64,000 nucleotides of DNA from Mycolicibacterium sp. TY81 (GTDB lineage Bacteria > Actinomycetota > Actinomycetes > Mycobacteriales > Mycobacteriaceae), in the NCBI RefSeq assembly GCF_018326285.1, contig NZ_AP023362.1, forward strand, positions 3,720,001 through 3,784,000, given 5' to 3'. Position numbers and translations under genes: made by a program. Below the pieces are notes generated by a model. It was not told the origin of the DNA. It searched no databases and saw only the letters and a program-made list of their open reading frames with translations. How positions within the stretch are numbered: the first letter of the stretch is position 1; each line of letters starts with the position of its first letter. Shown piece after piece: positions 1 through 64,000 of the stretch.

Positions 1-428
1 TCACCGTGCGGCACACCCTGATACGTGCCTGCCGCGGTGTTGTTCTCCACCTTGGCGGTGAACGGCAGCACGTTCTCCGGCTCCCAGCCGGTCGCGCCCA
101 TCGCCACCCAGTCGCGCAGGCCCTGGGCGAGCGGCCAGAACGCGATACAGGAATTGTGTGACGAACACCCGCCGAGCACCTTCGCCCGCGCGTGCCGCAT
201 GAAGCTGTTGCCCTTCTCCTGCGGCTCCACCGGGTAGTCCCAGTCGTAGCCGGAGTCCAGCAGGTGCATCCACTCCGACAATTCGAGGATGTTCCGGTCA
301 CCCACATCCGACGGCCCGGCCTCCACCAGACAGACGGTGACATTCGGGTCCTCGGACAGCCGCGCCGCGAGGACACAGCCGGCGGTGCCGCCGCCGGCGA
401 TCACGTAGTCGTAGGTCTGATCGGACAT
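1..428 (-). CDS. codA: Choline oxidase (GMC oxidoreductase), N-terminal 142 residues; gene continues past the window edge
   Basis: FAD enzyme oxidising choline to betaine aldehyde and on to glycine betaine with O2, giving H2O2. Visible: the dinucleotide-binding AGGGTAG motif at residues 11-17, then SGYDWDYPVEPQEKGNSF and GGCSSHNSCIAFW, which recall Arthrobacter globiformis choline oxidase nearly residue for residue. His91 in SSHNS aligns with that enzyme's His99, the covalent FAD attachment site, which favours choline oxidase over the choline dehydrogenase BetA. ATG at 428 is preceded by GAGGAG. It is the last visible gene of a betB-permease-codA run on the minus strand. The substrate-binding domain lies outside the window, so the assignment rests on the N-terminal third. 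Confidence 0.82.
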   Translation of the reverse strand, partial: MSDQTYDYVIAGGGTAGCVLAARLSEDPNVTVCLVEAGPSDVGDRNILELSEWMHLLDSGYDWDYPVEPQEKGNSFMRHARAKVLGGCSSHNSCIAFWPLAQGLRDWVAMGATGWEPENVLPFTAKVENNTAAGTYQGVPHG

Positions 429-479
429 GATGCGAACTCCTCGAAAAGTGGTCAGGCAGAGGGGAACAAGCTAAGCGGG

Positions 480-2000
480 TCAGTCGCGGGTATACGCCGA
501 GTGGGAGGCAAGAGTGCCAATGTGGTTGCGGCCCTTGACGAAATACCAGAGCAGGCCCAGACCGAGGATGACGCCGATGTAGACGAACGCGCCCCAGGTG
601 TTGTACCACGGGTCACCGTAGATCGCGACGCGCGGCCACGCCAGGTTGACGGCCATCCCGACGCCCCACAGCACCGCGAAGATGTTGACCGGCAGGCCCC
701 ACTTGCCCATGGTGAAGTAGCCACCCTCGGCAAGGTCTCTCGGCGGCCACTCCCCCCGCAGGCGCTTCTTGAGCAGCGGGCCGGTGACCATCAGGTAGGC
801 CAGGTAGATCATGATGATCGCGATCGAGGTCAGCACGGTGAAAACCTTTGGCTGCCCGAGGTTGATCACGAGGATCAGCGCCGCGATGATGCCGATCACG
901 ACGGCCGGCACGACGGGCGCCTGGGTCTTGGGGTGCACCTTGGCGAGCTTCTCGCCGAACGGCAGCGCGTTGTCGCGGGCCATGGCGAACGTCAGGCGGA
1001 TCGCCGCGGTGTGCACGGCCAGCGAGCACACCGTCACGGCGACCACGATGCAGATCAGGAAGATGGTGCCCAACGGGCCCCACATCACCTTCTCGACGAT
1101 GGACTGCAGGCTGCCGTCGGGGCTGCCCAGCGCCGGGTCGTTCAGATCCGGCGTGGCCATGATGGCGCCCGCCAGGATGGCGCCGCCGATCACGAACGAG
1201 GCCAGAATGGCGCGCAGGATGGCCTTGGGCGCGGTGCGCCGCGGTTCGACCGTTTCCTCGCCGAGTGAGCTTGCCGTGTCGAACCCGTACATCACGTACA
1301 GCGACGCCACCGAGGCCACCAGGAACGCACCGAAATATCCGCCGGGCAGCCCGGCGCCGTGGCCCTGAGTGTCGAAGAAGACGCTCGGCCCGCGCTTGAT
1401 GTTGAACAGCAGGATGACCGCGATGAGCACGGCCGCAATGAGTTCGATGAAGACACCGGCACTGTTGATCATCGCCATCAGCCGCACGCCGAAGGCATTG
1501 ACGACAGTGGTGAACACGATGAGGACCGTGCCGAGCAGGATGGCGTTGGCGGCGAAATCGTACTGACCGGTGCCGTCACCGATCACCTGGAAACCCTTCC
1601 AGAGCCGTGGCAGGTTCAGCTGTAGGGCCAACACCACCGCCGACAGTGTGACGATGGAAGCCGTGAGCATCAGCCACCCCGAACTCCAGCCGACGATGCG
1701 GCTGCCCAGCTTCTTCGACCAGTTGTAGACGGAACCCGCGACCGGATACTTGGCGGCGAGTTCCATGAAACACAGCGCCACCGCCATCTGCCCGATGAAC
1801 ACCATGGGCCAGGACCAGAGGTACGCCGGTCCGCCGTTGCCGTAGCCGACGTAGAACAGCTGGAAGGTCCCGGTCAGGATCGAGATATAGCTGACCCCGG
1901 CCGCGAAGCTCGCGAATTTTCCGATGCTGCGGTCCAGTGATTCCTTGTAGCCGAAATCCTCGAGTCCGCCGCTGTCCGTATCAGTGAGGTTCTGAGTCAT
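480..2000 (-). CDS. APC-superfamily amino acid/amine permease, probably for choline or a related quaternary amine
   Basis: 506 residues with about 12 hydrophobic segments and the usual APC N-terminal pattern (a short hydrophilic leader, then the helix-1 stretch FAAGVSYISILTGTFQLF). Residues EETVEPRRTAPKAI between middle helices match the conserved APC cytoplasmic loop. It starts 12 bp after the betB stop and ends 51 bp before codA, so the three are very likely cotranscribed. Position between betaine aldehyde dehydrogenase and choline oxidase suggests uptake of choline (inference). APC transporters cannot be assigned a substrate from sequence alone; an amino acid or GABA is the main alternative. 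Confidence 0.75.
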   Translation of the reverse strand: MTQNLTDTDSGGLEDFGYKESLDRSIGKFASFAAGVSYISILTGTFQLFYVGYGNGGPAYLWSWPMVFIGQMAVALCFMELAAKYPVAGSVYNWSKKLGSRIVGWSSGWLMLTASIVTLSAVVLALQLNLPRLWKGFQVIGDGTGQYDFAANAILLGTVLIVFTTVVNAFGVRLMAMINSAGVFIELIAAVLIAVILLFNIKRGPSVFFDTQGHGAGLPGGYFGAFLVASVASLYVMYGFDTASSLGEETVEPRRTAPKAILRAILASFVIGGAILAGAIMATPDLNDPALGSPDGSLQSIVEKVMWGPLGTIFLICIVVAVTVCSLAVHTAAIRLTFAMARDNALPFGEKLAKVHPKTQAPVVPAVVIGIIAALILVINLGQPKVFTVLTSIAIIMIYLAYLMVTGPLLKKRLRGEWPPRDLAEGGYFTMGKWGLPVNIFAVLWGVGMAVNLAWPRVAIYGDPWYNTWGAFVYIGVILGLGLLWYFVKGRNHIGTLASHSAYTRD

Positions 2001-2012
2001 GAAGTTGTGTCC

Positions 2013-3512
2013 CTAGCCTTCGGTGGCGTCAAACCAGCCGGCCGGCGTTGGCGCGGTGTTGTGCCAGATATGTTTGAGCTCTTGATATTCCGCGAGACCC
2101 GAGGGACCGAGCTCGCGGCCGTTGCCCGACTTCCCGAAACCGCCCCACTCCGCTGCCGCGGTGTAGTAGCCGAAGTCGTTCAACCACACCGTGCCGTGCC
2201 GTAATGCGCGCACCACACGTTCGCCCCGCGCCGGATCAGAGGTTCGCACCCCTGCCGCGAGACCGTACTGCGTGTCGTTGCCGAGCCTGATCGCCTCGGC
2301 CTCGTCGGTGAATCGCTCCACCGTCATGATCGGCCCGAAGGTCTCCTCCGTGACGATCCGCATCGAGCGGTCGCACCGGTCGAAGATCGTCGGCAGGAAG
2401 AAGTAGCCGTCCGCCAGTGCCGGATCGCTGGGCCGGGTCCCGCCGGTGATGAGCTTCGCGCCCTCGGAAATACCCAGGGCCACAAAGGATTCGATCTTGT
2501 CAAGCTGCTGCTTGGACACCAGTGGGCCGGTCTGGCTACGCGGGTCGGTACCGTCGCCCATCCGGATCTTCTCGGCCCGCTCGGCGAGCTGAGCGACGAA
2601 GTCGTCGGCGATCGACTCCTCGAGGATCACCCGGGTACCTGACGAGCACACCTGGCCCGAGTGCAGGAACACGCCGGTGAGGACCTGGTCGACGGCAGCG
2701 TCCCAGGCCGCGCCGGTTCCGATGTCGGCGAAGACGATGTGCGGGTTCTTCCCGCCGAGTTCCAGCGCCACCTTGGTCACGTGCGCGGCGGCGGTCCTGG
2801 CGATGTGCTGACCGGTGCTCAGCCCACCGGTGAACGAGATGAGGTCGACATCGGGATTGTCGGTGAGTGCCGCACCGACGGCGGCCCCACTGCCCTGGAT
2901 CAGGTTGAGCACGCCCGGGGGCACCCCCGCTTCCTGAGCCAGCCGGACGAAGGCGATGGTCGAAAGCGGTGTCACCTCACTGGGTTTGGCCACCATGGTG
3001 CAACCGGCCGCCAGGGCCGGCGCGATCTTCCAGGAGATCTGCAGGAGCGGATAGTTCCACGGGGCGATCAGCACGCACACCCCGATGGGCTCGTGCACCA
3101 CCCGGCTGATGACGGCCGGGTTGCCCACGTCGACCAGGCGGTCGGACTGCGTCGCGACCAGGCGCGCGTAGTAGCGGAACACCGAGATCACGTCGTCGAT
3201 GTCGATCCGGCTCTCCGCCAGGGTTTTTCCGGTGTCGGCGGTCTCCAGCGCCGCCAGCGACTCCTTGTCGCGGGCCAGCAGGTCGGCGATGCGCTCGAGC
3301 AGCGCGGCCCGCTCGGCGACCGGCGTGGCCGGCCAGTCTCCGGCATCGAAGGCCGCGCGGGCCGCGGCGACAGCCGCCAGCGCGTCGTCGTGCGTGGCCT
3401 CGTCAACCGTGGCGAAGACCTTGCCCGTCGCGGGGTTGATGAGCTCCCGGGTACCGCCGTCGGCGGCATGCCGCCACTGCGATCCGATGAGCAGATCAGG
3501 TGCACCGTCCAC
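2013..3512 (-). CDS. betB: Betaine aldehyde dehydrogenase (NAD(P)-dependent aldehyde dehydrogenase)
   Basis: Oxidises betaine aldehyde to glycine betaine. 499 residues, typical of the ALDH superfamily. Visible: the PWNYP motif of the cofactor-binding domain, the ELGGKNP motif with the general-base Glu, the catalytic Cys in HSGQVCSSGTRV, and the late EETFGPI motif. The reading frame is open back to 3569, but GTG at 3512 has a strong AGGAGG four bases upstream and is the better start. A TGATATATTAG motif, shared with other units of this island, lies about 210 bp upstream. The family is certain; the betaine aldehyde substrate is inferred from the neighbouring choline oxidase. Confidence 0.8.
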   Translation of the reverse strand: MDGAPDLLIGSQWRHAADGGTRELINPATGKVFATVDEATHDDALAAVAAARAAFDAGDWPATPVAERAALLERIADLLARDKESLAALETADTGKTLAESRIDIDDVISVFRYYARLVATQSDRLVDVGNPAVISRVVHEPIGVCVLIAPWNYPLLQISWKIAPALAAGCTMVAKPSEVTPLSTIAFVRLAQEAGVPPGVLNLIQGSGAAVGAALTDNPDVDLISFTGGLSTGQHIARTAAAHVTKVALELGGKNPHIVFADIGTGAAWDAAVDQVLTGVFLHSGQVCSSGTRVILEESIADDFVAQLAERAEKIRMGDGTDPRSQTGPLVSKQQLDKIESFVALGISEGAKLITGGTRPSDPALADGYFFLPTIFDRCDRSMRIVTEETFGPIMTVERFTDEAEAIRLGNDTQYGLAAGVRTSDPARGERVVRALRHGTVWLNDFGYYTAAAEWGGFGKSGNGRELGPSGLAEYQELKHIWHNTAPTPAGWFDATEG

Positions 3513-3720
3513 GTTGCCTCCTCGATTACCGGTGATCACCCAGGCGACAGGCGATCCGGCGGCGACCATACTCGGAACCCGCTGTGCCCATGCGATTTTC
3601 GGACGCGACGGTCCTACGATTCACTCTGGGCATCGCGGCTCGCTTTCCCTATGGGCGTCGGAGGCAGTCGGGCCGCCACGACGAGACCATCGACTACGGC
3701 CGCTCCGGCCCTGTCGCCAA

Positions 3721-3731
3721 CTAATATATCA
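3721..3731. promoter_or_regulatory. Operator-like motif TGATATATTAG upstream of betB, in the 299-bp gap before it
   Basis: CTAATATATCA on the plus strand (TGATATATTAG read towards betB). The same 11-mer or its perfect 10-bp palindrome occurs at 11246, 12894, 13731 and 24045, each beside a unit of the betaine pathway. A separate palindrome CTGATCAG follows at 3736-3743. The rest of the 3513-3811 gap shows no gene. Probable binding site of one of the FCD-GntR regulators (inference). Confidence 0.6.
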
Positions 3732-3811
3732 CTAGCTGATCAGTAATGATGTGTTTCGAGATTCTCATCCGACTCATTTTTTGCGGCCCGCTGCGCGGCA
3801 TGCGGGAGACG

Positions 3812-5719
3812 TCATCTGGCCTTCCTCGGCGTCGATCCCGGCTGCCCGCGTCTGACGAGTTCGGCACCGGAATTCATGTGCGCGACGCGTCCCATGCGGC
3901 GCTGGACGTCGGCGATCTCCTTGACGGTCTGCTCGATCGTGCTGCGGTCGATGGGTGAGATCTCGTCGAGGTCGATGATGTCGTCGGGACGCTGCCCCGC
4001 CTCGATCTGGCGCAACTGGTGTTCCAGCCGGAGCAGCTGGAGCGCGTCGAACGCTTCGATCAGCCGGCTCGCGGAGCGGTCGGTGAGCACCTCCGACCCG
4101 GCGGCAACGCGGAGCCGGTCGACGGTGTGCAACTCCGGGGATCCGACGCTGAGCGAGGCCCACCTCGCGACATTGACGATCGGCAGCAAGCCGCGGCCCT
4201 TGATGTCGAACTTCTCGTCACGCCCGATGATCCGGTCCCGCACCGAGAGCAGGCGCGCTCGGCGCGAGAGCGAATCCTGCAGCAGCAGTTCGACGGTCGC
4301 GGGATGCCGATTGAAATCGCGGAAGACGCGCGCGGGCTCGGGCAACGCCGGGTCGCCGAAGATCGGCCGGGCGTCCACCAGGAGCGAGGCCATGATGGTG
4401 CCCTGATTCTGCTGAGGGTTGGTGAGCCAGCCCTGCGCCGCCTCTCGCCACTGCGAATCGGTACGCGAGAACCCCGGGTGCGACGGGAACGCATGATGAG
4501 CGTCGACGCCGATGCCACAGAGCTGCAGCACCTCCCCCACGACGCTGAATGCTTCGCGGTAGCGCGGGATTTGGTCCTCGTACGAATCCGCGAACGTCAC
4601 CGCGGCATCGACATCGGACGAGGGCACCGCTTCGCGCCGGCCGATGCTGCCGAGTGAGAGCCAGGTGAAGGCATCGATCGACAGATCGTTGAATTCCTCG
4701 TGGTCGAAGACCAGGAAGATCGCGCGACGGGTGATCGAAGCGATCAGCGCCGAATGGACGGCGATCACCCGGTCGGCCGTCAGCCCGCGCGCCAGGATGT
4801 CGGCAAGCATCGCCGGCACCCGGCGCGCGTGTGTGATCAGCCCATCGATGCTGCAGGCCTGCCGGATCTGTGCGTTCAGGCTGACACCGGCGGTGGTGGG
4901 CGCGAGCATGAAATCACGTTCCCCGACCGCGCCTTTCAGGCGACCGTCGTCTCCGGTGACGAGCAGGAACGAGACGCCGTGATCGAGCAGCATGATCAGG
5001 GCGTCAGCAGACGACATACTCGCCGGTGCCGTGATCGCGGGATAGTCCATCACCGCATTCGCGGGCGATTCCCGCGGCAGACCTTCCCCGATCACCTTGC
5101 GGCGCAAGGCTTCATCTGTCACCAGGCCGAAGTGACCGGTACCGGTGTCGACGGCGGCGTACGGCAGGCCCAGCTCGGTCATGCGCGCCGCGAGCGCCGT
5201 CACCGATTCGTCGGCCCGCACGACGAGCGGGTCGCGGTAGACCAGATCCGACAGCAGTGTGTACCGCGGCTGAGCGGCCGTGAGCCCGCGCACGTGCGCG
5301 ATCTCGTCGGCCAGGAAACGCGCGCCGCTGCGGGACGCGAACGCGGGAAGGACGATCCCGGACGGCAGGTTCGCGACGATGACCTTGGTCTTCGCCTCGA
5401 TCCGCGGGCCGACCGGCCGCCCCGCGAGTGCGGAGGTGTATCCGATTGGCGCGCCACGCGTGAACTTGTCGGCAGGCCCCTCACCGATGCGTTCCGGATC
5501 GAACCAGAGATCGATCTCTCCCGACATCACCAGTCCGATGCTCGTCGGCATCGTGGCGAAGGCATCCAGAATGAGGTCGCCCGGCTGGTACTCCGCGATC
5601 TGCGCAGCAGCCACCGCGCCGGCGCGCTCGGCCGGACTCAGTGCATCGAACGGTGGGCAGTGCGCCAGCAGTTCGGCGAGTTCGGCCAGTTCCGCCTCGG
5701 TCCCGGTCTCGGTCGACAT
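3812..5719 (-). CDS. cNMP-binding/CBS/DUF294 putative nucleotidyltransferase (signal-transduction protein)
   Basis: 635 residues in the order seen in DUF294 proteins. An N-terminal cyclic-nucleotide-binding-like beta-roll (about 15-140) is followed by a pair of CBS domains (about 155-275). Next is a nucleotidyltransferase-like domain with GSIGRREAVPSSDVDAAV (the GS...R.E...SD.D metal-site signature), then a C-terminal helical DUF294_C region. Such proteins are thought to regulate transport or metabolism in response to adenylates; substrate unknown. ATG at 5719 is preceded by GGAGAGGA; the frame is open upstream but without better support. It starts 23 bp after the phosphoesterase stop and so probably shares its transcript and that of the MFS transporter. 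Confidence 0.75.
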   Translation of the reverse strand: MSTETGTEAELAELAELLAHCPPFDALSPAERAGAVAAAQIAEYQPGDLILDAFATMPTSIGLVMSGEIDLWFDPERIGEGPADKFTRGAPIGYTSALAGRPVGPRIEAKTKVIVANLPSGIVLPAFASRSGARFLADEIAHVRGLTAAQPRYTLLSDLVYRDPLVVRADESVTALAARMTELGLPYAAVDTGTGHFGLVTDEALRRKVIGEGLPRESPANAVMDYPAITAPASMSSADALIMLLDHGVSFLLVTGDDGRLKGAVGERDFMLAPTTAGVSLNAQIRQACSIDGLITHARRVPAMLADILARGLTADRVIAVHSALIASITRRAIFLVFDHEEFNDLSIDAFTWLSLGSIGRREAVPSSDVDAAVTFADSYEDQIPRYREAFSVVGEVLQLCGIGVDAHHAFPSHPGFSRTDSQWREAAQGWLTNPQQNQGTIMASLLVDARPIFGDPALPEPARVFRDFNRHPATVELLLQDSLSRRARLLSVRDRIIGRDEKFDIKGRGLLPIVNVARWASLSVGSPELHTVDRLRVAAGSEVLTDRSASRLIEAFDALQLLRLEHQLRQIEAGQRPDDIIDLDEISPIDRSTIEQTVKEIADVQRRMGRVAHMNSGAELVRRGQPGSTPRKAR

Positions 5720-5742
5720 GCCGCAGTCCTCTCCGGAGTCGC

Positions 5743-6537
5743 TCACCCGGCGGTGGGCCGGGAGCCGGTCGTGACGACGAAGGCGCCCCACTCCGGGGTC
5801 GCCTCGACGAGGTGGCCGGGATCGATGCCGATGAGACGACCGCCCGGGAAGCGGGTCACCTCATGGTGCAGTCGCGCATCATAGGTGGTTGCCGGATGGT
5901 CGGACGTACCGTGCGAGCCACTGTGGCCGTGCACCTGACTGAACGGGAGCGTCGTGCCTTCCCACCCGGGCACGACCTCCTCTGTGCGGCTGGCCCATAA
6001 CGGACCCGCCATCGGATTCGGTGGGCCGAGCATGGCGCCGCCGCCGTACAGCGTCGGGCACCCCGTGCGGGCCAGGCTGTTGATCCGGCGCGCCGCCTGC
6101 CGCGCGGTATCGGGGGCGAGAAGGTGCTCGCGCCAGAACTTCTCGGTGACCCCGGCATGCGTCACCAGGAAATCCTCTTCGTCGGTCTCGACGGCGACCG
6201 CAGCGTGCAGCTTGCCGTCGGCCCACCACTTCTTCAGGATGCGCTGTTCCAGGTAACCGATCCGGTCCTCCCACAGGAAACTGTTCGGCCGTAGATACAG
6301 AGCCTCATGATTGCCCACAAGCTGAACCCACTGCCCGGGATACGTGTTCAGGTAGTAGTCGACCAGACGAACGACACCCTCGGAGTCCGGGCCCCGGTGC
6401 ACCAGATCCCCCACCTGAATCACGACGAGATCATCGGGCAACACCCCGGTTTCGGAGACACCGAGGGACCGCAGCTCGCGCCGCAGCTCCTCGATGTGCC
6501 CACCGACATCGCCGATCACGGCCACCCGCATCGTCAT
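5743..6537 (-). CDS. PPP-family metallophosphoesterase (calcineurin-like)
   Basis: 264 residues with the metallophosphoesterase motif series in order: GDVGGH near the N-terminus, GDLVHRGPDS, GNHE, THAGV and HGHS. These supply the Asp, Asn and His ligands of the two-metal centre. The GDxxxRG form of motif 2 is that of protein phosphatase/diadenosine-tetraphosphatase (PPP) enzymes, so a phosphoprotein or nucleotide polyphosphate substrate is likely, but which cannot be told. The start at 6537 (MTMRVAVIG) has GGGAGGA 11 bases upstream; a second ATG two codons in is possible. It lies between an MFS transporter and a DUF294 protein on the same strand with short gaps. Confidence 0.75.
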   Translation of the reverse strand: MTMRVAVIGDVGGHIEELRRELRSLGVSETGVLPDDLVVIQVGDLVHRGPDSEGVVRLVDYYLNTYPGQWVQLVGNHEALYLRPNSFLWEDRIGYLEQRILKKWWADGKLHAAVAVETDEEDFLVTHAGVTEKFWREHLLAPDTARQAARRINSLARTGCPTLYGGGAMLGPPNPMAGPLWASRTEEVVPGWEGTTLPFSQVHGHSGSHGTSDHPATTYDARLHHEVTRFPGGRLIGIDPGHLVEATPEWGAFVVTTGSRPTAG

Positions 6538-6620
6538 GGACCGGATTTTCCTCCCGCCTCGCGCCGCACCTGACCGAGTCCGCAGCGGCGTGACCCAGGC
6601 CCGGCCTGTATGGCGTGCGC

Positions 6621-7985
6621 TCAGTGGCTCATGTCCAATTCGCTCAGCGACTTGCCGCTGGTCTCCGGAGCCAGGATTTGCGACACGATCGCGCCGGCGA
6701 AGGCGATGATTCCCGCGAAGACCATGGTCCAGGTGAAACCGAGGTGCTTCATCGAGAGCGGGATCAGGAACAGACCCGCAGCAGCACCGAGGCGGCTGAT
6801 CGCCGCCGCGAATCCGGTACCGATCGCCCGGACCTCGGTCGGGAAGACCTCCGCGGGATAGATTTGAGTGAACGCGGTGTACATCGCGTTGACGAACGAA
6901 TACGCCAGGAACAGCGCCAACATCACCATCGACATCACACCGACCTGCTCCACCGGAAGCACGAAGCTGCCGAGGACGGCGATGGCGACCAGCAGACCGC
7001 CCGCGATCCACTGGGTCGGAACGGTCATCTTGCGCCGCCCCCAACGGTCGATCATGAACATCGTGAAGATCACGCCCAACCAGGCGACGACCGAGAGAAC
7101 CACTCCGCGCATGAGGCCCTTCATGCCGATATCGCCCAGCAGGCCGTCGGCGAAGGTCGCGATGGCGAAGTACGGTGTCACCGCGCAGGTCCAGAACACG
7201 GCCATGAAGACCGTCGAGCGCCACACCGCCGGCGAGAACAGCATCTTGAAACTGCCCGTCGCGCCGCCCGCAGTGGCTTTCATCATGTCGGTCTGGTAGG
7301 CGGTGTCCAGATACCCGACGACCAGTCCGTGCGCCTCTTCGGTCCTGCCCTTTGCCCACAACCAGCGCGGCGACTCGGGCAACCCGATCCGGCCGATCAG
7401 CAGCGCGCCTGCGATGAGCGTTGTGGTGCCCAGCGTGACCCGCCAATCCACACCGGCCCGGTCCATGAAGTAGCCGATGACGAACGCGATCATGAAACCG
7501 CCGTACCAGGCGACCAGGGTCAGGGCCAACAGTTTGCCGCGGAGATGGGTCGGCGCGAACTCCGCCAGCATCGGCAAGCCGACCGCGTACTCGATGCCGA
7601 CGGCCAGGCCCATCAACAGACGAACGGCGAAAAGCTGTTCTGGTCCGTCGACGAAGAACTGCAGAGCCGAAAAGGCCGTGAACAGCGCCAGATCCCAGAA
7701 CAGAATCGGCTTACGGCCGAACTTGTCGGCCAGCCACCCACCCAACGGTGAGCCGATGAGGATGCCGAGCATCGCCGAGGCGGCCTCCAGCCCGATCCAG
7801 ACGGTGGTGAACCGGGGGTCCAGCTCGATGGTGTGCGTGACCGGACCGATGCTGCCCAGGATGTAGCCATCGAGGAACATGCCGCCGACCAACACGATGA
7901 TCATCCGCGCCATGAACCGGCGCTTGCGCGCCAGCACGGCCGGGTCGTCGGAGAATGTCGCTGCCGCTCCTTCGCTCACGGACAT
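6621..7985 (-). CDS. MFS transporter (metabolite:proton symporter type)
   Basis: 454 residues, about 12 membrane segments. The family signatures are clear: GGWLADKFGRKP after helix 2 and the matching DRWGRRKM in the second half, plus the sugar-transporter-like PESPRWL motif before the central loop. A cytoplasmic N-terminus of about 28 residues precedes helix 1 (MIIVLVGGMFLDGYILGS). It heads a likely three-gene unit with the phosphoesterase and the DUF294 protein. Its position inside a betaine catabolic island suggests import of a pathway substrate, but the sequence class also covers aromatic acids, sugars and dicarboxylates; substrate not assigned. Confidence 0.78.
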   Translation of the reverse strand: MSVSEGAAATFSDDPAVLARKRRFMARMIIVLVGGMFLDGYILGSIGPVTHTIELDPRFTTVWIGLEAASAMLGILIGSPLGGWLADKFGRKPILFWDLALFTAFSALQFFVDGPEQLFAVRLLMGLAVGIEYAVGLPMLAEFAPTHLRGKLLALTLVAWYGGFMIAFVIGYFMDRAGVDWRVTLGTTTLIAGALLIGRIGLPESPRWLWAKGRTEEAHGLVVGYLDTAYQTDMMKATAGGATGSFKMLFSPAVWRSTVFMAVFWTCAVTPYFAIATFADGLLGDIGMKGLMRGVVLSVVAWLGVIFTMFMIDRWGRRKMTVPTQWIAGGLLVAIAVLGSFVLPVEQVGVMSMVMLALFLAYSFVNAMYTAFTQIYPAEVFPTEVRAIGTGFAAAISRLGAAAGLFLIPLSMKHLGFTWTMVFAGIIAFAGAIVSQILAPETSGKSLSELDMSH

Positions 7986-8103
7986 GGCACATGCTCTTCA
8001 GGAATCGGTGTACAGGACATCACTGCTCCTTTGATCGCGGGTTCCGAAATGGCGGACGTCGTTGGCCTGGATGGCACTGAGCTGCACAGCCTTTGGGTGG
8101 TGT

Positions 8104-8158
8104 GGTGTCCCGGTCCGCCGAGGCCGCCTCTCCAGCCGGCCCGGCGGACCGGGACACC
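8104..8158. terminator. Strong hairpin downstream of the Rieske oxygenase gene
   Basis: Perfect 17-bp inverted repeat, GGTGTCCCGGTCCGCCG at 8104-8120 against its complement at 8142-8158, with a 21-base loop. There is no U-tract, as is usual in mycobacteria. It follows a nested hairpin at 8176-8208 and lies before the divergently read MFS upstream region. Confidence 0.6.
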
Positions 8159-8175
8159 GCGCCGACTCCGCGAGT

Positions 8176-8208
8176 ATTCGGCGCCCGGCCGGTTGCCGGG
8201 AGCCGAAT
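8176..8208. terminator. Nested hairpin immediately after the Rieske oxygenase stop codon
   Basis: ATTCGGC (8176-8182) pairs with GCCGAAT (8202-8208) and encloses CCCGGC (8184-8189) pairing with GCCGGG (8195-8200) around a 5-base loop. It starts 9 bases after the gene's stop codon on the minus strand, in the position of an intrinsic terminator. Together with the 17-bp hairpin further on it forms a tandem pair. Confidence 0.6.
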
Positions 8209-8216
8209 GCCCGCAT

Positions 8217-9344
8217 CTAGTCGGCGAGCTTGTTGCGCAGCCAGTCATGGAAGTGCCCGAGGTGGTGTTCGCTGGGCACGAGCACACCGCCGTCGCGATA
8301 GACGCGGGAACTCATGGCGGGCTGGCACCGCTCGCACGCGTCGAAGTCCTGTTGGTTGACGCGGTGGAACAGCTCCACCGACTTGCTCACGTCGCGCCCG
8401 GATTCGACCACGCCGGGCAGGTACAGCCAGTCGCATTCGACGATGGTGTGGTCCGCCGCCATGGGGAACATCCGGTGGATGATGACGTGATCGGGCACCA
8501 GGTTGACGAACACCTGCGGACGTACCGTGATCGCGTAGTAGCGCCGGTCCTGATCGGCGGTGACGCCGGGGATGTGCTCGAAACCCTCTGAGCCATCGAT
8601 GGTGAAGCCGGCGATGTCGGCACCGAATTCCGCACCGTGGCCGACGTAGAACTGGGCGGCGTAGCCGTCGGCGAACTCCGGCAGCACCTCGGTGAGTTCG
8701 GGATGGATGGTGGCGCAGTGGTAGCACTCCATGAAGTTCTCGATGATGAGCTTCCAGTTGGCCTTGACGTCGTAGACGATGCGGCGACCGAGGCTGAGAT
8801 TGGCCACCGTGTAGTGGTCGATCGACTCGACATCGCCGAGTCGATCGACGATCTCCTGCATGACGGTGTCTTCGAACGACGGTGGCTCGTCGGCCAGGCA
8901 CACCCAGACATAGCCGAGCCATTCCCGGACCGAGATCTTGCGCAGGCCGTATTCGACGCGGTCGATGTCGGGCATCTTGGTCAGGTTCGGCGCGGCGACG
9001 AGCTTGCCGTCGAGATCGTAAGTCCATGCGTGATAAGGACATTGGAACGCGCGCTTGACCTCGCCGCTGTCCTCGGTGCACAGCTGCGCGCCGCGATGCC
9101 GGCACAGGTTGAAGAACGCGTTGATGTCACCCTTGCGCGATCTGGTCACCAGAACGCTCTCGCGGCCGACCTGGACGGTCTTGAACGCGCCGGGCTTATC
9201 CAGATCCGCGGCGCGCACAACGCAGAACCACATGGTCTCGAAGATCTTCTCCTGCTCGAGGGCGAAGACCTCCGGATCGGTGTAGTAATGCCCTGCCAGG
9301 GGGGAAATGAGGCTTTCCGGCAGGCTCGGCACGGTGGCGGTCAT
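8217..9344 (-). CDS. gbcA: Rieske non-heme iron oxygenase, likely glycine betaine monooxygenase (demethylase) alpha subunit
   Basis: Predicted to hydroxylate an N-methyl of glycine betaine, releasing formaldehyde and dimethylglycine. 375 residues. The Rieske [2Fe-2S] ligands are Cys81-x-His83 and Cys102-x2-His105 (CRHRG and CPYHAW). The mononuclear iron site is in ENFMECYHCATIHPE, with His209 and His214. The frame opens at 9365, but ATG 9344 has AAGGAG four bases upstream. It sits 55 bp after the FAD reductase gene, and two hairpins follow. Quaternary-amine Rieske demethylases (GbcA, stachydrine demethylase, carnitine oxygenase) are hard to separate by eye. The assignment to betaine comes from the flanking choline-to-sarcosine genes. 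Confidence 0.68.
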   Translation of the reverse strand: MTATVPSLPESLISPLAGHYYTDPEVFALEQEKIFETMWFCVVRAADLDKPGAFKTVQVGRESVLVTRSRKGDINAFFNLCRHRGAQLCTEDSGEVKRAFQCPYHAWTYDLDGKLVAAPNLTKMPDIDRVEYGLRKISVREWLGYVWVCLADEPPSFEDTVMQEIVDRLGDVESIDHYTVANLSLGRRIVYDVKANWKLIIENFMECYHCATIHPELTEVLPEFADGYAAQFYVGHGAEFGADIAGFTIDGSEGFEHIPGVTADQDRRYYAITVRPQVFVNLVPDHVIIHRMFPMAADHTIVECDWLYLPGVVESGRDVSKSVELFHRVNQQDFDACERCQPAMSSRVYRDGGVLVPSEHHLGHFHDWLRNKLAD

Positions 9345-9399
9345 TGAACTCCTTTGCGGTGTCATGTCGTGAGTTTTATTGGGCTGCAGGAATTTCGGC

Positions 9400-10599
9400 C
9401 TAGACCGCGGCGGGCGTGGGCATCAGCTGGCGGCGCCACCGGGTGAACAGCCGGGGCTGATCGATACCGAGGACCGCGACCAGGCGGCCGTCGCGGCGAT
9501 ACGTGGCCAGCAGGCAACGGTCCTCGCAGCTGCCCTCTTCGATGGTGATCTCGTCGTCGGGACGGGCGAGGCCGGCGAACTGGATGCGCGAACCGTATTG
9601 GTCGGACCAGAAATACGGCGGCTTCACCGTCGCCTCCTGATGGGCGCCGCCTGCGAGCAACGAGGCGACAGCCAGCGCGGGACGCTCCAAAGCACCGGTC
9701 CAGTGTTCGACACGGTGGTGGGCATTGGTGGCCGCGTCGAGCCACGCCGCACAGTCTCCGACGGCGACGACGTTCGGCAGGGCCGTCTGCCCGCGGGTGC
9801 CGCACAGCACGCCGTTGCCGAGCTCCAGACCGCTGTCACGCAGCCAGTCGATGTTGGGCACACCGCCGATACCCACGACGACGACATCAGCCGGCAGGTG
9901 GCGTCCGTCGGTGAGGTCGACGCCGGCCACTCGTCGCACACCGCTGGGGGTGCGCAGTGCGCGCTCCTCGCCGACCAGTCCGGCGACGCCGACACCACAG
10001 ATCAACGTCGTTCCGTTGGCGGCGTGGGCGCCTGCGACCACGCCGCCGAGCCACTTACCGAGCTGCAGGTGCAGCGGCGTCGGGGCGGCTTCGACGACGG
10101 TGACGTCCAGGCCCAGCTTGCGGGCCGTCGAGGCGACTTCGGCCCCGATGAATCCGGCGCCGATGACGACCAGCCGAGCGCCCGGCACCAGTTCGGCCCG
10201 CAACGCCACGGCGTCGTCGATGGTGCGGATGACGTGCACGCCGGCCATGTCCTCGCAGCCGGGCCAGCGGCGGGCGCGGGAGCCGGTCGCGATCACCACG
10301 CCGTCGGCATCGATGCGCGTCCCGTCCGCGAGTTCGATTGCGCCGGAACGACTGTCGAGCTTGGCCGCGGCGACGCCCAGTCGCCAGTCCGCCTGCAGAT
10401 CGTCGTCGTCGGATTCCAGGGCGAGGTCGGCTTCGGAGACGGTGCCGCAGAGGAATTCCTTCGACAGCGGCGGGCGGTCGTACGGCCGCTGCGCCTCGTC
10501 GCCGATGACGGTCAGCCGGCCGTCGAAGCCCTGCGCCCGCAGCGCCCTCGCGGCCGACAGGCCCGCGAGCGACGCCCCGACGATCGCGACGTGCTTCAC
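9400..10599 (-). CDS. FAD-dependent ferredoxin reductase (putidaredoxin/BphA4-type)
   Basis: 399 residues. It has an FAD-binding GASLAGLSAARAL motif at the N-terminus, an NAD(P)-binding GAGFIGAEVAS motif in the middle, and a C-terminal FAD motif VAVGDCAAW, as in oxygenase-coupled ferredoxin reductases. It would pass electrons from NAD(P)H to the Rieske ferredoxin encoded just upstream. The GTG start at 10599 overlaps the ferredoxin stop in a GTGA junction, so the two are translationally coupled. Downstream is the Rieske oxygenase; the three together make a complete three-component oxygenase system. Confidence 0.85.
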   Translation of the reverse strand: MKHVAIVGASLAGLSAARALRAQGFDGRLTVIGDEAQRPYDRPPLSKEFLCGTVSEADLALESDDDDLQADWRLGVAAAKLDSRSGAIELADGTRIDADGVVIATGSRARRWPGCEDMAGVHVIRTIDDAVALRAELVPGARLVVIGAGFIGAEVASTARKLGLDVTVVEAAPTPLHLQLGKWLGGVVAGAHAANGTTLICGVGVAGLVGEERALRTPSGVRRVAGVDLTDGRHLPADVVVVGIGGVPNIDWLRDSGLELGNGVLCGTRGQTALPNVVAVGDCAAWLDAATNAHHRVEHWTGALERPALAVASLLAGGAHQEATVKPPYFWSDQYGSRIQFAGLARPDDEITIEEGSCEDRCLLATYRRDGRLVAVLGIDQPRLFTRWRRQLMPTPAAV

Positions 10600-10958
10600 T
10601 GCGTTCCCGCCGCGCCGAGTCGAGCCCGGATGTCCGGGGGCAGGTTGGGTTTCTCGGTGCTCAGTTCGACGTGGATGACGCCGTCGGAGATCACGACGGT
10701 GTGCGTGCGTACCGGCAGCTTGGCCGGCGGCGCGTCGACCGCTCCGGTGCGGAGGTTGAACCGGGAGGCGTGCAGCGGGCACTCGACGTCGCACCCTTCC
10801 AGCCAGCCGTCGGCCAGGGACGCGTCCTGGTGCGAACAGGTGTCGTCGATGGCGAACACCTCGCCGTCCTCGGTGTGGAAGACCGCGATGGGCGGGTCGG
10901 TTGCCACGCGCCGAGCCTCGCCGGGCGGGAGTTCGGAGAGCGGACAAATCTCAAGCAT
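10596..10958 (-). CDS. Rieske-type [2Fe-2S] ferredoxin
   Basis: 120 residues, a single Rieske domain. Cluster ligands are CSH (C-x-H) and CPLH (C-x2-H), 18 residues apart, as in BphF-type ferredoxins. It carries electrons from the adjacent FAD reductase to the oxygenase. It is the first gene of the ferredoxin-reductase-oxygenase operon. Its 355-bp upstream region holds two direct ATTAYGCAAC repeats and one TGATATATTAG motif, suggesting dual control by the IclR and GntR regulators of the island. Confidence 0.88.
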   Translation of the reverse strand: MLEICPLSELPPGEARRVATDPPIAVFHTEDGEVFAIDDTCSHQDASLADGWLEGCDVECPLHASRFNLRTGAVDAPPAKLPVRTHTVVISDGVIHVELSTEKPNLPPDIRARLGAAGTQ

Positions 10959-10989
10959 CGGGTGTGCCTTCTCGGTGAGTTTGACGCGT

Positions 10990-11018
10990 ATTACGCAACG
11001 TGATTCGAATTATGCAAC
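10990..11018. promoter_or_regulatory. Probable IclR binding sites upstream of the ferredoxin operon
   Basis: Two direct repeats, ATTACGCAAC (10990-10999) and ATTATGCAAC (11009-11018), are spaced 19 bases start to start, about two helical turns, 32-60 bp upstream of the ferredoxin start. The first form recurs exactly at 12096-12105, over the start of the nearby iclR gene, consistent with autoregulation plus control of this operon (inference). Confidence 0.55.
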
Positions 11019-11160
11019 AGTGTGTGCGCAGTCACATATCCGTGTCAAGGGGTGGACGGGATGGTTTACACAGCCGGAACAACTGCCCAACCAGGCTTGA
11101 AAGCCCAGGTCAGTCGGATGTGCGGCGAGTCGACGCCAGGTTGTGCGGCAGCTCCGCCGC

Positions 11161-11242
11161 GTCGATGCCGCTCGCACCACCGGCGCTGCGGGGGCATCGA
11201 CTTGAGGTTCGCCACCGGGCACGGGAATCACCGGTGGCGAAC
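11161..11242. terminator. Tandem hairpins downstream of the IclR gene
   Basis: GTTCGCCACCGG (11207-11218) pairs perfectly with 11231-11242 around a 12-base loop. A second repeat, GTCGATGCC (11161-11169) with GGCATCGAC (11193-11201), follows in the direction of iclR transcription. They occupy the 10959-11314 gap (356 bp) between iclR and the ferredoxin operon, which otherwise holds the regulatory motifs listed separately and no gene that I can see. Confidence 0.5.
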
Positions 11243-11245
11243 GGT

Positions 11246-11256
11246 TGATATATTAG
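11246..11256. promoter_or_regulatory. Operator-like motif TGATATATTAG upstream of the ferredoxin-reductase-oxygenase operon
   Basis: Exact copy of the 11-mer at 13731-13741 and, inverted, at 3721 and 24045. It lies about 290 bp before the ferredoxin start and directly after the iclR terminator hairpin. A further half-site, CTGATAT, follows at 11268-11274. Confidence 0.55.
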
Positions 11257-11314
11257 ATCGCGTTGATCTGATATGCAGCGCGAATCGACGAATTGCCCGA
11301 TCAGGCGTGCGCAG

Positions 11315-12097
11315 TCAGCGCCGATAGCCCATGCGGCGGCTGACATCATCGGCCGCCGCGACCACGGTCGGCGCGATCTCCCGGGCGCGCTCCTCGGTGA
11401 GCCGATACGCCGGGCCGGAGACGCTCAGCGCGGCGATCACCACACCGAGGTGATCCCGAATCGGCGCGGCGACGGCGTTGAGCCCGGGCTCGAGCTCCTC
11501 CAACGACACCACGTAGCCATTGCGGGGCACGTCCTGCAACTGCGCTTCCAGTCGCTCGACCGACGTGATGGTGCCTTCGGTGAACCGCTGCAGCCCGGCC
11601 GCCGCCAACAGGTCCCGACGGGCATCGGCAGCCATGAAGGCCAGCAGCACTTTGCCGCTCGACGTCGCGTGCAACGGCGTGAGCTCCCCCACCCAGTTGT
11701 GCGTGCTGACCGCCGCGGGTCCCCGCGCCTGGTCCACGTTCACCGCGTACTCCGATCGCAGCACCGCGATGTTGACGGTCTCGCCGACCTCGGCTGCCAG
11801 TCGCTCGCAGATCTCCCGGCCCTGCCGCGTGACGTCGAGCCGGCCCGACACCGCGTTGGCCAGCCGCAGGATGCCGAAGCCGAGCCGGTACTTGCCGCGC
11901 TCGAAAGCCTGCTCGACGAGTTCCCGATCCTCGAGCGCCGCGAGCAGGCGCGAGACCGTCGACTTGTGCACCCCGATGTCCGACGCCAGCTCGGTGACTC
12001 CGGCTTCACCCCGGCGCGCGAGGAGATCCAGGACAGCGAGCGCGCGGTCGACGGACTGCACGCCCCCATTGCCGGAATCAACGCCGTTGTTGCTCAT
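11315..12097 (-). CDS. IclR-family transcriptional regulator
   Basis: 260 residues: an N-terminal winged helix-turn-helix (about 14-70; VTELASDIGVHKSTVSRLLA is the recognition region), then the IclR effector-binding domain (about 85-255) with the family's SSGKVLLAF and GYVVSLEELEPG stretches. It probably senses a small pathway metabolite. An ATTACGCAAC motif overlaps its own ATG and also occurs twice before the ferredoxin operon downstream, so those genes are likely targets. It is flanked on the upstream side by two GntR genes on the same strand. Confidence 0.88.
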   Translation of the reverse strand: MSNNGVDSGNGGVQSVDRALAVLDLLARRGEAGVTELASDIGVHKSTVSRLLAALEDRELVEQAFERGKYRLGFGILRLANAVSGRLDVTRQGREICERLAAEVGETVNIAVLRSEYAVNVDQARGPAAVSTHNWVGELTPLHATSSGKVLLAFMAADARRDLLAAAGLQRFTEGTITSVERLEAQLQDVPRNGYVVSLEELEPGLNAVAAPIRDHLGVVIAALSVSGPAYRLTEERAREIAPTVVAAADDVSRRMGYRR

Positions 12098-12105
12098 TAC
12101 GCAAC
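12096..12105. promoter_or_regulatory. ATTACGCAAC motif over the iclR start codon (probable autoregulatory site)
   Basis: Identical to the repeat at 10990-10999. It overlaps the iclR ATG (12095-12097). ATCGTGATGCG follows at 12115-12125 as a degenerate second copy. Binding here would block iclR expression (inference). Confidence 0.45.
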
Positions 12106-12148
12106 GATAACCACATCGTGATGCGTGTGGTCGCGTTCGTCGGCCACG

Positions 12149-12826
12149 TCAGACGATTGCGCGGATCGCCTTCTCGAATCCGGTGACGTGGTCGAGCGCT
12201 ATCTGCGCAGCGGCGTCGCCGTCGCCACCGGCGATGGTCCGCAACAGCTCGGCGTGCTCGCCCACGTGTCGGGCCACCGTCGGCAGGCGGTCGAGGAACA
12301 GGCAGAAGATCCGGGTCGCGAGATTGTCGTAGCGGACCAGCACATCCTCGAGATGTGGATTTCCGGCTGCTCGGTAGATCGCGCGGTGCGCGCGCAGGTC
12401 CCACCGCATGAGCTCGTCGCGATCGATGTTCTGCACATCGAGCGCTTCGGTGCGGTCGGCGAGCGCGAGCAGGCCGGCACGCACGTCGGCCGAGGCGTTC
12501 TCGGCAGCCGAGCGTGCGGCGACGGGCTCGAGATTGACCCGAATCTGAGAGATGTGCCGGAGGTCGGCGACATCGACACCGGTGGCGAAAGTGCCGCGGC
12601 GCGGGAACGAGACCACCAACCGATCCGCTTCCAGGCGCTTGAGAGCCTCGCGGACGGGGGTCCGGCCCAGCTCGAGTTCGGCCGCGAGATCGTTTTCCAC
12701 GATGGCTTCGTTGGGCCGGATATCCAGCATGATGAGCTTGTCGCGGATCACCAGGTATGCCCGGTCGGCGAACGACATCTCCTCGGAGACAACGTCATCG
12801 AGCTGTTCCACACCGGCAACGCTCAC
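12149..12826 (-). CDS. GntR-family regulator, FCD subfamily (paralogue 1)
   Basis: 225 residues: an N-terminal GntR winged helix (LGRTPVREALKRLEADRLV) and a C-terminal all-helical FCD ligand domain with the metal-site pattern (RAHRAIYRAAGNPHL, VGEHAELLRTIAGGD). It is about half identical by eye to the next gene upstream, which looks like a tandem duplicate. The start at GTG 12826 has only a weak purine tract; ATG 12778 is an alternative. A perfect palindrome, TGATATATCA, lies 68 bp upstream. Likely a metabolite-responsive repressor of the betaine genes. Confidence 0.85.
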   Translation of the reverse strand: MSVAGVEQLDDVVSEEMSFADRAYLVIRDKLIMLDIRPNEAIVENDLAAELELGRTPVREALKRLEADRLVVSFPRRGTFATGVDVADLRHISQIRVNLEPVAARSAAENASADVRAGLLALADRTEALDVQNIDRDELMRWDLRAHRAIYRAAGNPHLEDVLVRYDNLATRIFCLFLDRLPTVARHVGEHAELLRTIAGGDGDAAAQIALDHVTGFEKAIRAIV

Positions 12827-12893
12827 GCCCGCCCCGCCTTCCCGACGTCGCCGACTTCAGCGTCCGGCAACTGATCTGATCTGGTCAGGTCAA

Positions 12894-12903
12894 TGATATA
12901 TCA
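12894..12903. promoter_or_regulatory. Perfect palindrome TGATATATCA upstream of GntR paralogue 1
   Basis: 10-bp perfect dyad, the symmetric form of the TGATATATTAG motif seen at four other places in the island. Its location before a GntR gene suggests autoregulation. Confidence 0.55.
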
Positions 12904-12961
12904 GGACCTGCGCCGTCCGGTCCTCCCGATCGCGGCCGGTCGGTAGCGCGCCGCGGAGGCA

Positions 12962-13657
12962 TCACAGCAACGCGCGAATCGCCGCTTCGAAGCTGCAGAC
13001 ATGGGCCAGCGTCAGGGCGGAAGCCGTGGCCTCGTCGCCCGCGACGATGGCCTCCAGCAGCTCGATGTGCTCACGTACGTGGCCGGCGACGCCCGGCAGC
13101 CGGTCCAGGAACAAGCACCAGATCCGGGTGGCATGCGCGTCGAGACTGACGAGGATGTGTTCCAGGTGCGGATTGCCCGAGGCCCGGTAGATCTCGCGGT
13201 GCACATGGACGTCGTGCCGCAGCACCTCGCGGGGATCGTCGGTGTCGCCGATCCCGGAGATCGCCCGCGCGAGTGCCGTCAGCCGGGCGCGGGTCTCCGG
13301 TGTCGCGACGCGGGCGGCCCGGGCAGCCGCCGTCGGCTCGAGCAGCTTGCGAATCTCCGAGATGTCGGCCAGGTCCGTCATGTCGACGGCCGTGGCGAAC
13401 GTGCCCCGCCGCGGATAGGCGACGACGAGGCGGTCGCGCTCGAGACGTTTGAGGGCCTCCCGCACAGGAGTGCGGCCGAAGCCGAGATCAGCCGCGAGGT
13501 GATCGTCGTTGATGGGCTCCCCCGGCCGGATGTCCAGCATCACCAGGCGCTCGCGCACGATGTCGTAGGCGCGGTCCGCGTTGGTCTCGGTGGCGGCCGC
13601 CCTCGCGTCGGGTTGAGTGCTGTCGAGATCGCCGAACGACAACTCTGTCAGGGTCAT
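12962..13657 (-). CDS. GntR-family regulator, FCD subfamily (paralogue 2)
   Basis: 231 residues: a winged helix with FGRTPVREALKRLERDRLVV, then an FCD domain (HVHREIYRASGNPHLEHILV, VREHIELLEAIVAGDE). Very similar to the neighbouring GntR gene. ATG at 13657 is preceded by GGAGG eight bases upstream; the much longer open frame back to 15154 is antisense to glyA and not coding. It is transcribed divergently from glyA-sox, sharing a 117-bp intergenic region with a clear promoter and a TGATATATTAG motif, so it is the best candidate for the regulator of glyA-soxBDAG. Confidence 0.87.
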   Translation of the reverse strand: MTLTELSFGDLDSTQPDARAAATETNADRAYDIVRERLVMLDIRPGEPINDDHLAADLGFGRTPVREALKRLERDRLVVAYPRRGTFATAVDMTDLADISEIRKLLEPTAAARAARVATPETRARLTALARAISGIGDTDDPREVLRHDVHVHREIYRASGNPHLEHILVSLDAHATRIWCLFLDRLPGVAGHVREHIELLEAIVAGDEATASALTLAHVCSFEAAIRALL

Positions 13658-13691
13658 CGCCAATCCTCCAAAAGTGTCTGCGGCCCAGCTC

Positions 13692-13720
13692 TTGACGCGG
13701 CCACCAGCTGATCTTAATCT
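13692..13720 (+). promoter_or_regulatory. Sigma-70-type promoter of glyA-soxBDAG
   Basis: TTGACG (-35, 13692-13697), a 17-bp spacer, TAATCT (-10, 13715-13720). The expected start of transcription is near 13727, placing the TGATATATTAG operator at about +5 to +15. The sdaA promoter has the same layout. Confidence 0.6.
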
Positions 13721-13730
13721 AACCGACAGC

Positions 13731-13741
13731 TGATATATTAG
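13731..13741. promoter_or_regulatory. Operator-like motif TGATATATTAG just downstream of the glyA promoter
   Basis: Ten bases after the predicted -10 element, a position where a bound repressor would block initiation. AGCTGATCTTAAT (13706-13718) and AGCTGATATATTA (13728-13740) also form a degenerate direct repeat over the -10. Confidence 0.62.
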
Positions 13742-13774
13742 TCCAGAACACACTGCAATGTCAGAAAGGTGTAC

Positions 13775-15091
13775 ATGACCCTCGACACCGCCCCGACAGC
13801 CACCAACCCCACGCTGAGCGCGAGCCTCGCCGAGCTGGATCCGGATGTGCACCAGGCGATCTCGGCCGAGTTGCACCGGCAACAGAGCACGCTGGAGATG
13901 ATCGCCAGCGAGAACTTCGCGCCCGTCGCCGTGATGCAGGCGCAGGGCTCGGTGCTGACCAACAAGTACGCCGAGGGCTACCCGGGACGCCGGTACTACG
14001 GCGGCTGCGAATTCGTCGACGTCACCGAACAACTCGCCATCGACCGCGTCAAGAGCCTCTTCGGCGCCGAATACGCCAACGTGCAACCACATTCGGGCGC
14101 GCAGGCCAACGCCGCCGCCATGTCGGCGCTGCTCTCGCCCGGCGACACCATCCTCGGTCTCGACCTGGCGCACGGCGGGCACCTCACGCACGGCATGAAG
14201 CTCAACTTCTCCGGCAAGCTCTACGACGTCGCGGCCTACCACGTCGGGGAAAGCGACCACCGGGTCGACATGGCCGAGGTCGAGCGCATCGCCCGCGAGC
14301 GCCGGCCGAAGCTGATCCTGGCGGGCTGGTCGGCCTATCCCCGCCAGCTCGATTTCGCCGAATTCCGGCGCATCGCAGACGAAGTCGGCGCCTACCTGAT
14401 GGTCGACATGGCCCATTTCGCCGGCCTGGTCGCCGCCGGCCTGCACCCGTCGCCGGTGCCGCACGCCCACGTCGTCACCTCGACCACGCACAAGACACTG
14501 GGCGGGCCCCGCGGCGGCATCATCCTCACCAACGACCAAGCCCTGGCCAAGAAGTTCAACTCGTCGGTGTTCCCCGGTCAGCAGGGTGGACCGCTCGAGC
14601 ACGTCATCGCCGCCAAGGCGGTGTCGTTCAAGCTCGCGGCCACGCCCGAATTCCGCGAGCGGCAGCAGCGCACTCTGGACGGCGCAGCCATCCTGGCCGA
14701 ACGCCTGCTGCAAGACGATTCCCGCGCGGCCGGCATCAACGTGGTGTCCGGCGGCACCGACGTCCACCTGGTGCTGGTCGACCTGCGCGAGTCCGAACTG
14801 GACGGCAAACAGGCCGAGGACCGGCTGCACCGCGTGGGAATCACCGTGAACCGCAACGCCGTTCCGTTCGACCCGCGACCGCCGATGGTCAGCTCGGGCG
14901 TGCGCATCGGCACCGCGGCGCTGGCGACCCGCGGCTTCGATCTGGACAGCTTCCGCGAAGTCGCCGACGTCATCAGCCACGCGCTGCGACCCGACGCCGA
15001 CGACGCGGCCCTGGCCGCACTGCGCACCCGAGTGGACGCGCTGGCCGACCGCTTCCCGCTCTACCCCGACCTCACGGAGGCCCCGCTGTGA
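13775..15091 (+). CDS. glyA: Serine hydroxymethyltransferase, pathway-specific copy
   Basis: PLP enzyme interconverting glycine plus 5,10-methylene-THF with serine plus THF. 438 residues, full length. Visible: the substrate-site Glu in MIASENFAP, the YPGRRYYGG loop, VDMAHFAGL with the PLP Asp, and the PLP Lys in [16 protein letters not shown] at 13775 is placed behind AGAAAGG; GTG two codons earlier is less likely. It is first in the glyA-soxB-soxD-soxA-soxG operon and overlaps soxB by GTGA. In this setting it would use the glycine and methylene-THF from sarcosine oxidase to make serine. Confidence 0.93.
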
Positions 15092-16326
15092 CCGCACCGA
15101 CGACCCCACCGGGCGCACACCTGCCCGACCATCCGGAATTCCTCTGGCGCACACCGGAACCCAAGAAGTCCTACGACGTCGTCATCGTCGGCGGCGGCGG
15201 ACACGGCCTGGCGACCGCGCACTACCTCGCCAAGAACCACGGCATCACCAATGTCGCGGTGCTGGAACGCGGCTGGCTGGCCGGCGGCAACATGGCCCGC
15301 AACACCACCCTGATCCGGTCCAACTACCTGTGGGACGAGAGCGCCCGGATCTACGAGCACGCCCTGAAACTGTGGGAGGGGCTGGAAGAGGACCTGGACT
15401 ACCCGATCCTGTTCAGCCAGCGCGGTGTGCTCAACCTGGCGCACAGCCTGCAGGACGTCCGCGACAGCGTGCGGCGCGTCGAGGCCAACAAGCTCAACGG
15501 CATCGACGCCGAGTGGGTGGAACCCAAAGAGGTCAAGGACCTGTGCCCGATCGTCAACATTTCCAGTGACATTCGCTATCCGGTGCTGGGTGCCACCTAT
15601 CAGCCCCGCGCCGGCATCGCCAAGCACGACTACGTCGCGTGGGGCTTCGCGCGCCGCGCCGACGAGGCCGGCATCGACATCATCCAGAACTGCGAGGTCA
15701 CCGGATTCGTCACCGACGGCGACCGGGTCACCGGGGTGCGCACCACGCGCGGCGACATCGGCGCCGGACAGGTGGCGCTGTGCGCGGCCGGGCACACCTC
15801 GACGTTGACCGACATGCTCGGCATCCGCACGCCGCTGCAGAGCCACCCGCTGCAGGCGCTGGTATCCGAACTGCTCGAGCCGGTGCATCCCACCATCGTC
15901 ATGTCGAACGCGGTGCACGTGTACGTATCTCAGGCCCACAAGGGCGAACTCGTGATGGGCGCCGGCGTCGACTCCTACAACGGCTACGGCCAGCGCGGCG
16001 CGTTCCACATCATCGAACGCCAGATGGCCGCCGCGGTGGAACTGTTCCCGGTCTTCGCCCGCGCGCACCTGCTGCGTACCTGGGCGGGCATCGTCGACGT
16101 CTGCCCCGACGCATCACCGATCGTCGGCCGCGTCGGCTACGACAACCTGTACCTCAACGCCGGTTGGGGCACAGGCGGTTTCAAAGTGACGCCCGGCATC
16201 GGCTGGTGCCTGGCCGACACCATCGCCACCGGCCGCGAACACGACTACGTCGCCCCCTTCAGCCTCGACCGGTTCGTCACCGGAGCCCTGGTCGACGAAC
16301 ACGGCGCCGCCGGCGTGGCGCACTAG
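15088..16326 (+). CDS. soxB: Sarcosine oxidase, beta subunit
   Basis: Catalytic subunit of heterotetrameric sarcosine oxidase, which demethylates sarcosine to glycine, forming methylene-THF (or formaldehyde) and H2O2. 412 residues. The FAD-binding [19 protein letters not shown] starts at residue 31. His180 in AKHDYVAWG falls where beta subunits attach FMN covalently (about His175). The C-terminal [14 protein letters not shown] flavin-contact motif is present. The GTG start overlaps the glyA stop, indicating tight coupling. Confidence 0.93.
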
Positions 16327-16341
16327 AAACCAGGAGCCGCA

Positions 16342-16617
16342 ATGCAACTCATCGACTGCCCGTGGTGCGGGCCACGTGAGGAAACCGAATTTCACTACGG
16401 CGGTCAGGCGCACGTCGCCTACCCCGAGGACCCGCAGGCACTGACCGACGAACAGTGGGCGCACTACGTGTTCTTCCGCGCCAACCCCAAGGGGCTGTTC
16501 GCCGAACGCTGGACCCACAGCGCCGGCTGCCGCCGCTGGTTCAATGCCATCCGCGACACCGCAACCTACCGATTCGACCGTGTCTACCGACTCGACGAGC
16601 AGAGGCCGACAATCTGA
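16342..16617 (+). CDS. soxD: Sarcosine oxidase, delta subunit
   Basis: 91 residues, the small zinc-binding subunit. Cys6 and Cys9 (IDCPWCG), a His in the HVAYP region and Cys63 (SAGCRRWFN) provide the expected three-Cys/one-His zinc site. It lies 15 bp after soxB and its stop codon overlaps the soxA start (TGATG). The gene order beta-delta-alpha-gamma is the normal one for soxBDAG operons. Confidence 0.92.
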   Translation: MQLIDCPWCGPREETEFHYGGQAHVAYPEDPQALTDEQWAHYVFFRANPKGLFAERWTHSAGCRRWFNAIRDTATYRFDRVYRLDEQRPTI

Positions 16618-19466
16618 TGAGCACCGCACTGCGCACCGAAACCGGCGGCCGTATCGACCGGGATACGGTGCACACCTTCACTTTCAACGACCGGGAGTAC
16701 ACCGGCCACGCCGGTGACACTCTCGCGTCGGCGCTGCTGGCGAACGGCGTGCATCACGTCACCTCGAGCATCAAGATGGGCCGGCCCCGCGGCTTCACCT
16801 CGGCGTGGGCCGAGGACACCGGCGGCCTCGTCCAGATCGAATATCCCTTCCCCGAACCCATGCTGCTCGCCACCACCGTCGAGCTGTACGACGGGCTCGT
16901 CGCACGCGGCCTCCCGGGACAGGGCCGGCTCGCCGACGTCGCCGACCCCGCGCGCTACGACTCGACCCACGTGCACGCCGACGTCCTGGTCGCCGGGGCC
17001 GGCCCGGCCGGCCTGGCAGCCGCGCTGACGGCGGCCCGGGCCGGTGCCCGCGTCGTGCTGATCGACGAACAGAGCGAGGCCGGTGGCGCCCTGTTGGGCA
17101 GCACCGACACCATCGCCGGCCGCCCGGCACTGCAGTGGGTTGCCGACGCGGTCGCCGAACTCGCGACCTACCCCGACGTGCTGCACCTGCAGCGCACCAC
17201 GGCATTCGGCCACTACGACGACGGCTTCGTCCTTGCGCTGCAACGGCGTACCGATCACCTCGGCGCCGCTGCTCCGGCAGCGGTGAGCCGGCAGCGGGTC
17301 TGGCGGATCCGGGCCCGGCACGTCATCGTCGCCGCCGGCGCCCACGAGCGGCCGGTGGTGTTCACCGACAACGACCGGCCCGGCATCATGCTGGCCGCCG
17401 GCGCCCGCACCTTCCTGCACCGGTACGGCGTCAAGGTCGGCGAGCGGGCCGTCGTGTTCACCACCAACGACAGCGCCTATCAGGCCGCGCTGGACCTGCA
17501 CGACGCCGGAGTGGCGATCACCGCGATCGTCGATGCCCGGGACGCGGTCGCCACAGATCTGCGCGCGGCGTGCGATTCCCGTGACATCGAACTGCGCACC
17601 GGATCGGTCGTCAGTGGCAGTCGCGGTGAGAACCGGGTCAGCGCCGCCATCGTCACCGGTACGGACGGCGCGTCCGACGAACTGGCGTGTGACGTGCTGC
17701 TGGTCAGCGGCGGCTGGAATCCCGCGGTCCACCTGTTCAGTCAGGTGCGCGGGCCGCTGCGCTACGACGCCGCCCTCGGCGCGTTCGTTCCGGGTGCCGA
17801 GCTCGATGAGGTGAGCGTCGCCGGCTCGGCCGCAGGCACGTTCAGCCTGCCCGGTTGCCTGCGCGACGGTCGCGCCGCCGCCACCCGCGCCCTCGCCGGC
17901 CTCGGGTTCACAGCAGCCTCCGAACCACTTGCCGGAGAATCGGATTCGATCCGGGCCGCGGGCGCACCCGCTGTACTGTGGCGCGTTCCCGACGCCGACG
18001 GCACAACGCAGTTCGTCGACGTCCAGCGCGACGCGACGGTGGCGGACCTGGTCCGCGCGGTCGGCGCGGGCATGCGCTCGATGGAACACATCAAGCGCTA
18101 CACCACCATCGGCACCGCGCACGACCAGGGCAAGACCTCTGGCGTCGTCGCCTCGGGCATCACCGCCGAACTGCTCGGTGTCCCCGTCGCCGATCTCGGC
18201 GTCACCACCTTCCGGCCGCCGTACACGCCGGTCGCGTTCGCGGCGCTGGCCGGTCGCAACCGTGGCCGGATGTTCGACCCGGAACGTGTTACCGCGGTGC
18301 ATGATTGGCACGTGGCCCGCGGCGCGGTGTTCGAGGACGTCGGCCAGTGGAAGCGTCCGCGTTACTACCCGCTGCCCGGTGAAGACATGGAGACCGCGGT
18401 GCTGCGCGAATGCGCCGCTGCCCGAACGGGAGTCGGCATCCTCGACGGCTCGACGCTGGGCAAGATCGACGTCCAGGGTCCCGATGCCGGCGCCTTCCTC
18501 GACCTGCTCTACACGAACCTGATGAGCACGCTCAAGGTCGGCATGCTGCGGTACGGCGTGATGTGCGGCGTCGACGGCATGGTGATCGACGACGGCACCG
18601 TCATGCGCCTGGCCGACGACCGCTTCCAGGTCTTCACGACCACGGGCGGCGCGGCCCGCATCCTGGACTGGATGGAGGAATGGCTGCAGACCGAGTGGCC
18701 GCACCTGCGCGTGCGCCTCACCTCCGTCACCGAGCAGTGGCACACCTTCCCGGTGGTCGGCCCGCGCTCGCGGGACGTCATCGGCGCGGTGTTCCCGGGC
18801 GTCGACGTCAGCAACGAGGCATTCCCGTTCATGGCCTGGCGCGACACCCAGCTCGACGGCGTGCACGTCCGGATCGGCCGGGTCAGCTTCTCCGGCGAGC
18901 TGGCGTACGAGGTCAACGTCATGGGCTGGTACGCAACGGCGGTGTGGGAGAGGCTGATCGAGGCCGGTGCACCCTTCGGCATCACGCCCTACGGCACCGA
19001 GACCATGCACGTGCTGCGCGCCGAGAAGGGCTACCCGATCATCGGGCAGGACACCGACGGCACCGTCACGCCGCAGGACCTCGGGATGAACTGGGTCGTC
19101 TCGAAGAAGAAGCCCGACTTCGTCGGCAAGCGCTCGTTCACACGCGCCGAGAACCTCAATCCGCTGCGCAAGCAGTTCGTCGGACTCCTTCCGGTCGATG
19201 CGCGGACCGTGCTGCCCGAAGGCGCCCAGATCATCGAGACCCCGGCCGACGGCACGCTGCCGCCGCCACCGGTCCCCATGCTCGGCCATGTCACGTCGAG
19301 CTACCGCAGCGCCGAGCTGGGGCGCCCGTTCGCCCTGGCATTGGTCAAGGGCGGCCACGCCCGCATCGGAGACACCCTCACCGTCCCCGTGGACGGTGCC
19401 CTGGTGGCCGTCGAGGTCACCGGTTCCGTCCTCGTCGATCCCGAAGGAGCACGCCGCGATGGCTGA
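16617..19466 (+). CDS. soxA: Sarcosine oxidase, alpha subunit
   Basis: 949 residues. The N-terminal region holds a ferredoxin-like fold for amine oxidation partners (FNDREYTGHAGDTLASALLANG). A nucleotide-binding domain (GAGPAGLAAALTAARAG at about 126-142) for NAD follows, and the C-terminal half is a GcvT-like domain that binds tetrahydrofolate (GAFLDLLYTNLMSTLKVGM; GELAYEVNV). It channels the methylene group to THF. ATG 16617 overlaps the soxD stop. The frame is open further upstream through soxD, but that part is not coding in this frame. Confidence 0.93.
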   Translation: MSTALRTETGGRIDRDTVHTFTFNDREYTGHAGDTLASALLANGVHHVTSSIKMGRPRGFTSAWAEDTGGLVQIEYPFPEPMLLATTVELYDGLVARGLPGQGRLADVADPARYDSTHVHADVLVAGAGPAGLAAALTAARAGARVVLIDEQSEAGGALLGSTDTIAGRPALQWVADAVAELATYPDVLHLQRTTAFGHYDDGFVLALQRRTDHLGAAAPAAVSRQRVWRIRARHVIVAAGAHERPVVFTDNDRPGIMLAAGARTFLHRYGVKVGERAVVFTTNDSAYQAALDLHDAGVAITAIVDARDAVATDLRAACDSRDIELRTGSVVSGSRGENRVSAAIVTGTDGASDELACDVLLVSGGWNPAVHLFSQVRGPLRYDAALGAFVPGAELDEVSVAGSAAGTFSLPGCLRDGRAAATRALAGLGFTAASEPLAGESDSIRAAGAPAVLWRVPDADGTTQFVDVQRDATVADLVRAVGAGMRSMEHIKRYTTIGTAHDQGKTSGVVASGITAELLGVPVADLGVTTFRPPYTPVAFAALAGRNRGRMFDPERVTAVHDWHVARGAVFEDVGQWKRPRYYPLPGEDMETAVLRECAAARTGVGILDGSTLGKIDVQGPDAGAFLDLLYTNLMSTLKVGMLRYGVMCGVDGMVIDDGTVMRLADDRFQVFTTTGGAARILDWMEEWLQTEWPHLRVRLTSVTEQWHTFPVVGPRSRDVIGAVFPGVDVSNEAFPFMAWRDTQLDGVHVRIGRVSFSGELAYEVNVMGWYATAVWERLIEAGAPFGITPYGTETMHVLRAEKGYPIIGQDTDGTVTPQDLGMNWVVSKKKPDFVGKRSFTRAENLNPLRKQFVGLLPVDARTVLPEGAQIIETPADGTLPPPPVPMLGHVTSSYRSAELGRPFALALVKGGHARIGDTLTVPVDGALVAVEVTGSVLVDPEGARRDG

Positions 19467-20043
19467 AACCCTCACTCGCCGTAGCCCGTTGCAGAGCTGG
19501 GCCGCCCAGTTCGCGGCGACCGCACCGGCAGCACTCCTCACCGAGGAGCCGTTCACCACGATGGTCGATCTGTGGGTCGACCCGGAAGGAGCCGGCGGCG
19601 CCGAAGCTGCCCGGCTCCTCGGCCTGACCGCGTTGCCGACCACACCGGGCACGTGCGTCACCGGTCCCGATTCGTCGGTGATCTGGTTCGGCCCGCAGGA
19701 GTGGCTGGTGACGTCGACGCAGCGTGGCGGCGAGGCACTCGAGGCCGAGCTGCACGACGCGGTCGCCGCGGCCGGCGGTGCTGCCGTCGATGTGTCCGCG
19801 CAGCGCACCATCGTGCGGCTGCGTGGGGCGCACGCCCGCGATGTGCTGGCCAAGGGCTGCTCACTGGACCTGCACCCGCGGGTCTTCGGCCCGGGCGCCG
19901 CGGCTCAGACGATGCTGGCACTGGCCGCCGTCGTGCTGATTCCGTTGGACGACAAGGGCACCGACTACCGGATCATCGTCCGCTCGTCGTTCGCCGGCTA
20001 CCTCGCCGACTGGTTGATCGATGCGGTGGAGGAATTCGAGTAA
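19459..20043 (+). CDS. soxG: Sarcosine oxidase, gamma subunit
   Basis: 194 residues, overlapping soxA by 8 bases and preceded by GAAGGAG. The protein is short and GcvT-like (VIWFGPQEWLV; GAHARDVLAKGCSLDLHP), the usual pattern for SoxG. Last gene of the glyA-sox operon, followed after 8 bp by a very long perfect hairpin. Confidence 0.9.
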   Translation: MAETLTRRSPLQSWAAQFAATAPAALLTEEPFTTMVDLWVDPEGAGGAEAARLLGLTALPTTPGTCVTGPDSSVIWFGPQEWLVTSTQRGGEALEAELHDAVAAAGGAAVDVSAQRTIVRLRGAHARDVLAKGCSLDLHPRVFGPGAAAQTMLALAAVVLIPLDDKGTDYRIIVRSSFAGYLADWLIDAVEEFE

Positions 20044-20051
20044 GGGGCAGA

Positions 20052-20116
20052 ACGCCGAAAATGAGCTTGTGTTCGAAGATTCTGGAATTCTTCGAACACA
20101 AGCTCATTTTCGGCGT
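20052..20116. terminator. 28-bp perfect inverted repeat between convergent soxG and the MBL hydrolase gene
   Basis: Arms 20052-20079 and 20089-20116 pair without mismatch around a 9-base loop (TTCTGGAAT). It lies 8 bases past the soxG stop and 8 bases before the stop of the opposing MBL gene, so it can act as a terminator in both directions. The stem is far longer than an ordinary intrinsic terminator, and it is AT-richer than its surroundings. Confidence 0.75.
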
Positions 20117-20124
20117 CGAGACAG

Positions 20125-20757
20125 TCAGTGGCCGCGGGCGATCCACTCCGCCAGGTGTGGGGCCTCGGCCCCGACCGTGGTGTGATCGCCGTGGCCGGTA
20201 TGCACCCGCGTTTCCTCCGGCAGTGTCAGGATCGAATCCCGGATGGAGTCGATGATCGTCGGGAAGTCGCTGTAGGACCGCCCCGTCGCGCCGGGCCCGC
20301 CGTTGAACAGCGTGTCCCCGGAGAACAGCGCGCCGGCCTCCGGCAGGTACAGGCACACCGAGCCCGGCGAGTGCCCGGGCGTGTGGATGACCTCGATCTC
20401 GGTGCCCGCGACACCGATGCGCTGACCGGCATCGAGATTCCAGTACTTCTCGTCGGGATGGCTTGTCTGCCAGAGCATGTCGTCGCCGGGGTGCAGCAGG
20501 ATCGGCGCGTGCAGCTCGTACGCCAGCTCCGGGGCCACCGTCACGTGGTCGTTGTGCCCGTGGGTGACGACGACCGCCACCACGTTGCGGCCGGCGACGG
20601 CGTCGACGATCTGGGGCGCCGTGTGGGCGGCGTCGACGATGACGACCTCTGAGTCATCGCCGATCACCCACACATTGTTGTCGACGTCCCACGTCCCGCC
20701 GTCGAGGCTGAAGGTCCCGGAGGTGACGACGCGGTCGATGCGGAGCTGCCCACTCAC
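20125..20757 (-). CDS. MBL-fold metallo-hydrolase coupled to mycothiol-dependent formaldehyde oxidation
   Basis: 210 residues with the metallo-beta-lactamase signature THGHNDHVT, then HTPGHSPGS and FSGDTLF, giving a glyoxalase-II-like dinuclear metal site. It overlaps mscR by four bases (ATGA), the same pairing as Rv2260/Rv2259 in M. tuberculosis. A thioester hydrolase acting on S-formylmycothiol, releasing formate and mycothiol, is the natural role (inference from the pairing). Convergent with soxG. Confidence 0.78.
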
Positions 20758-21839
20758 AGCACGACCACCGAACGCAGCACGTTGCCGGCGTGCATGGTGT
20801 GGAAGGCGTCCTCGACCTCGTCGAGCTTGATCCGCTCGGAGACGAAGCGCTCCAACGGGATTCGGCCCTGCTGGTAGAGGTCGACCAGCATCGGGAAGTC
20901 GCGCTCGGGCAGGCAGTCGCCGTACCAGGAGGACTTCAGCGATCCGCCGCGGGAGAAGAAGTCGACCAGCGGCATCTCCAGCGTCATGTCCGGGGTGGGC
21001 ACACCGACGAGGACGACGGTGCCGGCGAGGTCACGCGCGTAGAACGCCTGCTTCCAGGTTTCCGGGCGACCGACGGCGTCGATCACGACGTCGGCACCGA
21101 AGCCGCCGGTGAGCTCCTGCACCGCCTCGACGGTGTCCACGTCGGCGGCGTTGATGGTGTGGGTGGCACCGAGTTCCTTGGCCCACTCCAGCTTTCGCGG
21201 GTCCCGGTCGACCGCGATGATCTTGCCCGCGCCGGCGAGGCGGGAGCCCATGATCGCGGCGTCGCCGACGCCACCGCAGCCGATCACGGCCACCGAGTCG
21301 CCCCGGGAGACGTTGCCGGTGTTGACGGCCGCGCCGAGGCCGGCCATCACGCCGCAGCCCAGCAGGCCGACCACCGCCGGGTCGGCATTGGCGTCGACCT
21401 TGGTGCACTGCCCCGCGTGGACCAGCGTCTTGTCGGCGAACGCCCCGATGCCCAGCGCCGGTGTCAGCTCGGTGCCGTCCTCCAGCGTCATCTTCTGGGT
21501 GGCGTTGAACGTGTCGAAGCAGTACTGCGGCCGGCCGCGCTTGCACGCCCGGCACTGGCCGCACACCGCACGCCAGTTGAGGATCACGAAGTCGCCGACC
21601 GCCACCGATTCGACACCCGGGCCGACCTCTTCGACGATGCCGGCGGCCTCATGGCCGAGCAGGAACGGGTACTCGTCGTTGATGCCGCCCTCGCGGTAGG
21701 TCAGGTCCGTGTGGCAGACACCGCACGCCTGGATGTTCACCACCACTTCGTCGGGGCCGGGGTCCGGGATCACGATCGTGGTGACCTCGACCGGGGCGCC
21801 CTTGGCGCGGGCGATGACACCTCGAACTTGTTGCGGCAT
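20754..21839 (-). CDS. mscR: S-(hydroxymethyl)mycothiol dehydrogenase / S-nitrosomycothiol reductase
   Basis: Zinc-dependent class III-like alcohol dehydrogenase that oxidises the formaldehyde-mycothiol adduct with NAD. 361 residues. Visible: the catalytic zinc Cys in [13 protein letters not shown] and the [12 protein letters not shown] motif. The structural zinc cysteines are in [15 protein letters not shown], and the NAD motif is [12 protein letters not shown]. Betaine, dimethylglycine and sarcosine demethylation release formaldehyde, so its place directly between sox and dgcA is functionally sensible. Confidence 0.9.
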
Positions 21840-21886
21840 AGCGATACTCCTTGTTTGTCAGGGACGTTTCAGGGGGACGGTGATGA

Positions 21887-23935
21887 TCAGAGAACGAGGC
21901 AGAGCCGGAAGGCGTCGTAGATCGCGGCGTGGATGTTGCGACTGGCGACGGCGTCACCGATGCGGAACAGCTGGTAGCCGCCGTCGGCGTTGCGCACGAC
22001 GTTCTGCGGCTGCAGGTTGAGCAGCGCCTGCTGGTCGACTTCGCCGAGGTTGGTCGAGCCGGGGACCAGGCCGAAGTACAACTCGTCGGACGGCAGCGTG
22101 CCGTGTTCGACGACGACGTGGTCGACCATGCGCTGCCGGGTGGCGTGCGCATATTCGTTGTAGAGGTCCACTTCCAGCCGACCGTCCTTGCGGCGCACCC
22201 CGGTCAGGCGCTCGTTGAGCGTGACGCGCACGTCGTGCTCGGCGAACACCTTGAAGTAGCCGGGGTAGTTCACGCCGCCGACGTCGGGCGCCAATGTCCG
22301 CTCAGGGGTGACGAACTCGAGGTCGACGCCGGTCCGGGCCAGCACCTCGGCGGCATCCAATCCGGGGTGGCCGCCGTTGTCGTCGTAGAGCATGACCTCA
22401 CCGCGCGGATGCACCGCGCCGCACAGCACATCCCAGCCGTCGGTGACGAGATTGGCGCCCTCGGTGAGGAATTCGGTGTTCGGTACGCCGCCCGTGGCGA
22501 CCACGACGAGGTCGGGGTTCTCGGCCAGCACCTCGTCGACGTCGACGTAGCGATTGGTGCGGATGTCGACGCCGAGCAGCTTGCACTCGTCCAGCCGCCA
22601 CTCGATGATGCTGATCAGATCGCGCCGGCGCGGTGACGACGACGCGATCCGCACCTGCCCACCAGGCAGGTCGGAGGCCTCGAAGACCACGACGCGGTGC
22701 CCCCGCTCGCCGAGTACGCGGGCGGCTTCCAGGCCGGCCGGCCCGGCGCCGATGACCACCGCCGTCCGCGCCGGCCCGGACGCCTTGTCGACGCGGTGCG
22801 GCAGCCGGTCTTCGCGGCCGGTGGACGGGTTGTGCACGCACTTGGCGTCGCGGTTCTGGTAGATCTCGTCGAGGCAGTAGGTCGCGCCGACACAGGGGCG
22901 AATCCGATCCTCTTCGCCGGCTTGGATTTTCGCGACGATGTGCGGGTCGGCGATGTGCGCACGCGTCATGCCGACGAGGTCGAGCAGACCGTCGCGGATC
23001 GCGTGCCGGGCCGTGGCGACGTCGTTGATGCGGGAGGCATGCATGACCGGGATGCCGAGTTCCTTCTTGACCTGCCCGGCGAACGACAGGTGCGGCGCGA
23101 CCGGGGTCCCCATCGGCGGGATGACGCGCGACAGCGCCTCGTCACTGGCCATGTAGCCCTTGATCACGCTGATGAAGTCGATGCCCTCGGGTACCAGGCG
23201 CTTGGCGATCTCGATGCCGTCCTCGTACTGCAGCCCGCCGGGCAGGTCCTCGTCGAGTGACATCCGGATGCCGACCGCGAAGTCCGGCCCGGCGGCCTCG
23301 CGGACCGCGCGAATCACCCTGAGCGGGAAGCGAAGTCGATCTTCCATGCTGCCCATGCCGTACTCGTCGTCGCGGTGGTTGGTCAGCGGCGACCAGAAGG
23401 CGTCGAGCAGATGGGTGTAGGCCTCGAGTTCGATGCCGTCCAGGCCGGCCGCGCGGCACCGCGCGGTGGCGTCGGCGTAGGCCTTGACGATGCGGTCCAT
23501 GTCCCATTCCTCGGCCACCTTGGGGAAGGACCGGTGGGCGGGTTCGCGGATGGCCGACGGGTACACCACAGGCAGCCAGTCGCCGTCGTAGTTGCTGGTG
23601 CGCCGGCCCAGGTGCGTGATCTGGCACATGACGGCGGCGCCGTGTTCGTGGACGCCGTAGGCCAGCTCGCTGAGCCAGGGCACGATCTCGTCCTTGTAGA
23701 CGTGCAGATTGCCGAAGGCAGAGGGGCTGTCGGGCGCGACGACCGCGGAGCCGCCCATCATGGTCAGCGAGATGCCGCCCTTGGCCTTCTCCTCGTGGTA
23801 GAGCCGGTAACGGCGCTTGGGCATGCCATCTTCGGTGTAGGACGGCTCGTGCGATGTGCTCACCACGCGATTGCGCAGGGTCATGTTCTTCAGCCGGAAG
23901 GGCTGCAGGAGCGGATCGATGAGCTGATGCGCCAT
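21887..23935 (-). CDS. dgcA: DgcA-like dimethylglycine demethylase (FMN/Fe-S/FAD, dienoyl-CoA-reductase family)
   Basis: 682 residues, close to Pseudomonas DgcA. An N-terminal old-yellow-enzyme barrel (about 1-345) is followed by Cys348, Cys354 and Cys366 of an Fe-S site. A C-terminal dinucleotide-binding domain comes last (VVIGAGPAGLEAARVLGERG at about 388). The usual second cluster Cys is Ala351. ATG 23935 was chosen over a start 15 codons upstream because the protein then begins MAHQLIDPLLQPFRLKN as in the family. Proposed reaction: dimethylglycine to sarcosine plus formaldehyde. Related enzymes act on stachydrine or trimethylamine; the neighbours favour dimethylglycine. No dgcB partner is visible. 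Confidence 0.75.
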   Translation of the reverse strand: MAHQLIDPLLQPFRLKNMTLRNRVVSTSHEPSYTEDGMPKRRYRLYHEEKAKGGISLTMMGGSAVVAPDSPSAFGNLHVYKDEIVPWLSELAYGVHEHGAAVMCQITHLGRRTSNYDGDWLPVVYPSAIREPAHRSFPKVAEEWDMDRIVKAYADATARCRAAGLDGIELEAYTHLLDAFWSPLTNHRDDEYGMGSMEDRLRFPLRVIRAVREAAGPDFAVGIRMSLDEDLPGGLQYEDGIEIAKRLVPEGIDFISVIKGYMASDEALSRVIPPMGTPVAPHLSFAGQVKKELGIPVMHASRINDVATARHAIRDGLLDLVGMTRAHIADPHIVAKIQAGEEDRIRPCVGATYCLDEIYQNRDAKCVHNPSTGREDRLPHRVDKASGPARTAVVIGAGPAGLEAARVLGERGHRVVVFEASDLPGGQVRIASSSPRRRDLISIIEWRLDECKLLGVDIRTNRYVDVDEVLAENPDLVVVATGGVPNTEFLTEGANLVTDGWDVLCGAVHPRGEVMLYDDNGGHPGLDAAEVLARTGVDLEFVTPERTLAPDVGGVNYPGYFKVFAEHDVRVTLNERLTGVRRKDGRLEVDLYNEYAHATRQRMVDHVVVEHGTLPSDELYFGLVPGSTNLGEVDQQALLNLQPQNVVRNADGGYQLFRIGDAVASRNIHAAIYDAFRLCLVL

Positions 23936-24004
23936 GGGCGAGTCCGTTTCTTTCCGATGGTTCGGACGTGGTTCACACACCGTTTACGACCCCATAAGTA
24001 CCGC

Positions 24005-24033
24005 TTGACCAGGTACAAATGCTGATCTACCGT
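24005..24033 (+). promoter_or_regulatory. Sigma-70-type promoter of sdaA
   Basis: TTGACC (24005-24010), a 17-bp spacer, TACCGT (24028-24033). The predicted transcription start is near 24040, with the operator-like motif at 24045-24055 immediately after it, the same arrangement as at glyA. Confidence 0.5.
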
Positions 24034-24044
24034 ATGTGGCGTAA

Positions 24045-24055
24045 CTAATATATCA
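24045..24055. promoter_or_regulatory. Operator-like motif CTAATATATCA between dgcA and sdaA
   Basis: Inverted copy of TGATATATTAG in the 164-bp divergent region between dgcA (minus) and sdaA (plus), 11 bases after the sdaA -10. It could control both genes. Confidence 0.6.
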
Positions 24056-24415
24056 CTCGTCTATCAGCCCGTCTACGGACTTCGAAAGGGGAGCTTCAGG
24101 TGACCATCAGCGTGTTCGACCTCTTCTCCGTCGGCATCGGTCCGTCGAGCTCACACACCGTCGGACCGATGCGGGCCGCCGCCCGATTCGTCGACGATCT
24201 GCACACCCTCGACGCCTTCGGCGGTGCCACCGGGGTCGCGGCAGTCCGCGTCGATCTCTACGGCTCGTTGGCCGCCACCGGCGCCGGCCACGGCACCATG
24301 ACGGCCATCCTGCTCGGACTCGAGGGCAACCGCCCCGAGGAGATCCGGACCGACGTCATGGAACGGCGCGTCGAGGAGATGCGGGCCAGCGGCCACATCA
24401 TGCTGGGCGGCCTAC

Positions 24416-26114
24416 CCCGGATTTTGCGTGGTAATTGGTGTGGGTTCGGTGTGATGCCGAGTTGTGTTGTTGGGTAGTGGTTTTCGTGTGGTGGCGTAGA
24501 GGTGCTGTCCCGTGTCGCCGGGTGGGGCGGGCTTTCCTGGGGCCTGTGGGTCCTTCATCGTTGATGGGTCCGATGGGGTGGGGTGTTATCCGAAGGCGGT
24601 GCGGACGCGGTGCCAGGCGGCGGCGATCGCCGCCGCCCAGCGCCAGGTGGCATCGATGCGTAGCCGCAGTTGGCGGGCGCCGCGGGTGATACGGGCGGCC
24701 ACGTGCAGGACCCGGTAGCGGAACGTGGTGATCTCGACGCGGGCCAGAGCGCGATCGCTGGCGAACCCGATGAGGCGGGTCCAGGTGACCAGGTCAGCGG
24801 CGGCCAGGACGATTTCGAGCCAGGCAGCATTGGCCCAGAAGGAGTGGCAGGGCAGGTTACGCAGCCCGGTGGCTTTGAGTTCGCGGATACGGTCCTCGAC
24901 GCGGGCGTGCTGGCGGTGCCGTAGTTCCAGACCGGCGACCTGACCGGGTACGACACCCGGTGGTGTGTCGGTGATGAACGCGGTGACCCGCATGCCGTCG
25001 GCGTCGGTGAACCGCAACTGCGCGCCGGGGTGGGGGGGCGTTCTTTACGCAGGATCAGCCGGGTCCCTTCGGGCCAGGAGGCCAGGTTGACCAGGTCGGT
25101 GGCTTCAGCGACCCACGCGCCGTCGCGGATCCCGCCGTCGGTGTCGATCGCTGGATACCAGCAATCGCCGAGGTTGAGGGTGTCCACGGCGTCCTGGACG
25201 CGGGTATCGACGGGGTACCCGAAGGAGAACCCGGCCCCGGCGGCCCGGCACGCTGCGGCGAATTTGTGGGTGGATCCGGCGGTATCGCAGCGCACCAACA
25301 CCTTCGGGGCCTCGGGGTTGTCGGGATCGTCGGGGTTGGGCCGCCACGCCGCTGGCAGCGATGCCAAAGCCTGGTGCAGGACGATGATGTGGTCGGAGGC
25401 GGTGTTGGAGCCGGCGTTACCGTTGCGCAGCAACCCGGCCAGGGCTTCGCCGCCGGCGATGTCGGGGCGGTCCAGAAACGCCAGCAGCGGGTGCAGCCCG
25501 AACGTTTTCTTCCAGGTCGGCGCAGCCCCGGCCTTGTTGTCGGAGTGATCGATCACCAGCGTGGCATCGATGTCGATATGCAGCCAGCCGCCGGTGGTGG
25601 GGGCGGCTCCGACAGCCCAGGCCGCTGCCCGCGCCGCGGCTCGGGCTGCGCGCACCCCGGGTAGATGCGCGGCATCGATCCGCTCATCGATCAGCCGCCA
25701 CATGGTGGTCGTTGAGGCCTTGGCCCCCAGGACGTGCTCCCGGTCACCGCACAGCTGACCGACCGCGTCGATGCAGTCCGCGCCGTCGGCGACCGCGGCC
25801 GCCAGATCAGCGAACACCTCCCCAGGCGCATACACCCACGGGCCGCGGTAGGTGTCGGCCAACGCGGCCGTGACCTGCGCCGATAAGCCGGTCCGGTCGG
25901 CAAGCTCACGCAGCATGCCCATCCCGGCATGCGACACAACGCCATGGCCGTCGGCGGAAACTTTCACCGGCGATGCCGCCGCGATATTCTTCACCTGCGA
26001 AGTGCCTTCCCGTCAGGGTTTTTGAACCGTAGAGAAGTCCAATTATTCCTTGCAGGACAGGCACTTTCGCTTATCTACACACCCCCACAGTCAACATTCC
26101 ACGAAAAATCCGGG
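24416..26114. mobile_element. IS1380-family insertion sequence, 1,699 bp, inserted in sdaA
   Basis: Terminal inverted repeats of 16 bp: CCCGGATTTTGCGTGG at the left end and CCCGGATTTTTCGTGG (reverse complement) at the right, one mismatch. A 4-bp target duplication, CTAC, lies at 24412-24415 and 26115-26118. Size, ends, duplication length and transposase type all agree with IS1380. The single transposase reads on the minus strand, opposite to sdaA. Confidence 0.93.
24586..25994 (-). pseudogene. IS1380-family transposase, frameshifted at a 7-base C run
   Basis: The GTG start at 25994 ([13 protein letters not shown]) opens a frame with the first acidic sites in HIDIDATLVIDHSDNKAG and VRCDTAGSTHKF. 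At about 25032-25038 the coding strand has seven consecutive C after GAACG. Beyond this the homologous sequence (QLRFTDADG, then RHQHARVEDRIRELK with the expected catalytic Glu, to the stop at 24586) is in another frame. In the original frame translation runs on as unrelated residues to 24555. Either the element is inactive, a base-count error exists in the C run, or slippage restores the full protein. Confidence 0.85.
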
Positions 26115-27227
26115 CTACGCCCGATCGCGCTCACCGAGGCCGACATGGTCCTGCGCCCGTTGACCGTCCTGCCGTTCCACCCCAACGGCATGACGCTCAC
26201 CGCACTCGACGCGCACGGCGCCGAGCTGCACGTGCAGACCTACTTCTCCATCGGCGGCGGGTTCGTCGTCACCGAGGCCGAAAGTCTGGAGCCCGTCACC
26301 GAGGCCGCCACGACGCATGCGCTGTCGTTCCACTCCGCCAAGGAATTGCTGGAGCTCTGCCGCCAACGCGACTGCCGCATCAGCGATCTCATGCTCGCCG
26401 TCGAATGCGAGACGCGCACCGCCGACGAGGTCCGCTCCCGGCTGCTGCACATCCGCGACGTGATGGTCGAGTGCGAAGTGCGTGGCATCGCGCGCGACGG
26501 CTACCTCCCCGGGCCCATGCGTGTGCGCCGCCGCGCCCGGGACTGGTTCGAGCGGCTCAATGCCGAGGACTGGAACAAACAGCCCGAATTCGCCGAGGAC
26601 TGGGTCAATCTCGTCGCGCTGGCCGTCAACGAGGAGAACGCGTCCGGCGGCCGGGTCGTCACCGCGCCCACCAACGGCGCCGCCGGCATCGTGCCCGCGG
26701 TGATGCACTACGCCGTGCACTACACGCGGGCGGGCCGTCAGGATCCCGACGGCACCGCAGTGCGGTTTCTCCTCACGGCGGGCGCCATCGGTTCGCTCTA
26801 CAAGGAGCGCGCGTCCATCTCCGGCGCGGAGGTCGGCTGCCAGGGCGAGGTCGGGTCGGCGGCGTCGATGGCTGCCGGCGCGCTCGCCGAAATCCTCGGC
26901 GGCACACCGGAACAGGTCGAGAACGCCGCCGAGATCGCGATGGAGCACAGCCTCGGACTCACCTGCGACCCCATCGAAGGGCTCGTCCAGGTCCCATGCA
27001 TCGAGCGCAACGCCATCTCGGCCGGCAAGGCCATCAACGCAGCGCGCATGGCACTACGGGGCGACGGGGCCCACTACGTCTCGCTGGATCAGGTCATCGA
27101 GACCATGCGGACCACCGGCGCCGACATGCACTCCAAATACAAGGAGACCTCGATGGGCGGCCTCGCGGTCAACGTGCCGGTGAACTACGTCGAATGCTGA
27201 ATGTTGCTGCAGGAGAAGGAGACAACG

Positions 27228-27467
27228 ATGCACCTTGATTGGTACGACCGCGGCATCCTCACCTTCGTGCTGCGCTGCGCGCCGGGTGCGGAACCATCCA
27301 ACGACGCGTCCCTGGCGCAGTTCGGGATCACCACACCCCGGGTGATGCGCCGCTTCGACGCCGTCCTCGACGCGGTCCGCGCACACCAGTTCCCGCTCGA
27401 CGACGCCGATCTGACGCTTGTCCACCAGGCCGTCGACTATCGCGACCACATGCCGCGCACCGGGTAG
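27228..27467 (+). CDS. Small hypothetical protein, DUF3263-like
   Basis: 79 residues, ATG at 27228 behind AGGAGAAGGAGA. Starting 27 bp after sdaA, it was probably its operon partner. The sequence [11 protein letters not shown]...[19 protein letters not shown] resembles the short actinobacterial DUF3263 proteins (acidic start, an FG(I/L)...R.Y/F helix). Function unknown. It ends three bases before the IS481 target duplication, so its coding region is intact. Confidence 0.6.
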
Positions 27468-27475
27468 TCGCTAGG

Positions 27476-28566
27476 TGTACTGACCATGGACGTTAGGTAC
27501 GGCGTGGCGTGGTGACATGAAGAAGACCTCCGAGTGAAGTGCGAGCTGTCTAGGAACGCACCAACTCTCTCGGAGGTCTTCGTGTCCCACCGTAATGCCC
27601 CGCTGTCAGAAACCGGTCGTCTGCGCCTGGCCCGTTGTGTGGTCGATGAAGGCTGGTCGCTACGCCGGGCTGCTGAGCGGTTCCAGGTCGCCGTCACGAC
27701 CGCCCGGCGTTGGGCCTGCCGATATCGCGAACTGGGACCGGCCGGCATGGTTGACCGCAGCTCTCGACCCCACCGCAGCCCCAACCAGACACCGACCCGG
27801 ACCGAACGCCGGATCATCAAGGTTCGGGTGACCCGTCGCTGGGGCCCAGCCCAAATCGGTTACCTGCTGGGCATTCACCCCTCGACTGTGCATCGGGTGC
27901 TGACCCGCTACGGCATCGCCCGACTGCGTTGGTTGGACCGCCCTACTGGCCGGGTCGTACGCCGCATCGAGTCCGCAGCGGCCGGCGATCTGGTTCATGT
28001 CGATGTCAAGAAGCTCGGCAAAATCCCTGCCGGAGGCGGCTGGCGGATGCTTGGCCGCACCAAAGGCGGCCACAACTCCAACCAAGACAAGAGCAGCGGC
28101 GTCTTCAACAAATCCCGACAACCGCTGCGCGGCTATCACTTTCTGCACACAGCCATCGACGGCCACTCTCGATTGGTCTACAGCGAGATACTCGCCGATG
28201 AACGCAAAGAGACCGCGGCCGCATTCTGGATCCGCGCCAACAATTGGTTCCACCAATGTGGGATCACGGTCCGAAACGTATTGACCGACAATGGCTCTTG
28301 CTATCGATCGCACGCCTTCCGTGATGCGCTCGGGGATAAAGTGCACCGCCGCACCAAGCCCTATCGACCCCAGACCAACGGCAAAGTAGAACGATTCCAC
28401 CGCACCCTGGCCGACGAATGGGCCTACGCACGCCTCTACACCAACGACGCCGAGCGCTGCGCCGAATACCCACGCTGGCTCCACACCTACAATCACCACC
28501 GCGGCCACACCGCACTCGGAGGCCACCCACCCGCCAGCCGCGTGCCTAACCTCTCAGGTCAGTACA
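27476..28566. mobile_element. IS481-family insertion sequence, 1,091 bp, at the glmM stop codon
   Basis: Left end TGTACTGACC, and the right end reverse-complements to the same ten bases; GTTAGGTACG/GTTAGGCACG extend the repeats further in. A 6-bp target duplication, GCTAGG, lies at 27470-27475 and 28567-28572. It landed in the 2-bp space between the convergent hypothetical gene and glmM, over the glmM stop (TAG on the minus strand), which the duplication restores. Confidence 0.93.
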
Positions 28567-28571
28567 GCTAG
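27582..28571 (+). CDS. IS481-family transposase
   Basis: 329 residues. N-terminal helix-turn-helix regions ([40 protein letters not shown]) precede an rve-type integrase core. The DDE residues are in [19 protein letters not shown] and [15 protein letters not shown]. The GTG start at 27582 sits four bases behind GGAGGT. Frame intact, so the element may be active. Its last residue (Ser) and stop codon are completed by the flanking target duplication rather than by the element. Confidence 0.92.
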
Positions 28572-29905
28572 GGCTGCTCGCTGACGGATTCGGCGACGCG
28601 GAACGCGACGGTCCTCGCCGTGATTTCATCTGGGGCCTCCACCATGACCCGGACCACCTGTTCGGTTCCGGAGGGGCGCAACAGGATTCGGCCGGTGTCA
28701 CCGAGTTCGGCCTCGGCTTCGGCGACCGCGGTCTGCACCGCCGGCGCCTGGGCGACCGTGGCCTTGTCGGCCACCTCGATGTTGATCAGCACCTGCGGCA
28801 ACGTCTTCATGGGCGCACACAGCTGCGCCAGGTTCGACCCGGTCTGCGCCATGCGCGACATGAGCCGCAGTCCGGTGACGATGCCGTCGCCCGTGGTCCC
28901 CAGCTCGGGCATCACGATATGGCCGGACTGCTCGCCGCCGAGCGAGAACCGTCCCGCGCGCAGCTCTTCGAGCACGTACCGGTCCCCCACGCCTGTGGTG
29001 CGCACCTCGATGCCGGCCTCCCGCATCGCCAGGTGCAGGCCGAGGTTGCTCATCACGGTCGCCACCAAGGTGTTCGAGACCAGCTCCCCGGCGTCGCGCA
29101 TGGCCAGCGCCAGCACCACCATGATCGCGTCACCGTCGACGAGGGCGCCCGACGCGTCGACGGCCAGACAGCGGTCGGCGTCGCCGTCGTGGGCCAGGCC
29201 CAGGTCGGCGCCGTGGTCGATGACGGCCTGCTGCAGCTGCGCCATGTGGGTGGAGCCGCAGCCGTCGTTGATGTTGAGGCCCGTCGGCTCGGCGTTGATC
29301 GCGATAACTGTGGCGCCGGCCGCTCGATATGCCTGCGGGGCGGCCGTCGAGGCGGCGCCGTTCGCGCAGTCGACGACGACCGTCAGCCCGGCCAGCGGTG
29401 CGACGGCGGCCTTGGCGGCGTGGGTGAGGTAGCGGTCCAGAGCGTCTGCGGCCTCGAGCACGCGACCGATGCCGGCGCCCGTCGGCCGGGTACCCGGACC
29501 GGCGGCGACCAGTTCGGCGATGCGGTCCTCGGTGTCGTCGTCGAGCTTGTGCCCGCCGGTACCGAAAATCTTGATGCCGTTGTCCGGCATGGGGTTGTGC
29601 GAGGCGGAGATCATCACGCCGAGCTGCGCGTCATACGACGCCGTCAGGTACGCCACCGCGGGGGTCGGCAGCACGCCGACCCGCAGCACGTCGACGCCCT
29701 CGCTCGTGATGCCGGCGATGACCGCGGCCTCCAGCATCTCGCCACTGGCCCGGGGATCTCGTCCGACGACGGCGACGCAGCGACCGGCGCCAGAGGTCGA
29801 GCAGAGGCGGCGGGCGGCGGCTGAACCCAGCGCCAACGCCAACTCCGCGGTCAGATCACGGTTTGCGACGCCACGGACGCCATCGGTGCCGAACAGCCGA
29901 CTCAT
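28568..29905 (-). CDS. glmM: Phosphoglucosamine mutase
   Basis: Converts glucosamine-6-phosphate to glucosamine-1-phosphate for UDP-GlcNAc and peptidoglycan synthesis. 445 residues. Visible: FGTDGVRG at the N-terminus, the phosphoserine loop [12 protein letters not shown], the metal-binding DGDADRC loop and the C-terminal phosphate-binding [12 protein letters not shown]. It follows rplM-rpsI as in M. tuberculosis (Rv3441c). The stop codon lies inside the IS481 target duplication but the protein is unaffected; read-through transcription now enters the IS. Confidence 0.95.
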
Positions 29906-29947
29906 GAACCTTCTTTCGTCCTTCAGATGACCCCATGAAACGCCGAA

Positions 29948-29979
29948 GGCGGGCGTGTCCAGACTGCGACACGCCCGCC
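29948..29979. terminator. Hairpin after rpsI
   Basis: GGCGGGCGTGTC (29948-29959) pairs perfectly with 29968-29979 around an 8-base loop, 15 bases past the rpsI stop on the minus strand. It separates the rplM-rpsI transcript from glmM. Confidence 0.65.
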
Positions 29980-29994
29980 CACGAGCAGAAACGA

Positions 29995-30455
<461 letters not shown>

Positions 30456-30459
<4 letters not shown>

Positions 30460-30899
30460 TGGGCCACCTGCTTGATCTCGTAAGGAATCGGCTGCTGCGC
30501 GGCGTGCGGATGATCAGGACCCGCGTACACCTTCAGCTTCTTCTGCACCTGGCGCGACAGCTTGTTGTGCGGGAGCATGCCGACGATCGCGTTCTCAACG
30601 GTGCGGGTCGGGTGCTTCACCAGCTGTTCGCCGATGGAGCGCTTGCTCAGACCGCCCGGGAAACCCGAGTGACGGTAAGCAAACTTGTCGGTGAGCTTCT
30701 TGCCCGACAGGGCAATCTTCTCGGCGTTGATGATGATGACGAAGTCACCCTCATCGGAGTTGGGCGTGAACGTCGGCTTGTGCTTGCCGCGCAGCAGGTT
30801 GGCTGCTGCAACGGCGAGCCGGCCGAGCACCACGTCTTGGGCGTCGATGACGTACCACTGACGCGTGGTGTCACCCGCCTTCGGCGTGAATGTAGGCAC
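30456..30899 (-). CDS. rplM: 50S ribosomal protein L13
   Basis: 147 residues, exactly the family length, starting at GTG 30899 behind AGAGG ([20 protein letters not shown]). Conserved [13 protein letters not shown] region appears as [12 protein letters not shown]. The longer open frame to 31001 lacks support. Start of the rplM-rpsI operon; the 198-bp upstream gap contains a small inverted repeat and no other gene. Confidence 0.96.
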
Positions 30900-30969
30900 A
30901 GCTATACCTCTTCTTCTCGGGTTGAGTCCCGGTGCTATCCGGGTGCCGGTCAAGTACGCGACCTGCGAA

Positions 30970-30997
30970 TTCCCGGCGACCGACGGTGACCCGGGAA
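30970..30997. terminator. Weak hairpin between the HAD lipoprotein gene and rplM
   Basis: TTCCCGG (30970-30976) pairs with CCGGGAA (30991-30997) around 14 bases. It lies about 100 bp past the HAD gene stop, before the rplM leader. Modest stem; could equally be part of the rplM promoter region. Confidence 0.3.
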
Positions 30998-31097
30998 GCA
31001 TTGGCCTGACGGCCTGCAGCGCACCAACGTGGGAGCTTACCCGGGTGCGTCACCGCAGGTCAAAACGCGGGTGAGCGCCTCGAACGGCGACCTCAGG

Positions 31098-32372
31098 TCA
31101 GTACACCCGGTCCTGCTGGTCGGGCACGACGCTGCCGTCCGGCCGGTGCAACGGCGCCTTGGCGCCCGTCGGCTCGATGTATCCCTTGGTCGCGCAGGCG
31201 TACGGTTCGGCCTGCTTCTTGGGATCGATGAACATCGGGTTCACCAGCCAGTTGCCGCCCGCGTTGTCGTAGGCCGTGCACATCAGCTCGGTCTTGTTGC
31301 GGTTGAGCACCAGCCGCAGCGCGGTGGCGTCGGTGAGGAACGTGACGTCGGTGTCGGAGTCCCCGGCGGCGAAGGCCGCGCGCTTGGGCTCGGGCTGTTG
31401 GGTGAACGCGGCGGGGCCGGTCACGCCGAACACCTCTTCGTTGACGCGGCAGCGCTTGCCCTCGATGTACGTGATGGCGGGCTCGCCGCCGCACGGCACC
31501 GGGCGCGACGTCAGGACATCGCCGTCGTGTTCGGTCCGCACGCCCATGACGTGGTCGGCCGGGATGTCGAGTTCTTCCGCCCATACCCGCGCCACCGGTT
31601 CGGCCGACGCCGAGATGATCCGTACGTCGAAACCGTTGGCGTGCAGGGTTTCCACGAGATCGCGCATCTGCGGGTAGTAGCGGACCCAGCCGGTCTGCGT
31701 GCTGCTGCCGACCTTCTGCTCGGTGCCCGCCGGGGCGTCGAGGTTCTCCTTGCGGGCGGTCTTCGCGAACTCGACCACCTCGGCTTCGCGCCAGCCGGCC
31801 TGCATCTGCGCGGCCCAGGCGTACGCCGGTTCCATGCGACGGGCGTTGAACCCGGCGAAGGCGGGCTCCCCGGCCTTGGTCTTGGCATCGGTGTAGACCG
31901 ACACGAGTTCGTCGGCGCAGGCGGTGTCGGTGTCCGTGGGCATCGGCTGGCCCGGCTTGGCCGCGGCGCAGGCCCGACTCAGGGCCGTGACGGCCGGCGG
32001 CGTCAGGAACGTGCTGGTGGACGCCCAGTTGCCGTCGGCCGGTGCTCGGAGCTTGCCGTTGCGCACCATCCAGAAGAACGTGGCGTCGCCGATGTCGTTC
32101 TTGACGATGGTGTTGTCCCAGTCGAACAACGCCAGCGGCGCACCCTTCGTCACCGAACCGGCGGCGCCGCACGTGCCCAGCTTGGCGAGCATGGCGTCGA
32201 TCCGGTCCCGGTTGTCGCCGTACCAGGCGGAGTTCTGCGCCAGCGTCCGGCACGACGCCGTGCTGGTGGCGGGCGACTGCGCTGCCGGGGTGCTGTCGTG
32301 GCTGCTACAGCCGGACATGGCGAGGAGGCCGGCCAGCGCAGCTGCGGAGGCCAGTCGGGTCATGCGGGTCAC
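31098..32372 (-). CDS. HAD-superfamily phosphatase lipoprotein
   Basis: 424 residues. A signal peptide with lipobox LAMSGC (Cys22) predicts a lipid-anchored exported protein. The HAD motif I is LFDWDNTIV, a serine is present in IISASAEPV (motif II region), and GDSDTDVTFL provides motif IV, giving a phosphoserine-phosphatase-like active site. The GTG start has AGGAG four bases upstream. It lies 24 bp after eutC on the same strand, so an extracytoplasmic phosphatase for phosphoethanolamine or phosphocholine, feeding amine to the permease, is attractive (inference). Pseudomonas PchP is a precedent in the same superfamily. Confidence 0.72.
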   Translation of the reverse strand: MTRMTRLASAAALAGLLAMSGCSSHDSTPAAQSPATSTASCRTLAQNSAWYGDNRDRIDAMLAKLGTCGAAGSVTKGAPLALFDWDNTIVKNDIGDATFFWMVRNGKLRAPADGNWASTSTFLTPPAVTALSRACAAAKPGQPMPTDTDTACADELVSVYTDAKTKAGEPAFAGFNARRMEPAYAWAAQMQAGWREAEVVEFAKTARKENLDAPAGTEQKVGSSTQTGWVRYYPQMRDLVETLHANGFDVRIISASAEPVARVWAEELDIPADHVMGVRTEHDGDVLTSRPVPCGGEPAITYIEGKRCRVNEEVFGVTGPAAFTQQPEPKRAAFAAGDSDTDVTFLTDATALRLVLNRNKTELMCTAYDNAGGNWLVNPMFIDPKKQAEPYACATKGYIEPTGAKAPLHRPDGSVVPDQQDRVY

Positions 32373-32396
32373 GGTTCTCCTGGTGTCAGGTGAGTG

Positions 32397-33173
32397 TCAC
32401 GTCAGTTCTGCGGCGCCCGGCGCTTCGAGCGAGGTGTCGCGGGAGGTGTCCTTGAGGTCGACGCCCGAGCGGCCCAGGGCGCGGGCACCGGACACCAGCC
32501 CCGCCGCGACGCGCGCGGCCTCGGCATAGCCGAGTCCCTCGGGCGGGTGGATGTTCGAGATGCAGTTGCGGTCGGCGTCGGTGCGGCCCGGCATCGGCAG
32601 ATGCGTCAGGTAGATACCCAGGCTGTCGGCCACCGACAGGCCCGGCCGCTCCCCGATGATCACCAGCAGGGTCCGCACCTTTTGCGCCGCGCCGACGTGG
32701 TCGCCGAGGGCCACGCGGGCCTGCGTGGCGATCACCGGCGGAGCCAGGGTGTACTGGTCGCCCAGCCGCGCCACGAGCTCGGCGAGCAGCGCCGGACCGT
32801 GCTTGGCCAGCGCGTAGGGCGAGAGCCCGTCGGCGAGGACGAAGCCGATGTCTGCCGGGGTTTCCGGAACATCCATGGGCGTGGCCGGGAGCCGGCCCAG
32901 GTCGGGGCGGCGCAGGTACTCGCTGCGGGACTCGGCCTGGCTGCGCACCACCGCCGGTTCGCCGATGCCGATCTCCCGGACGCGGGCCGCGAGGGACTCG
33001 ACGTCGAGGGGCTCGTGGACGGCGTCGCGGGCGGCGGCGTGCGCCGCGGCCAGTTCGAGGACCTCGCGGGTGGGCAGCGCATTGCCGGCGCGGCCCAGCC
33101 CGATGCGGGCCTGCGTGGTCTTGCGGAGCTCGTCCCAGAACTCCTGGATTGCGAGATCTTCGGTCATCGTCAT
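32397..33173 (-). CDS. eutC: Ethanolamine ammonia-lyase, small subunit
   Basis: 258 residues. The adenosylcobalamin-binding subunit of EutBC, which splits ethanolamine into acetaldehyde and ammonia. Family stretches TQARIGLGRAGNALPT, FVLADGLSPYAL and IGERPGLSVADSLGIYLTH are all present, with the conserved C-terminal RNCISNIHPPEGLGY. The start overlaps the eutB stop (ATGA). Confidence 0.95.
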   Translation of the reverse strand: MTMTEDLAIQEFWDELRKTTQARIGLGRAGNALPTREVLELAAAHAAARDAVHEPLDVESLAARVREIGIGEPAVVRSQAESRSEYLRRPDLGRLPATPMDVPETPADIGFVLADGLSPYALAKHGPALLAELVARLGDQYTLAPPVIATQARVALGDHVGAAQKVRTLLVIIGERPGLSVADSLGIYLTHLPMPGRTDADRNCISNIHPPEGLGYAEAARVAAGLVSGARALGRSGVDLKDTSRDTSLEAPGAAELT

Positions 33174-34579
33174 CCCGCCGCGGTGAGCGCCCGCAGCGCC
33201 GAGCGCTGCAGATCGAACTTGGTCAGCTTGCCGGAGTCGTCGGTCATACCGACCTTCTTGAGCCAGGCGTCGAACTCCGGAGCCGGCTTCAAACCGAGCG
33301 TCCGGCGGACCGCCACGACGTCGTGGAACGACAGGCTCTGGTAGCCGAGCATGACGTCGTCGGCGCCGGGCACCGTGATGACGAAGGCACAACCCGCCGC
33401 GGCCAGCAGCGTGAGCAGGGTGTCCATGTCGTTCTGGTCGGCTTCGGCGTGGTTGGTGTAGCAGACGTCGACGCCCATCGGCAGGCCGAGCAGCTTGCCG
33501 CAGAAGTGGTCCTCGAGCCCGGCCCGGATGATCTGCCGGCCGTCGTAGAGGTACTCCGGCCCGATGAAGCCGACGACGGTGTTGACCAGCAGCGGGTCCA
33601 GCGCGCGGGCGACGCCGTAGGCGCGGGTCTCCAGCGTCTGCTGATCGACGGGCCGGCCGCCGGTGCCGAGGTGGGCGCCCGAACTGAGCGCCGAGCCCTG
33701 CCCGGTCTCCAGGTACATGACGTTGTTGCCGACGGTCCCGCGGTTCAGGGAGCGGCCGGCCTCGTTGCCTTCGCGCAGCAGCGCCATGTCGACACCGAAG
33801 GCCTTGTTGGCGCCCTCGGTACCCGCCACGGACTGGAACACCAGGTCCACAGGAGCGCCGGCCTCGATGAGGCCGATGGTGGTGGTGATGTGCGAAAGCA
33901 CGCAGGACTGCGCCGGGATGTCGTAGCGGCTGCGGATGTTGTCGAGCAGGTGCAGCAGGTCGGCGGTGGCCTGCGGCGAGTCGGTGGCCGGGTTGATGCC
34001 GATGACGGCGTCGCCGCATCCCATCAGCAGTCCGTCGAGCACGGCGGCGGCGATGCCGCGCGGATCGTCGGTCGGGTGATTGGGCTGGAGTCGCGTGGCC
34101 AGGGTGCCCGGCAACCCGATGGTGCTGCGGAAGGCCGCGTGTACCTGAGTGGCCGCGGTGACGGCGATCAGGTCCTGGTTCCGCATGATCTTCGAGACCG
34201 CGGCTGCCATCTCCGGTGTGATGCCGGGGGCGACGGCCGCGATCTTCGCGGCGGCGTCGTCGCCGGCCACCGCGTCCAGCAGCCAGTCCCGGAAACCTCC
34301 CACCGTCAGGTGGGAGATTTCCGAAAAGGCTTGCTGGTCATGGGAATCCATGATGAGCCGGGTGACCTCGTCGGTCTCGTACGGCACCACCGCTTCATTG
34401 AGGAAGGTGTCCAGCGGAAGGTCGGCCAGTGCCCACGCCGCGGCGGCCCGCTCGGCGTCGTTGTGGGCCGCGCACCCGGCGAGTTCATCACCGGAGCGCA
34501 GCGGCGTGGCCTTGGCCATCAAATCCACAAGCCCGTCGAAGGTGTGGTTCACCCCCGAAATCCGCTGGTGGTACTTCAT
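33170..34579 (-). CDS. eutB: Ethanolamine ammonia-lyase, large subunit
   Basis: 469 residues, the catalytic TIM-barrel subunit. Visible: PLRSGDELAG near the N-terminus, IGINPATDSPQ, LFNVQ-type barrel segments and GADDVMLGYQSLSFHD. The start overlaps the permease stop by ATGA. No EutA reactivating factor and no shell proteins are nearby, so the enzyme would work free in the cytoplasm with imported or made coenzyme B12. Confidence 0.95.
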   Translation of the reverse strand: MKYHQRISGVNHTFDGLVDLMAKATPLRSGDELAGCAAHNDAERAAAAWALADLPLDTFLNEAVVPYETDEVTRLIMDSHDQQAFSEISHLTVGGFRDWLLDAVAGDDAAAKIAAVAPGITPEMAAAVSKIMRNQDLIAVTAATQVHAAFRSTIGLPGTLATRLQPNHPTDDPRGIAAAVLDGLLMGCGDAVIGINPATDSPQATADLLHLLDNIRSRYDIPAQSCVLSHITTTIGLIEAGAPVDLVFQSVAGTEGANKAFGVDMALLREGNEAGRSLNRGTVGNNVMYLETGQGSALSSGAHLGTGGRPVDQQTLETRAYGVARALDPLLVNTVVGFIGPEYLYDGRQIIRAGLEDHFCGKLLGLPMGVDVCYTNHAEADQNDMDTLLTLLAAAGCAFVITVPGADDVMLGYQSLSFHDVVAVRRTLGLKPAPEFDAWLKKVGMTDDSGKLTKFDLQRSALRALTAAG

Positions 34580-36021
34580 TTCAGCTCGTCCTCGGCTTCT
34601 GCGAGCATCGCGAACTCTTCATCAGGAGAGTTTGCCACCAAATGGTGCCGGCTGTAGACCGCGAAGTAGAGCATGAAGGCGCAGAACACCAGCAGGCACA
34701 GGCCCACGGCCTTGGGGTCAACCAGGAAGGTGGCGATGACCGCGACGACGGCGATGACGAGCGCGAAGCCGGTGGTCGCGATGCCGCCCGGGGTGCGGTA
34801 GGGCCGCGGCATGTTCGGCTCGCGGCGGCGCAGCACGATGTGGCTGACCATCATCAGGACGTAACTCACGGCGGCACCGAAGACCGCCATGTTCAGCAGC
34901 AGGTCACCCTTGCCGGTCAGCGACAGCAGGAAGCCGATGACGCCGGGGACGATGAGCGCCAGCGTCGGCGCCTTGCGGGAGTTGGTCACCGACAGCTGGG
35001 TCGGCAGGTAGCCCGCGCGGGACAGGGCGAAAAGCTGGCGCGAGTAGGCGTAGATGATCGAGAAGAAGCTCGCGATCAGGCCGGCCAGGCCGATGTAGTT
35101 GACCAGCTTGGCACCGACGCCGGAACCGAGCGCCTCGACGAGCGGGTTGCCCGAGGCCGACATCTGTTGCGCGCCACCGACACCCGTGGTGAGCACCAGC
35201 ACCATGGCGCAGGTGACCAGCAGGACCGTCATCGCCGCGATGATGCCGCGCGGCACGTTCTTCTCGGGGTTCGCGGTTTCCTCGGCGGCCAGCGGCACGC
35301 CTTCGATCGCCAGGAAGAACCAGATGGCGAACGGGATGGCGGCCCAGATGCCGAGGTAGCCGTGCGGCAGGATCGCCGACGCTCCGGCCGCGTTGACGTC
35401 GACCGCGATGGTGGTCAGGTTGGAGACATCGAACTGGCCGATGGCACAGACCGCGAAGATCACCAGGCCCAGCAGCGCGATGGCGGTGATCACGAACATC
35501 ACCTTGAGCGCCTCACCGACGCCGGACAGGTGGATGCCGATGAAGAAGGCGTAGGCCGCCAGATACACCCACCAGCCGTTGTGAATCCCGAAGAGCCCCA
35601 AGGATTCCACGTAGGCGCCGATGAACGTCGCAATGGCGGCGGGGGCGATCGAGTACTCGATGAGGATCGCGGTGCCGGTGGCGAAACCGCCCCACGGACC
35701 CAGGGCACGACGGGCGAAGGTGTAACCACCGCCGGCGGCCGGCAGCGCCGAGGACAGCTCGGCCATGCCCAGCACCAGGGCCAGGTACATGCCGGCGATG
35801 ATCACGGCGGCGATGGCGAGGCCACCGAAACCGCCGTGTGCCAGACCGAAATTCCAGCCGGAGTAGTCCCCGGACACCACGTAGCTGACGCCGAGGCCGG
35901 CGAGCAGCAGCCAGCCGGCCGTGCCCTTCTTCAGCTGACGTTTCGCGAGGTATTCGTTGCTCTCGACGTGCTCTTCGACACCGCGAGCGGAGTGCTCACT
36001 GGGTGGGTTGGTGATGGACAC
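34576..36021 (-). CDS. Ethanolamine permease (APC family)
   Basis: 481 residues, about 12 membrane helices. It matches the ethanolamine-permease branch of the APC family: YVVSGDYSGWNFGL in helix 1 and GGGYTFARRALGPWGG, EGVPLAAEETANPEKNVPRG further on. The GTG start at 36021 has AGGAG six bases upstream. The continuous permease-eutB-eutC overlaps (ATGA twice) support the substrate assignment. Confidence 0.88.
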   Translation of the reverse strand: MSITNPPSEHSARGVEEHVESNEYLAKRQLKKGTAGWLLLAGLGVSYVVSGDYSGWNFGLAHGGFGGLAIAAVIIAGMYLALVLGMAELSSALPAAGGGYTFARRALGPWGGFATGTAILIEYSIAPAAIATFIGAYVESLGLFGIHNGWWVYLAAYAFFIGIHLSGVGEALKVMFVITAIALLGLVIFAVCAIGQFDVSNLTTIAVDVNAAGASAILPHGYLGIWAAIPFAIWFFLAIEGVPLAAEETANPEKNVPRGIIAAMTVLLVTCAMVLVLTTGVGGAQQMSASGNPLVEALGSGVGAKLVNYIGLAGLIASFFSIIYAYSRQLFALSRAGYLPTQLSVTNSRKAPTLALIVPGVIGFLLSLTGKGDLLLNMAVFGAAVSYVLMMVSHIVLRRREPNMPRPYRTPGGIATTGFALVIAVVAVIATFLVDPKAVGLCLLVFCAFMLYFAVYSRHHLVANSPDEEFAMLAEAEDELK

Positions 36022-36140
36022 TGCGAACTCCTGAAAGAGGGATGGCGGATGCCGAACTGGCCTGCCCCCAGGAGTCATCTGGTGCCGGCCTTGATCATTG
36101 TGTCGCCGAACGCTTTTGGAAAGCGTCGACCGAAATGGAA

Positions 36141-36179
36141 GCGAGCGCCCGCGCATTCGGGGGGTACGCGGGCGCTCGC
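36141..36179. terminator. Hairpin between the aldehyde dehydrogenase and ethanolamine permease genes
   Basis: GCGAGCGCCCGCG (36141-36153) pairs perfectly with 36167-36179 around a 13-base loop, 45 bp after the aldehyde dehydrogenase stop. Partial termination here would separate it from the permease-eutBC unit. Confidence 0.55.
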
Positions 36180-36223
36180 GGTTCGTGGGAGCTACGCGCT
36201 TCGTTTCCTCGCGCGAGCGCTCA

Positions 36224-37747
<1,524 letters not shown>

Positions 37748-37859
37748 GGGTTCACTCCTCCAGTGGGTGACAAACACAGGTGTGCTGCTGGTCACTAACG
37801 GTACGCAGAAGTGGGTTGCAACACAGTTGCATCGTTGAAGGTGCTGGAAGCGAAGCCCG

Positions 37860-39152
37860 TCAGCCGAGGTCGGCGTCGAGCCCCGCCAGGTGCCCGACCG
37901 CCTGCGCCCGCACCACGGCGTCCGCCGAGGGGTGGTTGCGCAGTAATTGCCAGCCATGCCGGTCGTCGCGGCCGTCGGGCAGGGCCAGCCACCGGCGCAA
38001 GAGGCCGACGTGTCCGGCCGCGGACGCCGACAGCACCGCGGTCCGCAGGCTCTCCCCCAGCTCGGTGCGCAACCGGGCGATCGCCGGCGACACCGACTGC
38101 GGCAGCAGCGCACCCGAGTAGTGGGACAGCGCGGCGTCGACATCGCCGCGGTGCAGCGCGGCGAAGACATCGGCGACGTCACTGTCGATCGGGGTGAGCA
38201 GCCGGTAGGGCCGCGACGCCACGTACTGGGCGCCGATGACCCGGCGCAGGCGGGACATCTCGACGCGGATGGTGACCGAGTCAAGATCGTTGTCGTCCAA
38301 CAACATTGCGAGATGGTCGGCGCTCAGACCCTCGGGATGACGGCTCAGCAGAACCAGGATGTCGGCGTGCCGGCCGCTCAGGGTGTGCTGGCGCGGTTGT
38401 CCGTCGTCGCCGGTGGCGACCCAGCGCGGACGGTCACCGCCCAGCACCGTCAGGCGAGCCATGGTCACCGGACTCGGCGTGGGCTGCAGCAGCCGCTGCA
38501 GCGCCAGGTGGTTCTCGATGGCCATCACCGTCGCGCGCACCAGGCCCAGGGTCTGGGCCGAGGCAATCTGGCTGTCACCGGTGAGGTCGACGCAGCCGAT
38601 GAGCTCGCCCGTCGTCGGGTCGTGCACCGGCACCGCCGTGCAGGTCCAGGGCTGCACCAGGCGGGCGAAGTGTTCCGAGCCGTGGATCTGCAGTTCCCGG
38701 TCCAGCGCCAGCGCGGTGCCCGGAGCGTTGGTGCCGGCGCTGCGCTCGCTCCAGTTGGCGCCGGCCACGAAGTTCATGGCCTCGCCCCGGCTCAGGGCCG
38801 TCTTGTCGCCCTCGACCCACAGCAGGGTGCCGTCGGCCGCGGCCACCGCCACCATGACGCCGCTGTCCTTGGCGTCCTCGACCAGCAGTTTCCGGATCAC
38901 CGGCAAGGCGGCCGCGATGGGTTGTTCGGCGCGCAGCTGGTCCAGGGTCTTGGGCACGACGGGCGTGAACTGCGCACCGCCGAGGTCGGGGTCCACGCCC
39001 GTGGCCAGGCTGCGGCGCCAGCTGTCGGCGATGACGGGACGGACGGCCGCGGGGTCCAGGTGCTGGGCGTCGATCTCGCCGGTGACGAACCGCTGGTGCA
39101 CCGCGCGCAGCGTCGAGCCGGCCGGCGACCCCTCGGTGCGGCTGGTTCCCAC
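37860..39152 (-). CDS. GAF-domain winged-helix transcriptional regulator (AcoR-like sensor without AAA+ domain)
   Basis: 430 residues. The N-terminal part (about 15-225) is like the sensor half of acetoin regulator Aco[18 protein letters not shown] and [17 protein letters not shown], then a GAF-type fold ending in GCVDLTGD. There is no sigma-54 AAA+ domain. Instead a C-terminal winged helix ([20 protein letters not shown]..., about 280-345) and a short helical tail follow. GTG 39152 lies ten bases behind GAGGAG. Directly upstream of the aldehyde dehydrogenase, it probably activates it and the eut genes. Confidence 0.78.
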
Positions 39153-39253
39153 GACACTCACACTCCTCGCAGGTCGGATACACACCTGCGTGGCCGCCAG
39201 GGTAGTCGACCTGGGTGTTCTAAGACACAAGTTGGGCCCTGCGCGCGGCATGA

Positions 39254-39300
39254 CTGTGTGGTCCCGCCCCCGGCTCTCCTCCGGGGGCGGGACCACACAG
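39254..39300. terminator. 20-bp perfect hairpin at the end of the ESX-4 minus-strand operon
   Basis: Arms 39254-39273 and 39281-39300 pair without mismatch around a 7-base loop (CTCTCCT); the stem is GC-rich. It lies 14 bases past the esxT stop and separates ESX-4 from the eut regulator. Confidence 0.75.
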
Positions 39301-39314
39301 GGCTTGTGGTGAGG

Positions 39315-39611
39315 CTAGAAGACCCAGTCGCCCGCCGCGCGCCGGTCGGTCGCGGCGATGTCATCGGCGCCGTCGCGGACGGCGTTGCCGAGGCTGTGCA
39401 GGATGTCGTTGAGGGCGGCCGCCGACTGGTTCCAGCGGGCCTGTTCGGCCTGGAACGCCTCGGCCGCCTCCCGGGTCCAGGTCTGCTGCAGTGGCGCGAC
39501 CAGGTGCCGGAGCTCTTCCAGCGACGTGTTCATCCGTGCCGAGGTGGCATGGATTTGTTGGCGGACGGTGAACTCGATCTCGCCGAAGTGGTACGACAGT
39601 GCCGGTTGCAT
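39315..39611 (-). CDS. esxT: ESX-4 secreted protein EsxT (WXG100 superfamily)
   Basis: 98 residues in a helical-hairpin pattern. The turn motif is QTWTREAAEAF, W-T-R rather than W-x-G, which is also what M. tuberculosis EsxT (Rv3444c) has. NAVRDGADDIAATDRRAAG near the C-terminus is likewise EsxT-like. It pairs with EsxU, encoded 13 bp upstream. Confidence 0.9.
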   Translation of the reverse strand: MQPALSYHFGEIEFTVRQQIHATSARMNTSLEELRHLVAPLQQTWTREAAEAFQAEQARWNQSAAALNDILHSLGNAVRDGADDIAATDRRAAGDWVF

Positions 39612-39624
39612 ATGCCTTGTCCCG

Positions 39625-39948
39625 TCAGATCGCGTGGCCGGTGGCGCCGATGCGCTGGGCATGGTCGTCAGCGGCCTGGCTCAGCACCGCCGCGTTGGCC
39701 CGGATGGTCTCGGCGATACGTTGCAGTGACGCATGCAGTTTCATCGATTCGCCGTTCCACCGGCTCACCACGTCCTGGAATCTGGTCGCCGCGGCGCCGC
39801 CCCATACCGTCGGCGGGATGGCGGTCATCTGACCGATGAAATTGCCGAGCATGGCCCGAATCTCCTCGTTGCGGACCTCGACCTTGCCGGCGATGCCCGT
39901 CATCAGATCGAAATCGGTAGTCAGAGCGCCACTTTCCGGAGCTGTCAT
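39625..39948 (-). CDS. esxU: ESX-4 secreted protein EsxU (WXG100)
   Basis: 107 residues with the WXG turn as VWGGAAATRFQDVV and EIRAMLGNFIGQM before it, matching Rv3445c. ATG 39948 has GGAGAGGA upstream. Predicted to form a heterodimer with EsxT and to be exported by the EccC4 machine encoded upstream. Confidence 0.92.
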   Translation of the reverse strand: MTAPESGALTTDFDLMTGIAGKVEVRNEEIRAMLGNFIGQMTAIPPTVWGGAAATRFQDVVSRWNGESMKLHASLQRIAETIRANAAVLSQAADDHAQRIGATGHAI

Positions 39949-40021
39949 GATTTCCTCTCCATTGGTTTGATTGTTCAGACGTTTGCCGACGGCGTTCGGT
40001 TCCATTGCCGCCCAGGTTTTT

Positions 40022-41164
40022 TCAATCGGTCCGGCGCGCGGAGCGGATCGCGGTGTCGCAGGCCGCTTGGACGGCTGCGCCCTGGCACCCCACGGCGATC
40101 CGGACCGGGCCGTCAAGCAGCACCGACCAGTCGACGGTCCGCGCGCCGCGCACCTCGCGATACCGCACGGCCGCGCGTCCGGCACTAACCGCGGCCTCCT
40201 GGAAATCCAGGATGATCCCTCTGGGCAGCTTCGCCGACGCCTCCCGCAGCGCCCGCGCCGCCACCTCGAGCGTCTGCTCCTGGGGCACCACCGACTGGGT
40301 GAGGTGGATGATCTGCCCGCGGTCATCGGGCGAAATGATCTGCAGCCGAGCCGAACCCGCGCCGGCAACCGCCCGATCAACCGTCCAGCGCGCCGGGACC
40401 TGTACCGCCACCCGGCCCTCCACGAGCCAGGAAAATTCCGGGTCGGTGGCAGCGGCGACCGCAGGCGCCGGGCCGTCACGGGTGGACAGGCCCAGTCCCC
40501 CGGCACCGAGGACGGCGACGGCCGCCGCGAAGCCGATCGCGATGTGTGCCCGCGCCAGACGTGGTCGGGCCGTGGTCGGTGGCGGGTGCGTGTCGGCGTC
40601 TGTGCGCAGGTCGTCGCAGCTGAGAATCTCGGCCGGGACACCCTGATCCTGCAGCAGCGCTTGGATTTCGGCGGCCAGGGGTGCGCCATCGGGGACGCCG
40701 ATGGGCGCATCGATCACCACCCGGGTGTCCCACGTGGTGCGCGCGATGACGGCCTCGGCGGTGGCGCTGTCGGTGCGTCGTACGACCGACGCGGCCGATC
40801 CCGGACGGGAGATCGTCACGAGCTCCTCCCCCAGTTCGACGACCGCGCAATCGGGTTCACCGCCGGCCGCCCGGAGTGCGTCGGTTCTCCGCGCTATGAC
40901 AACGTGGGAAACGCGGCTGGGGACCGCGGCCCGAACCCGCTCGATCCGCGACGGCGACCACCAGGTCGGGCACACCACCGTGACGGCCGATGCGGTACCT
41001 GTCGCCGCGGTCATGGCATCGCGCCAGATGCGTTCGGCGGGAACGACTGTGGCATCGAGCACACCCAGCGGCTCGTCGATGCACTCCAGGGCCGACGCGA
41101 CCAGGTCAGCGTCGATATCCGCCGGCCCGATGATGGTCGTCGGGCCCACCACCACGACTGTCAC
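40022..41164 (-). CDS. Type VII secretion-associated protein (Rv3446c homologue)
   Basis: 380 residues. An N-terminal alpha/beta region (1-190) resembles a degenerate actin-like/ATPase fold without clear nucleotide motifs. A single membrane helix (about 205-228; IAIGFAAAVAVLGAGGLGL) follows, then a C-terminal extracytoplasmic domain. This is the arrangement of the T7SS-associated family found between eccC4 and esxU. The GTG start overlaps the eccC4 stop. Role in ESX-4 not established. Confidence 0.8.
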   Translation of the reverse strand: MTVVVVGPTTIIGPADIDADLVASALECIDEPLGVLDATVVPAERIWRDAMTAATGTASAVTVVCPTWWSPSRIERVRAAVPSRVSHVVIARRTDALRAAGGEPDCAVVELGEELVTISRPGSAASVVRRTDSATAEAVIARTTWDTRVVIDAPIGVPDGAPLAAEIQALLQDQGVPAEILSCDDLRTDADTHPPPTTARPRLARAHIAIGFAAAVAVLGAGGLGLSTRDGPAPAVAAATDPEFSWLVEGRVAVQVPARWTVDRAVAGAGSARLQIISPDDRGQIIHLTQSVVPQEQTLEVAARALREASAKLPRGIILDFQEAAVSAGRAAVRYREVRGARTVDWSVLLDGPVRIAVGCQGAAVQAACDTAIRSARRTD

Positions 41165-44100
41165 GGTGGTTCGGTCCAGCCGATCTGGACCAGCTGATCG
41201 GTTTGGCCACGGCGCACGACGACGGCCCGGCCAGGAGGCAGCGTCATCGGCCGCGCGGCGCCGAGCAGCGGCCCTTCATCCGGGCTGGTGCTCATGATGA
41301 TGCCCGTCGCGCCCAGGTCGCGCATGCGCGACAGGAGCGGGTCGAACATGGCGCGTGCGGCACCGCCGGAGCGGCGGGCGACCACGACGTGGAGCCCGAT
41401 GTCCGAGGCGTGCGGCAGCAGGTCGAGCAAAGGGTTCAGCGGATTCCCCGCGGCACCCACGACCAGGTCGTAATCGTCGACCACGACCTGGATTTCGGGA
41501 CCGGACCACCAGGAGCGGTCGCGCAACTGCTGCTGCGTGACACCGGGTCCCGGCAGCCTCGCGGTGAGCAGGGTCAGCGCAGCGGCGAGTTCGGCAGCGG
41601 TCGTCACGGCCGACATCGCGTAGCCGCACAGGTACGGCGGTTCCACCACCCCCAACAGTGACCGCCGGTAGTCGACGATCAGCAGCTGCGCCCGAGCGGG
41701 ATCGGTCTGTCCGGTGATCGCGCGGCACAGCGTCCGCAGCGCCGACGTCTTGCCACAGCCCGTGTCGCCCAACAGGATCAGGTACGGATCGGCGCCCATG
41801 TCCAGCGCGAACGGTTGCAGGTCCTCTTCAGAGACGCCGATGACGTACCGCGGCGGTCGTTCCGTGGTGGCCGGTAGCTCGGCGTAATCGACGCGCTGCG
41901 GCAACAATTCGATCTGGGGCGCGGGCTCTTGATCGGTGAGCGTCACGTCGAGCTGCGGCCGCGCGACCACGAACTCCTTACCGTCTTTGGTGAGGCCCCG
42001 GCCAGGAGGACAGGTGGCCAGCAGATGGGCACGGCGGCGGTCCATCTCGGACTCTGCCGGATCACCCAGCCGCAATTCGATCCGGGTGCCCAGGTGGTCT
42101 TTCAGCATCGGCCGCAGTTCCGCCCACCGATTCGCGGTCAGGACCACGTGGACCCCGACCGACAGGCCTTGCGCCGACAGCGCGGTGATGGGGTCCTCCA
42201 GTGCGTCGAATTCGCGACGCAGCGTGGCCCAGCCGTCGACCGCCAGGACGACCTCACCGTAATTGTCCGGAAAACGGGCCTCGGGCCCGTGCTGCTGCCG
42301 AAAGTCCTGGCGCCGGCGGCACACCGATAACAGCTGGGACACGATGCGCCGCAATAACTCCGGCTCGTTCCGACCGGCGACGGTGCCGACGTGCGGGTGC
42401 TGTCGCAACGCCGTCAGCGCACCGTCGCCCAGATCGAGGCCGTAGACGCTGAGGCCGTCGGCAGGCGCGGTCACAGCGAGGCCCAGTAGCAACGTCTGCA
42501 GCGCAACGGATTTCCCCGAGCGCGGGCCGCCCACGATGGCCACGTGCCCGCCGGACCCACTGAGGTCGGCAACGAGCGGCTCGCGGCGCTGCTGAAACGG
42601 GTTGTCCACTAATCCGATCGGGACCCGCAGCGGACCGCCTTCGCTGCCGGCCGCCAGCAGCTCGGACAACGCGGGCGAATTCGTGAGGGGCGGCAGCCAG
42701 ACCGGATGAGCGCGCGCACCGCGACCGGTCAGCCGGCGCAAGGTCGTGTCCATCAGCGTCGGCCCGGCCGGCGGGTCAGGCGTGACCACCGGGGCCTCGA
42801 CGGTGAACAGGCGCGGAACCGGGCGTTCGTCGTGGCTCTGTGGGACCGGCCCCGAGACGAATGCAGTGTGAAATCGCACCAGCTTTCCGTCTGCGGTGCG
42901 CAGCAACCCCGCACCCGGCGTTCCGGGCAGCTCGTGTGCGTCGGTGACCCCGATGACGGCCCGCGACTCCGCCGCCGAGAACGTCTTGAGGCAGACCCGG
43001 TACGAGAGGTGGGTGTCCAGTCCGCGCAGGCGACCCTCGTCGAGACGCTGGCTGGCCAGCAGGAGATGAACGCCCAGTGATCGACCGAGGCGGCCGATGG
43101 CGACGAACAGCTCCGCGAAATCCGGATGCTGGCTGAGCAATTCGGAGAACTCATCGACCACGATGAACAGGGCAGGCAGCGGTGGCAGGTCGGCGCCCGC
43201 CGCGCGTGCCCGCCGGTGGTCGCCGATTCCGGACAGGTTCCCGGCCGCCCGCAACAGTCCTTGGCGCCGTGTCAGCTCGCCGGCGAGGGCGTCGTGCATC
43301 CGGGCGACCAGATGTGCTTCCTGCGCCAAGTTGGTGATGACGGCCGCGACGTGGTTGGCCTGTTCGAAGCCGAGAAACGTTGCACCGCCTTTGAAGTCGA
43401 CGAGGATCAGATTGAGCTCGTCCGGCGAGTGGGTGCTGATCAGACCCAGGGTCAGGGTGCGCAGGAACTCGGATTTGCCGGAACCTGTTGCGCCGATGCA
43501 CAAGCCGTGCGGACCCATGCCGTGCTCGGCCGGTTCCTTGAGGTCGAGCTCGACCGTCGCACCGGTGTCGTCGGTACCGATCGGCACCCGCAGCCGATGC
43601 CGGGCCGGACGAATCGGCCACCCGTCCCCCGCCACGTCCACGCCGACGAACGTCGTCCGATCATGGTGTCGGCGTGCGTTGTCCGCACCGACGGCCAGGC
43701 GGTAGCGCGCCACACGTCGTCCGCAGGTCTCTGCTTGTGCGGCCGTGAGCACGTCGGCGGTCGAGCAGGGCGGAAGCGTCGACGCCGTACCCGGCGCGCC
43801 GAGCACCAGCAGTGTCACCGCGTCGGTGTCCACGAAGACGGCGGCCGCCGGACTGTCGACCAGCACCACCAGATGACACCCGGCGATGGCAGTGACGGCA
43901 CCGAGGTCCGTAAACCGCAGCGGCTGCCCGCTGAGCACGCCCGAGCGATAGTGGTGCGGTAGCCATTTCAGCCAGTCCCACTCGGCCGATCCGGCGACCG
44001 CGGCGATCTTCAGCTGGTCGGGTCCATGCCACATAGCCAGCTGGCACGCCATGGCGCGCGCCTGTCCCCGTGGATCATCGCCGCCGACGTCGATCCGCCG

Positions 44101-44733
44101 CAGCCGATTGACGACGACCGTCACCGGGACATCGGGCACGGTCGCGGCGGTTCGTAGCAGCCGGTCGCGCGCCGAGACGGTGAGCGGATCCGTCGTCGCG
44201 TCACCGGTGGCCGGTGCTGGGACCAGTCTGGTGCGCAGCGGGCGCTCGCCGATTCCGATACGAATCTCAGTGAAATCGTCATCGTTCCAACAGCTCTGCC
44301 ACATCCGGTCTGTGCCGGCGAGGGTCCAGAGTGTGTCGGGCGGCGGATGGTTCTGATGCAGCCCGCGATGCTGCTCGACCGCGGTTCGCTCCGCGCACTC
44401 ACCGACAGCGTCGAGATATGCGAGGTACTCGCGTCGATCGGCGTCGATCTCACCCGCCCGGCGCGCACCGCGCGACCCAAGGACAGTGCTGCCCACCAGT
44501 GACAACACCATCATCGCCGGAAACAGCAGGAACATCGGATTCCGGCCGGTCACCGAACCCGAACGGAAGTAGAACACCATCATGCCGGCCATCGCCAACA
44601 GCATGAGCACCGGCGCGACGCGCGTGACGACATTGCCCGACGACAGTCGCGGTACCCGTGGCGGCGTCCGGACCTCGATGTCTTCCGCAGCCGGTTGGGC
44701 CACGAGAGATCGTGCGGTTCTGGTGAATTCCAT
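41161..44733 (-). CDS. eccC4: ESX-4 secretion ATPase EccC4 (FtsK/SpoIIIE type)
   Basis: 1,190 residues. Two N-terminal membrane helices (about 37-85) and a DUF domain are followed by three FtsK-like ATPase domains, with P-loops GATGSGKSEF (about 412), GGPRSGKSVAL (about 738) and GDTGCGKTSAL (about 990). ATPase 1 also shows the Walker B-type LILVDFKGG and FIVVDEFSELL. It powers and selects substrates for ESX-4. Divergent from eccD4 across 109 bp. Confidence 0.95.
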   Translation of the reverse strand: MEFTRTARSLVAQPAAEDIEVRTPPRVPRLSSGNVVTRVAPVLMLLAMAGMMVFYFRSGSVTGRNPMFLLFPAMMVLSLVGSTVLGSRGARRAGEIDADRREYLAYLDAVGECAERTAVEQHRGLHQNHPPPDTLWTLAGTDRMWQSCWNDDDFTEIRIGIGERPLRTRLVPAPATGDATTDPLTVSARDRLLRTAATVPDVPVTVVVNRLRRIDVGGDDPRGQARAMACQLAMWHGPDQLKIAAVAGSAEWDWLKWLPHHYRSGVLSGQPLRFTDLGAVTAIAGCHLVVLVDSPAAAVFVDTDAVTLLVLGAPGTASTLPPCSTADVLTAAQAETCGRRVARYRLAVGADNARRHHDRTTFVGVDVAGDGWPIRPARHRLRVPIGTDDTGATVELDLKEPAEHGMGPHGLCIGATGSGKSEFLRTLTLGLISTHSPDELNLILVDFKGGATFLGFEQANHVAAVITNLAQEAHLVARMHDALAGELTRRQGLLRAAGNLSGIGDHRRARAAGADLPPLPALFIVVDEFSELLSQHPDFAELFVAIGRLGRSLGVHLLLASQRLDEGRLRGLDTHLSYRVCLKTFSAAESRAVIGVTDAHELPGTPGAGLLRTADGKLVRFHTAFVSGPVPQSHDERPVPRLFTVEAPVVTPDPPAGPTLMDTTLRRLTGRGARAHPVWLPPLTNSPALSELLAAGSEGGPLRVPIGLVDNPFQQRREPLVADLSGSGGHVAIVGGPRSGKSVALQTLLLGLAVTAPADGLSVYGLDLGDGALTALRQHPHVGTVAGRNEPELLRRIVSQLLSVCRRRQDFRQQHGPEARFPDNYGEVVLAVDGWATLRREFDALEDPITALSAQGLSVGVHVVLTANRWAELRPMLKDHLGTRIELRLGDPAESEMDRRRAHLLATCPPGRGLTKDGKEFVVARPQLDVTLTDQEPAPQIELLPQRVDYAELPATTERPPRYVIGVSEEDLQPFALDMGADPYLILLGDTGCGKTSALRTLCRAITGQTDPARAQLLIVDYRRSLLGVVEPPYLCGYAMSAVTTAAELAAALTLLTARLPGPGVTQQQLRDRSWWSGPEIQVVVDDYDLVVGAAGNPLNPLLDLLPHASDIGLHVVVARRSGGAARAMFDPLLSRMRDLGATGIIMSTSPDEGPLLGAARPMTLPPGRAVVVRRGQTDQLVQIGWTEPP

Positions 44734-44842
44734 CGAACTATCAGACGTATCCCGGCGCCGTTCGGTTCCATCGATTTTCGTGTCGGACGGGGTGCCGATG
44801 TGCGGTTACCGTGGGATCGGGCATATCGATCCGGGGGGTGCG

Positions 44843-46111
44843 ATGTCCGATTCTGTCTGTCGGCTTTCAATACGGTCCGACGGCGAACACACCAGCGAGA
44901 CCACCGATCTGGTGCTGCCAGCCGGTGCCGCCGTCGACGCGCTGCTGCCTGACATCGTGGCGCTGGCACATCGCGGAGCGCCGGAAGGCGTGAGTTGGCA
45001 CCTGAGCCGGGCTGCCGGGGATCCGATCGACGGGTCATTATCGTTGCGGCAAAACGGAGTTCACGACGGTGACATCCTGGAGCTGCGGCGAAGCACGGTG
45101 CCGGAGTTCGGCACGCTCCGGAGGCACACGGCGACCATGGCCGCCGACCAGGCGCCTCGCGATGCCACCGGCCATCTGGTCGGGCCCGTGCTCTGTCTGT
45201 GGGCGGTGACCGCCGCGTCCGTGCTGCTGCTCTGGTCTGCTGCGCGCGGCGACCACTTCACGGCAGCCACTGTCGGTTGCGGTGGTGCGCTGGCTGCAGT
45301 GGCGATGTCATGGCGGTCCGGCCGGGCGGCGTGGCCGGCCGCCGCCGTCGTGCTCGCTTTCGCGGCGGGTTTCTCGGCCGTACCGGGTGGCCCGGCGGCG
45401 CCCAACGTCCTGCTCGGATCGGCGACGGCGTTCGCGGTGGCCCTCGTTCTGCTACGGATCGGTGTGCTTCCCGTATCCGTTGCAGCCGTGGCCTTTACGA
45501 TGCCGACAATGGTGGCGACCGTTGCGGCGAGCACGTGGTCGGTGGCGCTGGCCAGTACCGGGGTGGCCACCACCGTGGCGGCATTTGTGGTGCTGTCGGC
45601 CGCGCCGCGGTGCGCTGTCACCGTCGCGGGACTCACGCCGCGCTCGGCGACGGTCACCGACGGCGATCCGCAACGGATCGAGCTGGCGCAGCGGGTGCTC
45701 ACGGCGATGGTCGTGGGCGCGGCTGCCGCGGCGGCGGTCGGTGCGGTCGTGATGGCGGCGGGCGCCGTCCACCGATCCGGAACTTCGACGGTGGTGTTCA
45801 GCTGGGTGGCGACGGCTGCGATCGTGTTGCGCACACCGTCCTATCGGCATCCGGCCCGGCGATGGGCCGTCCTGATCGCGGGAATGGTCTGTACCAGTGC
45901 GGCTTTGGCCGTCACGGCGATGACGTTCCCCGGCTCGACGGTTTGGCTCGGCGGTAGCGTCATCGCGGTGGTCCTGGGCGGCCGGCGGGTGGGGCGGGTG
46001 AGCGCCACGGTGGGCCGGCGCCTGGTGCATCTCGAGTACGCGGCACTGGCCGCCGTGCCGCCGTGCGCGCTCTGGGCCGCCGATGTCTTCCGTCTGGCGC
46101 GTGGCGGATGA
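44843..46111 (+). CDS. eccD4: ESX-4 membrane channel protein EccD4
   Basis: 422 residues. A ubiquitin-like N-terminal domain (about 1-85; ends in GDILELRR) is followed by about 11 membrane helices from residue 110 onwards, the EccD plan. Starts at ATG 44843 behind GGGGGG; the open frame back to 44582 is antisense to eccC4. The stop overlaps the mycP4 start (ATGA). Confidence 0.9.
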   Translation: MSDSVCRLSIRSDGEHTSETTDLVLPAGAAVDALLPDIVALAHRGAPEGVSWHLSRAAGDPIDGSLSLRQNGVHDGDILELRRSTVPEFGTLRRHTATMAADQAPRDATGHLVGPVLCLWAVTAASVLLLWSAARGDHFTAATVGCGGALAAVAMSWRSGRAAWPAAAVVLAFAAGFSAVPGGPAAPNVLLGSATAFAVALVLLRIGVLPVSVAAVAFTMPTMVATVAASTWSVALASTGVATTVAAFVVLSAAPRCAVTVAGLTPRSATVTDGDPQRIELAQRVLTAMVVGAAAAAAVGAVVMAAGAVHRSGTSTVVFSWVATAAIVLRTPSYRHPARRWAVLIAGMVCTSAALAVTAMTFPGSTVWLGGSVIAVVLGGRRVGRVSATVGRRLVHLEYAALAAVPPCALWAADVFRLARGG

Positions 46112-47466
46112 GTACCCTGCGACAGGCCATCGCCGTCGCCGTGGCGGTCACGATCACGTCGGCCGCTCCGTGCGCCCAGGCCATCGCGCCCAAACCCGTT
46201 GACCACGGCCAACTTCCCGGACCCACGGCTCCGGCGCCGCCCGGCAGGACCGAGCAATCAGACCGGTGTGCGTCGGCGAAACCGGCCGACGCCCGCCCCG
46301 CACACCAGCTCGACATGCTCGATCTCGCCGCGGTGTGGCCGCTTTCCCGCGGCAGCGGACAGCTGGTGGCGGTGATCGATACCGGCGTGGCCCGGCACCG
46401 GTTGCTGCCGCACCTGGTCGCGGGCGGCGACTACGTCTCGTCCGGGGACGGCACGCAGGACTGCGACGGTCACGGTACGGCGATCGCCGGCCTGATAGGC
46501 GCCGCTGCCCCGAACGATGGGACCTTCAGCGGGGTGGCACCCGACGCCACGATCATGGCGATTCGCCAGTCCAGCAACAAGTTCCGCCTGACCGATGATC
46601 ACGAGATATCGGGTGTCGGCGACGTCGAGACGCTCGCCCGCGCGGTGCGCTCGGCCGCCGACGCGGGCGCGTCCGTCATCAACATCTCGTCGGTGGCGTG
46701 TATGCCCGCCGCGGACGCTCTCGATGACCGGTCGTTGGGCGCCGCCCTGGCTTATGCGGTCGATGTCCGCAATGTCGTGGTGGTCGCTGCGGCGGGCAAC
46801 GCCAGCGGCGAGTGCGCGGGGCAGAATCCGTCGTCCGATCCCAAACGCCCGGGCACACCGGACTGGGACACCGTGCACACCGTGGTCAGCCCGGCCTGGT
46901 ACGACGACTACGTGCTCACGGTCGGGTCGGTCGGCCCGACTGGAGCACCGTCACCATTCAGTCTGGCCGGGCCGTGGGTCGACGTCGCCGCGCCCGGCGA
47001 GTCGGTCGTCTCGCTCAGCGCGCAGGGCGACGGGCTGGTCGACAGCCGGCCGGACGGACGCCCGCTGTCCGGAACCAGCTACGCCGCACCCCTCGTCAGC
47101 GGTGTTGTCGCACTGGTGCGTTCGCGACTGCCACAATTGTCGGCCCGCCAGGTGATGGCCCGTATCGAAGACACCGCGCGCCATCCGGCCGACGGCTGGA
47201 ACCCCCAGATCGGCCGTGGCGTGGTCGACCCGTTGGCTGCGGTCAGCGGCGGTGTGCCGACACCCGCCCCGGCCCGGGTGTCGACCGCGCAGACCGCGCC
47301 GGCGTCCGGCTCCGATCATCGGCCGTCGCGGCGCATCGCCTTCCTCGGCACCGCAATCTGCATCGCGGTGGCGGCTGTCGCCGCCACCGGGCGGCGCCGG
47401 TCACCGAGACAGGCGACCGAAGGTCGTTTGCGTGCCCAAGTTGGCATCCGCCCGCCTCCACCTTGA
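46108..47466 (+). CDS. mycP4: Mycosin MycP4, membrane-anchored subtilisin-like protease of ESX-4
   Basis: 452 residues. A signal peptide (1-26) is followed by the S8 protease triad Asp91 (AVIDTGVA), His122 (GHGTAIAG) and Ser324 (SGTSYAAPLVSG), with oxyanion Asn231 (AAGNASG). A C-terminal membrane helix (about 410-427) and a basic tail come last. Mycosins stabilise the ESX complex and process some substrates. The start overlaps eccD4. Confidence 0.94.
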   Translation: MSTLRQAIAVAVAVTITSAAPCAQAIAPKPVDHGQLPGPTAPAPPGRTEQSDRCASAKPADARPAHQLDMLDLAAVWPLSRGSGQLVAVIDTGVARHRLLPHLVAGGDYVSSGDGTQDCDGHGTAIAGLIGAAAPNDGTFSGVAPDATIMAIRQSSNKFRLTDDHEISGVGDVETLARAVRSAADAGASVINISSVACMPAADALDDRSLGAALAYAVDVRNVVVVAAAGNASGECAGQNPSSDPKRPGTPDWDTVHTVVSPAWYDDYVLTVGSVGPTGAPSPFSLAGPWVDVAAPGESVVSLSAQGDGLVDSRPDGRPLSGTSYAAPLVSGVVALVRSRLPQLSARQVMARIEDTARHPADGWNPQIGRGVVDPLAAVSGGVPTPAPARVSTAQTAPASGSDHRPSRRIAFLGTAICIAVAAVAATGRRRSPRQATEGRLRAQVGIRPPPP

Positions 47467-47470
47467 CGCC

Positions 47471-47490
47471 CCTACCTACTAGTAGGTAGG
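47471..47490. promoter_or_regulatory. 20-bp perfect palindrome within the tetR promoter
   Basis: CCTACCTACTAGTAGGTAGG is a perfect dyad filling the spacer of a promoter with TTGACG (47463-47468), 18 bp, TAGGCT (47487-47492). The predicted transcript begins at or next to the GTG start of the TetR gene (47500), so the mRNA would be leaderless. A classic autorepression layout for a TetR protein. Confidence 0.75.
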
Positions 47491-47499
47491 CTAGCTTGC

Positions 47500-48105
47500 G
47501 TGGCACGAGCTCCGTCGACAGCAGACGAAATCCTTACTCACGCAGAAAGACTCATCATCGCCGGCGGCTACAACGGCTTCAGCTACGCCGACATCGCGAA
47601 CGAAATCGGCATCCGCAAGCCGAGCATTCACCACCACTTCCCCACCAAGGCCGATCTTGTCCGGACCCTGGTGAGCCGTTACCGGCAGGAGGCCCTCGCC
47701 GGAATCGCCGAGATAGAACGCCACGTCGGCGATCCCATCGGCATGCTGCGTAGCTACGTCGATTACTGGCGCGCCTGCATCGCGGACGCGAGCCATCCAT
47801 TTTGCGTCTGCGCCCTCCTGGCCGGCGAACTACCTTCCCTCCCGGAGCAAGTCGCCGACGAGGTGACCGCTCACTTTCGCGCACTGTCGGCGTGGCTGAC
47901 GTCGGTTCTCGAGCGGGGCGCCGAGCAGCAACTGATTCGAATCGAGACAAGTCCCGGCGTCGACGCCGAGGTGTTCATGGCCACCGTGCACGGGGCGATG
48001 CTGTCCGCCCGCGCCTACGGCGATGCCGCAACGTTCGCCACCGTCGTAACCCCTCTGGTCAACCGACTCGACGCGATGGGCTCCACTCCGACGGCAACTG
48101 CGTGA
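47500..48105 (+). CDS. TetR-family transcriptional repressor
   Basis: 201 residues. The N-terminal helix-turn-helix (ILTHAERLIIAGGYNGFSYA; IGIRKPSIHHHFPTKADLV) has the YNGFSYADIA form typical of the YxaF/LmrA branch. The C-terminal ligand domain has a Cys-rich stretch (HPFCVCALLAGELP). Starts at GTG 47500 with no Shine-Dalgarno, as expected for a leaderless gene. Its likely targets are itself and the membrane protein gene that follows. Confidence 0.88.
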   Translation: MARAPSTADEILTHAERLIIAGGYNGFSYADIANEIGIRKPSIHHHFPTKADLVRTLVSRYRQEALAGIAEIERHVGDPIGMLRSYVDYWRACIADASHPFCVCALLAGELPSLPEQVADEVTAHFRALSAWLTSVLERGAEQQLIRIETSPGVDAEVFMATVHGAMLSARAYGDAATFATVVTPLVNRLDAMGSTPTATA

Positions 48106-48215
48106 ACACCACGGCGGCAGCACCAATGACGAACAAGTCGTCGAAGTGAGCAATGCGGCGCACCCGCCGAAACCGATTCGTCGCGGCGATCGAAATCATT
48201 GAGAGGAAACCCATC

Positions 48216-48839
48216 ATGTCAATCCACCAAGCCAGCCCGTCCGAGACCGACCGTGAGCAGTGGTTGAAGGTCTACTACTTCGTTCGCGCAGCCGTCTCCT
48301 TCGCCTGGGTAGCTGTCGCGCTGACGCTCGCGCAGCACAGCCGGCCGCTGGCTGCCGGGTGGCTCATCCTCTATCCGCTGTGGGACGCCGCGGCCAATTT
48401 CTGGGATGGCACGCGAAGCGGTGGACTGACGCAAAACCGGAGCCAGTTGATCAACGTTGCGGTCAGTCTGATCGTCACCGTCGTGGCTGCCTACGCCCTG
48501 TTCGCGGATACGACATGGGTACTCGCAGTCTTCGGCGCGTGGGCCACCCTTGCCGGGTTGCTGCAACTCATCACCGCCATTCGACGCTGGAAAATCGGCG
48601 CGCAGTGGGCAATGGTCCTCAGCGGCGGCCAGTCGGCGCTTGTCGGCGGTCTGTTCATCACCCAGGCTCACACGCCGACCACCGGATCGGTCAAGACCCT
48701 TGCCGGATATGCCGCGATGGGCGCGATCTACTTTCTGATCTCAGCGGTCTGGCTGACGGTGAAGGCCAAGCGCACCAAGGCAATAGGTGTCCCGCACGAT
48801 GGTGACGCGCGCACCGAGACGCTCGCCTCCGGGCAGTAG
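48216..48839 (+). CDS. DUF308-type membrane protein
   Basis: 207 residues, about five to six hydrophobic helices; the GWLILYPLWDAAANFWDG and VFGAWATLAGLLQLITAIR segments fit the DUF308/HdeD-like family. ATG 48216 follows GAGAGGA. Probably controlled by the upstream TetR. Function unknown; HdeD-type proteins are linked to acid or envelope stress. Confidence 0.65.
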   Translation: MSIHQASPSETDREQWLKVYYFVRAAVSFAWVAVALTLAQHSRPLAAGWLILYPLWDAAANFWDGTRSGGLTQNRSQLINVAVSLIVTVVAAYALFADTTWVLAVFGAWATLAGLLQLITAIRRWKIGAQWAMVLSGGQSALVGGLFITQAHTPTTGSVKTLAGYAAMGAIYFLISAVWLTVKAKRTKAIGVPHDGDARTETLASGQ

Positions 48840-48858
48840 GCGCCGCCGGTCACGGGCA

Positions 48859-49962
48859 CTAGCCGTCGAAAGTCGTCGTGGCCGTGGCCAGTTCGTCGAT
48901 CACATCGGCGACCTCTTTGCGGCCTCGCCAGGCCCGGCATTGCCGCATGGCCCCGTTGCCCTGCTCCGCGATGCGCGCCAACTCGTTGCGTGCCATCTCA
49001 TAGTCGCCCAGCGCTTCGAGCACCGGACGGAGGTGCTCGATGAATCCGGCCAGCAGGACCCGGGCCGGCGCCATCGAACAGTCGCCCGCCAGGTCGATCG
49101 CCTCGCCGTCGAGGCCGTCACGCGCCGCCTTCCAGTGCGCGGCGCGCAGTGTCCAATCATCAAGGCGTGGAACGGGTTCCCCACGCTCTTTCCCGTCCAG
49201 CGCCATCATCACCGCGGCGCGGATGAGCGTGGCCAGGAGCACCGTCTCGGCCACTGTTGCCGGCACGTCGGCCACCCGTACCTCGACGGTCGGGAAATTG
49301 GCCGACGGCCGCACATCCCAATAGAGCATGCCGTCGTCGAGCACGGCGCCGGCCCGCGTCAGGGCATCGGTCACGGCGTCATAGCTCTCGACCGAGTCGA
49401 AGTACGGCGGGGGCCCCGCGCTCGGCCAGCGAGTCCACAACACGCCGCGGAAGCTGGCGTAGCCGCTGTCGGCGCTGCGGTAGATCGCCGAATTCGCGCT
49501 CAGCGCAAGGAGCAGGTGCAGGTACGGCCGGAGCCGGTTGCTGACGTCGACGGCCGCCGCCCGGCTGGGCACCGCGACGTGCACGTGACATCCAGAGATG
49601 CCCTGCTCATGAGCGATCATGCCGAAGCGGTCGGCGATGCGGCCGTAACGCTCGGTAGTCGTCACCGGGAACGCGTGCGGCACGGTCGGCGGTAGCGCGA
49701 CGGCCAACAGCCGCGCCCGCTGTGCCTCGGCCGACTCGGTGGCGACGCGGCGCAGCCGAGTCAGTTCCGCACGCAGATCGTCGCTGCTACTCATTACGGC
49801 GGTCGTGGTCTCGACCTGGCACCTGGTCAACTCGAGCTGTAGGTCCACACCGCGTGCGGCCGCATACTCCGCGACCGCCTGATTACGCGGAGTGGGCGCA
49901 CCGTCGCGGTGATCGACGAGGAGAAATTCCTCCTCCACCCCGAAAGTCGGCAGGTCGGTCAT
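48859..49962 (-). CDS. YbdK-family carboxylate-amine ligase (glutamate-cysteine ligase type 2-like)
   Basis: 367 residues beginning with FGVEEEFLLVD, the metal-binding Glu cluster of this family, with GCHVHVAVPSR, NSAIYRSADSGYASFR and ANFPTVEVRVADVP further on. It is an ATP-dependent ligase with at best weak glutamate-cysteine ligase activity in studied members. Mycobacteria use mycothiol, so the true substrate is open. Unrelated to ESX-4, it lies between mycP4 and eccB4. Confidence 0.82.
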   Translation of the reverse strand: MTDLPTFGVEEEFLLVDHRDGAPTPRNQAVAEYAAARGVDLQLELTRCQVETTTAVMSSSDDLRAELTRLRRVATESAEAQRARLLAVALPPTVPHAFPVTTTERYGRIADRFGMIAHEQGISGCHVHVAVPSRAAAVDVSNRLRPYLHLLLALSANSAIYRSADSGYASFRGVLWTRWPSAGPPPYFDSVESYDAVTDALTRAGAVLDDGMLYWDVRPSANFPTVEVRVADVPATVAETVLLATLIRAAVMMALDGKERGEPVPRLDDWTLRAAHWKAARDGLDGEAIDLAGDCSMAPARVLLAGFIEHLRPVLEALGDYEMARNELARIAEQGNGAMRQCRAWRGRKEVADVIDELATATTTFDG

Positions 49963-50009
49963 GGCACCTGGAATGCCCCGGAGGCCACCAGGGCAAACCC
50001 GCCGGCTCG

Positions 50010-51365
50010 CTATGGCGACAGGCCGTCGCGCTGCACCTCGGCCGCCGCCACACTCAGCTCGGGGCCGCCGGGCAACCGGGCCAGCAGGGGCCAGGGCGCC
50101 GGCAGCGGCGCACCCTCCACCCCGAGGTACTTCGCCGTCTCGGCATCGTGGAGGCCGTACCGCACCCCGCTGTCCGTGACCAGGTACAGCGGTCCGGTCA
50201 CCGATCCACCGGTGGCCCCGGTGGCGTGCACGTAGGCGTAGCGGCCCGGCGGGATCGCCACGGCATCGATGTTCGGACCGTCACCGTCTTCTTGCGCCAG
50301 CGTCCTCATCGCCTGGCCGGGTTTCCCCTGCACGACAACGGTTTCGGCGCGGCTGTCGTCCGATCGCCAGCGGGCGCAGACCGGGGCCTCGCTCGGCAGG
50401 GGCGGGCTCGCCCGGTCCGGAAACGTCGACACGGCAAGGTCGTGGACCGCGGGGATGGCGGCGATGGCCGCCGGCGCCACACTGCGGAGGTCACCGTCGT
50501 CCACGCCGTGGGTGAAGCGGATGACGTCGGCCGCCACGTCACCGATGCGCTGCAGACCACCGCTGAGGACCACGTGATGTTCCGGGGCGTCGGCGCGGCT
50601 CACGCGCAGCACCTGCCCGACGACGAAACCGCCCGGGCCCGTCCTGCCGAGGGCCGGGATCGGCGGCGCCGTGATCGCGGGAAGTTCGGACAGCAGGTCG
50701 AGGAACGATCGCGACACCTGCCGGGGCGTGACGCCGTCGAGCCGCAGCGCTCTGACCACCGCGAGGTCACGCAGATCCACCGCGGCGCGCTTGCCCCCGT
50801 ACAGCAGATAGGTGGTGGACAGGTGCTCCCCCGCCGCCGTCGCCAGGATCGGTCGTCCGCCATCGGGTCCGACAGCGCCCTCGCCGGCGATCAGTGACGT
50901 CCGGCCGCTGTCGCACACCTGCCACGACGCCGCCGCGAGTGGCCGGCCCAATTCAGCTGGGGCACCCGGGATTCCGATGAGAGGCCCGCGCGGTGCGCTC
51001 GCGATGGCCGCCGCGTCCACCGCGACGGGGTTGACCGCGGACCTCGCGACGAGCCGGGCCGACGCGAGATTCAGCGCGGGGTGCCACGTCGGCCCGATCC
51101 GCACGTACAGCGCGCCGGTGTCCCGGACCATGACGATGGGCGCGTCTCCCAGCCTGCCCGCCGGCGACGCGATCGCGATGACCGCACAGACCGCCACTGC
51201 CAACAGTCCGACGAGCCATCCTGACGCGTACGAAATCGATTGCGCGCGAATCGGTTCGTCGACCATCGCCGCGTCACCACGCACCAGTGCATGCATCAGC
51301 CGCCGCGTCTGAAAACGCCGGCCGCTGGCCTCCAGCTGCGCGCCCTGCCCCCGAGCCATGTCCAT
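50010..51365 (-). CDS. eccB4: ESX-4 membrane protein EccB4
   Basis: 451 residues: a short cytoplasmic tail with RRFQTRRLMHALVRGD, one membrane helix (about 48-70), then a large periplasmic domain with repeats as in EccB1/EccB5 (GPLYLVTDSGVRYGLHD near the end). ATG 51365 or 51359 (the latter better spaced from GGGGG). Separated from mycP4 by three genes; in M. tuberculosis eccB4 (Rv3450c) follows mycP4 directly. Confidence 0.92.
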   Translation of the reverse strand: MDMARGQGAQLEASGRRFQTRRLMHALVRGDAAMVDEPIRAQSISYASGWLVGLLAVAVCAVIAIASPAGRLGDAPIVMVRDTGALYVRIGPTWHPALNLASARLVARSAVNPVAVDAAAIASAPRGPLIGIPGAPAELGRPLAAASWQVCDSGRTSLIAGEGAVGPDGGRPILATAAGEHLSTTYLLYGGKRAAVDLRDLAVVRALRLDGVTPRQVSRSFLDLLSELPAITAPPIPALGRTGPGGFVVGQVLRVSRADAPEHHVVLSGGLQRIGDVAADVIRFTHGVDDGDLRSVAPAAIAAIPAVHDLAVSTFPDRASPPLPSEAPVCARWRSDDSRAETVVVQGKPGQAMRTLAQEDGDGPNIDAVAIPPGRYAYVHATGATGGSVTGPLYLVTDSGVRYGLHDAETAKYLGVEGAPLPAPWPLLARLPGGPELSVAAAEVQRDGLSP

Positions 51366-51421
51366 CCCCCGGCTAGCAGCCTAACCGCGGACGGCCACCC
51401 GTCCCGACGCCAGTTTTCTCG

Positions 51422-51474
51422 GGGATTTGTGCACGATTTTCCGCGCCGACCGCGGAAAATCGTGCACAAATCCC
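51422..51474. terminator. 24-bp perfect hairpin after glpK
   Basis: Arms 51422-51445 and 51451-51474 pair fully around a 5-base loop (CCGAC). The stem touches the last base of the glpK stop codon. Contains an inner GTGCAC dyad in each arm. Terminator for glpK ahead of eccB4. Confidence 0.72.
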
Positions 51475-52991
51475 TAGGAGACGTCGACCCAGTCCAGGGT
51501 GCGGCCGACGGCCTTCTGCCAGCCGGCGTATCCGGCGGCGCGCTGGCCGTCGTCCCACGACGGTGCCCAGCGCTTGTGCTCCAGCCAGTTGGCGCGCAGC
51601 TCGTCAGGGTTCGACCAGAACCCCACACCGAGCCCGGCGGCATACGCCGCGCCGAGCGCAGTGGTCTCGGCGACAACGGGTTTCACCACTTCGACGCCCA
51701 GCACGTCGGCCTGGATCTGCATGCACAGTTCGTTGGCGGTGATGCCGCCGTCGACCTTGAGTACTTCGAGGTGCACGCCGGAGTCCGCGGCCATGGCGTC
51801 GACGACGTCGCGGCTCTGGTAGCAGATGGCCTCGAGGGTGGCCCGGGCGATATGGGCGTTGGTGTTGAACCGCGACAGCCCGACGATCGCGCCGCGCGCA
51901 TCCGAACGCCAGTACGGCGCAAAGAGTCCCGAGAACGCCGGCACGAAGTAGACGCCGCCGTTGTCCTCCACCTGGCGAGCCAGCGTCTCACTGTCGGAGG
52001 CACCGGCGATGATGCCCAGCTGGTCCCGCAGCCACTGCACGGCCGACCCGGTGACGGCGATCGAACCCTCCAGCGCGTAAACGGGTTTCGCGTCACCGAA
52101 GCGGTAACACACAGTCGTCAGCAGGCCGTGCTCCGAGCGCACGATCTTCTCACCGGTGTTGAGGAGCAGGAAATTACCTGTGCCGTAGGTGTTCTTGGCC
52201 TCGCCCGCCGACAGACACACCTGCCCGACCATGGCGGCCTGCTGGTCGCCGAGGATGCCGGTGACCGGTACCGGCGCGCCGAGAGGGCCGTCGGCCGCCG
52301 TCAGGCCGTAGGGCTCCGACACCGACGACGACGCGATGGCCGGCAGCATCTGGCGCGGAATCCCGAAGAACGACAACAGTTCGTCGTCCCAGTCCAGGGT
52401 CTCGAGGTTCATCAGCATGGTGCGGCTGGCGTTGGTGACGTCGGTGACGTGCACGCCGCCGCGGGTACCGCCGGTCAGGTTCCACAGCACCCACGTGTCG
52501 CAGGTGCCGAAGATCGCGTCACCGCGTTCGGCGGCGTCCCGCACGCCGTCGACGTTCTCGAGGATCCACTGAATCTTGCCGCCGGAGAAGTAGGTCGCCG
52601 GCGGCAGACCGGCCTTGCGGCGGATGACGTCGCCGTGGCCGTCGTGTTCCAGGGCCGAGGCGATGCGGTCGGTGCGGGTGTCCTGCCACACGATCGCGTG
52701 GTAGTACGGGCGCCCGGTGTGCTTGTTCCACACCATGGTCGTCTCACGCTGGTTGGTGATACCGAGCGCGACCAGATCGGACGCCGACAGCCGGGTCTTG
52801 TTCAGCGCGGTCTGCAGCACCGAGCCGGTGCGCTCCCAGATCTCGACGGGATTGTGCTCGACCCACCCGGCCCGCGGCAGGATCTGCTCGTGCTCGAGCT
52901 GGTGGCGTCCGACCTCGCGACCTGAGTGATCGAAGATCATCGCCCGGGTGCTGGTGGTGCCCTGGTCGATGGCCGCCACGAATTCGGCCAA
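51474..52991 (-). CDS. glpK: Glycerol kinase
   Basis: Phosphorylates glycerol to glycerol-3-phosphate. 505 residues, full length. [18 protein letters not shown] (phosphate 1 motif), [17 protein letters not shown] and the C-terminal [13 protein letters not shown] are intact. Monocistronic by its surroundings: a long hairpin follows and the upstream gene is over 100 bp away. Confidence 0.95.
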
Positions 52992-53105
52992 TGGCCCGTC
53001 CTTCCGCTCAAACGCTGCATCCGCTGTCGGACATCACGGTAGGAGACGCGGGCCTGTCACGCGATGCATTGCGGCAACCGGCGCGGGCGCGTCGGACGCC
53101 GAATG

Positions 53106-53660
53106 TCAGTTCTCGCGGGCGCGGCGTTCGCGGTACGCCGCGACGTGCTGGCGGTTCCCGCAGTTCCCGGTGTCGCAGAAGATGCGGGATCGGTTGCGCG
53201 ACATGTCGATCAGCACCGCGGTGCAGTCCGACGCCGCACACGTCTTGAGCCGGCGCAGTTCACCGGCGCGGATCAGGTCGGCCAGGGCCATCGCCATCTC
53301 GGCGCCCATGCGCTGGGCGAGCGGGTCCTGGTCGGCCGCCAGGTGCAGGTGCCATTCCGGCATCTCGGGGTGTCGCGTCAGCCAGGGGTTGGCGCGGGTG
53401 TCACTGAGCAGGGCGTTGACCTGGCCGACCACCGCCTCCTCGTCGTCCGCCGCGGCCCACAGCAACCCGAGCCGTTCGCGCAGGGCCTGCACCGCGGCCA
53501 GCTCCGCGGTGTCCCGGTCGCGCCGGCCCGTCCAGCCGAAGTCGTTCAGATACCCGTCGAGGGCCGCCAGGTCGGCCAGCTGGTCGCCGTCGACCCGGTC
53601 GCTGTTGATCAACACGCACGCCGCGCGCAGCGTGAGCTCCGTGTCATGACTGAAATTCAT
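53106..53660 (-). CDS. CGNR zinc-finger putative transcriptional regulator
   Basis: 184 residues: an N-terminal stress-response-like domain (ABATE type) and a C-terminal CGNR zinc finger. The four cysteines are visible in CAASDCTAVLID and FCDTGNCGNRQHVAAYRERR. ATG 53660 chosen because MNFSHDTELTLRAA opens the domain; an upstream start at 53693 or 53711 is possible. Divergent from an EamA transporter over 75 bp, probably its regulator. Confidence 0.8.
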   Translation of the reverse strand: MNFSHDTELTLRAACVLINSDRVDGDQLADLAALDGYLNDFGWTGRRDRDTAELAAVQALRERLGLLWAAADDEEAVVGQVNALLSDTRANPWLTRHPEMPEWHLHLAADQDPLAQRMGAEMAMALADLIRAGELRRLKTCAASDCTAVLIDMSRNRSRIFCDTGNCGNRQHVAAYRERRAREN

Positions 53661-53735
53661 TTGACTCGTTACACCCGCCCTCCGTAGCGTCATGACCAAT
53701 CCCAACTTCACTCATTACATCATCGGAGGTGGCCC

Positions 53736-54758
53736 GTGACTGCGTCGAACGGCACCGCGGCCGGCCACTTCCGGACCGGCATGATCTTTGCCGTCGCATC
53801 CGCCTTCACCTTCGGGATGGCCGGTGCCCTGGGCAAGTCCCTGATCGAGGCGGGCTGGAGCCCCACCGCCGCGGTGGTCGCCCGGCTGACCGGCGGCGCG
53901 CTGGTCATGGCCGTGGTCGCGACGATCCTGCGCCGCGGCTGGGTACGCGAAGCGCTGAGCCACAAAGCGACGGTCGTCGCCTACGGCGCCATCCCGATCG
54001 CGGGCGCCCAGCTGTGCTACTTCAATGCCGTCACCTATCTGCCGGTCGGCGTGGCACTGCTGCTCGAGTACGCCGCGCCCCTGCTGGTGGTCGGCTGGGT
54101 GTGGGCCACGACCCGGCGCCGCCCCAGCACGCTCACGCTCGCCGGTGTCGCGATCGCCATCGCCGGCATCACGCTGGTGCTCGGCCTGGTCGGGCCCGGC
54201 AGCCACACCGGCGCCCAGATCAGCCTCGCCGGGATCGGTTGGGGCATGGGCGCGGCCGTCTGCGCCGCCTGCTACTTCGTCATGTCCGACAAGGCCAGCG
54301 CCGACGGCACCGGCCTGCACTCCATCACCCTGGCCACCGGCGGCCTGCTGGTCGGCGCCGCGACGGTGGCACTGCTGGGTGTGTCGGGCGTCATGCCGCT
54401 CACCTTCACCAGCCACACCACCACGCTGGCCGGCCTGTCGACGTCCTGGCTGGTCCCCGTCATCGCCCTGGCCATCGTGCCGACCGCGCTGGCCTACACC
54501 TTCGGCATCATGGGCATCGCCCGCCTGCAGCCCCGGTTCGCCTCACTGGTCGGCCTGTCCGAGGTGATGTTCGCCGTCCTGGCGGCCTGGGCACTGCTGG
54601 GTGAGGCCATCACCGGCATCCAATTGCTGGGTGGCGCGGTGGTGCTGGCCGGCCTGGCGCTTGCCCGCCAGGGCGACCGCGGCGAAGCGACCTGGCATGA
54701 CGATTGGCCCGACAGTCCGGAGGGTTTGCCAGCAGGTCAAACAATTGGCCGTAGCTGA
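53736..54758 (+). CDS. EamA/RhaT-family (DMT) transporter
   Basis: 340 residues, ten hydrophobic helices in two five-helix EamA repeats (helix 3-4 sequence GAQLCYFNAVTYLPVGVALL; second repeat ARLQPRFASLVGLSEVMFAV). GTG 53736 follows GGAGGT. A short hydrophilic tail closes it. Likely exporter of an amino acid or small metabolite; substrate unknown. CGNR regulator divergently encoded. Confidence 0.82.
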   Translation: MTASNGTAAGHFRTGMIFAVASAFTFGMAGALGKSLIEAGWSPTAAVVARLTGGALVMAVVATILRRGWVREALSHKATVVAYGAIPIAGAQLCYFNAVTYLPVGVALLLEYAAPLLVVGWVWATTRRRPSTLTLAGVAIAIAGITLVLGLVGPGSHTGAQISLAGIGWGMGAAVCAACYFVMSDKASADGTGLHSITLATGGLLVGAATVALLGVSGVMPLTFTSHTTTLAGLSTSWLVPVIALAIVPTALAYTFGIMGIARLQPRFASLVGLSEVMFAVLAAWALLGEAITGIQLLGGAVVLAGLALARQGDRGEATWHDDWPDSPEGLPAGQTIGRS

Positions 54759-54767
54759 GCCCCATAT

Positions 54768-55442
54768 GTGAAGATGGCCCGCGTGACCTTGCTCAGCACG
54801 TCGGTCCGAGTGGCCGCAATCGCCGCCGCCGTCATCTCCGGAACCGCACTGCTGCCGTCGGCGCCCGCCCAGGCAGACGCCTGCCCGAACATCGAGGTGA
54901 TCTTCGCCCGCGGCACGCACGACGACCCCGGCATGGGCCGCGTGGGCTCGGTACTGGTCGACGCGCTGCAGCCTCTGGTCGGCAACCGCACCGTCACCGG
55001 CTACGCCGTCGAGTACCCGGCGTCCTATGACTTCCTCACCGCGCAGGACGGCGCGACGGACGCGCAGAACCGCATCGCGACCATGGCGCAGCAGTGCCCC
55101 AGCACCAAGATCGTGCTCGGTGGCTACTCGCAGGGCGCCGCGGTGGTCGACATGCTGGCCGGCGTTCCGCCGCTCGGTGACCGGATCGGCGATGTCGGCT
55201 CGGCACCTCCGCTGCCCACCGAACTCGCGAACCGGGTCGCGGCTGCCGCCGTATTCGGTAACCCGTCGGCCAAGTTCAGCCATCCGCTGGACTCCATCGG
55301 CCTGTTCTCGAACCGCTCGGTGGACCTGTGCCTGTGGGGCGACCCGATCTGCTCGCGTGGCCGAAGCCCGTTCGCGCACTCGCGCTATGAGTCGTCCGAG
55401 TACATCGGGCAGGCCGCGCAGTTCATCGCATCCCGCGTCTGA
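54768..55442 (+). CDS. Secreted cutinase-family esterase (1 of 4)
   Basis: 224 residues. A signal peptide (about 1-37, ending APAQA-DA) precedes a cutinase fold with catalytic Ser121 (GGYSQGA), Asp192 (LWGDPIC) and His204 (PFAHSRY), plus two disulfide pairs (Cys39/Cys110, Cys188/Cys195). The start is GTG 54768 or ATG 54774. In M. tuberculosis this place holds cut3 and cut4. Such enzymes hydrolyse lipids or cell-envelope esters outside the cell. Confidence 0.88.
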   Translation: MKMARVTLLSTSVRVAAIAAAVISGTALLPSAPAQADACPNIEVIFARGTHDDPGMGRVGSVLVDALQPLVGNRTVTGYAVEYPASYDFLTAQDGATDAQNRIATMAQQCPSTKIVLGGYSQGAAVVDMLAGVPPLGDRIGDVGSAPPLPTELANRVAAAAVFGNPSAKFSHPLDSIGLFSNRSVDLCLWGDPICSRGRSPFAHSRYESSEYIGQAAQFIASRV

Positions 55443-55498
55443 CCGGCGGCGGACCGGCTGTCGCGGGAGCACATCGGGAGTCGCGGTTAGGATTCGGT

Positions 55499-56164
55499 GT
55501 GATCATCAGTGCTCTGCGCCGGGCCTTCGCCGGCACCGCAACCACCGTCGTCATGGCCGGCATCACTGTGCTGACGCCACCGTCCCTGGGTGCCATCGGC
55601 ACCGCCGCCGCGGCCAACTGCCCCGACATCGAGGTGACGTTCGCCCGCGGCACGTCCGAAGATCCGGGCCTGGGCCGCGTCGGCGGCGCGTTCGTCAACC
55701 AGCTGCGCAACAAGGTCGGCGGCCGCTCGGTGGGCGCCTACGCCGTCGTCTACCCGGCGTCATACGACTTCCTGGCCGCCGCTGACGGCGCCAACGACGC
55801 CAGCGCCCACATCCAGTGGATGGCCGAGAACTGCCCAGGCACCCGGCAGGTGCTCGGCGGCTACTCGCAGGGCGCCGCGGTGATGGACGTCATCGGCGCC
55901 ATCCCGGTTCCGGGCATCGGCTTCAACAACCCGCTGCCGCCCGAGGCCGCCGGCCACGTCGCGGCGATCGCGGTGTTCGGCAACCCGTCCGCCAAGTTGG
56001 GCCTGCCCCTGACGGCGAGCCCGGTGTGGGGCGGCAAGGTCATCGATCTGTGCAACGCGGGTGATCCGATCTGCCAGACCGACGGTCAGAGCGTGCCGGC
56101 GCACAAGAGCTATGCGGGTGGCCCGACCAACGAAGCGGCCAATTTCGTCGCCGGATTGTTGTAA
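55499..56164 (+). CDS. Secreted cutinase-family esterase (2 of 4)
   Basis: 221 residues. A signal peptide (about 1-39) and mature start NCPDIEVTFARGT; catalytic Ser123 (GGYSQGA), Asp189 (NAGDPIC), His202 (VPAHKSY). GTG at 55499, 56 bp after the previous cutinase. Triad and cysteines intact. Closest in plan to its upstream neighbour. Confidence 0.88.
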   Translation: MIISALRRAFAGTATTVVMAGITVLTPPSLGAIGTAAAANCPDIEVTFARGTSEDPGLGRVGGAFVNQLRNKVGGRSVGAYAVVYPASYDFLAAADGANDASAHIQWMAENCPGTRQVLGGYSQGAAVMDVIGAIPVPGIGFNNPLPPEAAGHVAAIAVFGNPSAKLGLPLTASPVWGGKVIDLCNAGDPICQTDGQSVPAHKSYAGGPTNEAANFVAGLL

Positions 56165-56218
56165 GGCTGGCATCTTTTCTCGACGAGACCGTCAATTCGT
56201 CGGGATACCATCGGATTT

Positions 56219-56884
56219 GTGATTGGCCGCCGGACGCTGTGTGTGCTGATCACCATTCTGACTGTCGGCACCATCCCAATGTCCGTGCTACTGACGGACA
56301 TTGGGGTGGCCAACGCCGCTGCCACATGTGCGCCCGCCGAGGTCGTGTTCGCGCGCGGCCGGATGGAACCGCCCGGTCCCGGACAGGTCGGCGCCGCCTT
56401 CGTCACCGCGCTGCGTCAGCTCCGCGGCCCGAATATCGGTCTGTACCCGGTGAATTACCCCGCGGACACCCAGGTCGACGTGGGCGCCAACGACATGAGC
56501 CGGCGCGTGCAATGGCTCGCCCGTAACTGCCCGGCGACCAAGATCGTGCTCGGCGGTTACTCATTGGGCGCCGCCGCCACCGATCTGGTTATCGCGGTAC
56601 CGATTTCGGCCTTCACCTTCAACAGCCCCCTGCCCCGCGGCGCCGATCAGCACATCGCGGCCGTCGCACTCTTCGGAAATGGCGCCAACTGAGCCCTGCC
56701 CATCACCGCGCTGAGCCCGACGTATCAGAATCGGACCATCGATCTCTGCCATTCCGACGACCCGGTCTGCAACCCGAGCAGCCCCTACAAATGGCGTTCC
56801 GAATGGCAGGATCACCTCGCGCCGGGCTACATCAAGTCCGGCATGGTGACCCAGGCCGCGAAGTTCGTGGCTGCGCGTCTGTGA
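56219..56884 (+). pseudogene. Cutinase-family gene (3 of 4) with an in-frame TGA
   Basis: GTG 56219 opens a 157-codon frame with signal peptide and catalytic Ser in GGYSLGAA, halted by TGA at 56690-56692. The same frame then continues for 63 codons to a second TGA at 56882-56884 with recognisable cutinase sequence: RTIDLCHSDDPVCNP (catalytic Asp) and WQDHLAPGYIKSGM (catalytic His). The sequence before the stop, ALFGNGAN, aligns with ALFGNVTH of gene 4. A single nonsense change thus removes Asp and His. Both halves are otherwise well preserved, so the lesion seems recent or the stop is read through at some level. Confidence 0.85.
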
Positions 56885-56904
56885 CGCGCCGCTAGACTCC
56901 AGCC

Positions 56905-57630
56905 ATGACCCCCCGCTCCGTCATGACGTCCGTCCGGTCTGCCGTCGCCCTGGCCGGCGCGGCAGCGTCGGTTGCCACCGGCCTGGTGGCCGCGACGGCC
57001 GTAACCCCTGCAGCTGTCATCGGCGTCGCAGCGGCGGACCCGTGCCCGCAGGCGGAGGTGATCTTCGCGCGCGGCCGCAACGAGCGACCGGGCGTCGGCC
57101 GGGTGGGAGGCGCATTCGTCGATGCGCTGCGCGCCAAGACACCGCTGAACGTCGGGGTCTACGCGGTGAACTACCCCGCCAACGTCGAAATCGCCCAGGG
57201 CGCCAACGACATCAGCTCGCGCATTCAGGACATGGCCGCACGATGCCCCGACACCCGGTTGATCATCGGCGGTTACTCGCTGGGTGCCGCTTCGGCGGCC
57301 GTGGCATTGTCCTCCGACGGCAAGGGATTCGGGTTCAACCGGCCGCTGCCGCCCGGCATGGACACCCACATCGCGGCCGTCGCACTGTTCGGCAACGTCA
57401 CCCACCGCATGGGTGGCTCCAACATCGGCCCGGCCTATCTCGATCGCACCATCGACCAGTGCAACGGCGCCGATCCCGTGTGCATGGCCGGACTTCCGCA
57501 AACCATCACCCAGCTGCAGGGCGACTGGCAGAACCACCTGCAGGACGGCTACATCGGGTCCGGCATGGTCGATCAGGCCGCCGACTTCGTCGCCGCCCGC
57601 CTGGCCCCGCCCCCACCGCCGGCCCCGTGA
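56905..57630 (+). CDS. Secreted cutinase-family esterase (4 of 4)
   Basis: 241 residues. A signal peptide (about 1-44) precedes mature DPCPQAEVIFARGR. The triad is Ser125 (GGYSLGA), Asp190 (NGADPVC) and His211 (WQNHLQDGY). A short proline tail (APPPPPAP) ends it. Most similar to the broken gene just upstream, with which it forms one subgroup (IFARGRNERPG / GGYSLGA); genes 1 and 2 form the other. Confidence 0.88.
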   Translation: MTPRSVMTSVRSAVALAGAAASVATGLVAATAVTPAAVIGVAAADPCPQAEVIFARGRNERPGVGRVGGAFVDALRAKTPLNVGVYAVNYPANVEIAQGANDISSRIQDMAARCPDTRLIIGGYSLGAASAAVALSSDGKGFGFNRPLPPGMDTHIAAVALFGNVTHRMGGSNIGPAYLDRTIDQCNGADPVCMAGLPQTITQLQGDWQNHLQDGYIGSGMVDQAADFVAARLAPPPPPAP

Positions 57631-57632
57631 GC

Positions 57633-58505
57633 TCAGTCGAGTGTACGTAAATCCCGGGTGACGGCGATCCGCGACGCCAGCTGATCGTCGGGCGGGTAAT
57701 CCACCGACACCAGGGTCAGGCCCCGCGCCGGGGCGGCTGCGTACTCGCTCGACCGACTGTCGGCCGCCAAAAGGCCTGCGATCCAACCAGGTTCGCGACG
57801 GCCCTCCCCCACGGCGAGCAGCGCGCCGACCAGCGACCGCACCATGTTCCAGCAGAAGGCATCGGCCGTCACGTGGGCGGTGACCAGATCACCCGAGCGC
57901 TGCCAGTCGAGCCGCTGCAGATCCCGGATGGTCGTCGCACCCTCCCGGAATCGGCAGAACGCGGCAAAATCCTGCAGCCCCAACAACTCCCGCGATGCGG
58001 CCGTCATCGCCTCCAGGTCCAGAGGCCGCGACCACGGCGTGATGAAGCGCGCCTGCTGCGGCTCGACACCGTACGGCGCCAACGACAACCGGTACTCGTA
58101 ATGCCGCCGCAACGCGGAGAACCGGGCATCGAATCCCGGTGCGGCCCGAACGATCTGGCGGACCCGCACATCGGCAGGCAGGAAGCGCGCGAGCCGGCGC
58201 ACCAGCGGCAGGAACTCCGGATCGCCGGGGCGGGGTGTGCGCGGATAGACGAATCTCAGTGCGGCAGAAGGCACATCGACATGCGCGACCTGCCCGGTGG
58301 CATGCACGCCGGTATCGGTCCGCCCTGCGGTGACCAGGCGCACCGGCTCACGGAACACCGTCGACAACGTCTCTTCGATGACACCGGCAACCGTGCGTTG
58401 CCCGACCTGCGGTGCCCAACCGGCGAATTCGGTGCCGTCGTAAGAGATATCCAGCCGTAAACGAACGTGCCCGCCATCGGATTCGATGGCGGGCACGTCG
58501 TTCAC
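57633..58505 (-). CDS. truA: tRNA pseudouridine synthase A
   Basis: Modifies U38-U40 of tRNA anticodon arms. 290 residues from GTG 58505. Visible: [11 protein letters not shown], the catalytic Asp in [16 protein letters not shown], and [14 protein letters not shown] near the end. The start is uncertain: GTG 58505, GTG 58496 and ATG 58529 are all in frame, and all lie upstream of or at a hairpin that follows rplQ. Last gene of the ribosomal operon, as in M. tuberculosis (Rv3455c). Confidence 0.92.
58465..58498. terminator. Hairpin after rplQ, overlapping the 5' end of truA
   Basis: 15-bp perfect stem (58465-58479 with 58484-58498) and a 4-base loop, 14 bases past the rplQ stop. Because every plausible truA start lies at or before it, the stem is inside truA coding sequence (residues about 4-14). 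It may attenuate transcription into truA or hide its start. Confidence 0.55.
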
Positions 58506-58512
58506 AGCGTGA

Positions 58513-59064
58513 TTAGGACTTGGCCTCATCCTCGGTCGCCTCAGCCTCGGCCTCAGCGGTCTGAGCGTCGGCGATGCCCTCGTCGGCAGCTTCGACCTCG
58601 GCAACCGGAGCCTCGACGGCGGCTTCCTCAGCGGGAGCCTCGGCCTCGGCAGCCTTCGCCTGAGCGGCGGCCGCACGACGGGCGCGGTCGGCCTCGGAGA
58701 CGACGGTCTTCTCCCGAACCAGCTCGATCACGGCCATGGGGGCGTTGTCGCCCTTGCGGTTCTCGACCTTGATGATGCGGGTGTAGCCGCCCTCGCGGTC
58801 CACGAAATGCGGTGCGATCTCGGCGAACAGGGTGTGCACCACGTCCTTGTCGCGGATCTTCTTCATCACCTCGCGCCGGTTGTGCAGCGCGCCCTTCTTG
58901 GCGTGGGTGATGAGCTTCTCGGCGTACGGACGCAACGCCCGGGCCTTGGCATCAGTGGTCTTGATGCGGCCGTGCTCGAACAGCGAGGTGGCCAGGTTGG
59001 CCAGGATCGCGGCCTGGTGTGACGACGACCCGCCGAGGCGAGCACCCTTAGTGGGTTTGGGCAT
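58513..59064 (-). CDS. rplQ: 50S ribosomal protein L17
   Basis: 183 residues. The first 120 are the universal L17 core ([36 protein letters not shown]). They are followed by a 60-residue Ala/Glu-rich acidic tail, as in other mycobacterial L17 proteins. Encoded after rpoA. Confidence 0.96.
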
Positions 59065-59126
59065 TGCAACTTCTCCTAATTGGGGCCGGCCCCCGTATCA
59101 GGTAGGGCCGGGACGGAATCTCTTCT

Positions 59127-60263
<1,137 letters not shown>

Positions 60264-60869
60264 TTACTTCGAGTAGAACTCGACGATCAGCTGCTCGGTG
60301 AGCGGCACGACGATCTGGGCGCGCTCGGGCAGCTGGTGCACGAGGATGCGCTGACGCTCGCCGACAACCTGCAGCCACGACGGCACCGGACGCTCGCCGG
60401 CGACCTCACGGGCGATCTGGAACGGCAGGGTGTTCAGCGACTTCGGCTTGATGTCGATGATGTCGTACTGCGACACCCGGTAGCTCGGGATGTTCACCTT
60501 GACACCGTTGACGGTGAAGTGACCGTGGCTGACCAGCTGACGGGCCATGCGGCGGGTACGGGCCAGACCGGCGCGGTACACGACGTTGTCCAGACGGCTT
60601 TCGAGGATCTGCAGCAGGTTCTCACCGGTCTTGCCAGCCTTGCGGTTGGCTTCCTCGTAGTACTTGCGGAACTGCTTCTCCATGACGCCGTAGGTGAAGC
60701 GAGCCTTCTGCTTCTCCTGCAGCTGGGTGCGGTATTCGCTCTCCTTGATCCGCGCGCGGCCGTGCTGGCCGGGCGGGTAGGGGCGCTTTTCGAACGACTG
60801 ATCGTCACCGACGAGGTCGACGCCGAGACGGCGCGACTTGCGGGTGGCGGGTCCGGTATAACGAGCCAT
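60264..60869 (-). CDS. rpsD: 30S ribosomal protein S4
   Basis: 201 residues, with MARYTGPATRKSRRLGVDL and the S4 RNA-binding domain RLDNVVYRAGLARTRRMARQ. This is the C-minus (zinc-free) form, with no N-terminal Cys cluster, so a second, zinc-binding S4 could exist elsewhere. Primary binder in 30S assembly and, in other bacteria, regulator of this operon. Confidence 0.97.
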   Translation of the reverse strand: MARYTGPATRKSRRLGVDLVGDDQSFEKRPYPPGQHGRARIKESEYRTQLQEKQKARFTYGVMEKQFRKYYEEANRKAGKTGENLLQILESRLDNVVYRAGLARTRRMARQLVSHGHFTVNGVKVNIPSYRVSQYDIIDIKPKSLNTLPFQIAREVAGERPVPSWLQVVGERQRILVHQLPERAQIVVPLTEQLIVEFYSK

Positions 60870-60883
60870 TTTTCAGATCCTCC

Positions 60884-61300
60884 CTAGACCCGGCGCCGCT
60901 TGGGCGGACGGCAGCCGTTGTGCGGCTGCGGCGTGACGTCGGAAATCGCGCCGACCTCGAGGCCGGCAGCCTGCAGCGAACGGATCGCGGTCTCGCGGCC
61001 CGAACCCGGACCCTTCACGAAAACGTCGACCTTCTTGACACCGTGCTCCTGCGCCTTGCGGGCAGCGTTCTCGGCGGCGAGCTGCGCGGCGAACGGGGTG
61101 CTCTTGCGCGAACCCTTGAAGCCGACGTGACCCGACGAGGCCCAGGCGATGACGTTGCCCTGGGGATCGGTGATCGAGACGATGGTGTTGTTGAACGTGC
61201 TCTTGATGTGAGCGGCGCCGTGCGGGACGTTCTTCTTTTCCCGGCGACGAGTGGGCTTGCCGCGCTTGGAAGCAGCGCCGGCTTTCTTGGTGGGTGCCAT
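60884..61300 (-). CDS. rpsK: 30S ribosomal protein S11
   Basis: 138 residues. A basic N-terminus leads to [18 protein letters not shown] and the end [15 protein letters not shown], all standard S11. Four bases from the rpsM stop; the spacing shows one transcript. Confidence 0.97.
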
Positions 61301-61304
61301 TTAC

Positions 61305-61679
61305 TTACCTGGCCTTCTTCTTGCCGGCGATGGTGCGCTTCGGACCCTTGCGGGTACGCGCGTTGGTCTTGGTGCGCTGGCCACGCACGGGCAGGCCACG
61401 ACGGTGGCGCAGGCCCTGGTAGCAACCGATCTCGATCTTGCGACGGATGTCGGCCTGCACCTCGCGGCGCAGGTCACCCTCGACCTTGAGGTTGCCTTCG
61501 ATGTAGTCGCGCAGCTGGGTCACCTGGTCGTCGGTGAGGTCCTTGGTGCGCAGGTCCCGGTCGATGCCGGTGGCGGCCAGGATTTCCTGGCTGCGGGTAC
61601 GGCCGATGCCGTAGATGTAGGTCAGCGCGATCTCCATGCGCTTGTCGCGCGGGAGATCAACGCCCATGAGGCGTGCCAT
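61305..61679 (-). CDS. rpsM: 30S ribosomal protein S13
   Basis: 124 residues, [20 protein letters not shown], then [20 protein letters not shown] and a lysine-rich tail. Contacts the P-site tRNA and 50S bridge. It follows rpmJ after an unusually long 155-bp gap that contains paired hairpins. Confidence 0.97.
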
Positions 61680-61740
61680 CAGGCAGTGTTCCTTTTCGTT
61701 GCGGAGGTCTGATCCCAGTCCGTTCCCCGTCTTGGTCGGG

Positions 61741-61784
61741 GTCCGGCCTCCGTGCCGGACGTGGTTGAGGGCCGTCTGCCCTCA
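61741..61784. promoter_or_regulatory. Paired hairpins in the rpmJ-rpsM gap (candidate leader)
   Basis: GTCCGGC (61741-61747) with GCCGGAC (61754-61760), and TGAGGGC (61766-61772) with GCCCTCA (61778-61784), short loops. They lie in the 155-bp untranslated stretch before rpsM (61680-61834), the only sizeable gap of the operon. Could be a ribosomal-protein-binding leader, an attenuator or an internal promoter region. Confidence 0.4.
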
Positions 61785-61834
61785 GTGGTACTGGGAGGTC
61801 TGCATTCAGTTTTGGGTGCTGCTTGAGCTGGTGT

Positions 61835-61948
61835 TTAGCCCTGCCGCTGCTTGTGCCGCGGGTCAGAGCAGATCACCATGACCCGGCCGTGGCGGCGGAT
61901 CACCCTGCACTTGTCGCAGATCGGCTTGACGCTCGGGTTCACCTTCAC
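61835..61948 (-). CDS. rpmJ: 50S ribosomal protein L36
   Basis: 37 residues, the normal L36 length, GTG start at 61948: [20 protein letters not shown], then [17 protein letters not shown]. The zinc ligands Cys11, Cys14, Cys27 and His32 are present, so this is the zinc-binding (C-plus) form. Located between infA and rpsM as in most actinobacteria. Confidence 0.95.
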
Positions 61949-61996
61949 GACTTAGCGATCCTTTTCTCGGTTCTGAATTGATGGTGCTCGGGCGAG

Positions 61997-62218
61997 TTAC
62001 TTGTAGCGGTACACGATGCGGCCACGGGACAGGTCGTACGGAGAGAGCTCCACTACGACACGGTCCTCCGGCAGGATGCGGATGTAGTGCTGCCGCATCT
62101 TGCCGCTGATGTGGGCGAGCACCTTGTGACCGTTCTCCAGCTCAATGCGGAACATCGCATTGGGCAGGGGCTCGATCACGCGACCCTCGACCTCGATGGC
62201 GCCGTCTTTCTTGGCCAT
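61997..62218 (-). CDS. infA: Translation initiation factor IF-1
   Basis: 73 residues, one OB fold: [40 protein letters not shown], ending GRIVYRYK. First gene of the infA-rpmJ-rpsM operon. The 265-bp region to the divergent gene at 62484 presumably holds both promoters; I did not find a convincing -35/-10 pair there. Confidence 0.97.
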
Positions 62219-62483
62219 ACTCTTTGGTAATCCTCTGGTTCTTCGGTTTCGTATCTCATACGCCCGTGCTTGGCGCAGAGCCCACCCCGGCTACAAGAAC
62301 GTGGACTTAATGCCAGGAAATTCCGGGGAACTTCAGAACAGAGCACGCAAAGAGCCGGCGCAGAAGCTGCACCGTTGGTCCACGATACCCGCTCGGACCC
62401 CAGGGACCAAAATCCGCGGAGCACCCCGGCAGAGGCCAGGTAGGCGCATCGTCTTCGCAAGTCAGGGCGCATGATGAACAGCG

Positions 62484-64000
62484 ATGACTGGACCCGCTTC
62501 CCCGGCTCGCAATCCGGTGATTCTCACCGTGGACGATGATCCCGCAGTGTCCCGGGCCGTCGCCCGCGACCTGCGCAAACACTACGGTGAGCGCTATCGG
62601 ATCGTACGCGCCGAATCTGGACAGGACGCGCTGGTCGCGATCAACGAGCTGCAGCTACGGGGCGACACCGTGGCGATGTTCATCGCGGACTACCAGATGC
62701 CGGAGATGAACGGCATCGACTTCCTGGAACTGGCCATGGACGTGTTCCCGCTGGCCCGCCGCGTGCTGCTGACCGCGTACGCGGACACCCACGCCGCGAT
62801 CAACGCCATCAACCTGGTCGACCTGGACCACTACCTGCTCAAGCCGTGGGACCCGCCCGAGGAGAAGCTGTACCCGATCATCGACGGCCTGCTGGAGGCC
62901 TGGCATGAGGTCGGCGACCGCGCCGTCCCCCACACCAAGGTGATCGGCCACCGGTGGAATCCCCGCTCGTGGGAGGTCCGCCAGTTCCTGGCCCGCAACC
63001 AGCACTACTACCGCGCGTACGCGTCGGACGAGCCCAAGGGCAAGCAGCTGCTGACCGCCGCCGGCCTGGACGGGCTGGAGCTGCCGGTGGTGACCTCCGA
63101 GCAGGGCGAGACGCTGGTCCAGCCGACGGACGCGCAGCTGGCCGGAATGCTCGGCCTGTCGACCACACCGTCGTTGGAGATGTACGACCTGGCCGTCATC
63201 GGCGGCGGACCGGCCGGCCTGGCGGCCGCGGTGTACGGCGCGTCCGAGGGGCTGCGCACGGTCCTGATCGAGCGCACCACCACCGGCGGGCAGGCGGGCC
63301 GCAGCTCGCGCATCGAGAACTATTTGGGCTTCGAGACCGGCATCTCGGGCGCCGAGCTGACGACCTCGGCGCGGCGGCAGGCCGAGCGCTTCGCCGCCGA
63401 GGTCATCACCACCCGTGAGGTCGTCGGGCTGGACGTCTCGTCGCTGGCCAGCAAGACGCTGACCTTCGACGACGGCCGGAGTATCACCGCGCGGTCGGTC
63501 ATCCTGGCCACCGGCGTCGACTACCGGCATCTGCAGGTCGCCGGGTGCTGGGAGGACCCCGACAGCGTCGGCAACAGCTATGTCGGCAACGGCGTCTTCT
63601 ACGGCGCCTCGGTGTCGCAGGCCTCCGAATGCGCGGGCGAGGACGTCTACATCGTCGGCGGCGCGAACTCCGCCGGCCAGGCCGCGATGTTCATGTCGCA
63701 GCAGGCCAAGTCGGTGACGCTGCTGGTACGCGGCAAGTCGCTCGAGGCGTCGATGTCCTACTACCTGATCCAGCAGATCGAGAACACCCCGAACATCAGC
63801 GTCCGGACCTGCACCGAGGTGGTCGACACCTGCGGCGAGGACGGGCACCTGACCGGGCTGTGGCTGGTCAACAACGCCACCGGCGAGCGCGAGCACGTCG
63901 AGTCGACGCGCCTGTGCTGTTTCATCGGCGCCACCCCGCGCACCCAGTGGCTGGAGAACGCCGGCATCGCCCGCGACGACCACGGCTTCATCCTCACCGG
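62484..64000 (+). CDS. Response-regulator receiver / glutaredoxin-like / thioredoxin-reductase-like fusion protein (partial, runs off the window)
   Basis: 505 residues visible. A receiver domain (about 10-125) has phospho-acceptor Asp69 (FIADYQMP), acidic Asp17-Asp18, Thr97 and Lys120. A short glutaredoxin/GST-N-like segment (about 150-225, VIGHRWNPRSWEVRQFL) has no Cys where the redox CxxC should be. A two-domain TrxR-like flavoprotein follows, with GGGPAGLAAA at about 240 and VYIVGGANSAGQAA. Its usual CxxC (CATC in E. coli TrxR) is replaced by a cysteine-free FYGAS stretch. ATG 62484 gives the receiver a normal start. Redox sensing or flavin-dependent reduction under phospho-control is plausible; no partner kinase is visible. 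Confidence 0.82.
   Translation, partial: MTGPASPARNPVILTVDDDPAVSRAVARDLRKHYGERYRIVRAESGQDALVAINELQLRGDTVAMFIADYQMPEMNGIDFLELAMDVFPLARRVLLTAYADTHAAINAINLVDLDHYLLKPWDPPEEKLYPIIDGLLEAWHEVGDRAVPHTKVIGHRWNPRSWEVRQFLARNQHYYRAYASDEPKGKQLLTAAGLDGLELPVVTSEQGETLVQPTDAQLAGMLGLSTTPSLEMYDLAVIGGGPAGLAAAVYGASEGLRTVLIERTTTGGQAGRSSRIENYLGFETGISGAELTTSARRQAERFAAEVITTREVVGLDVSSLASKTLTFDDGRSITARSVILATGVDYRHLQVAGCWEDPDSVGNSYVGNGVFYGASVSQASECAGEDVYIVGGANSAGQAAMFMSQQAKSVTLLVRGKSLEASMSYYLIQQIENTPNISVRTCTEVVDTCGEDGHLTGLWLVNNATGEREHVESTRLCCFIGATPRTQWLENAGIARDDHGFILT

Follow-up and report, generated by a model that had tools for sequence, protein, structure and literature searches.

A palindromic word in a sarcosine catabolism cluster of Mycolicibacterium sp. 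TY81 is the predicted operator of two neighbouring GntR-type regulators

The recurrence of a single AT-rich 10-mer, TGATATATYA, in a catabolic gene cluster raises the question of whether this word is an operator and, if so, which protein reads it. In the window (the whole 64,000-nucleotide stretch that was analysed), a pattern scan locates it at five places, referred to here as predicted operators 1–5: positions 3722–3731 (minus strand), upstream of an aldehyde dehydrogenase–permease–GMC unit; 11246–11255 (plus strand), 288 bases upstream of the start of the Rieske ferredoxin that opens a ferredoxin–reductase–oxygenase unit, and 59 bases past the iclR stop; 12894–12903, upstream of gntR1, a perfect palindrome matching on both strands; 13731–13740 (plus strand), between gntR2 and glyA; and 24046–24055 (minus strand), between a dgcA-like gene and sdaA. 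The five copies claimed by the first-pass annotation, including the perfect palindrome, are thus present, and each of them adjoins genes that look like part of a choline, betaine, dimethylglycine or sarcosine breakdown pathway. The account of one unit per site must however be corrected, since operators 4 and 5 each serve two divergent units (gntR2/glyA and dgcA-like/sdaA, respectively).

The same scan of the strain's own genome (6,467,391 bp, 4 contigs) finds the word at exactly these five places, all inside 20.3 kb, and the reversed control pattern at none. In 100 shuffles of the window the mean count is 0.00, and the probability that five uniformly placed points would all fall within 20.3 kb of the genome is about 5e-10. 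The genome-wide scatter of copies that had been named as contrary evidence is not seen: all five places are confined to the regulator genes and the neighbouring pathway, as expected for a local regulon. Allowing one mismatch from TGATATATCA adds 8 further places in this genome, none of which (0/8) has the more general form TRRTATAYYA.

Clear assignments in the cluster are those of the mycothiol-dependent formaldehyde dehydrogenase and of the serine hydroxymethyltransferase and sarcosine oxidase domains. On the plus strand, glyA (13769–15091; PF00464) is followed by the sox block (15088–20043; PF01266, PF17806, PF01571, PF04268), with soxB at 15088–16326, soxA within 16455–19466 and soxG within 19198–20043, the last two spans being containing ranges with approximate gene starts. 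The minus strand then carries an MBL-fold protein (20125–20757; PF00753), the S-(hydroxymethyl)mycothiol dehydrogenase (20754–21839; TIGR03451, 697.9 bits for a cut-off of 512.9) and the dgcA-like FMN oxidoreductase (21887–23980), which is of the trimethylamine/histamine dehydrogenase type according to PF00724 and solved relatives. The L-serine ammonia-lyase gene sdaA (24100–27200, plus strand) lies in two pieces around an insertion sequence, with positions 1–99 and 108–450 of TIGR00720 in two open reading frames and the transposase frame at 24555–25994; this splitting of sdaA is a new observation in this strain. A second SDH_alpha gene is found elsewhere in the genome (G000:C1:2213815). The genes of a sarcosine-to-pyruvate route (glyA–sox–sdaA), that is serine hydroxymethyltransferase, heterotetrameric sarcosine oxidase and serine ammonia-lyase, therefore all stand together. 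The remaining units, all on the minus strand, consist of a betB-like aldehyde dehydrogenase (2013–3569) with an APC permease (480–2000) downstream and a choline dehydrogenase-like GMC protein (1–428, running past the window start), the first and last being family-level matches, and of the unit at 8217–10958, with a Rieske oxygenase (8217–9365), a ferredoxin reductase (from 9400) and the Rieske ferredoxin (10596–10958). The label of betaine catabolism given by the first-pass annotation fits these gene families, but the curated cut-offs are not reached by the models for GbcA (225 vs 670 bits), BADH (574.2 vs 668.6) and choline dehydrogenase (373.8 vs 605).

Two regulators of the GntR family are encoded between these units, both on the minus strand: the 225-residue GntR1 (12149–12826; PF00392 56.3 bits, PF07729 73.9 bits) and GntR2 (12962–13657, the start at 13657 being a chosen ATG; PF00392 55.2 bits and PF07729 88.2 bits, scored on 12962–13663). 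All four scores are above the cut-offs, which gives both proteins the FadR/FCD subfamily architecture, and the recognition helix and wing are common to the two. Arg55 of the recognition helix, which from a reading of the motif rather than an alignment appears to be the counterpart of FadR Arg-45, is kept in 103 of 106 GntR proteins and replaced by Lys in the other 3; the three loci with Lys all lack the word, and 5 further wordless loci keep Arg. In the FCD domain, D143, H147, H191 and H213, which we take to be the metal/ligand residues, are found in 106/106 proteins. Two tandem paralogues with what looks like one reading head are a new feature here, and among the loci examined such a pair occurs only in Mycobacteriaceae and Nocardiaceae (all but two of the third-paralogue copies, with 43–45% identity, were left out before counting).

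The first-pass annotation had named the FCD-GntR proteins as the natural binders, a proposal that the distribution of the word across 60 genomes of the genus favours. Where a GntR1 ortholog is present (6 genomes) there are 21 sites, vs 1 for the reversed control, while the 54 without it hold 18 vs 17, as single copies in 17 genomes; the word thus tracks the FCD-GntR gene and not the genus. These single copies in other mycobacteria were considered as a second regulon, which was rejected on the same count of 18 vs 17. One exception among them, genome G055, has its site 112 bp ahead of a GntR2-type gene.

Conservation extends well beyond the genus, although the rows behind these counts are related by descent and not independent. 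In 66 of the 80 actinobacterial gntR loci retained (the best 80 of 132 relatives), a TRRTATAYYA site immediately precedes gntR, mostly in a divergent sdaA or glyA/sox promoter, and this form with its 2-nt centre occurs at 136 places in 72/80 loci. For 29 permuted control patterns, one gave 79 matches but overlaps the motif, and the next highest gave 9. Of the 14 loci without the standard word before gntR, 2 have TAATATATGA and 5 have TGATGTACCA; the others show no clear site there. Counting sites within 350 bp upstream of each gene (after removal of genes below 45% identity, of matches that begin past residue 25 and of genes with under 350 bp of DNA ahead of them, filters which left no dgcA to count), gntR1 has one in 17/17 Mycobacteriaceae/Nocardiaceae loci, and in loci L006–L022 the same is true of GlyA (15/15) and GntR2 (17/17); three control patterns all gave zero. 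Many genera of actinobacteria have the word upstream of gntR itself, of glyA/sox and of sdaA. The Rieske ferredoxin (1/13 in L006–L022, 0/26 elsewhere) and the aldehyde dehydrogenase (1/3 and 0/5) have few such sites and are thus weaker members of the regulon. In 12 relatives' genomes, 35 of 48 places lie no more than 15 kb from the gntR-proximal site, that site included; for the other sites, 23/36 are within this distance and 13/36 are not.

The position of the word relative to promoters is also conserved. At glyA, the promoter TTGACG-17-TAATCT (13692–13720, plus strand) ends 10 bases before operator 4, exactly as first described, and at sdaA, TTGACC-17-TACCGT (24005–24033, plus strand) ends 12 bases before operator 5; the distance of 11 given earlier for sdaA holds to the 11-mer then used but not to the 10-mer. 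Across actinobacterial loci, exactly 10 bases separate the end of the −10 box from the word at 33/35 glyA/soxB sites, which fits a repressor sitting over the transcription start. Fixed spacing is found at 23/45 sdaA sites, the other 22 lacking TANNNT at −17 or −18, and none was seen at the gntR-side promoters, where it was looked for; sites too near a locus end were left out of the spacing and half-site counts.

The sites themselves, their uniqueness in the genome, the co-occurrence with gntR1, the conservation, the promoter geometry and the invariant DNA-reading residues are established here. The regulon interpretation of the first-pass annotation is well supported by genome uniqueness, GntR1 co-occurrence, conservation and fixed promoter distance. 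As judged from sequence, TGATATATYA (general form TRRTATAYYA) is in all likelihood the operator of the two cluster-encoded FCD-GntR regulators, acting as repressors, and the genes of catabolic type beside the five sites are very probably switched, by way of these sites, by one or both of the adjoining GntR-type proteins. When no inducer is present, a GntR dimer would sit on the palindrome which, beginning 10–12 bases after the −10 box at glyA–sox and sdaA, would cover the start of transcription and block RNA polymerase. With this site in the gntR promoters as well, the regulators would also restrain their own expression. Some small compound on the path from choline through betaine, dimethylglycine, sarcosine and glycine to serine could then bind the FCD pocket, with its conserved Asp-His-His-His, and free the DNA, so that demethylation, formaldehyde disposal and serine deamination would be switched on together. 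Binding, repression, the inducer and which paralogue acts at which site are steps that we infer within this model.

An unlikely variant keeps the sites as GntR operators but makes the protein mainly an activator, or has a single paralogue bind. GntR regulators can activate, as Corynebacterium glutamicum GntR1/GntR2, which repress some genes, do on ptsG (PMC2230225, available text), and the missing fixed spacing at gntR-side promoters would suit this role; at 33/35 glyA/soxB sites, however, the word is downstream of the −10 box, where binding should block. A single binder is disfavoured by the recognition helix and wing shared by both paralogues, and by L083, L085 and G055, where GntR2-type proteins alone carry the site. 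It is considerably less probable that the word is a promoter part, an extended −10 element (of the form TGNTATAT) read by a sigma factor. While TGATATAT resembles this element, and some sites contain a TATATT that scores like a −10 box, a separate TTG[AC]C/TANNNT pair is present at a fixed place upstream of the word in 33/35 glyA/soxB sites, the core, a palindrome, serves divergently oriented genes, and the word goes with gntR1 rather than with the genus. Binding by the IclR-type protein encoded behind gntR1 (11315–12097, minus strand; PF01614, PF09339) is less probable still: the word is upstream of iclR in 8/11 loci of L006–L022 but in 0/16 other loci, and gntR has the word in most loci, including those with no IclR relative detected within the locus. 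That an AT-rich word recurs by chance, as the single copies in genomes without GntR1 could suggest, is practically dismissed, as in the first-pass annotation, by the shuffles, the clustering of all copies in one 20-kb stretch and positions conserved across genera.

Turning to the finer structure of the predicted GntR operator, a possible third half-site, ATCA (24063–24066, plus strand), lies 11 bp beyond an identical ATCA in the right arm of operator 5, and may be a new feature of the system. A[TC]C is found at this offset in 30/45 sdaA sites and 11/35 glyA/soxB sites, and operator 1 has an ATCA box on its far side (3739–3742). An extended palindrome (AACTGATATATCAGTT) was rejected, the flank pairs of 82 distinct gntR-side sites not being clearly complementary beyond expectation (nearest pair 28 vs 37.4 expected, third pair 27 vs 21.5). 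Asymmetric TAAT/TGAT arms were likewise rejected as a heterodimer mark, TAATATATCA being found also in loci with a single GntR.

How duplicated regulators divide their work could be studied cleanly on these tandem paralogues, with their single predicted DNA specificity. Speculatively, the pair might stem from two ancient GntR lineages that have the reading head in common but differ in sensor domain, and might compete for, or heterodimerise on, one operator, so that two metabolites would be read at every promoter; with the palindrome and a third half-site lying a helical turn further into the transcribed region, a second dimer might be able to add, sharpening the switch. More broadly, the word defines by sequence a regulon that can be tested for the use of choline, betaine and sarcosine by actinobacteria, and it points to additional candidate members in related genomes, among them BCCT and ProP-like transporters and genes resembling dimethylglycine oxidase.

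A literature search found no description of this operator or regulon, nor of a regulator of actinobacterial choline/betaine/sarcosine use, and among the matches listed for papers with the exact word none concerns such a regulator by its title and the start of its abstract. The window resembles a published description of GntR operators with TKGT/ACMA boxes in its AT-rich palindrome, its GT/AC-type boxes 2 nt apart, the location of the site in a divergon and weaker extra half-boxes nearby, but its arms are mostly TGAT/ATCA or TAAT; the main text of that description mentions neither sarcosine nor betaine. An AT-rich palindrome with 2 or 3 nt between boxes, as for FadR/FCD regulators, is found here, although AT/AT often takes the place of the GT/AC boxes that the general consensus has. 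The glyA-soxBDAG-sdaA-purU cluster of Corynebacterium sp. U-96 and Arthrobacter, with its inferred conversion of sarcosine to pyruvate (PMC3534580), has the same pathway genes in the text available, and the term GntR is absent from that paper's main text. SACE_4500 of Saccharopolyspora erythraea, frameshifted in an over-producing strain (PMC3359211), is a GntR gene adjoining a sarcosine oxidase operon and a possible ortholog, for which the available part of the source gives no operator, regulon or functional data. From what is accessible of the respective sources, Bacillus thuringiensis SoxR (PMC4941409) is also a local regulator of sarcosine oxidase genes, but a Sigma54-dependent activator and no GntR protein; TmoR of Ruegeria pomeroyi (PMC13390433), which belongs to the GntR family and represses tmm, a gene of trimethylamine catabolism, shares family, predicted mode and the breakdown of methylated amines, but differs in pathway step and phylum, with neither its operator nor its domain type stated there; and C. 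glutamicum GntR1/GntR2, likened by description and not by sequence, are likewise two paralogues, redundant there on the same catabolic genes, but of a gluconate regulon. By its sequence features, the cluster is an ordinary local regulon of the FadR/FCD type, and the recurrence of the same predicted switch in related soil bacteria makes it one of a real but familiar kind.

The 10-mer TGATATATYA was found at five places in the window, as the first-pass annotation had claimed: 3722-3731 (site 1, reverse strand), 11246-11255 (site 2, forward strand), 12894-12903 (site 3, a palindrome), 13731-13740 (site 4, forward strand) and 24046-24055 (site 5, reverse strand). Shuffling the window 100 times gave 0.00 matches on average. 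These are also the only matches on either strand of the entire genome (6,467,391 bp, 4 contigs), in which the reversed pattern, used as a control, has none. All five fall within 20.3 kb (p ~5e-10 for uniformly placed points). Allowing one mismatch to TGATATATCA adds eight places in the genome, none of the general form TRRTATAYYA.

Downstream of site 1 lie genes for a betB-like aldehyde dehydrogenase, an APC permease and a choline dehydrogenase-like GMC protein. A CBS-DUF294 putative nucleotidyltransferase (3812-5791), a relative of which adjoins the aldehyde dehydrogenase gene in locus L009, separates this choline unit from the remaining cluster. Site 2 precedes the gene for a Rieske ferredoxin by 288 bases, in a unit which also contains a ferredoxin reductase and a Rieske oxygenase; among the solved relatives of this oxygenase are entries named monoxygenase/demethylase and carnitine monooxygenase. 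Site 3 is followed by gntR1 and then an iclR gene, while site 4 has gntR2 on one flank and glyA-sox on the other. On one side of site 5, a dgcA-like FMN oxidoreductase is followed by an S-(hydroxymethyl)mycothiol dehydrogenase (697.9 bits to TIGR03451, against a cut-off of 512.9) and an MBL-fold protein; sdaA lies on its opposite side. The window sdaA is interrupted by an insertion sequence (about 24412-26135) with a DDE_Tnp_1_4 transposase (24555-25994), and an IS481-family transposase (27534-28571) lies directly downstream of it; a second SDH_alpha gene is present elsewhere in the genome (G000:C1:2213815-2214612). Window proteins score below the cut-offs of the GbcA, BADH and choline dehydrogenase models. 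With substrates assigned from protein families, the genes could jointly lead from choline to pyruvate, with removal of the formaldehyde that demethylation releases.

The related pattern TRATATATYA was searched for in 60 genomes of the genus, our own included, taken from a larger group, and matched 39 places in 23 genomes (reversed control: 18 places in 16). Six genomes carry a GntR1 ortholog (at least 80% identity); they hold 21 sites and one control match, as opposed to 18 sites and 17 control matches in the other 54. The lone copies in genomes without GntR1 therefore look like background, while clusters go together with the regulator: two or more sites are present in 6/6 genomes with the ortholog and 1/54 without (Fisher p 1.4e-7, genomes treated as unrelated).

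Conservation was followed in the best 80 of 132 loci encoding GntR1 relatives, each reaching 10 kb per side. Of these, 17 belong to Mycobacteriaceae/Nocardiaceae (L006-L022); the remaining 63 are in L023-L085. Among these best 80 relatives, the nearest named ones are from Mycobacterium and Mycolicibacterium. TRRTATAYYA stands upstream of gntR in 66 loci, 64 of them GntR1-type and two GntR2-type (L083, L085). Counted within 350 bp upstream, separately for L006-L022 and L023-L085, a site accompanies gntR1 in 17/17 and 47/61, glyA in 15/15 and 8/19, and the SdaA N-part in 2/3 and 43/54 (in the second group mostly the same divergent site as gntR1); gntR2 has one in 17/17 of the first group. The counts are 8/11 and 0/16 for iclR, 2/6 and 3/5 for MscR, 2/16 and 6/34 for SoxB, 1/3 and 0/5 for ALDH, and 1/13 and 0/26 for the Rieske ferredoxin; three control patterns gave no matches for any gene in either group. 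The core of the predicted regulon is gntR, sdaA and glyA/sox, to which individual lineages seem to have added the choline and Rieske units. Sites also precede a BCCT betaine-type transporter (L007, L012) and a ProP-like transporter (L061), and adjoin DAO-GCV_T proteins resembling dimethylglycine oxidase (L010, L055). The 14 loci without the standard word before gntR have TAATATATGA in its place (L025, L033), a diverged site TGATGTACCA (L064, L074, L076, L079, L080), or other or no recognisable sites (L041, L049, L054, L070, L078, L082, L084). In the five loci with TGATGTACCA, TGCTATACTA stands 11 bases ahead of it. The whole genomes of 12 relatives contain 48 sites against 8 control matches, 35 of the 48 lying within 15 kb of a gntR-proximal site (23/36 when the gntR-proximal ones are excluded).

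Both regulators have GntR and FCD domains, and tandem gntR pairs occur in 17/80 loci (all of L006-L022) and in the window. In a tree of 108 rows, tandem GntR1 and tandem GntR2 form two supported groups. Most of the single regulators from other genera group with GntR1; two Pseudonocardia proteins have a weakly supported position close to GntR2, and the Arthrobacter placement is unsettled. Since none of the near-fixed differences between the tandem GntR1 and GntR2 groups (18 proteins each) falls in residues 45-86, the recognition helix and wing, the two are expected to recognise one and the same word. In the recognition helix, 103/106 aligned proteins retain Arg55 and three have Lys instead (L070 and L082 from Quadrisphaera, L049 from an Actinomycetales MAG). 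All three come from loci without any site, but L041, L054, L078, L080 and L084 also lack a site and retain Arg55. The three proteins with Lys may read another word. The FCD residues Asp143, His147, His191 and His213 are present in 106/106 proteins. The GntR2 copy of L098 (genome G031) has an in-frame TGA, its GntR1 copy being open, and several mycobacteria (L010-L013, L015, L099-L101) have a third paralogue, 43-45% identical to GntR2, close to the cluster.

The fixed distance between site and promoter noted in the first-pass annotation is confirmed at glyA/soxB, with offsets measured from the first base of phylogenetically non-independent sites: 33/35 have TTG[AC]C beginning at -39 or -40, 33/35 have TANNNT at -16, and the window's own promoters fit. 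At sdaA, 23/45 sites have TANNNT beginning at -17 or -18, the remainder having no promoter at that position. Bound to its site, a GntR dimer would lie over the transcription start. In 30/45 sdaA and 11/35 glyA/soxB sites there is a further A[TC]C box, beginning at +17 and so 11 bp after the corresponding box in the right arm; in the window it is found at site 5 (24063-24066) and on the far side of site 1 (3739-3742), and not at sites 2-4. Extra half-boxes are described for the FadR-type GntR subfamily in PMC4494728, whose supplement covers 36 FadR-type groups.

As far as sequence can tell, the five sites form an autoregulated FadR-type catabolic regulon, and the earlier proposal of a regulon under the cluster's own FCD-GntR proteins is upheld to that extent by the tracking of GntR1 by site clusters and the recurrence of the word before gntR. 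No description of it was found in the literature on GntR with sarcosine, betaine, dimethylglycine, serine dehydratase or the exact word, as judged from the records listed and within a coverage that included few subscription journals. The nearest leads are SACE_4500, a gene adjoining a sarcosine oxidase operon, TmoR, and the gluconate regulators of C. glutamicum, which are likewise paired.
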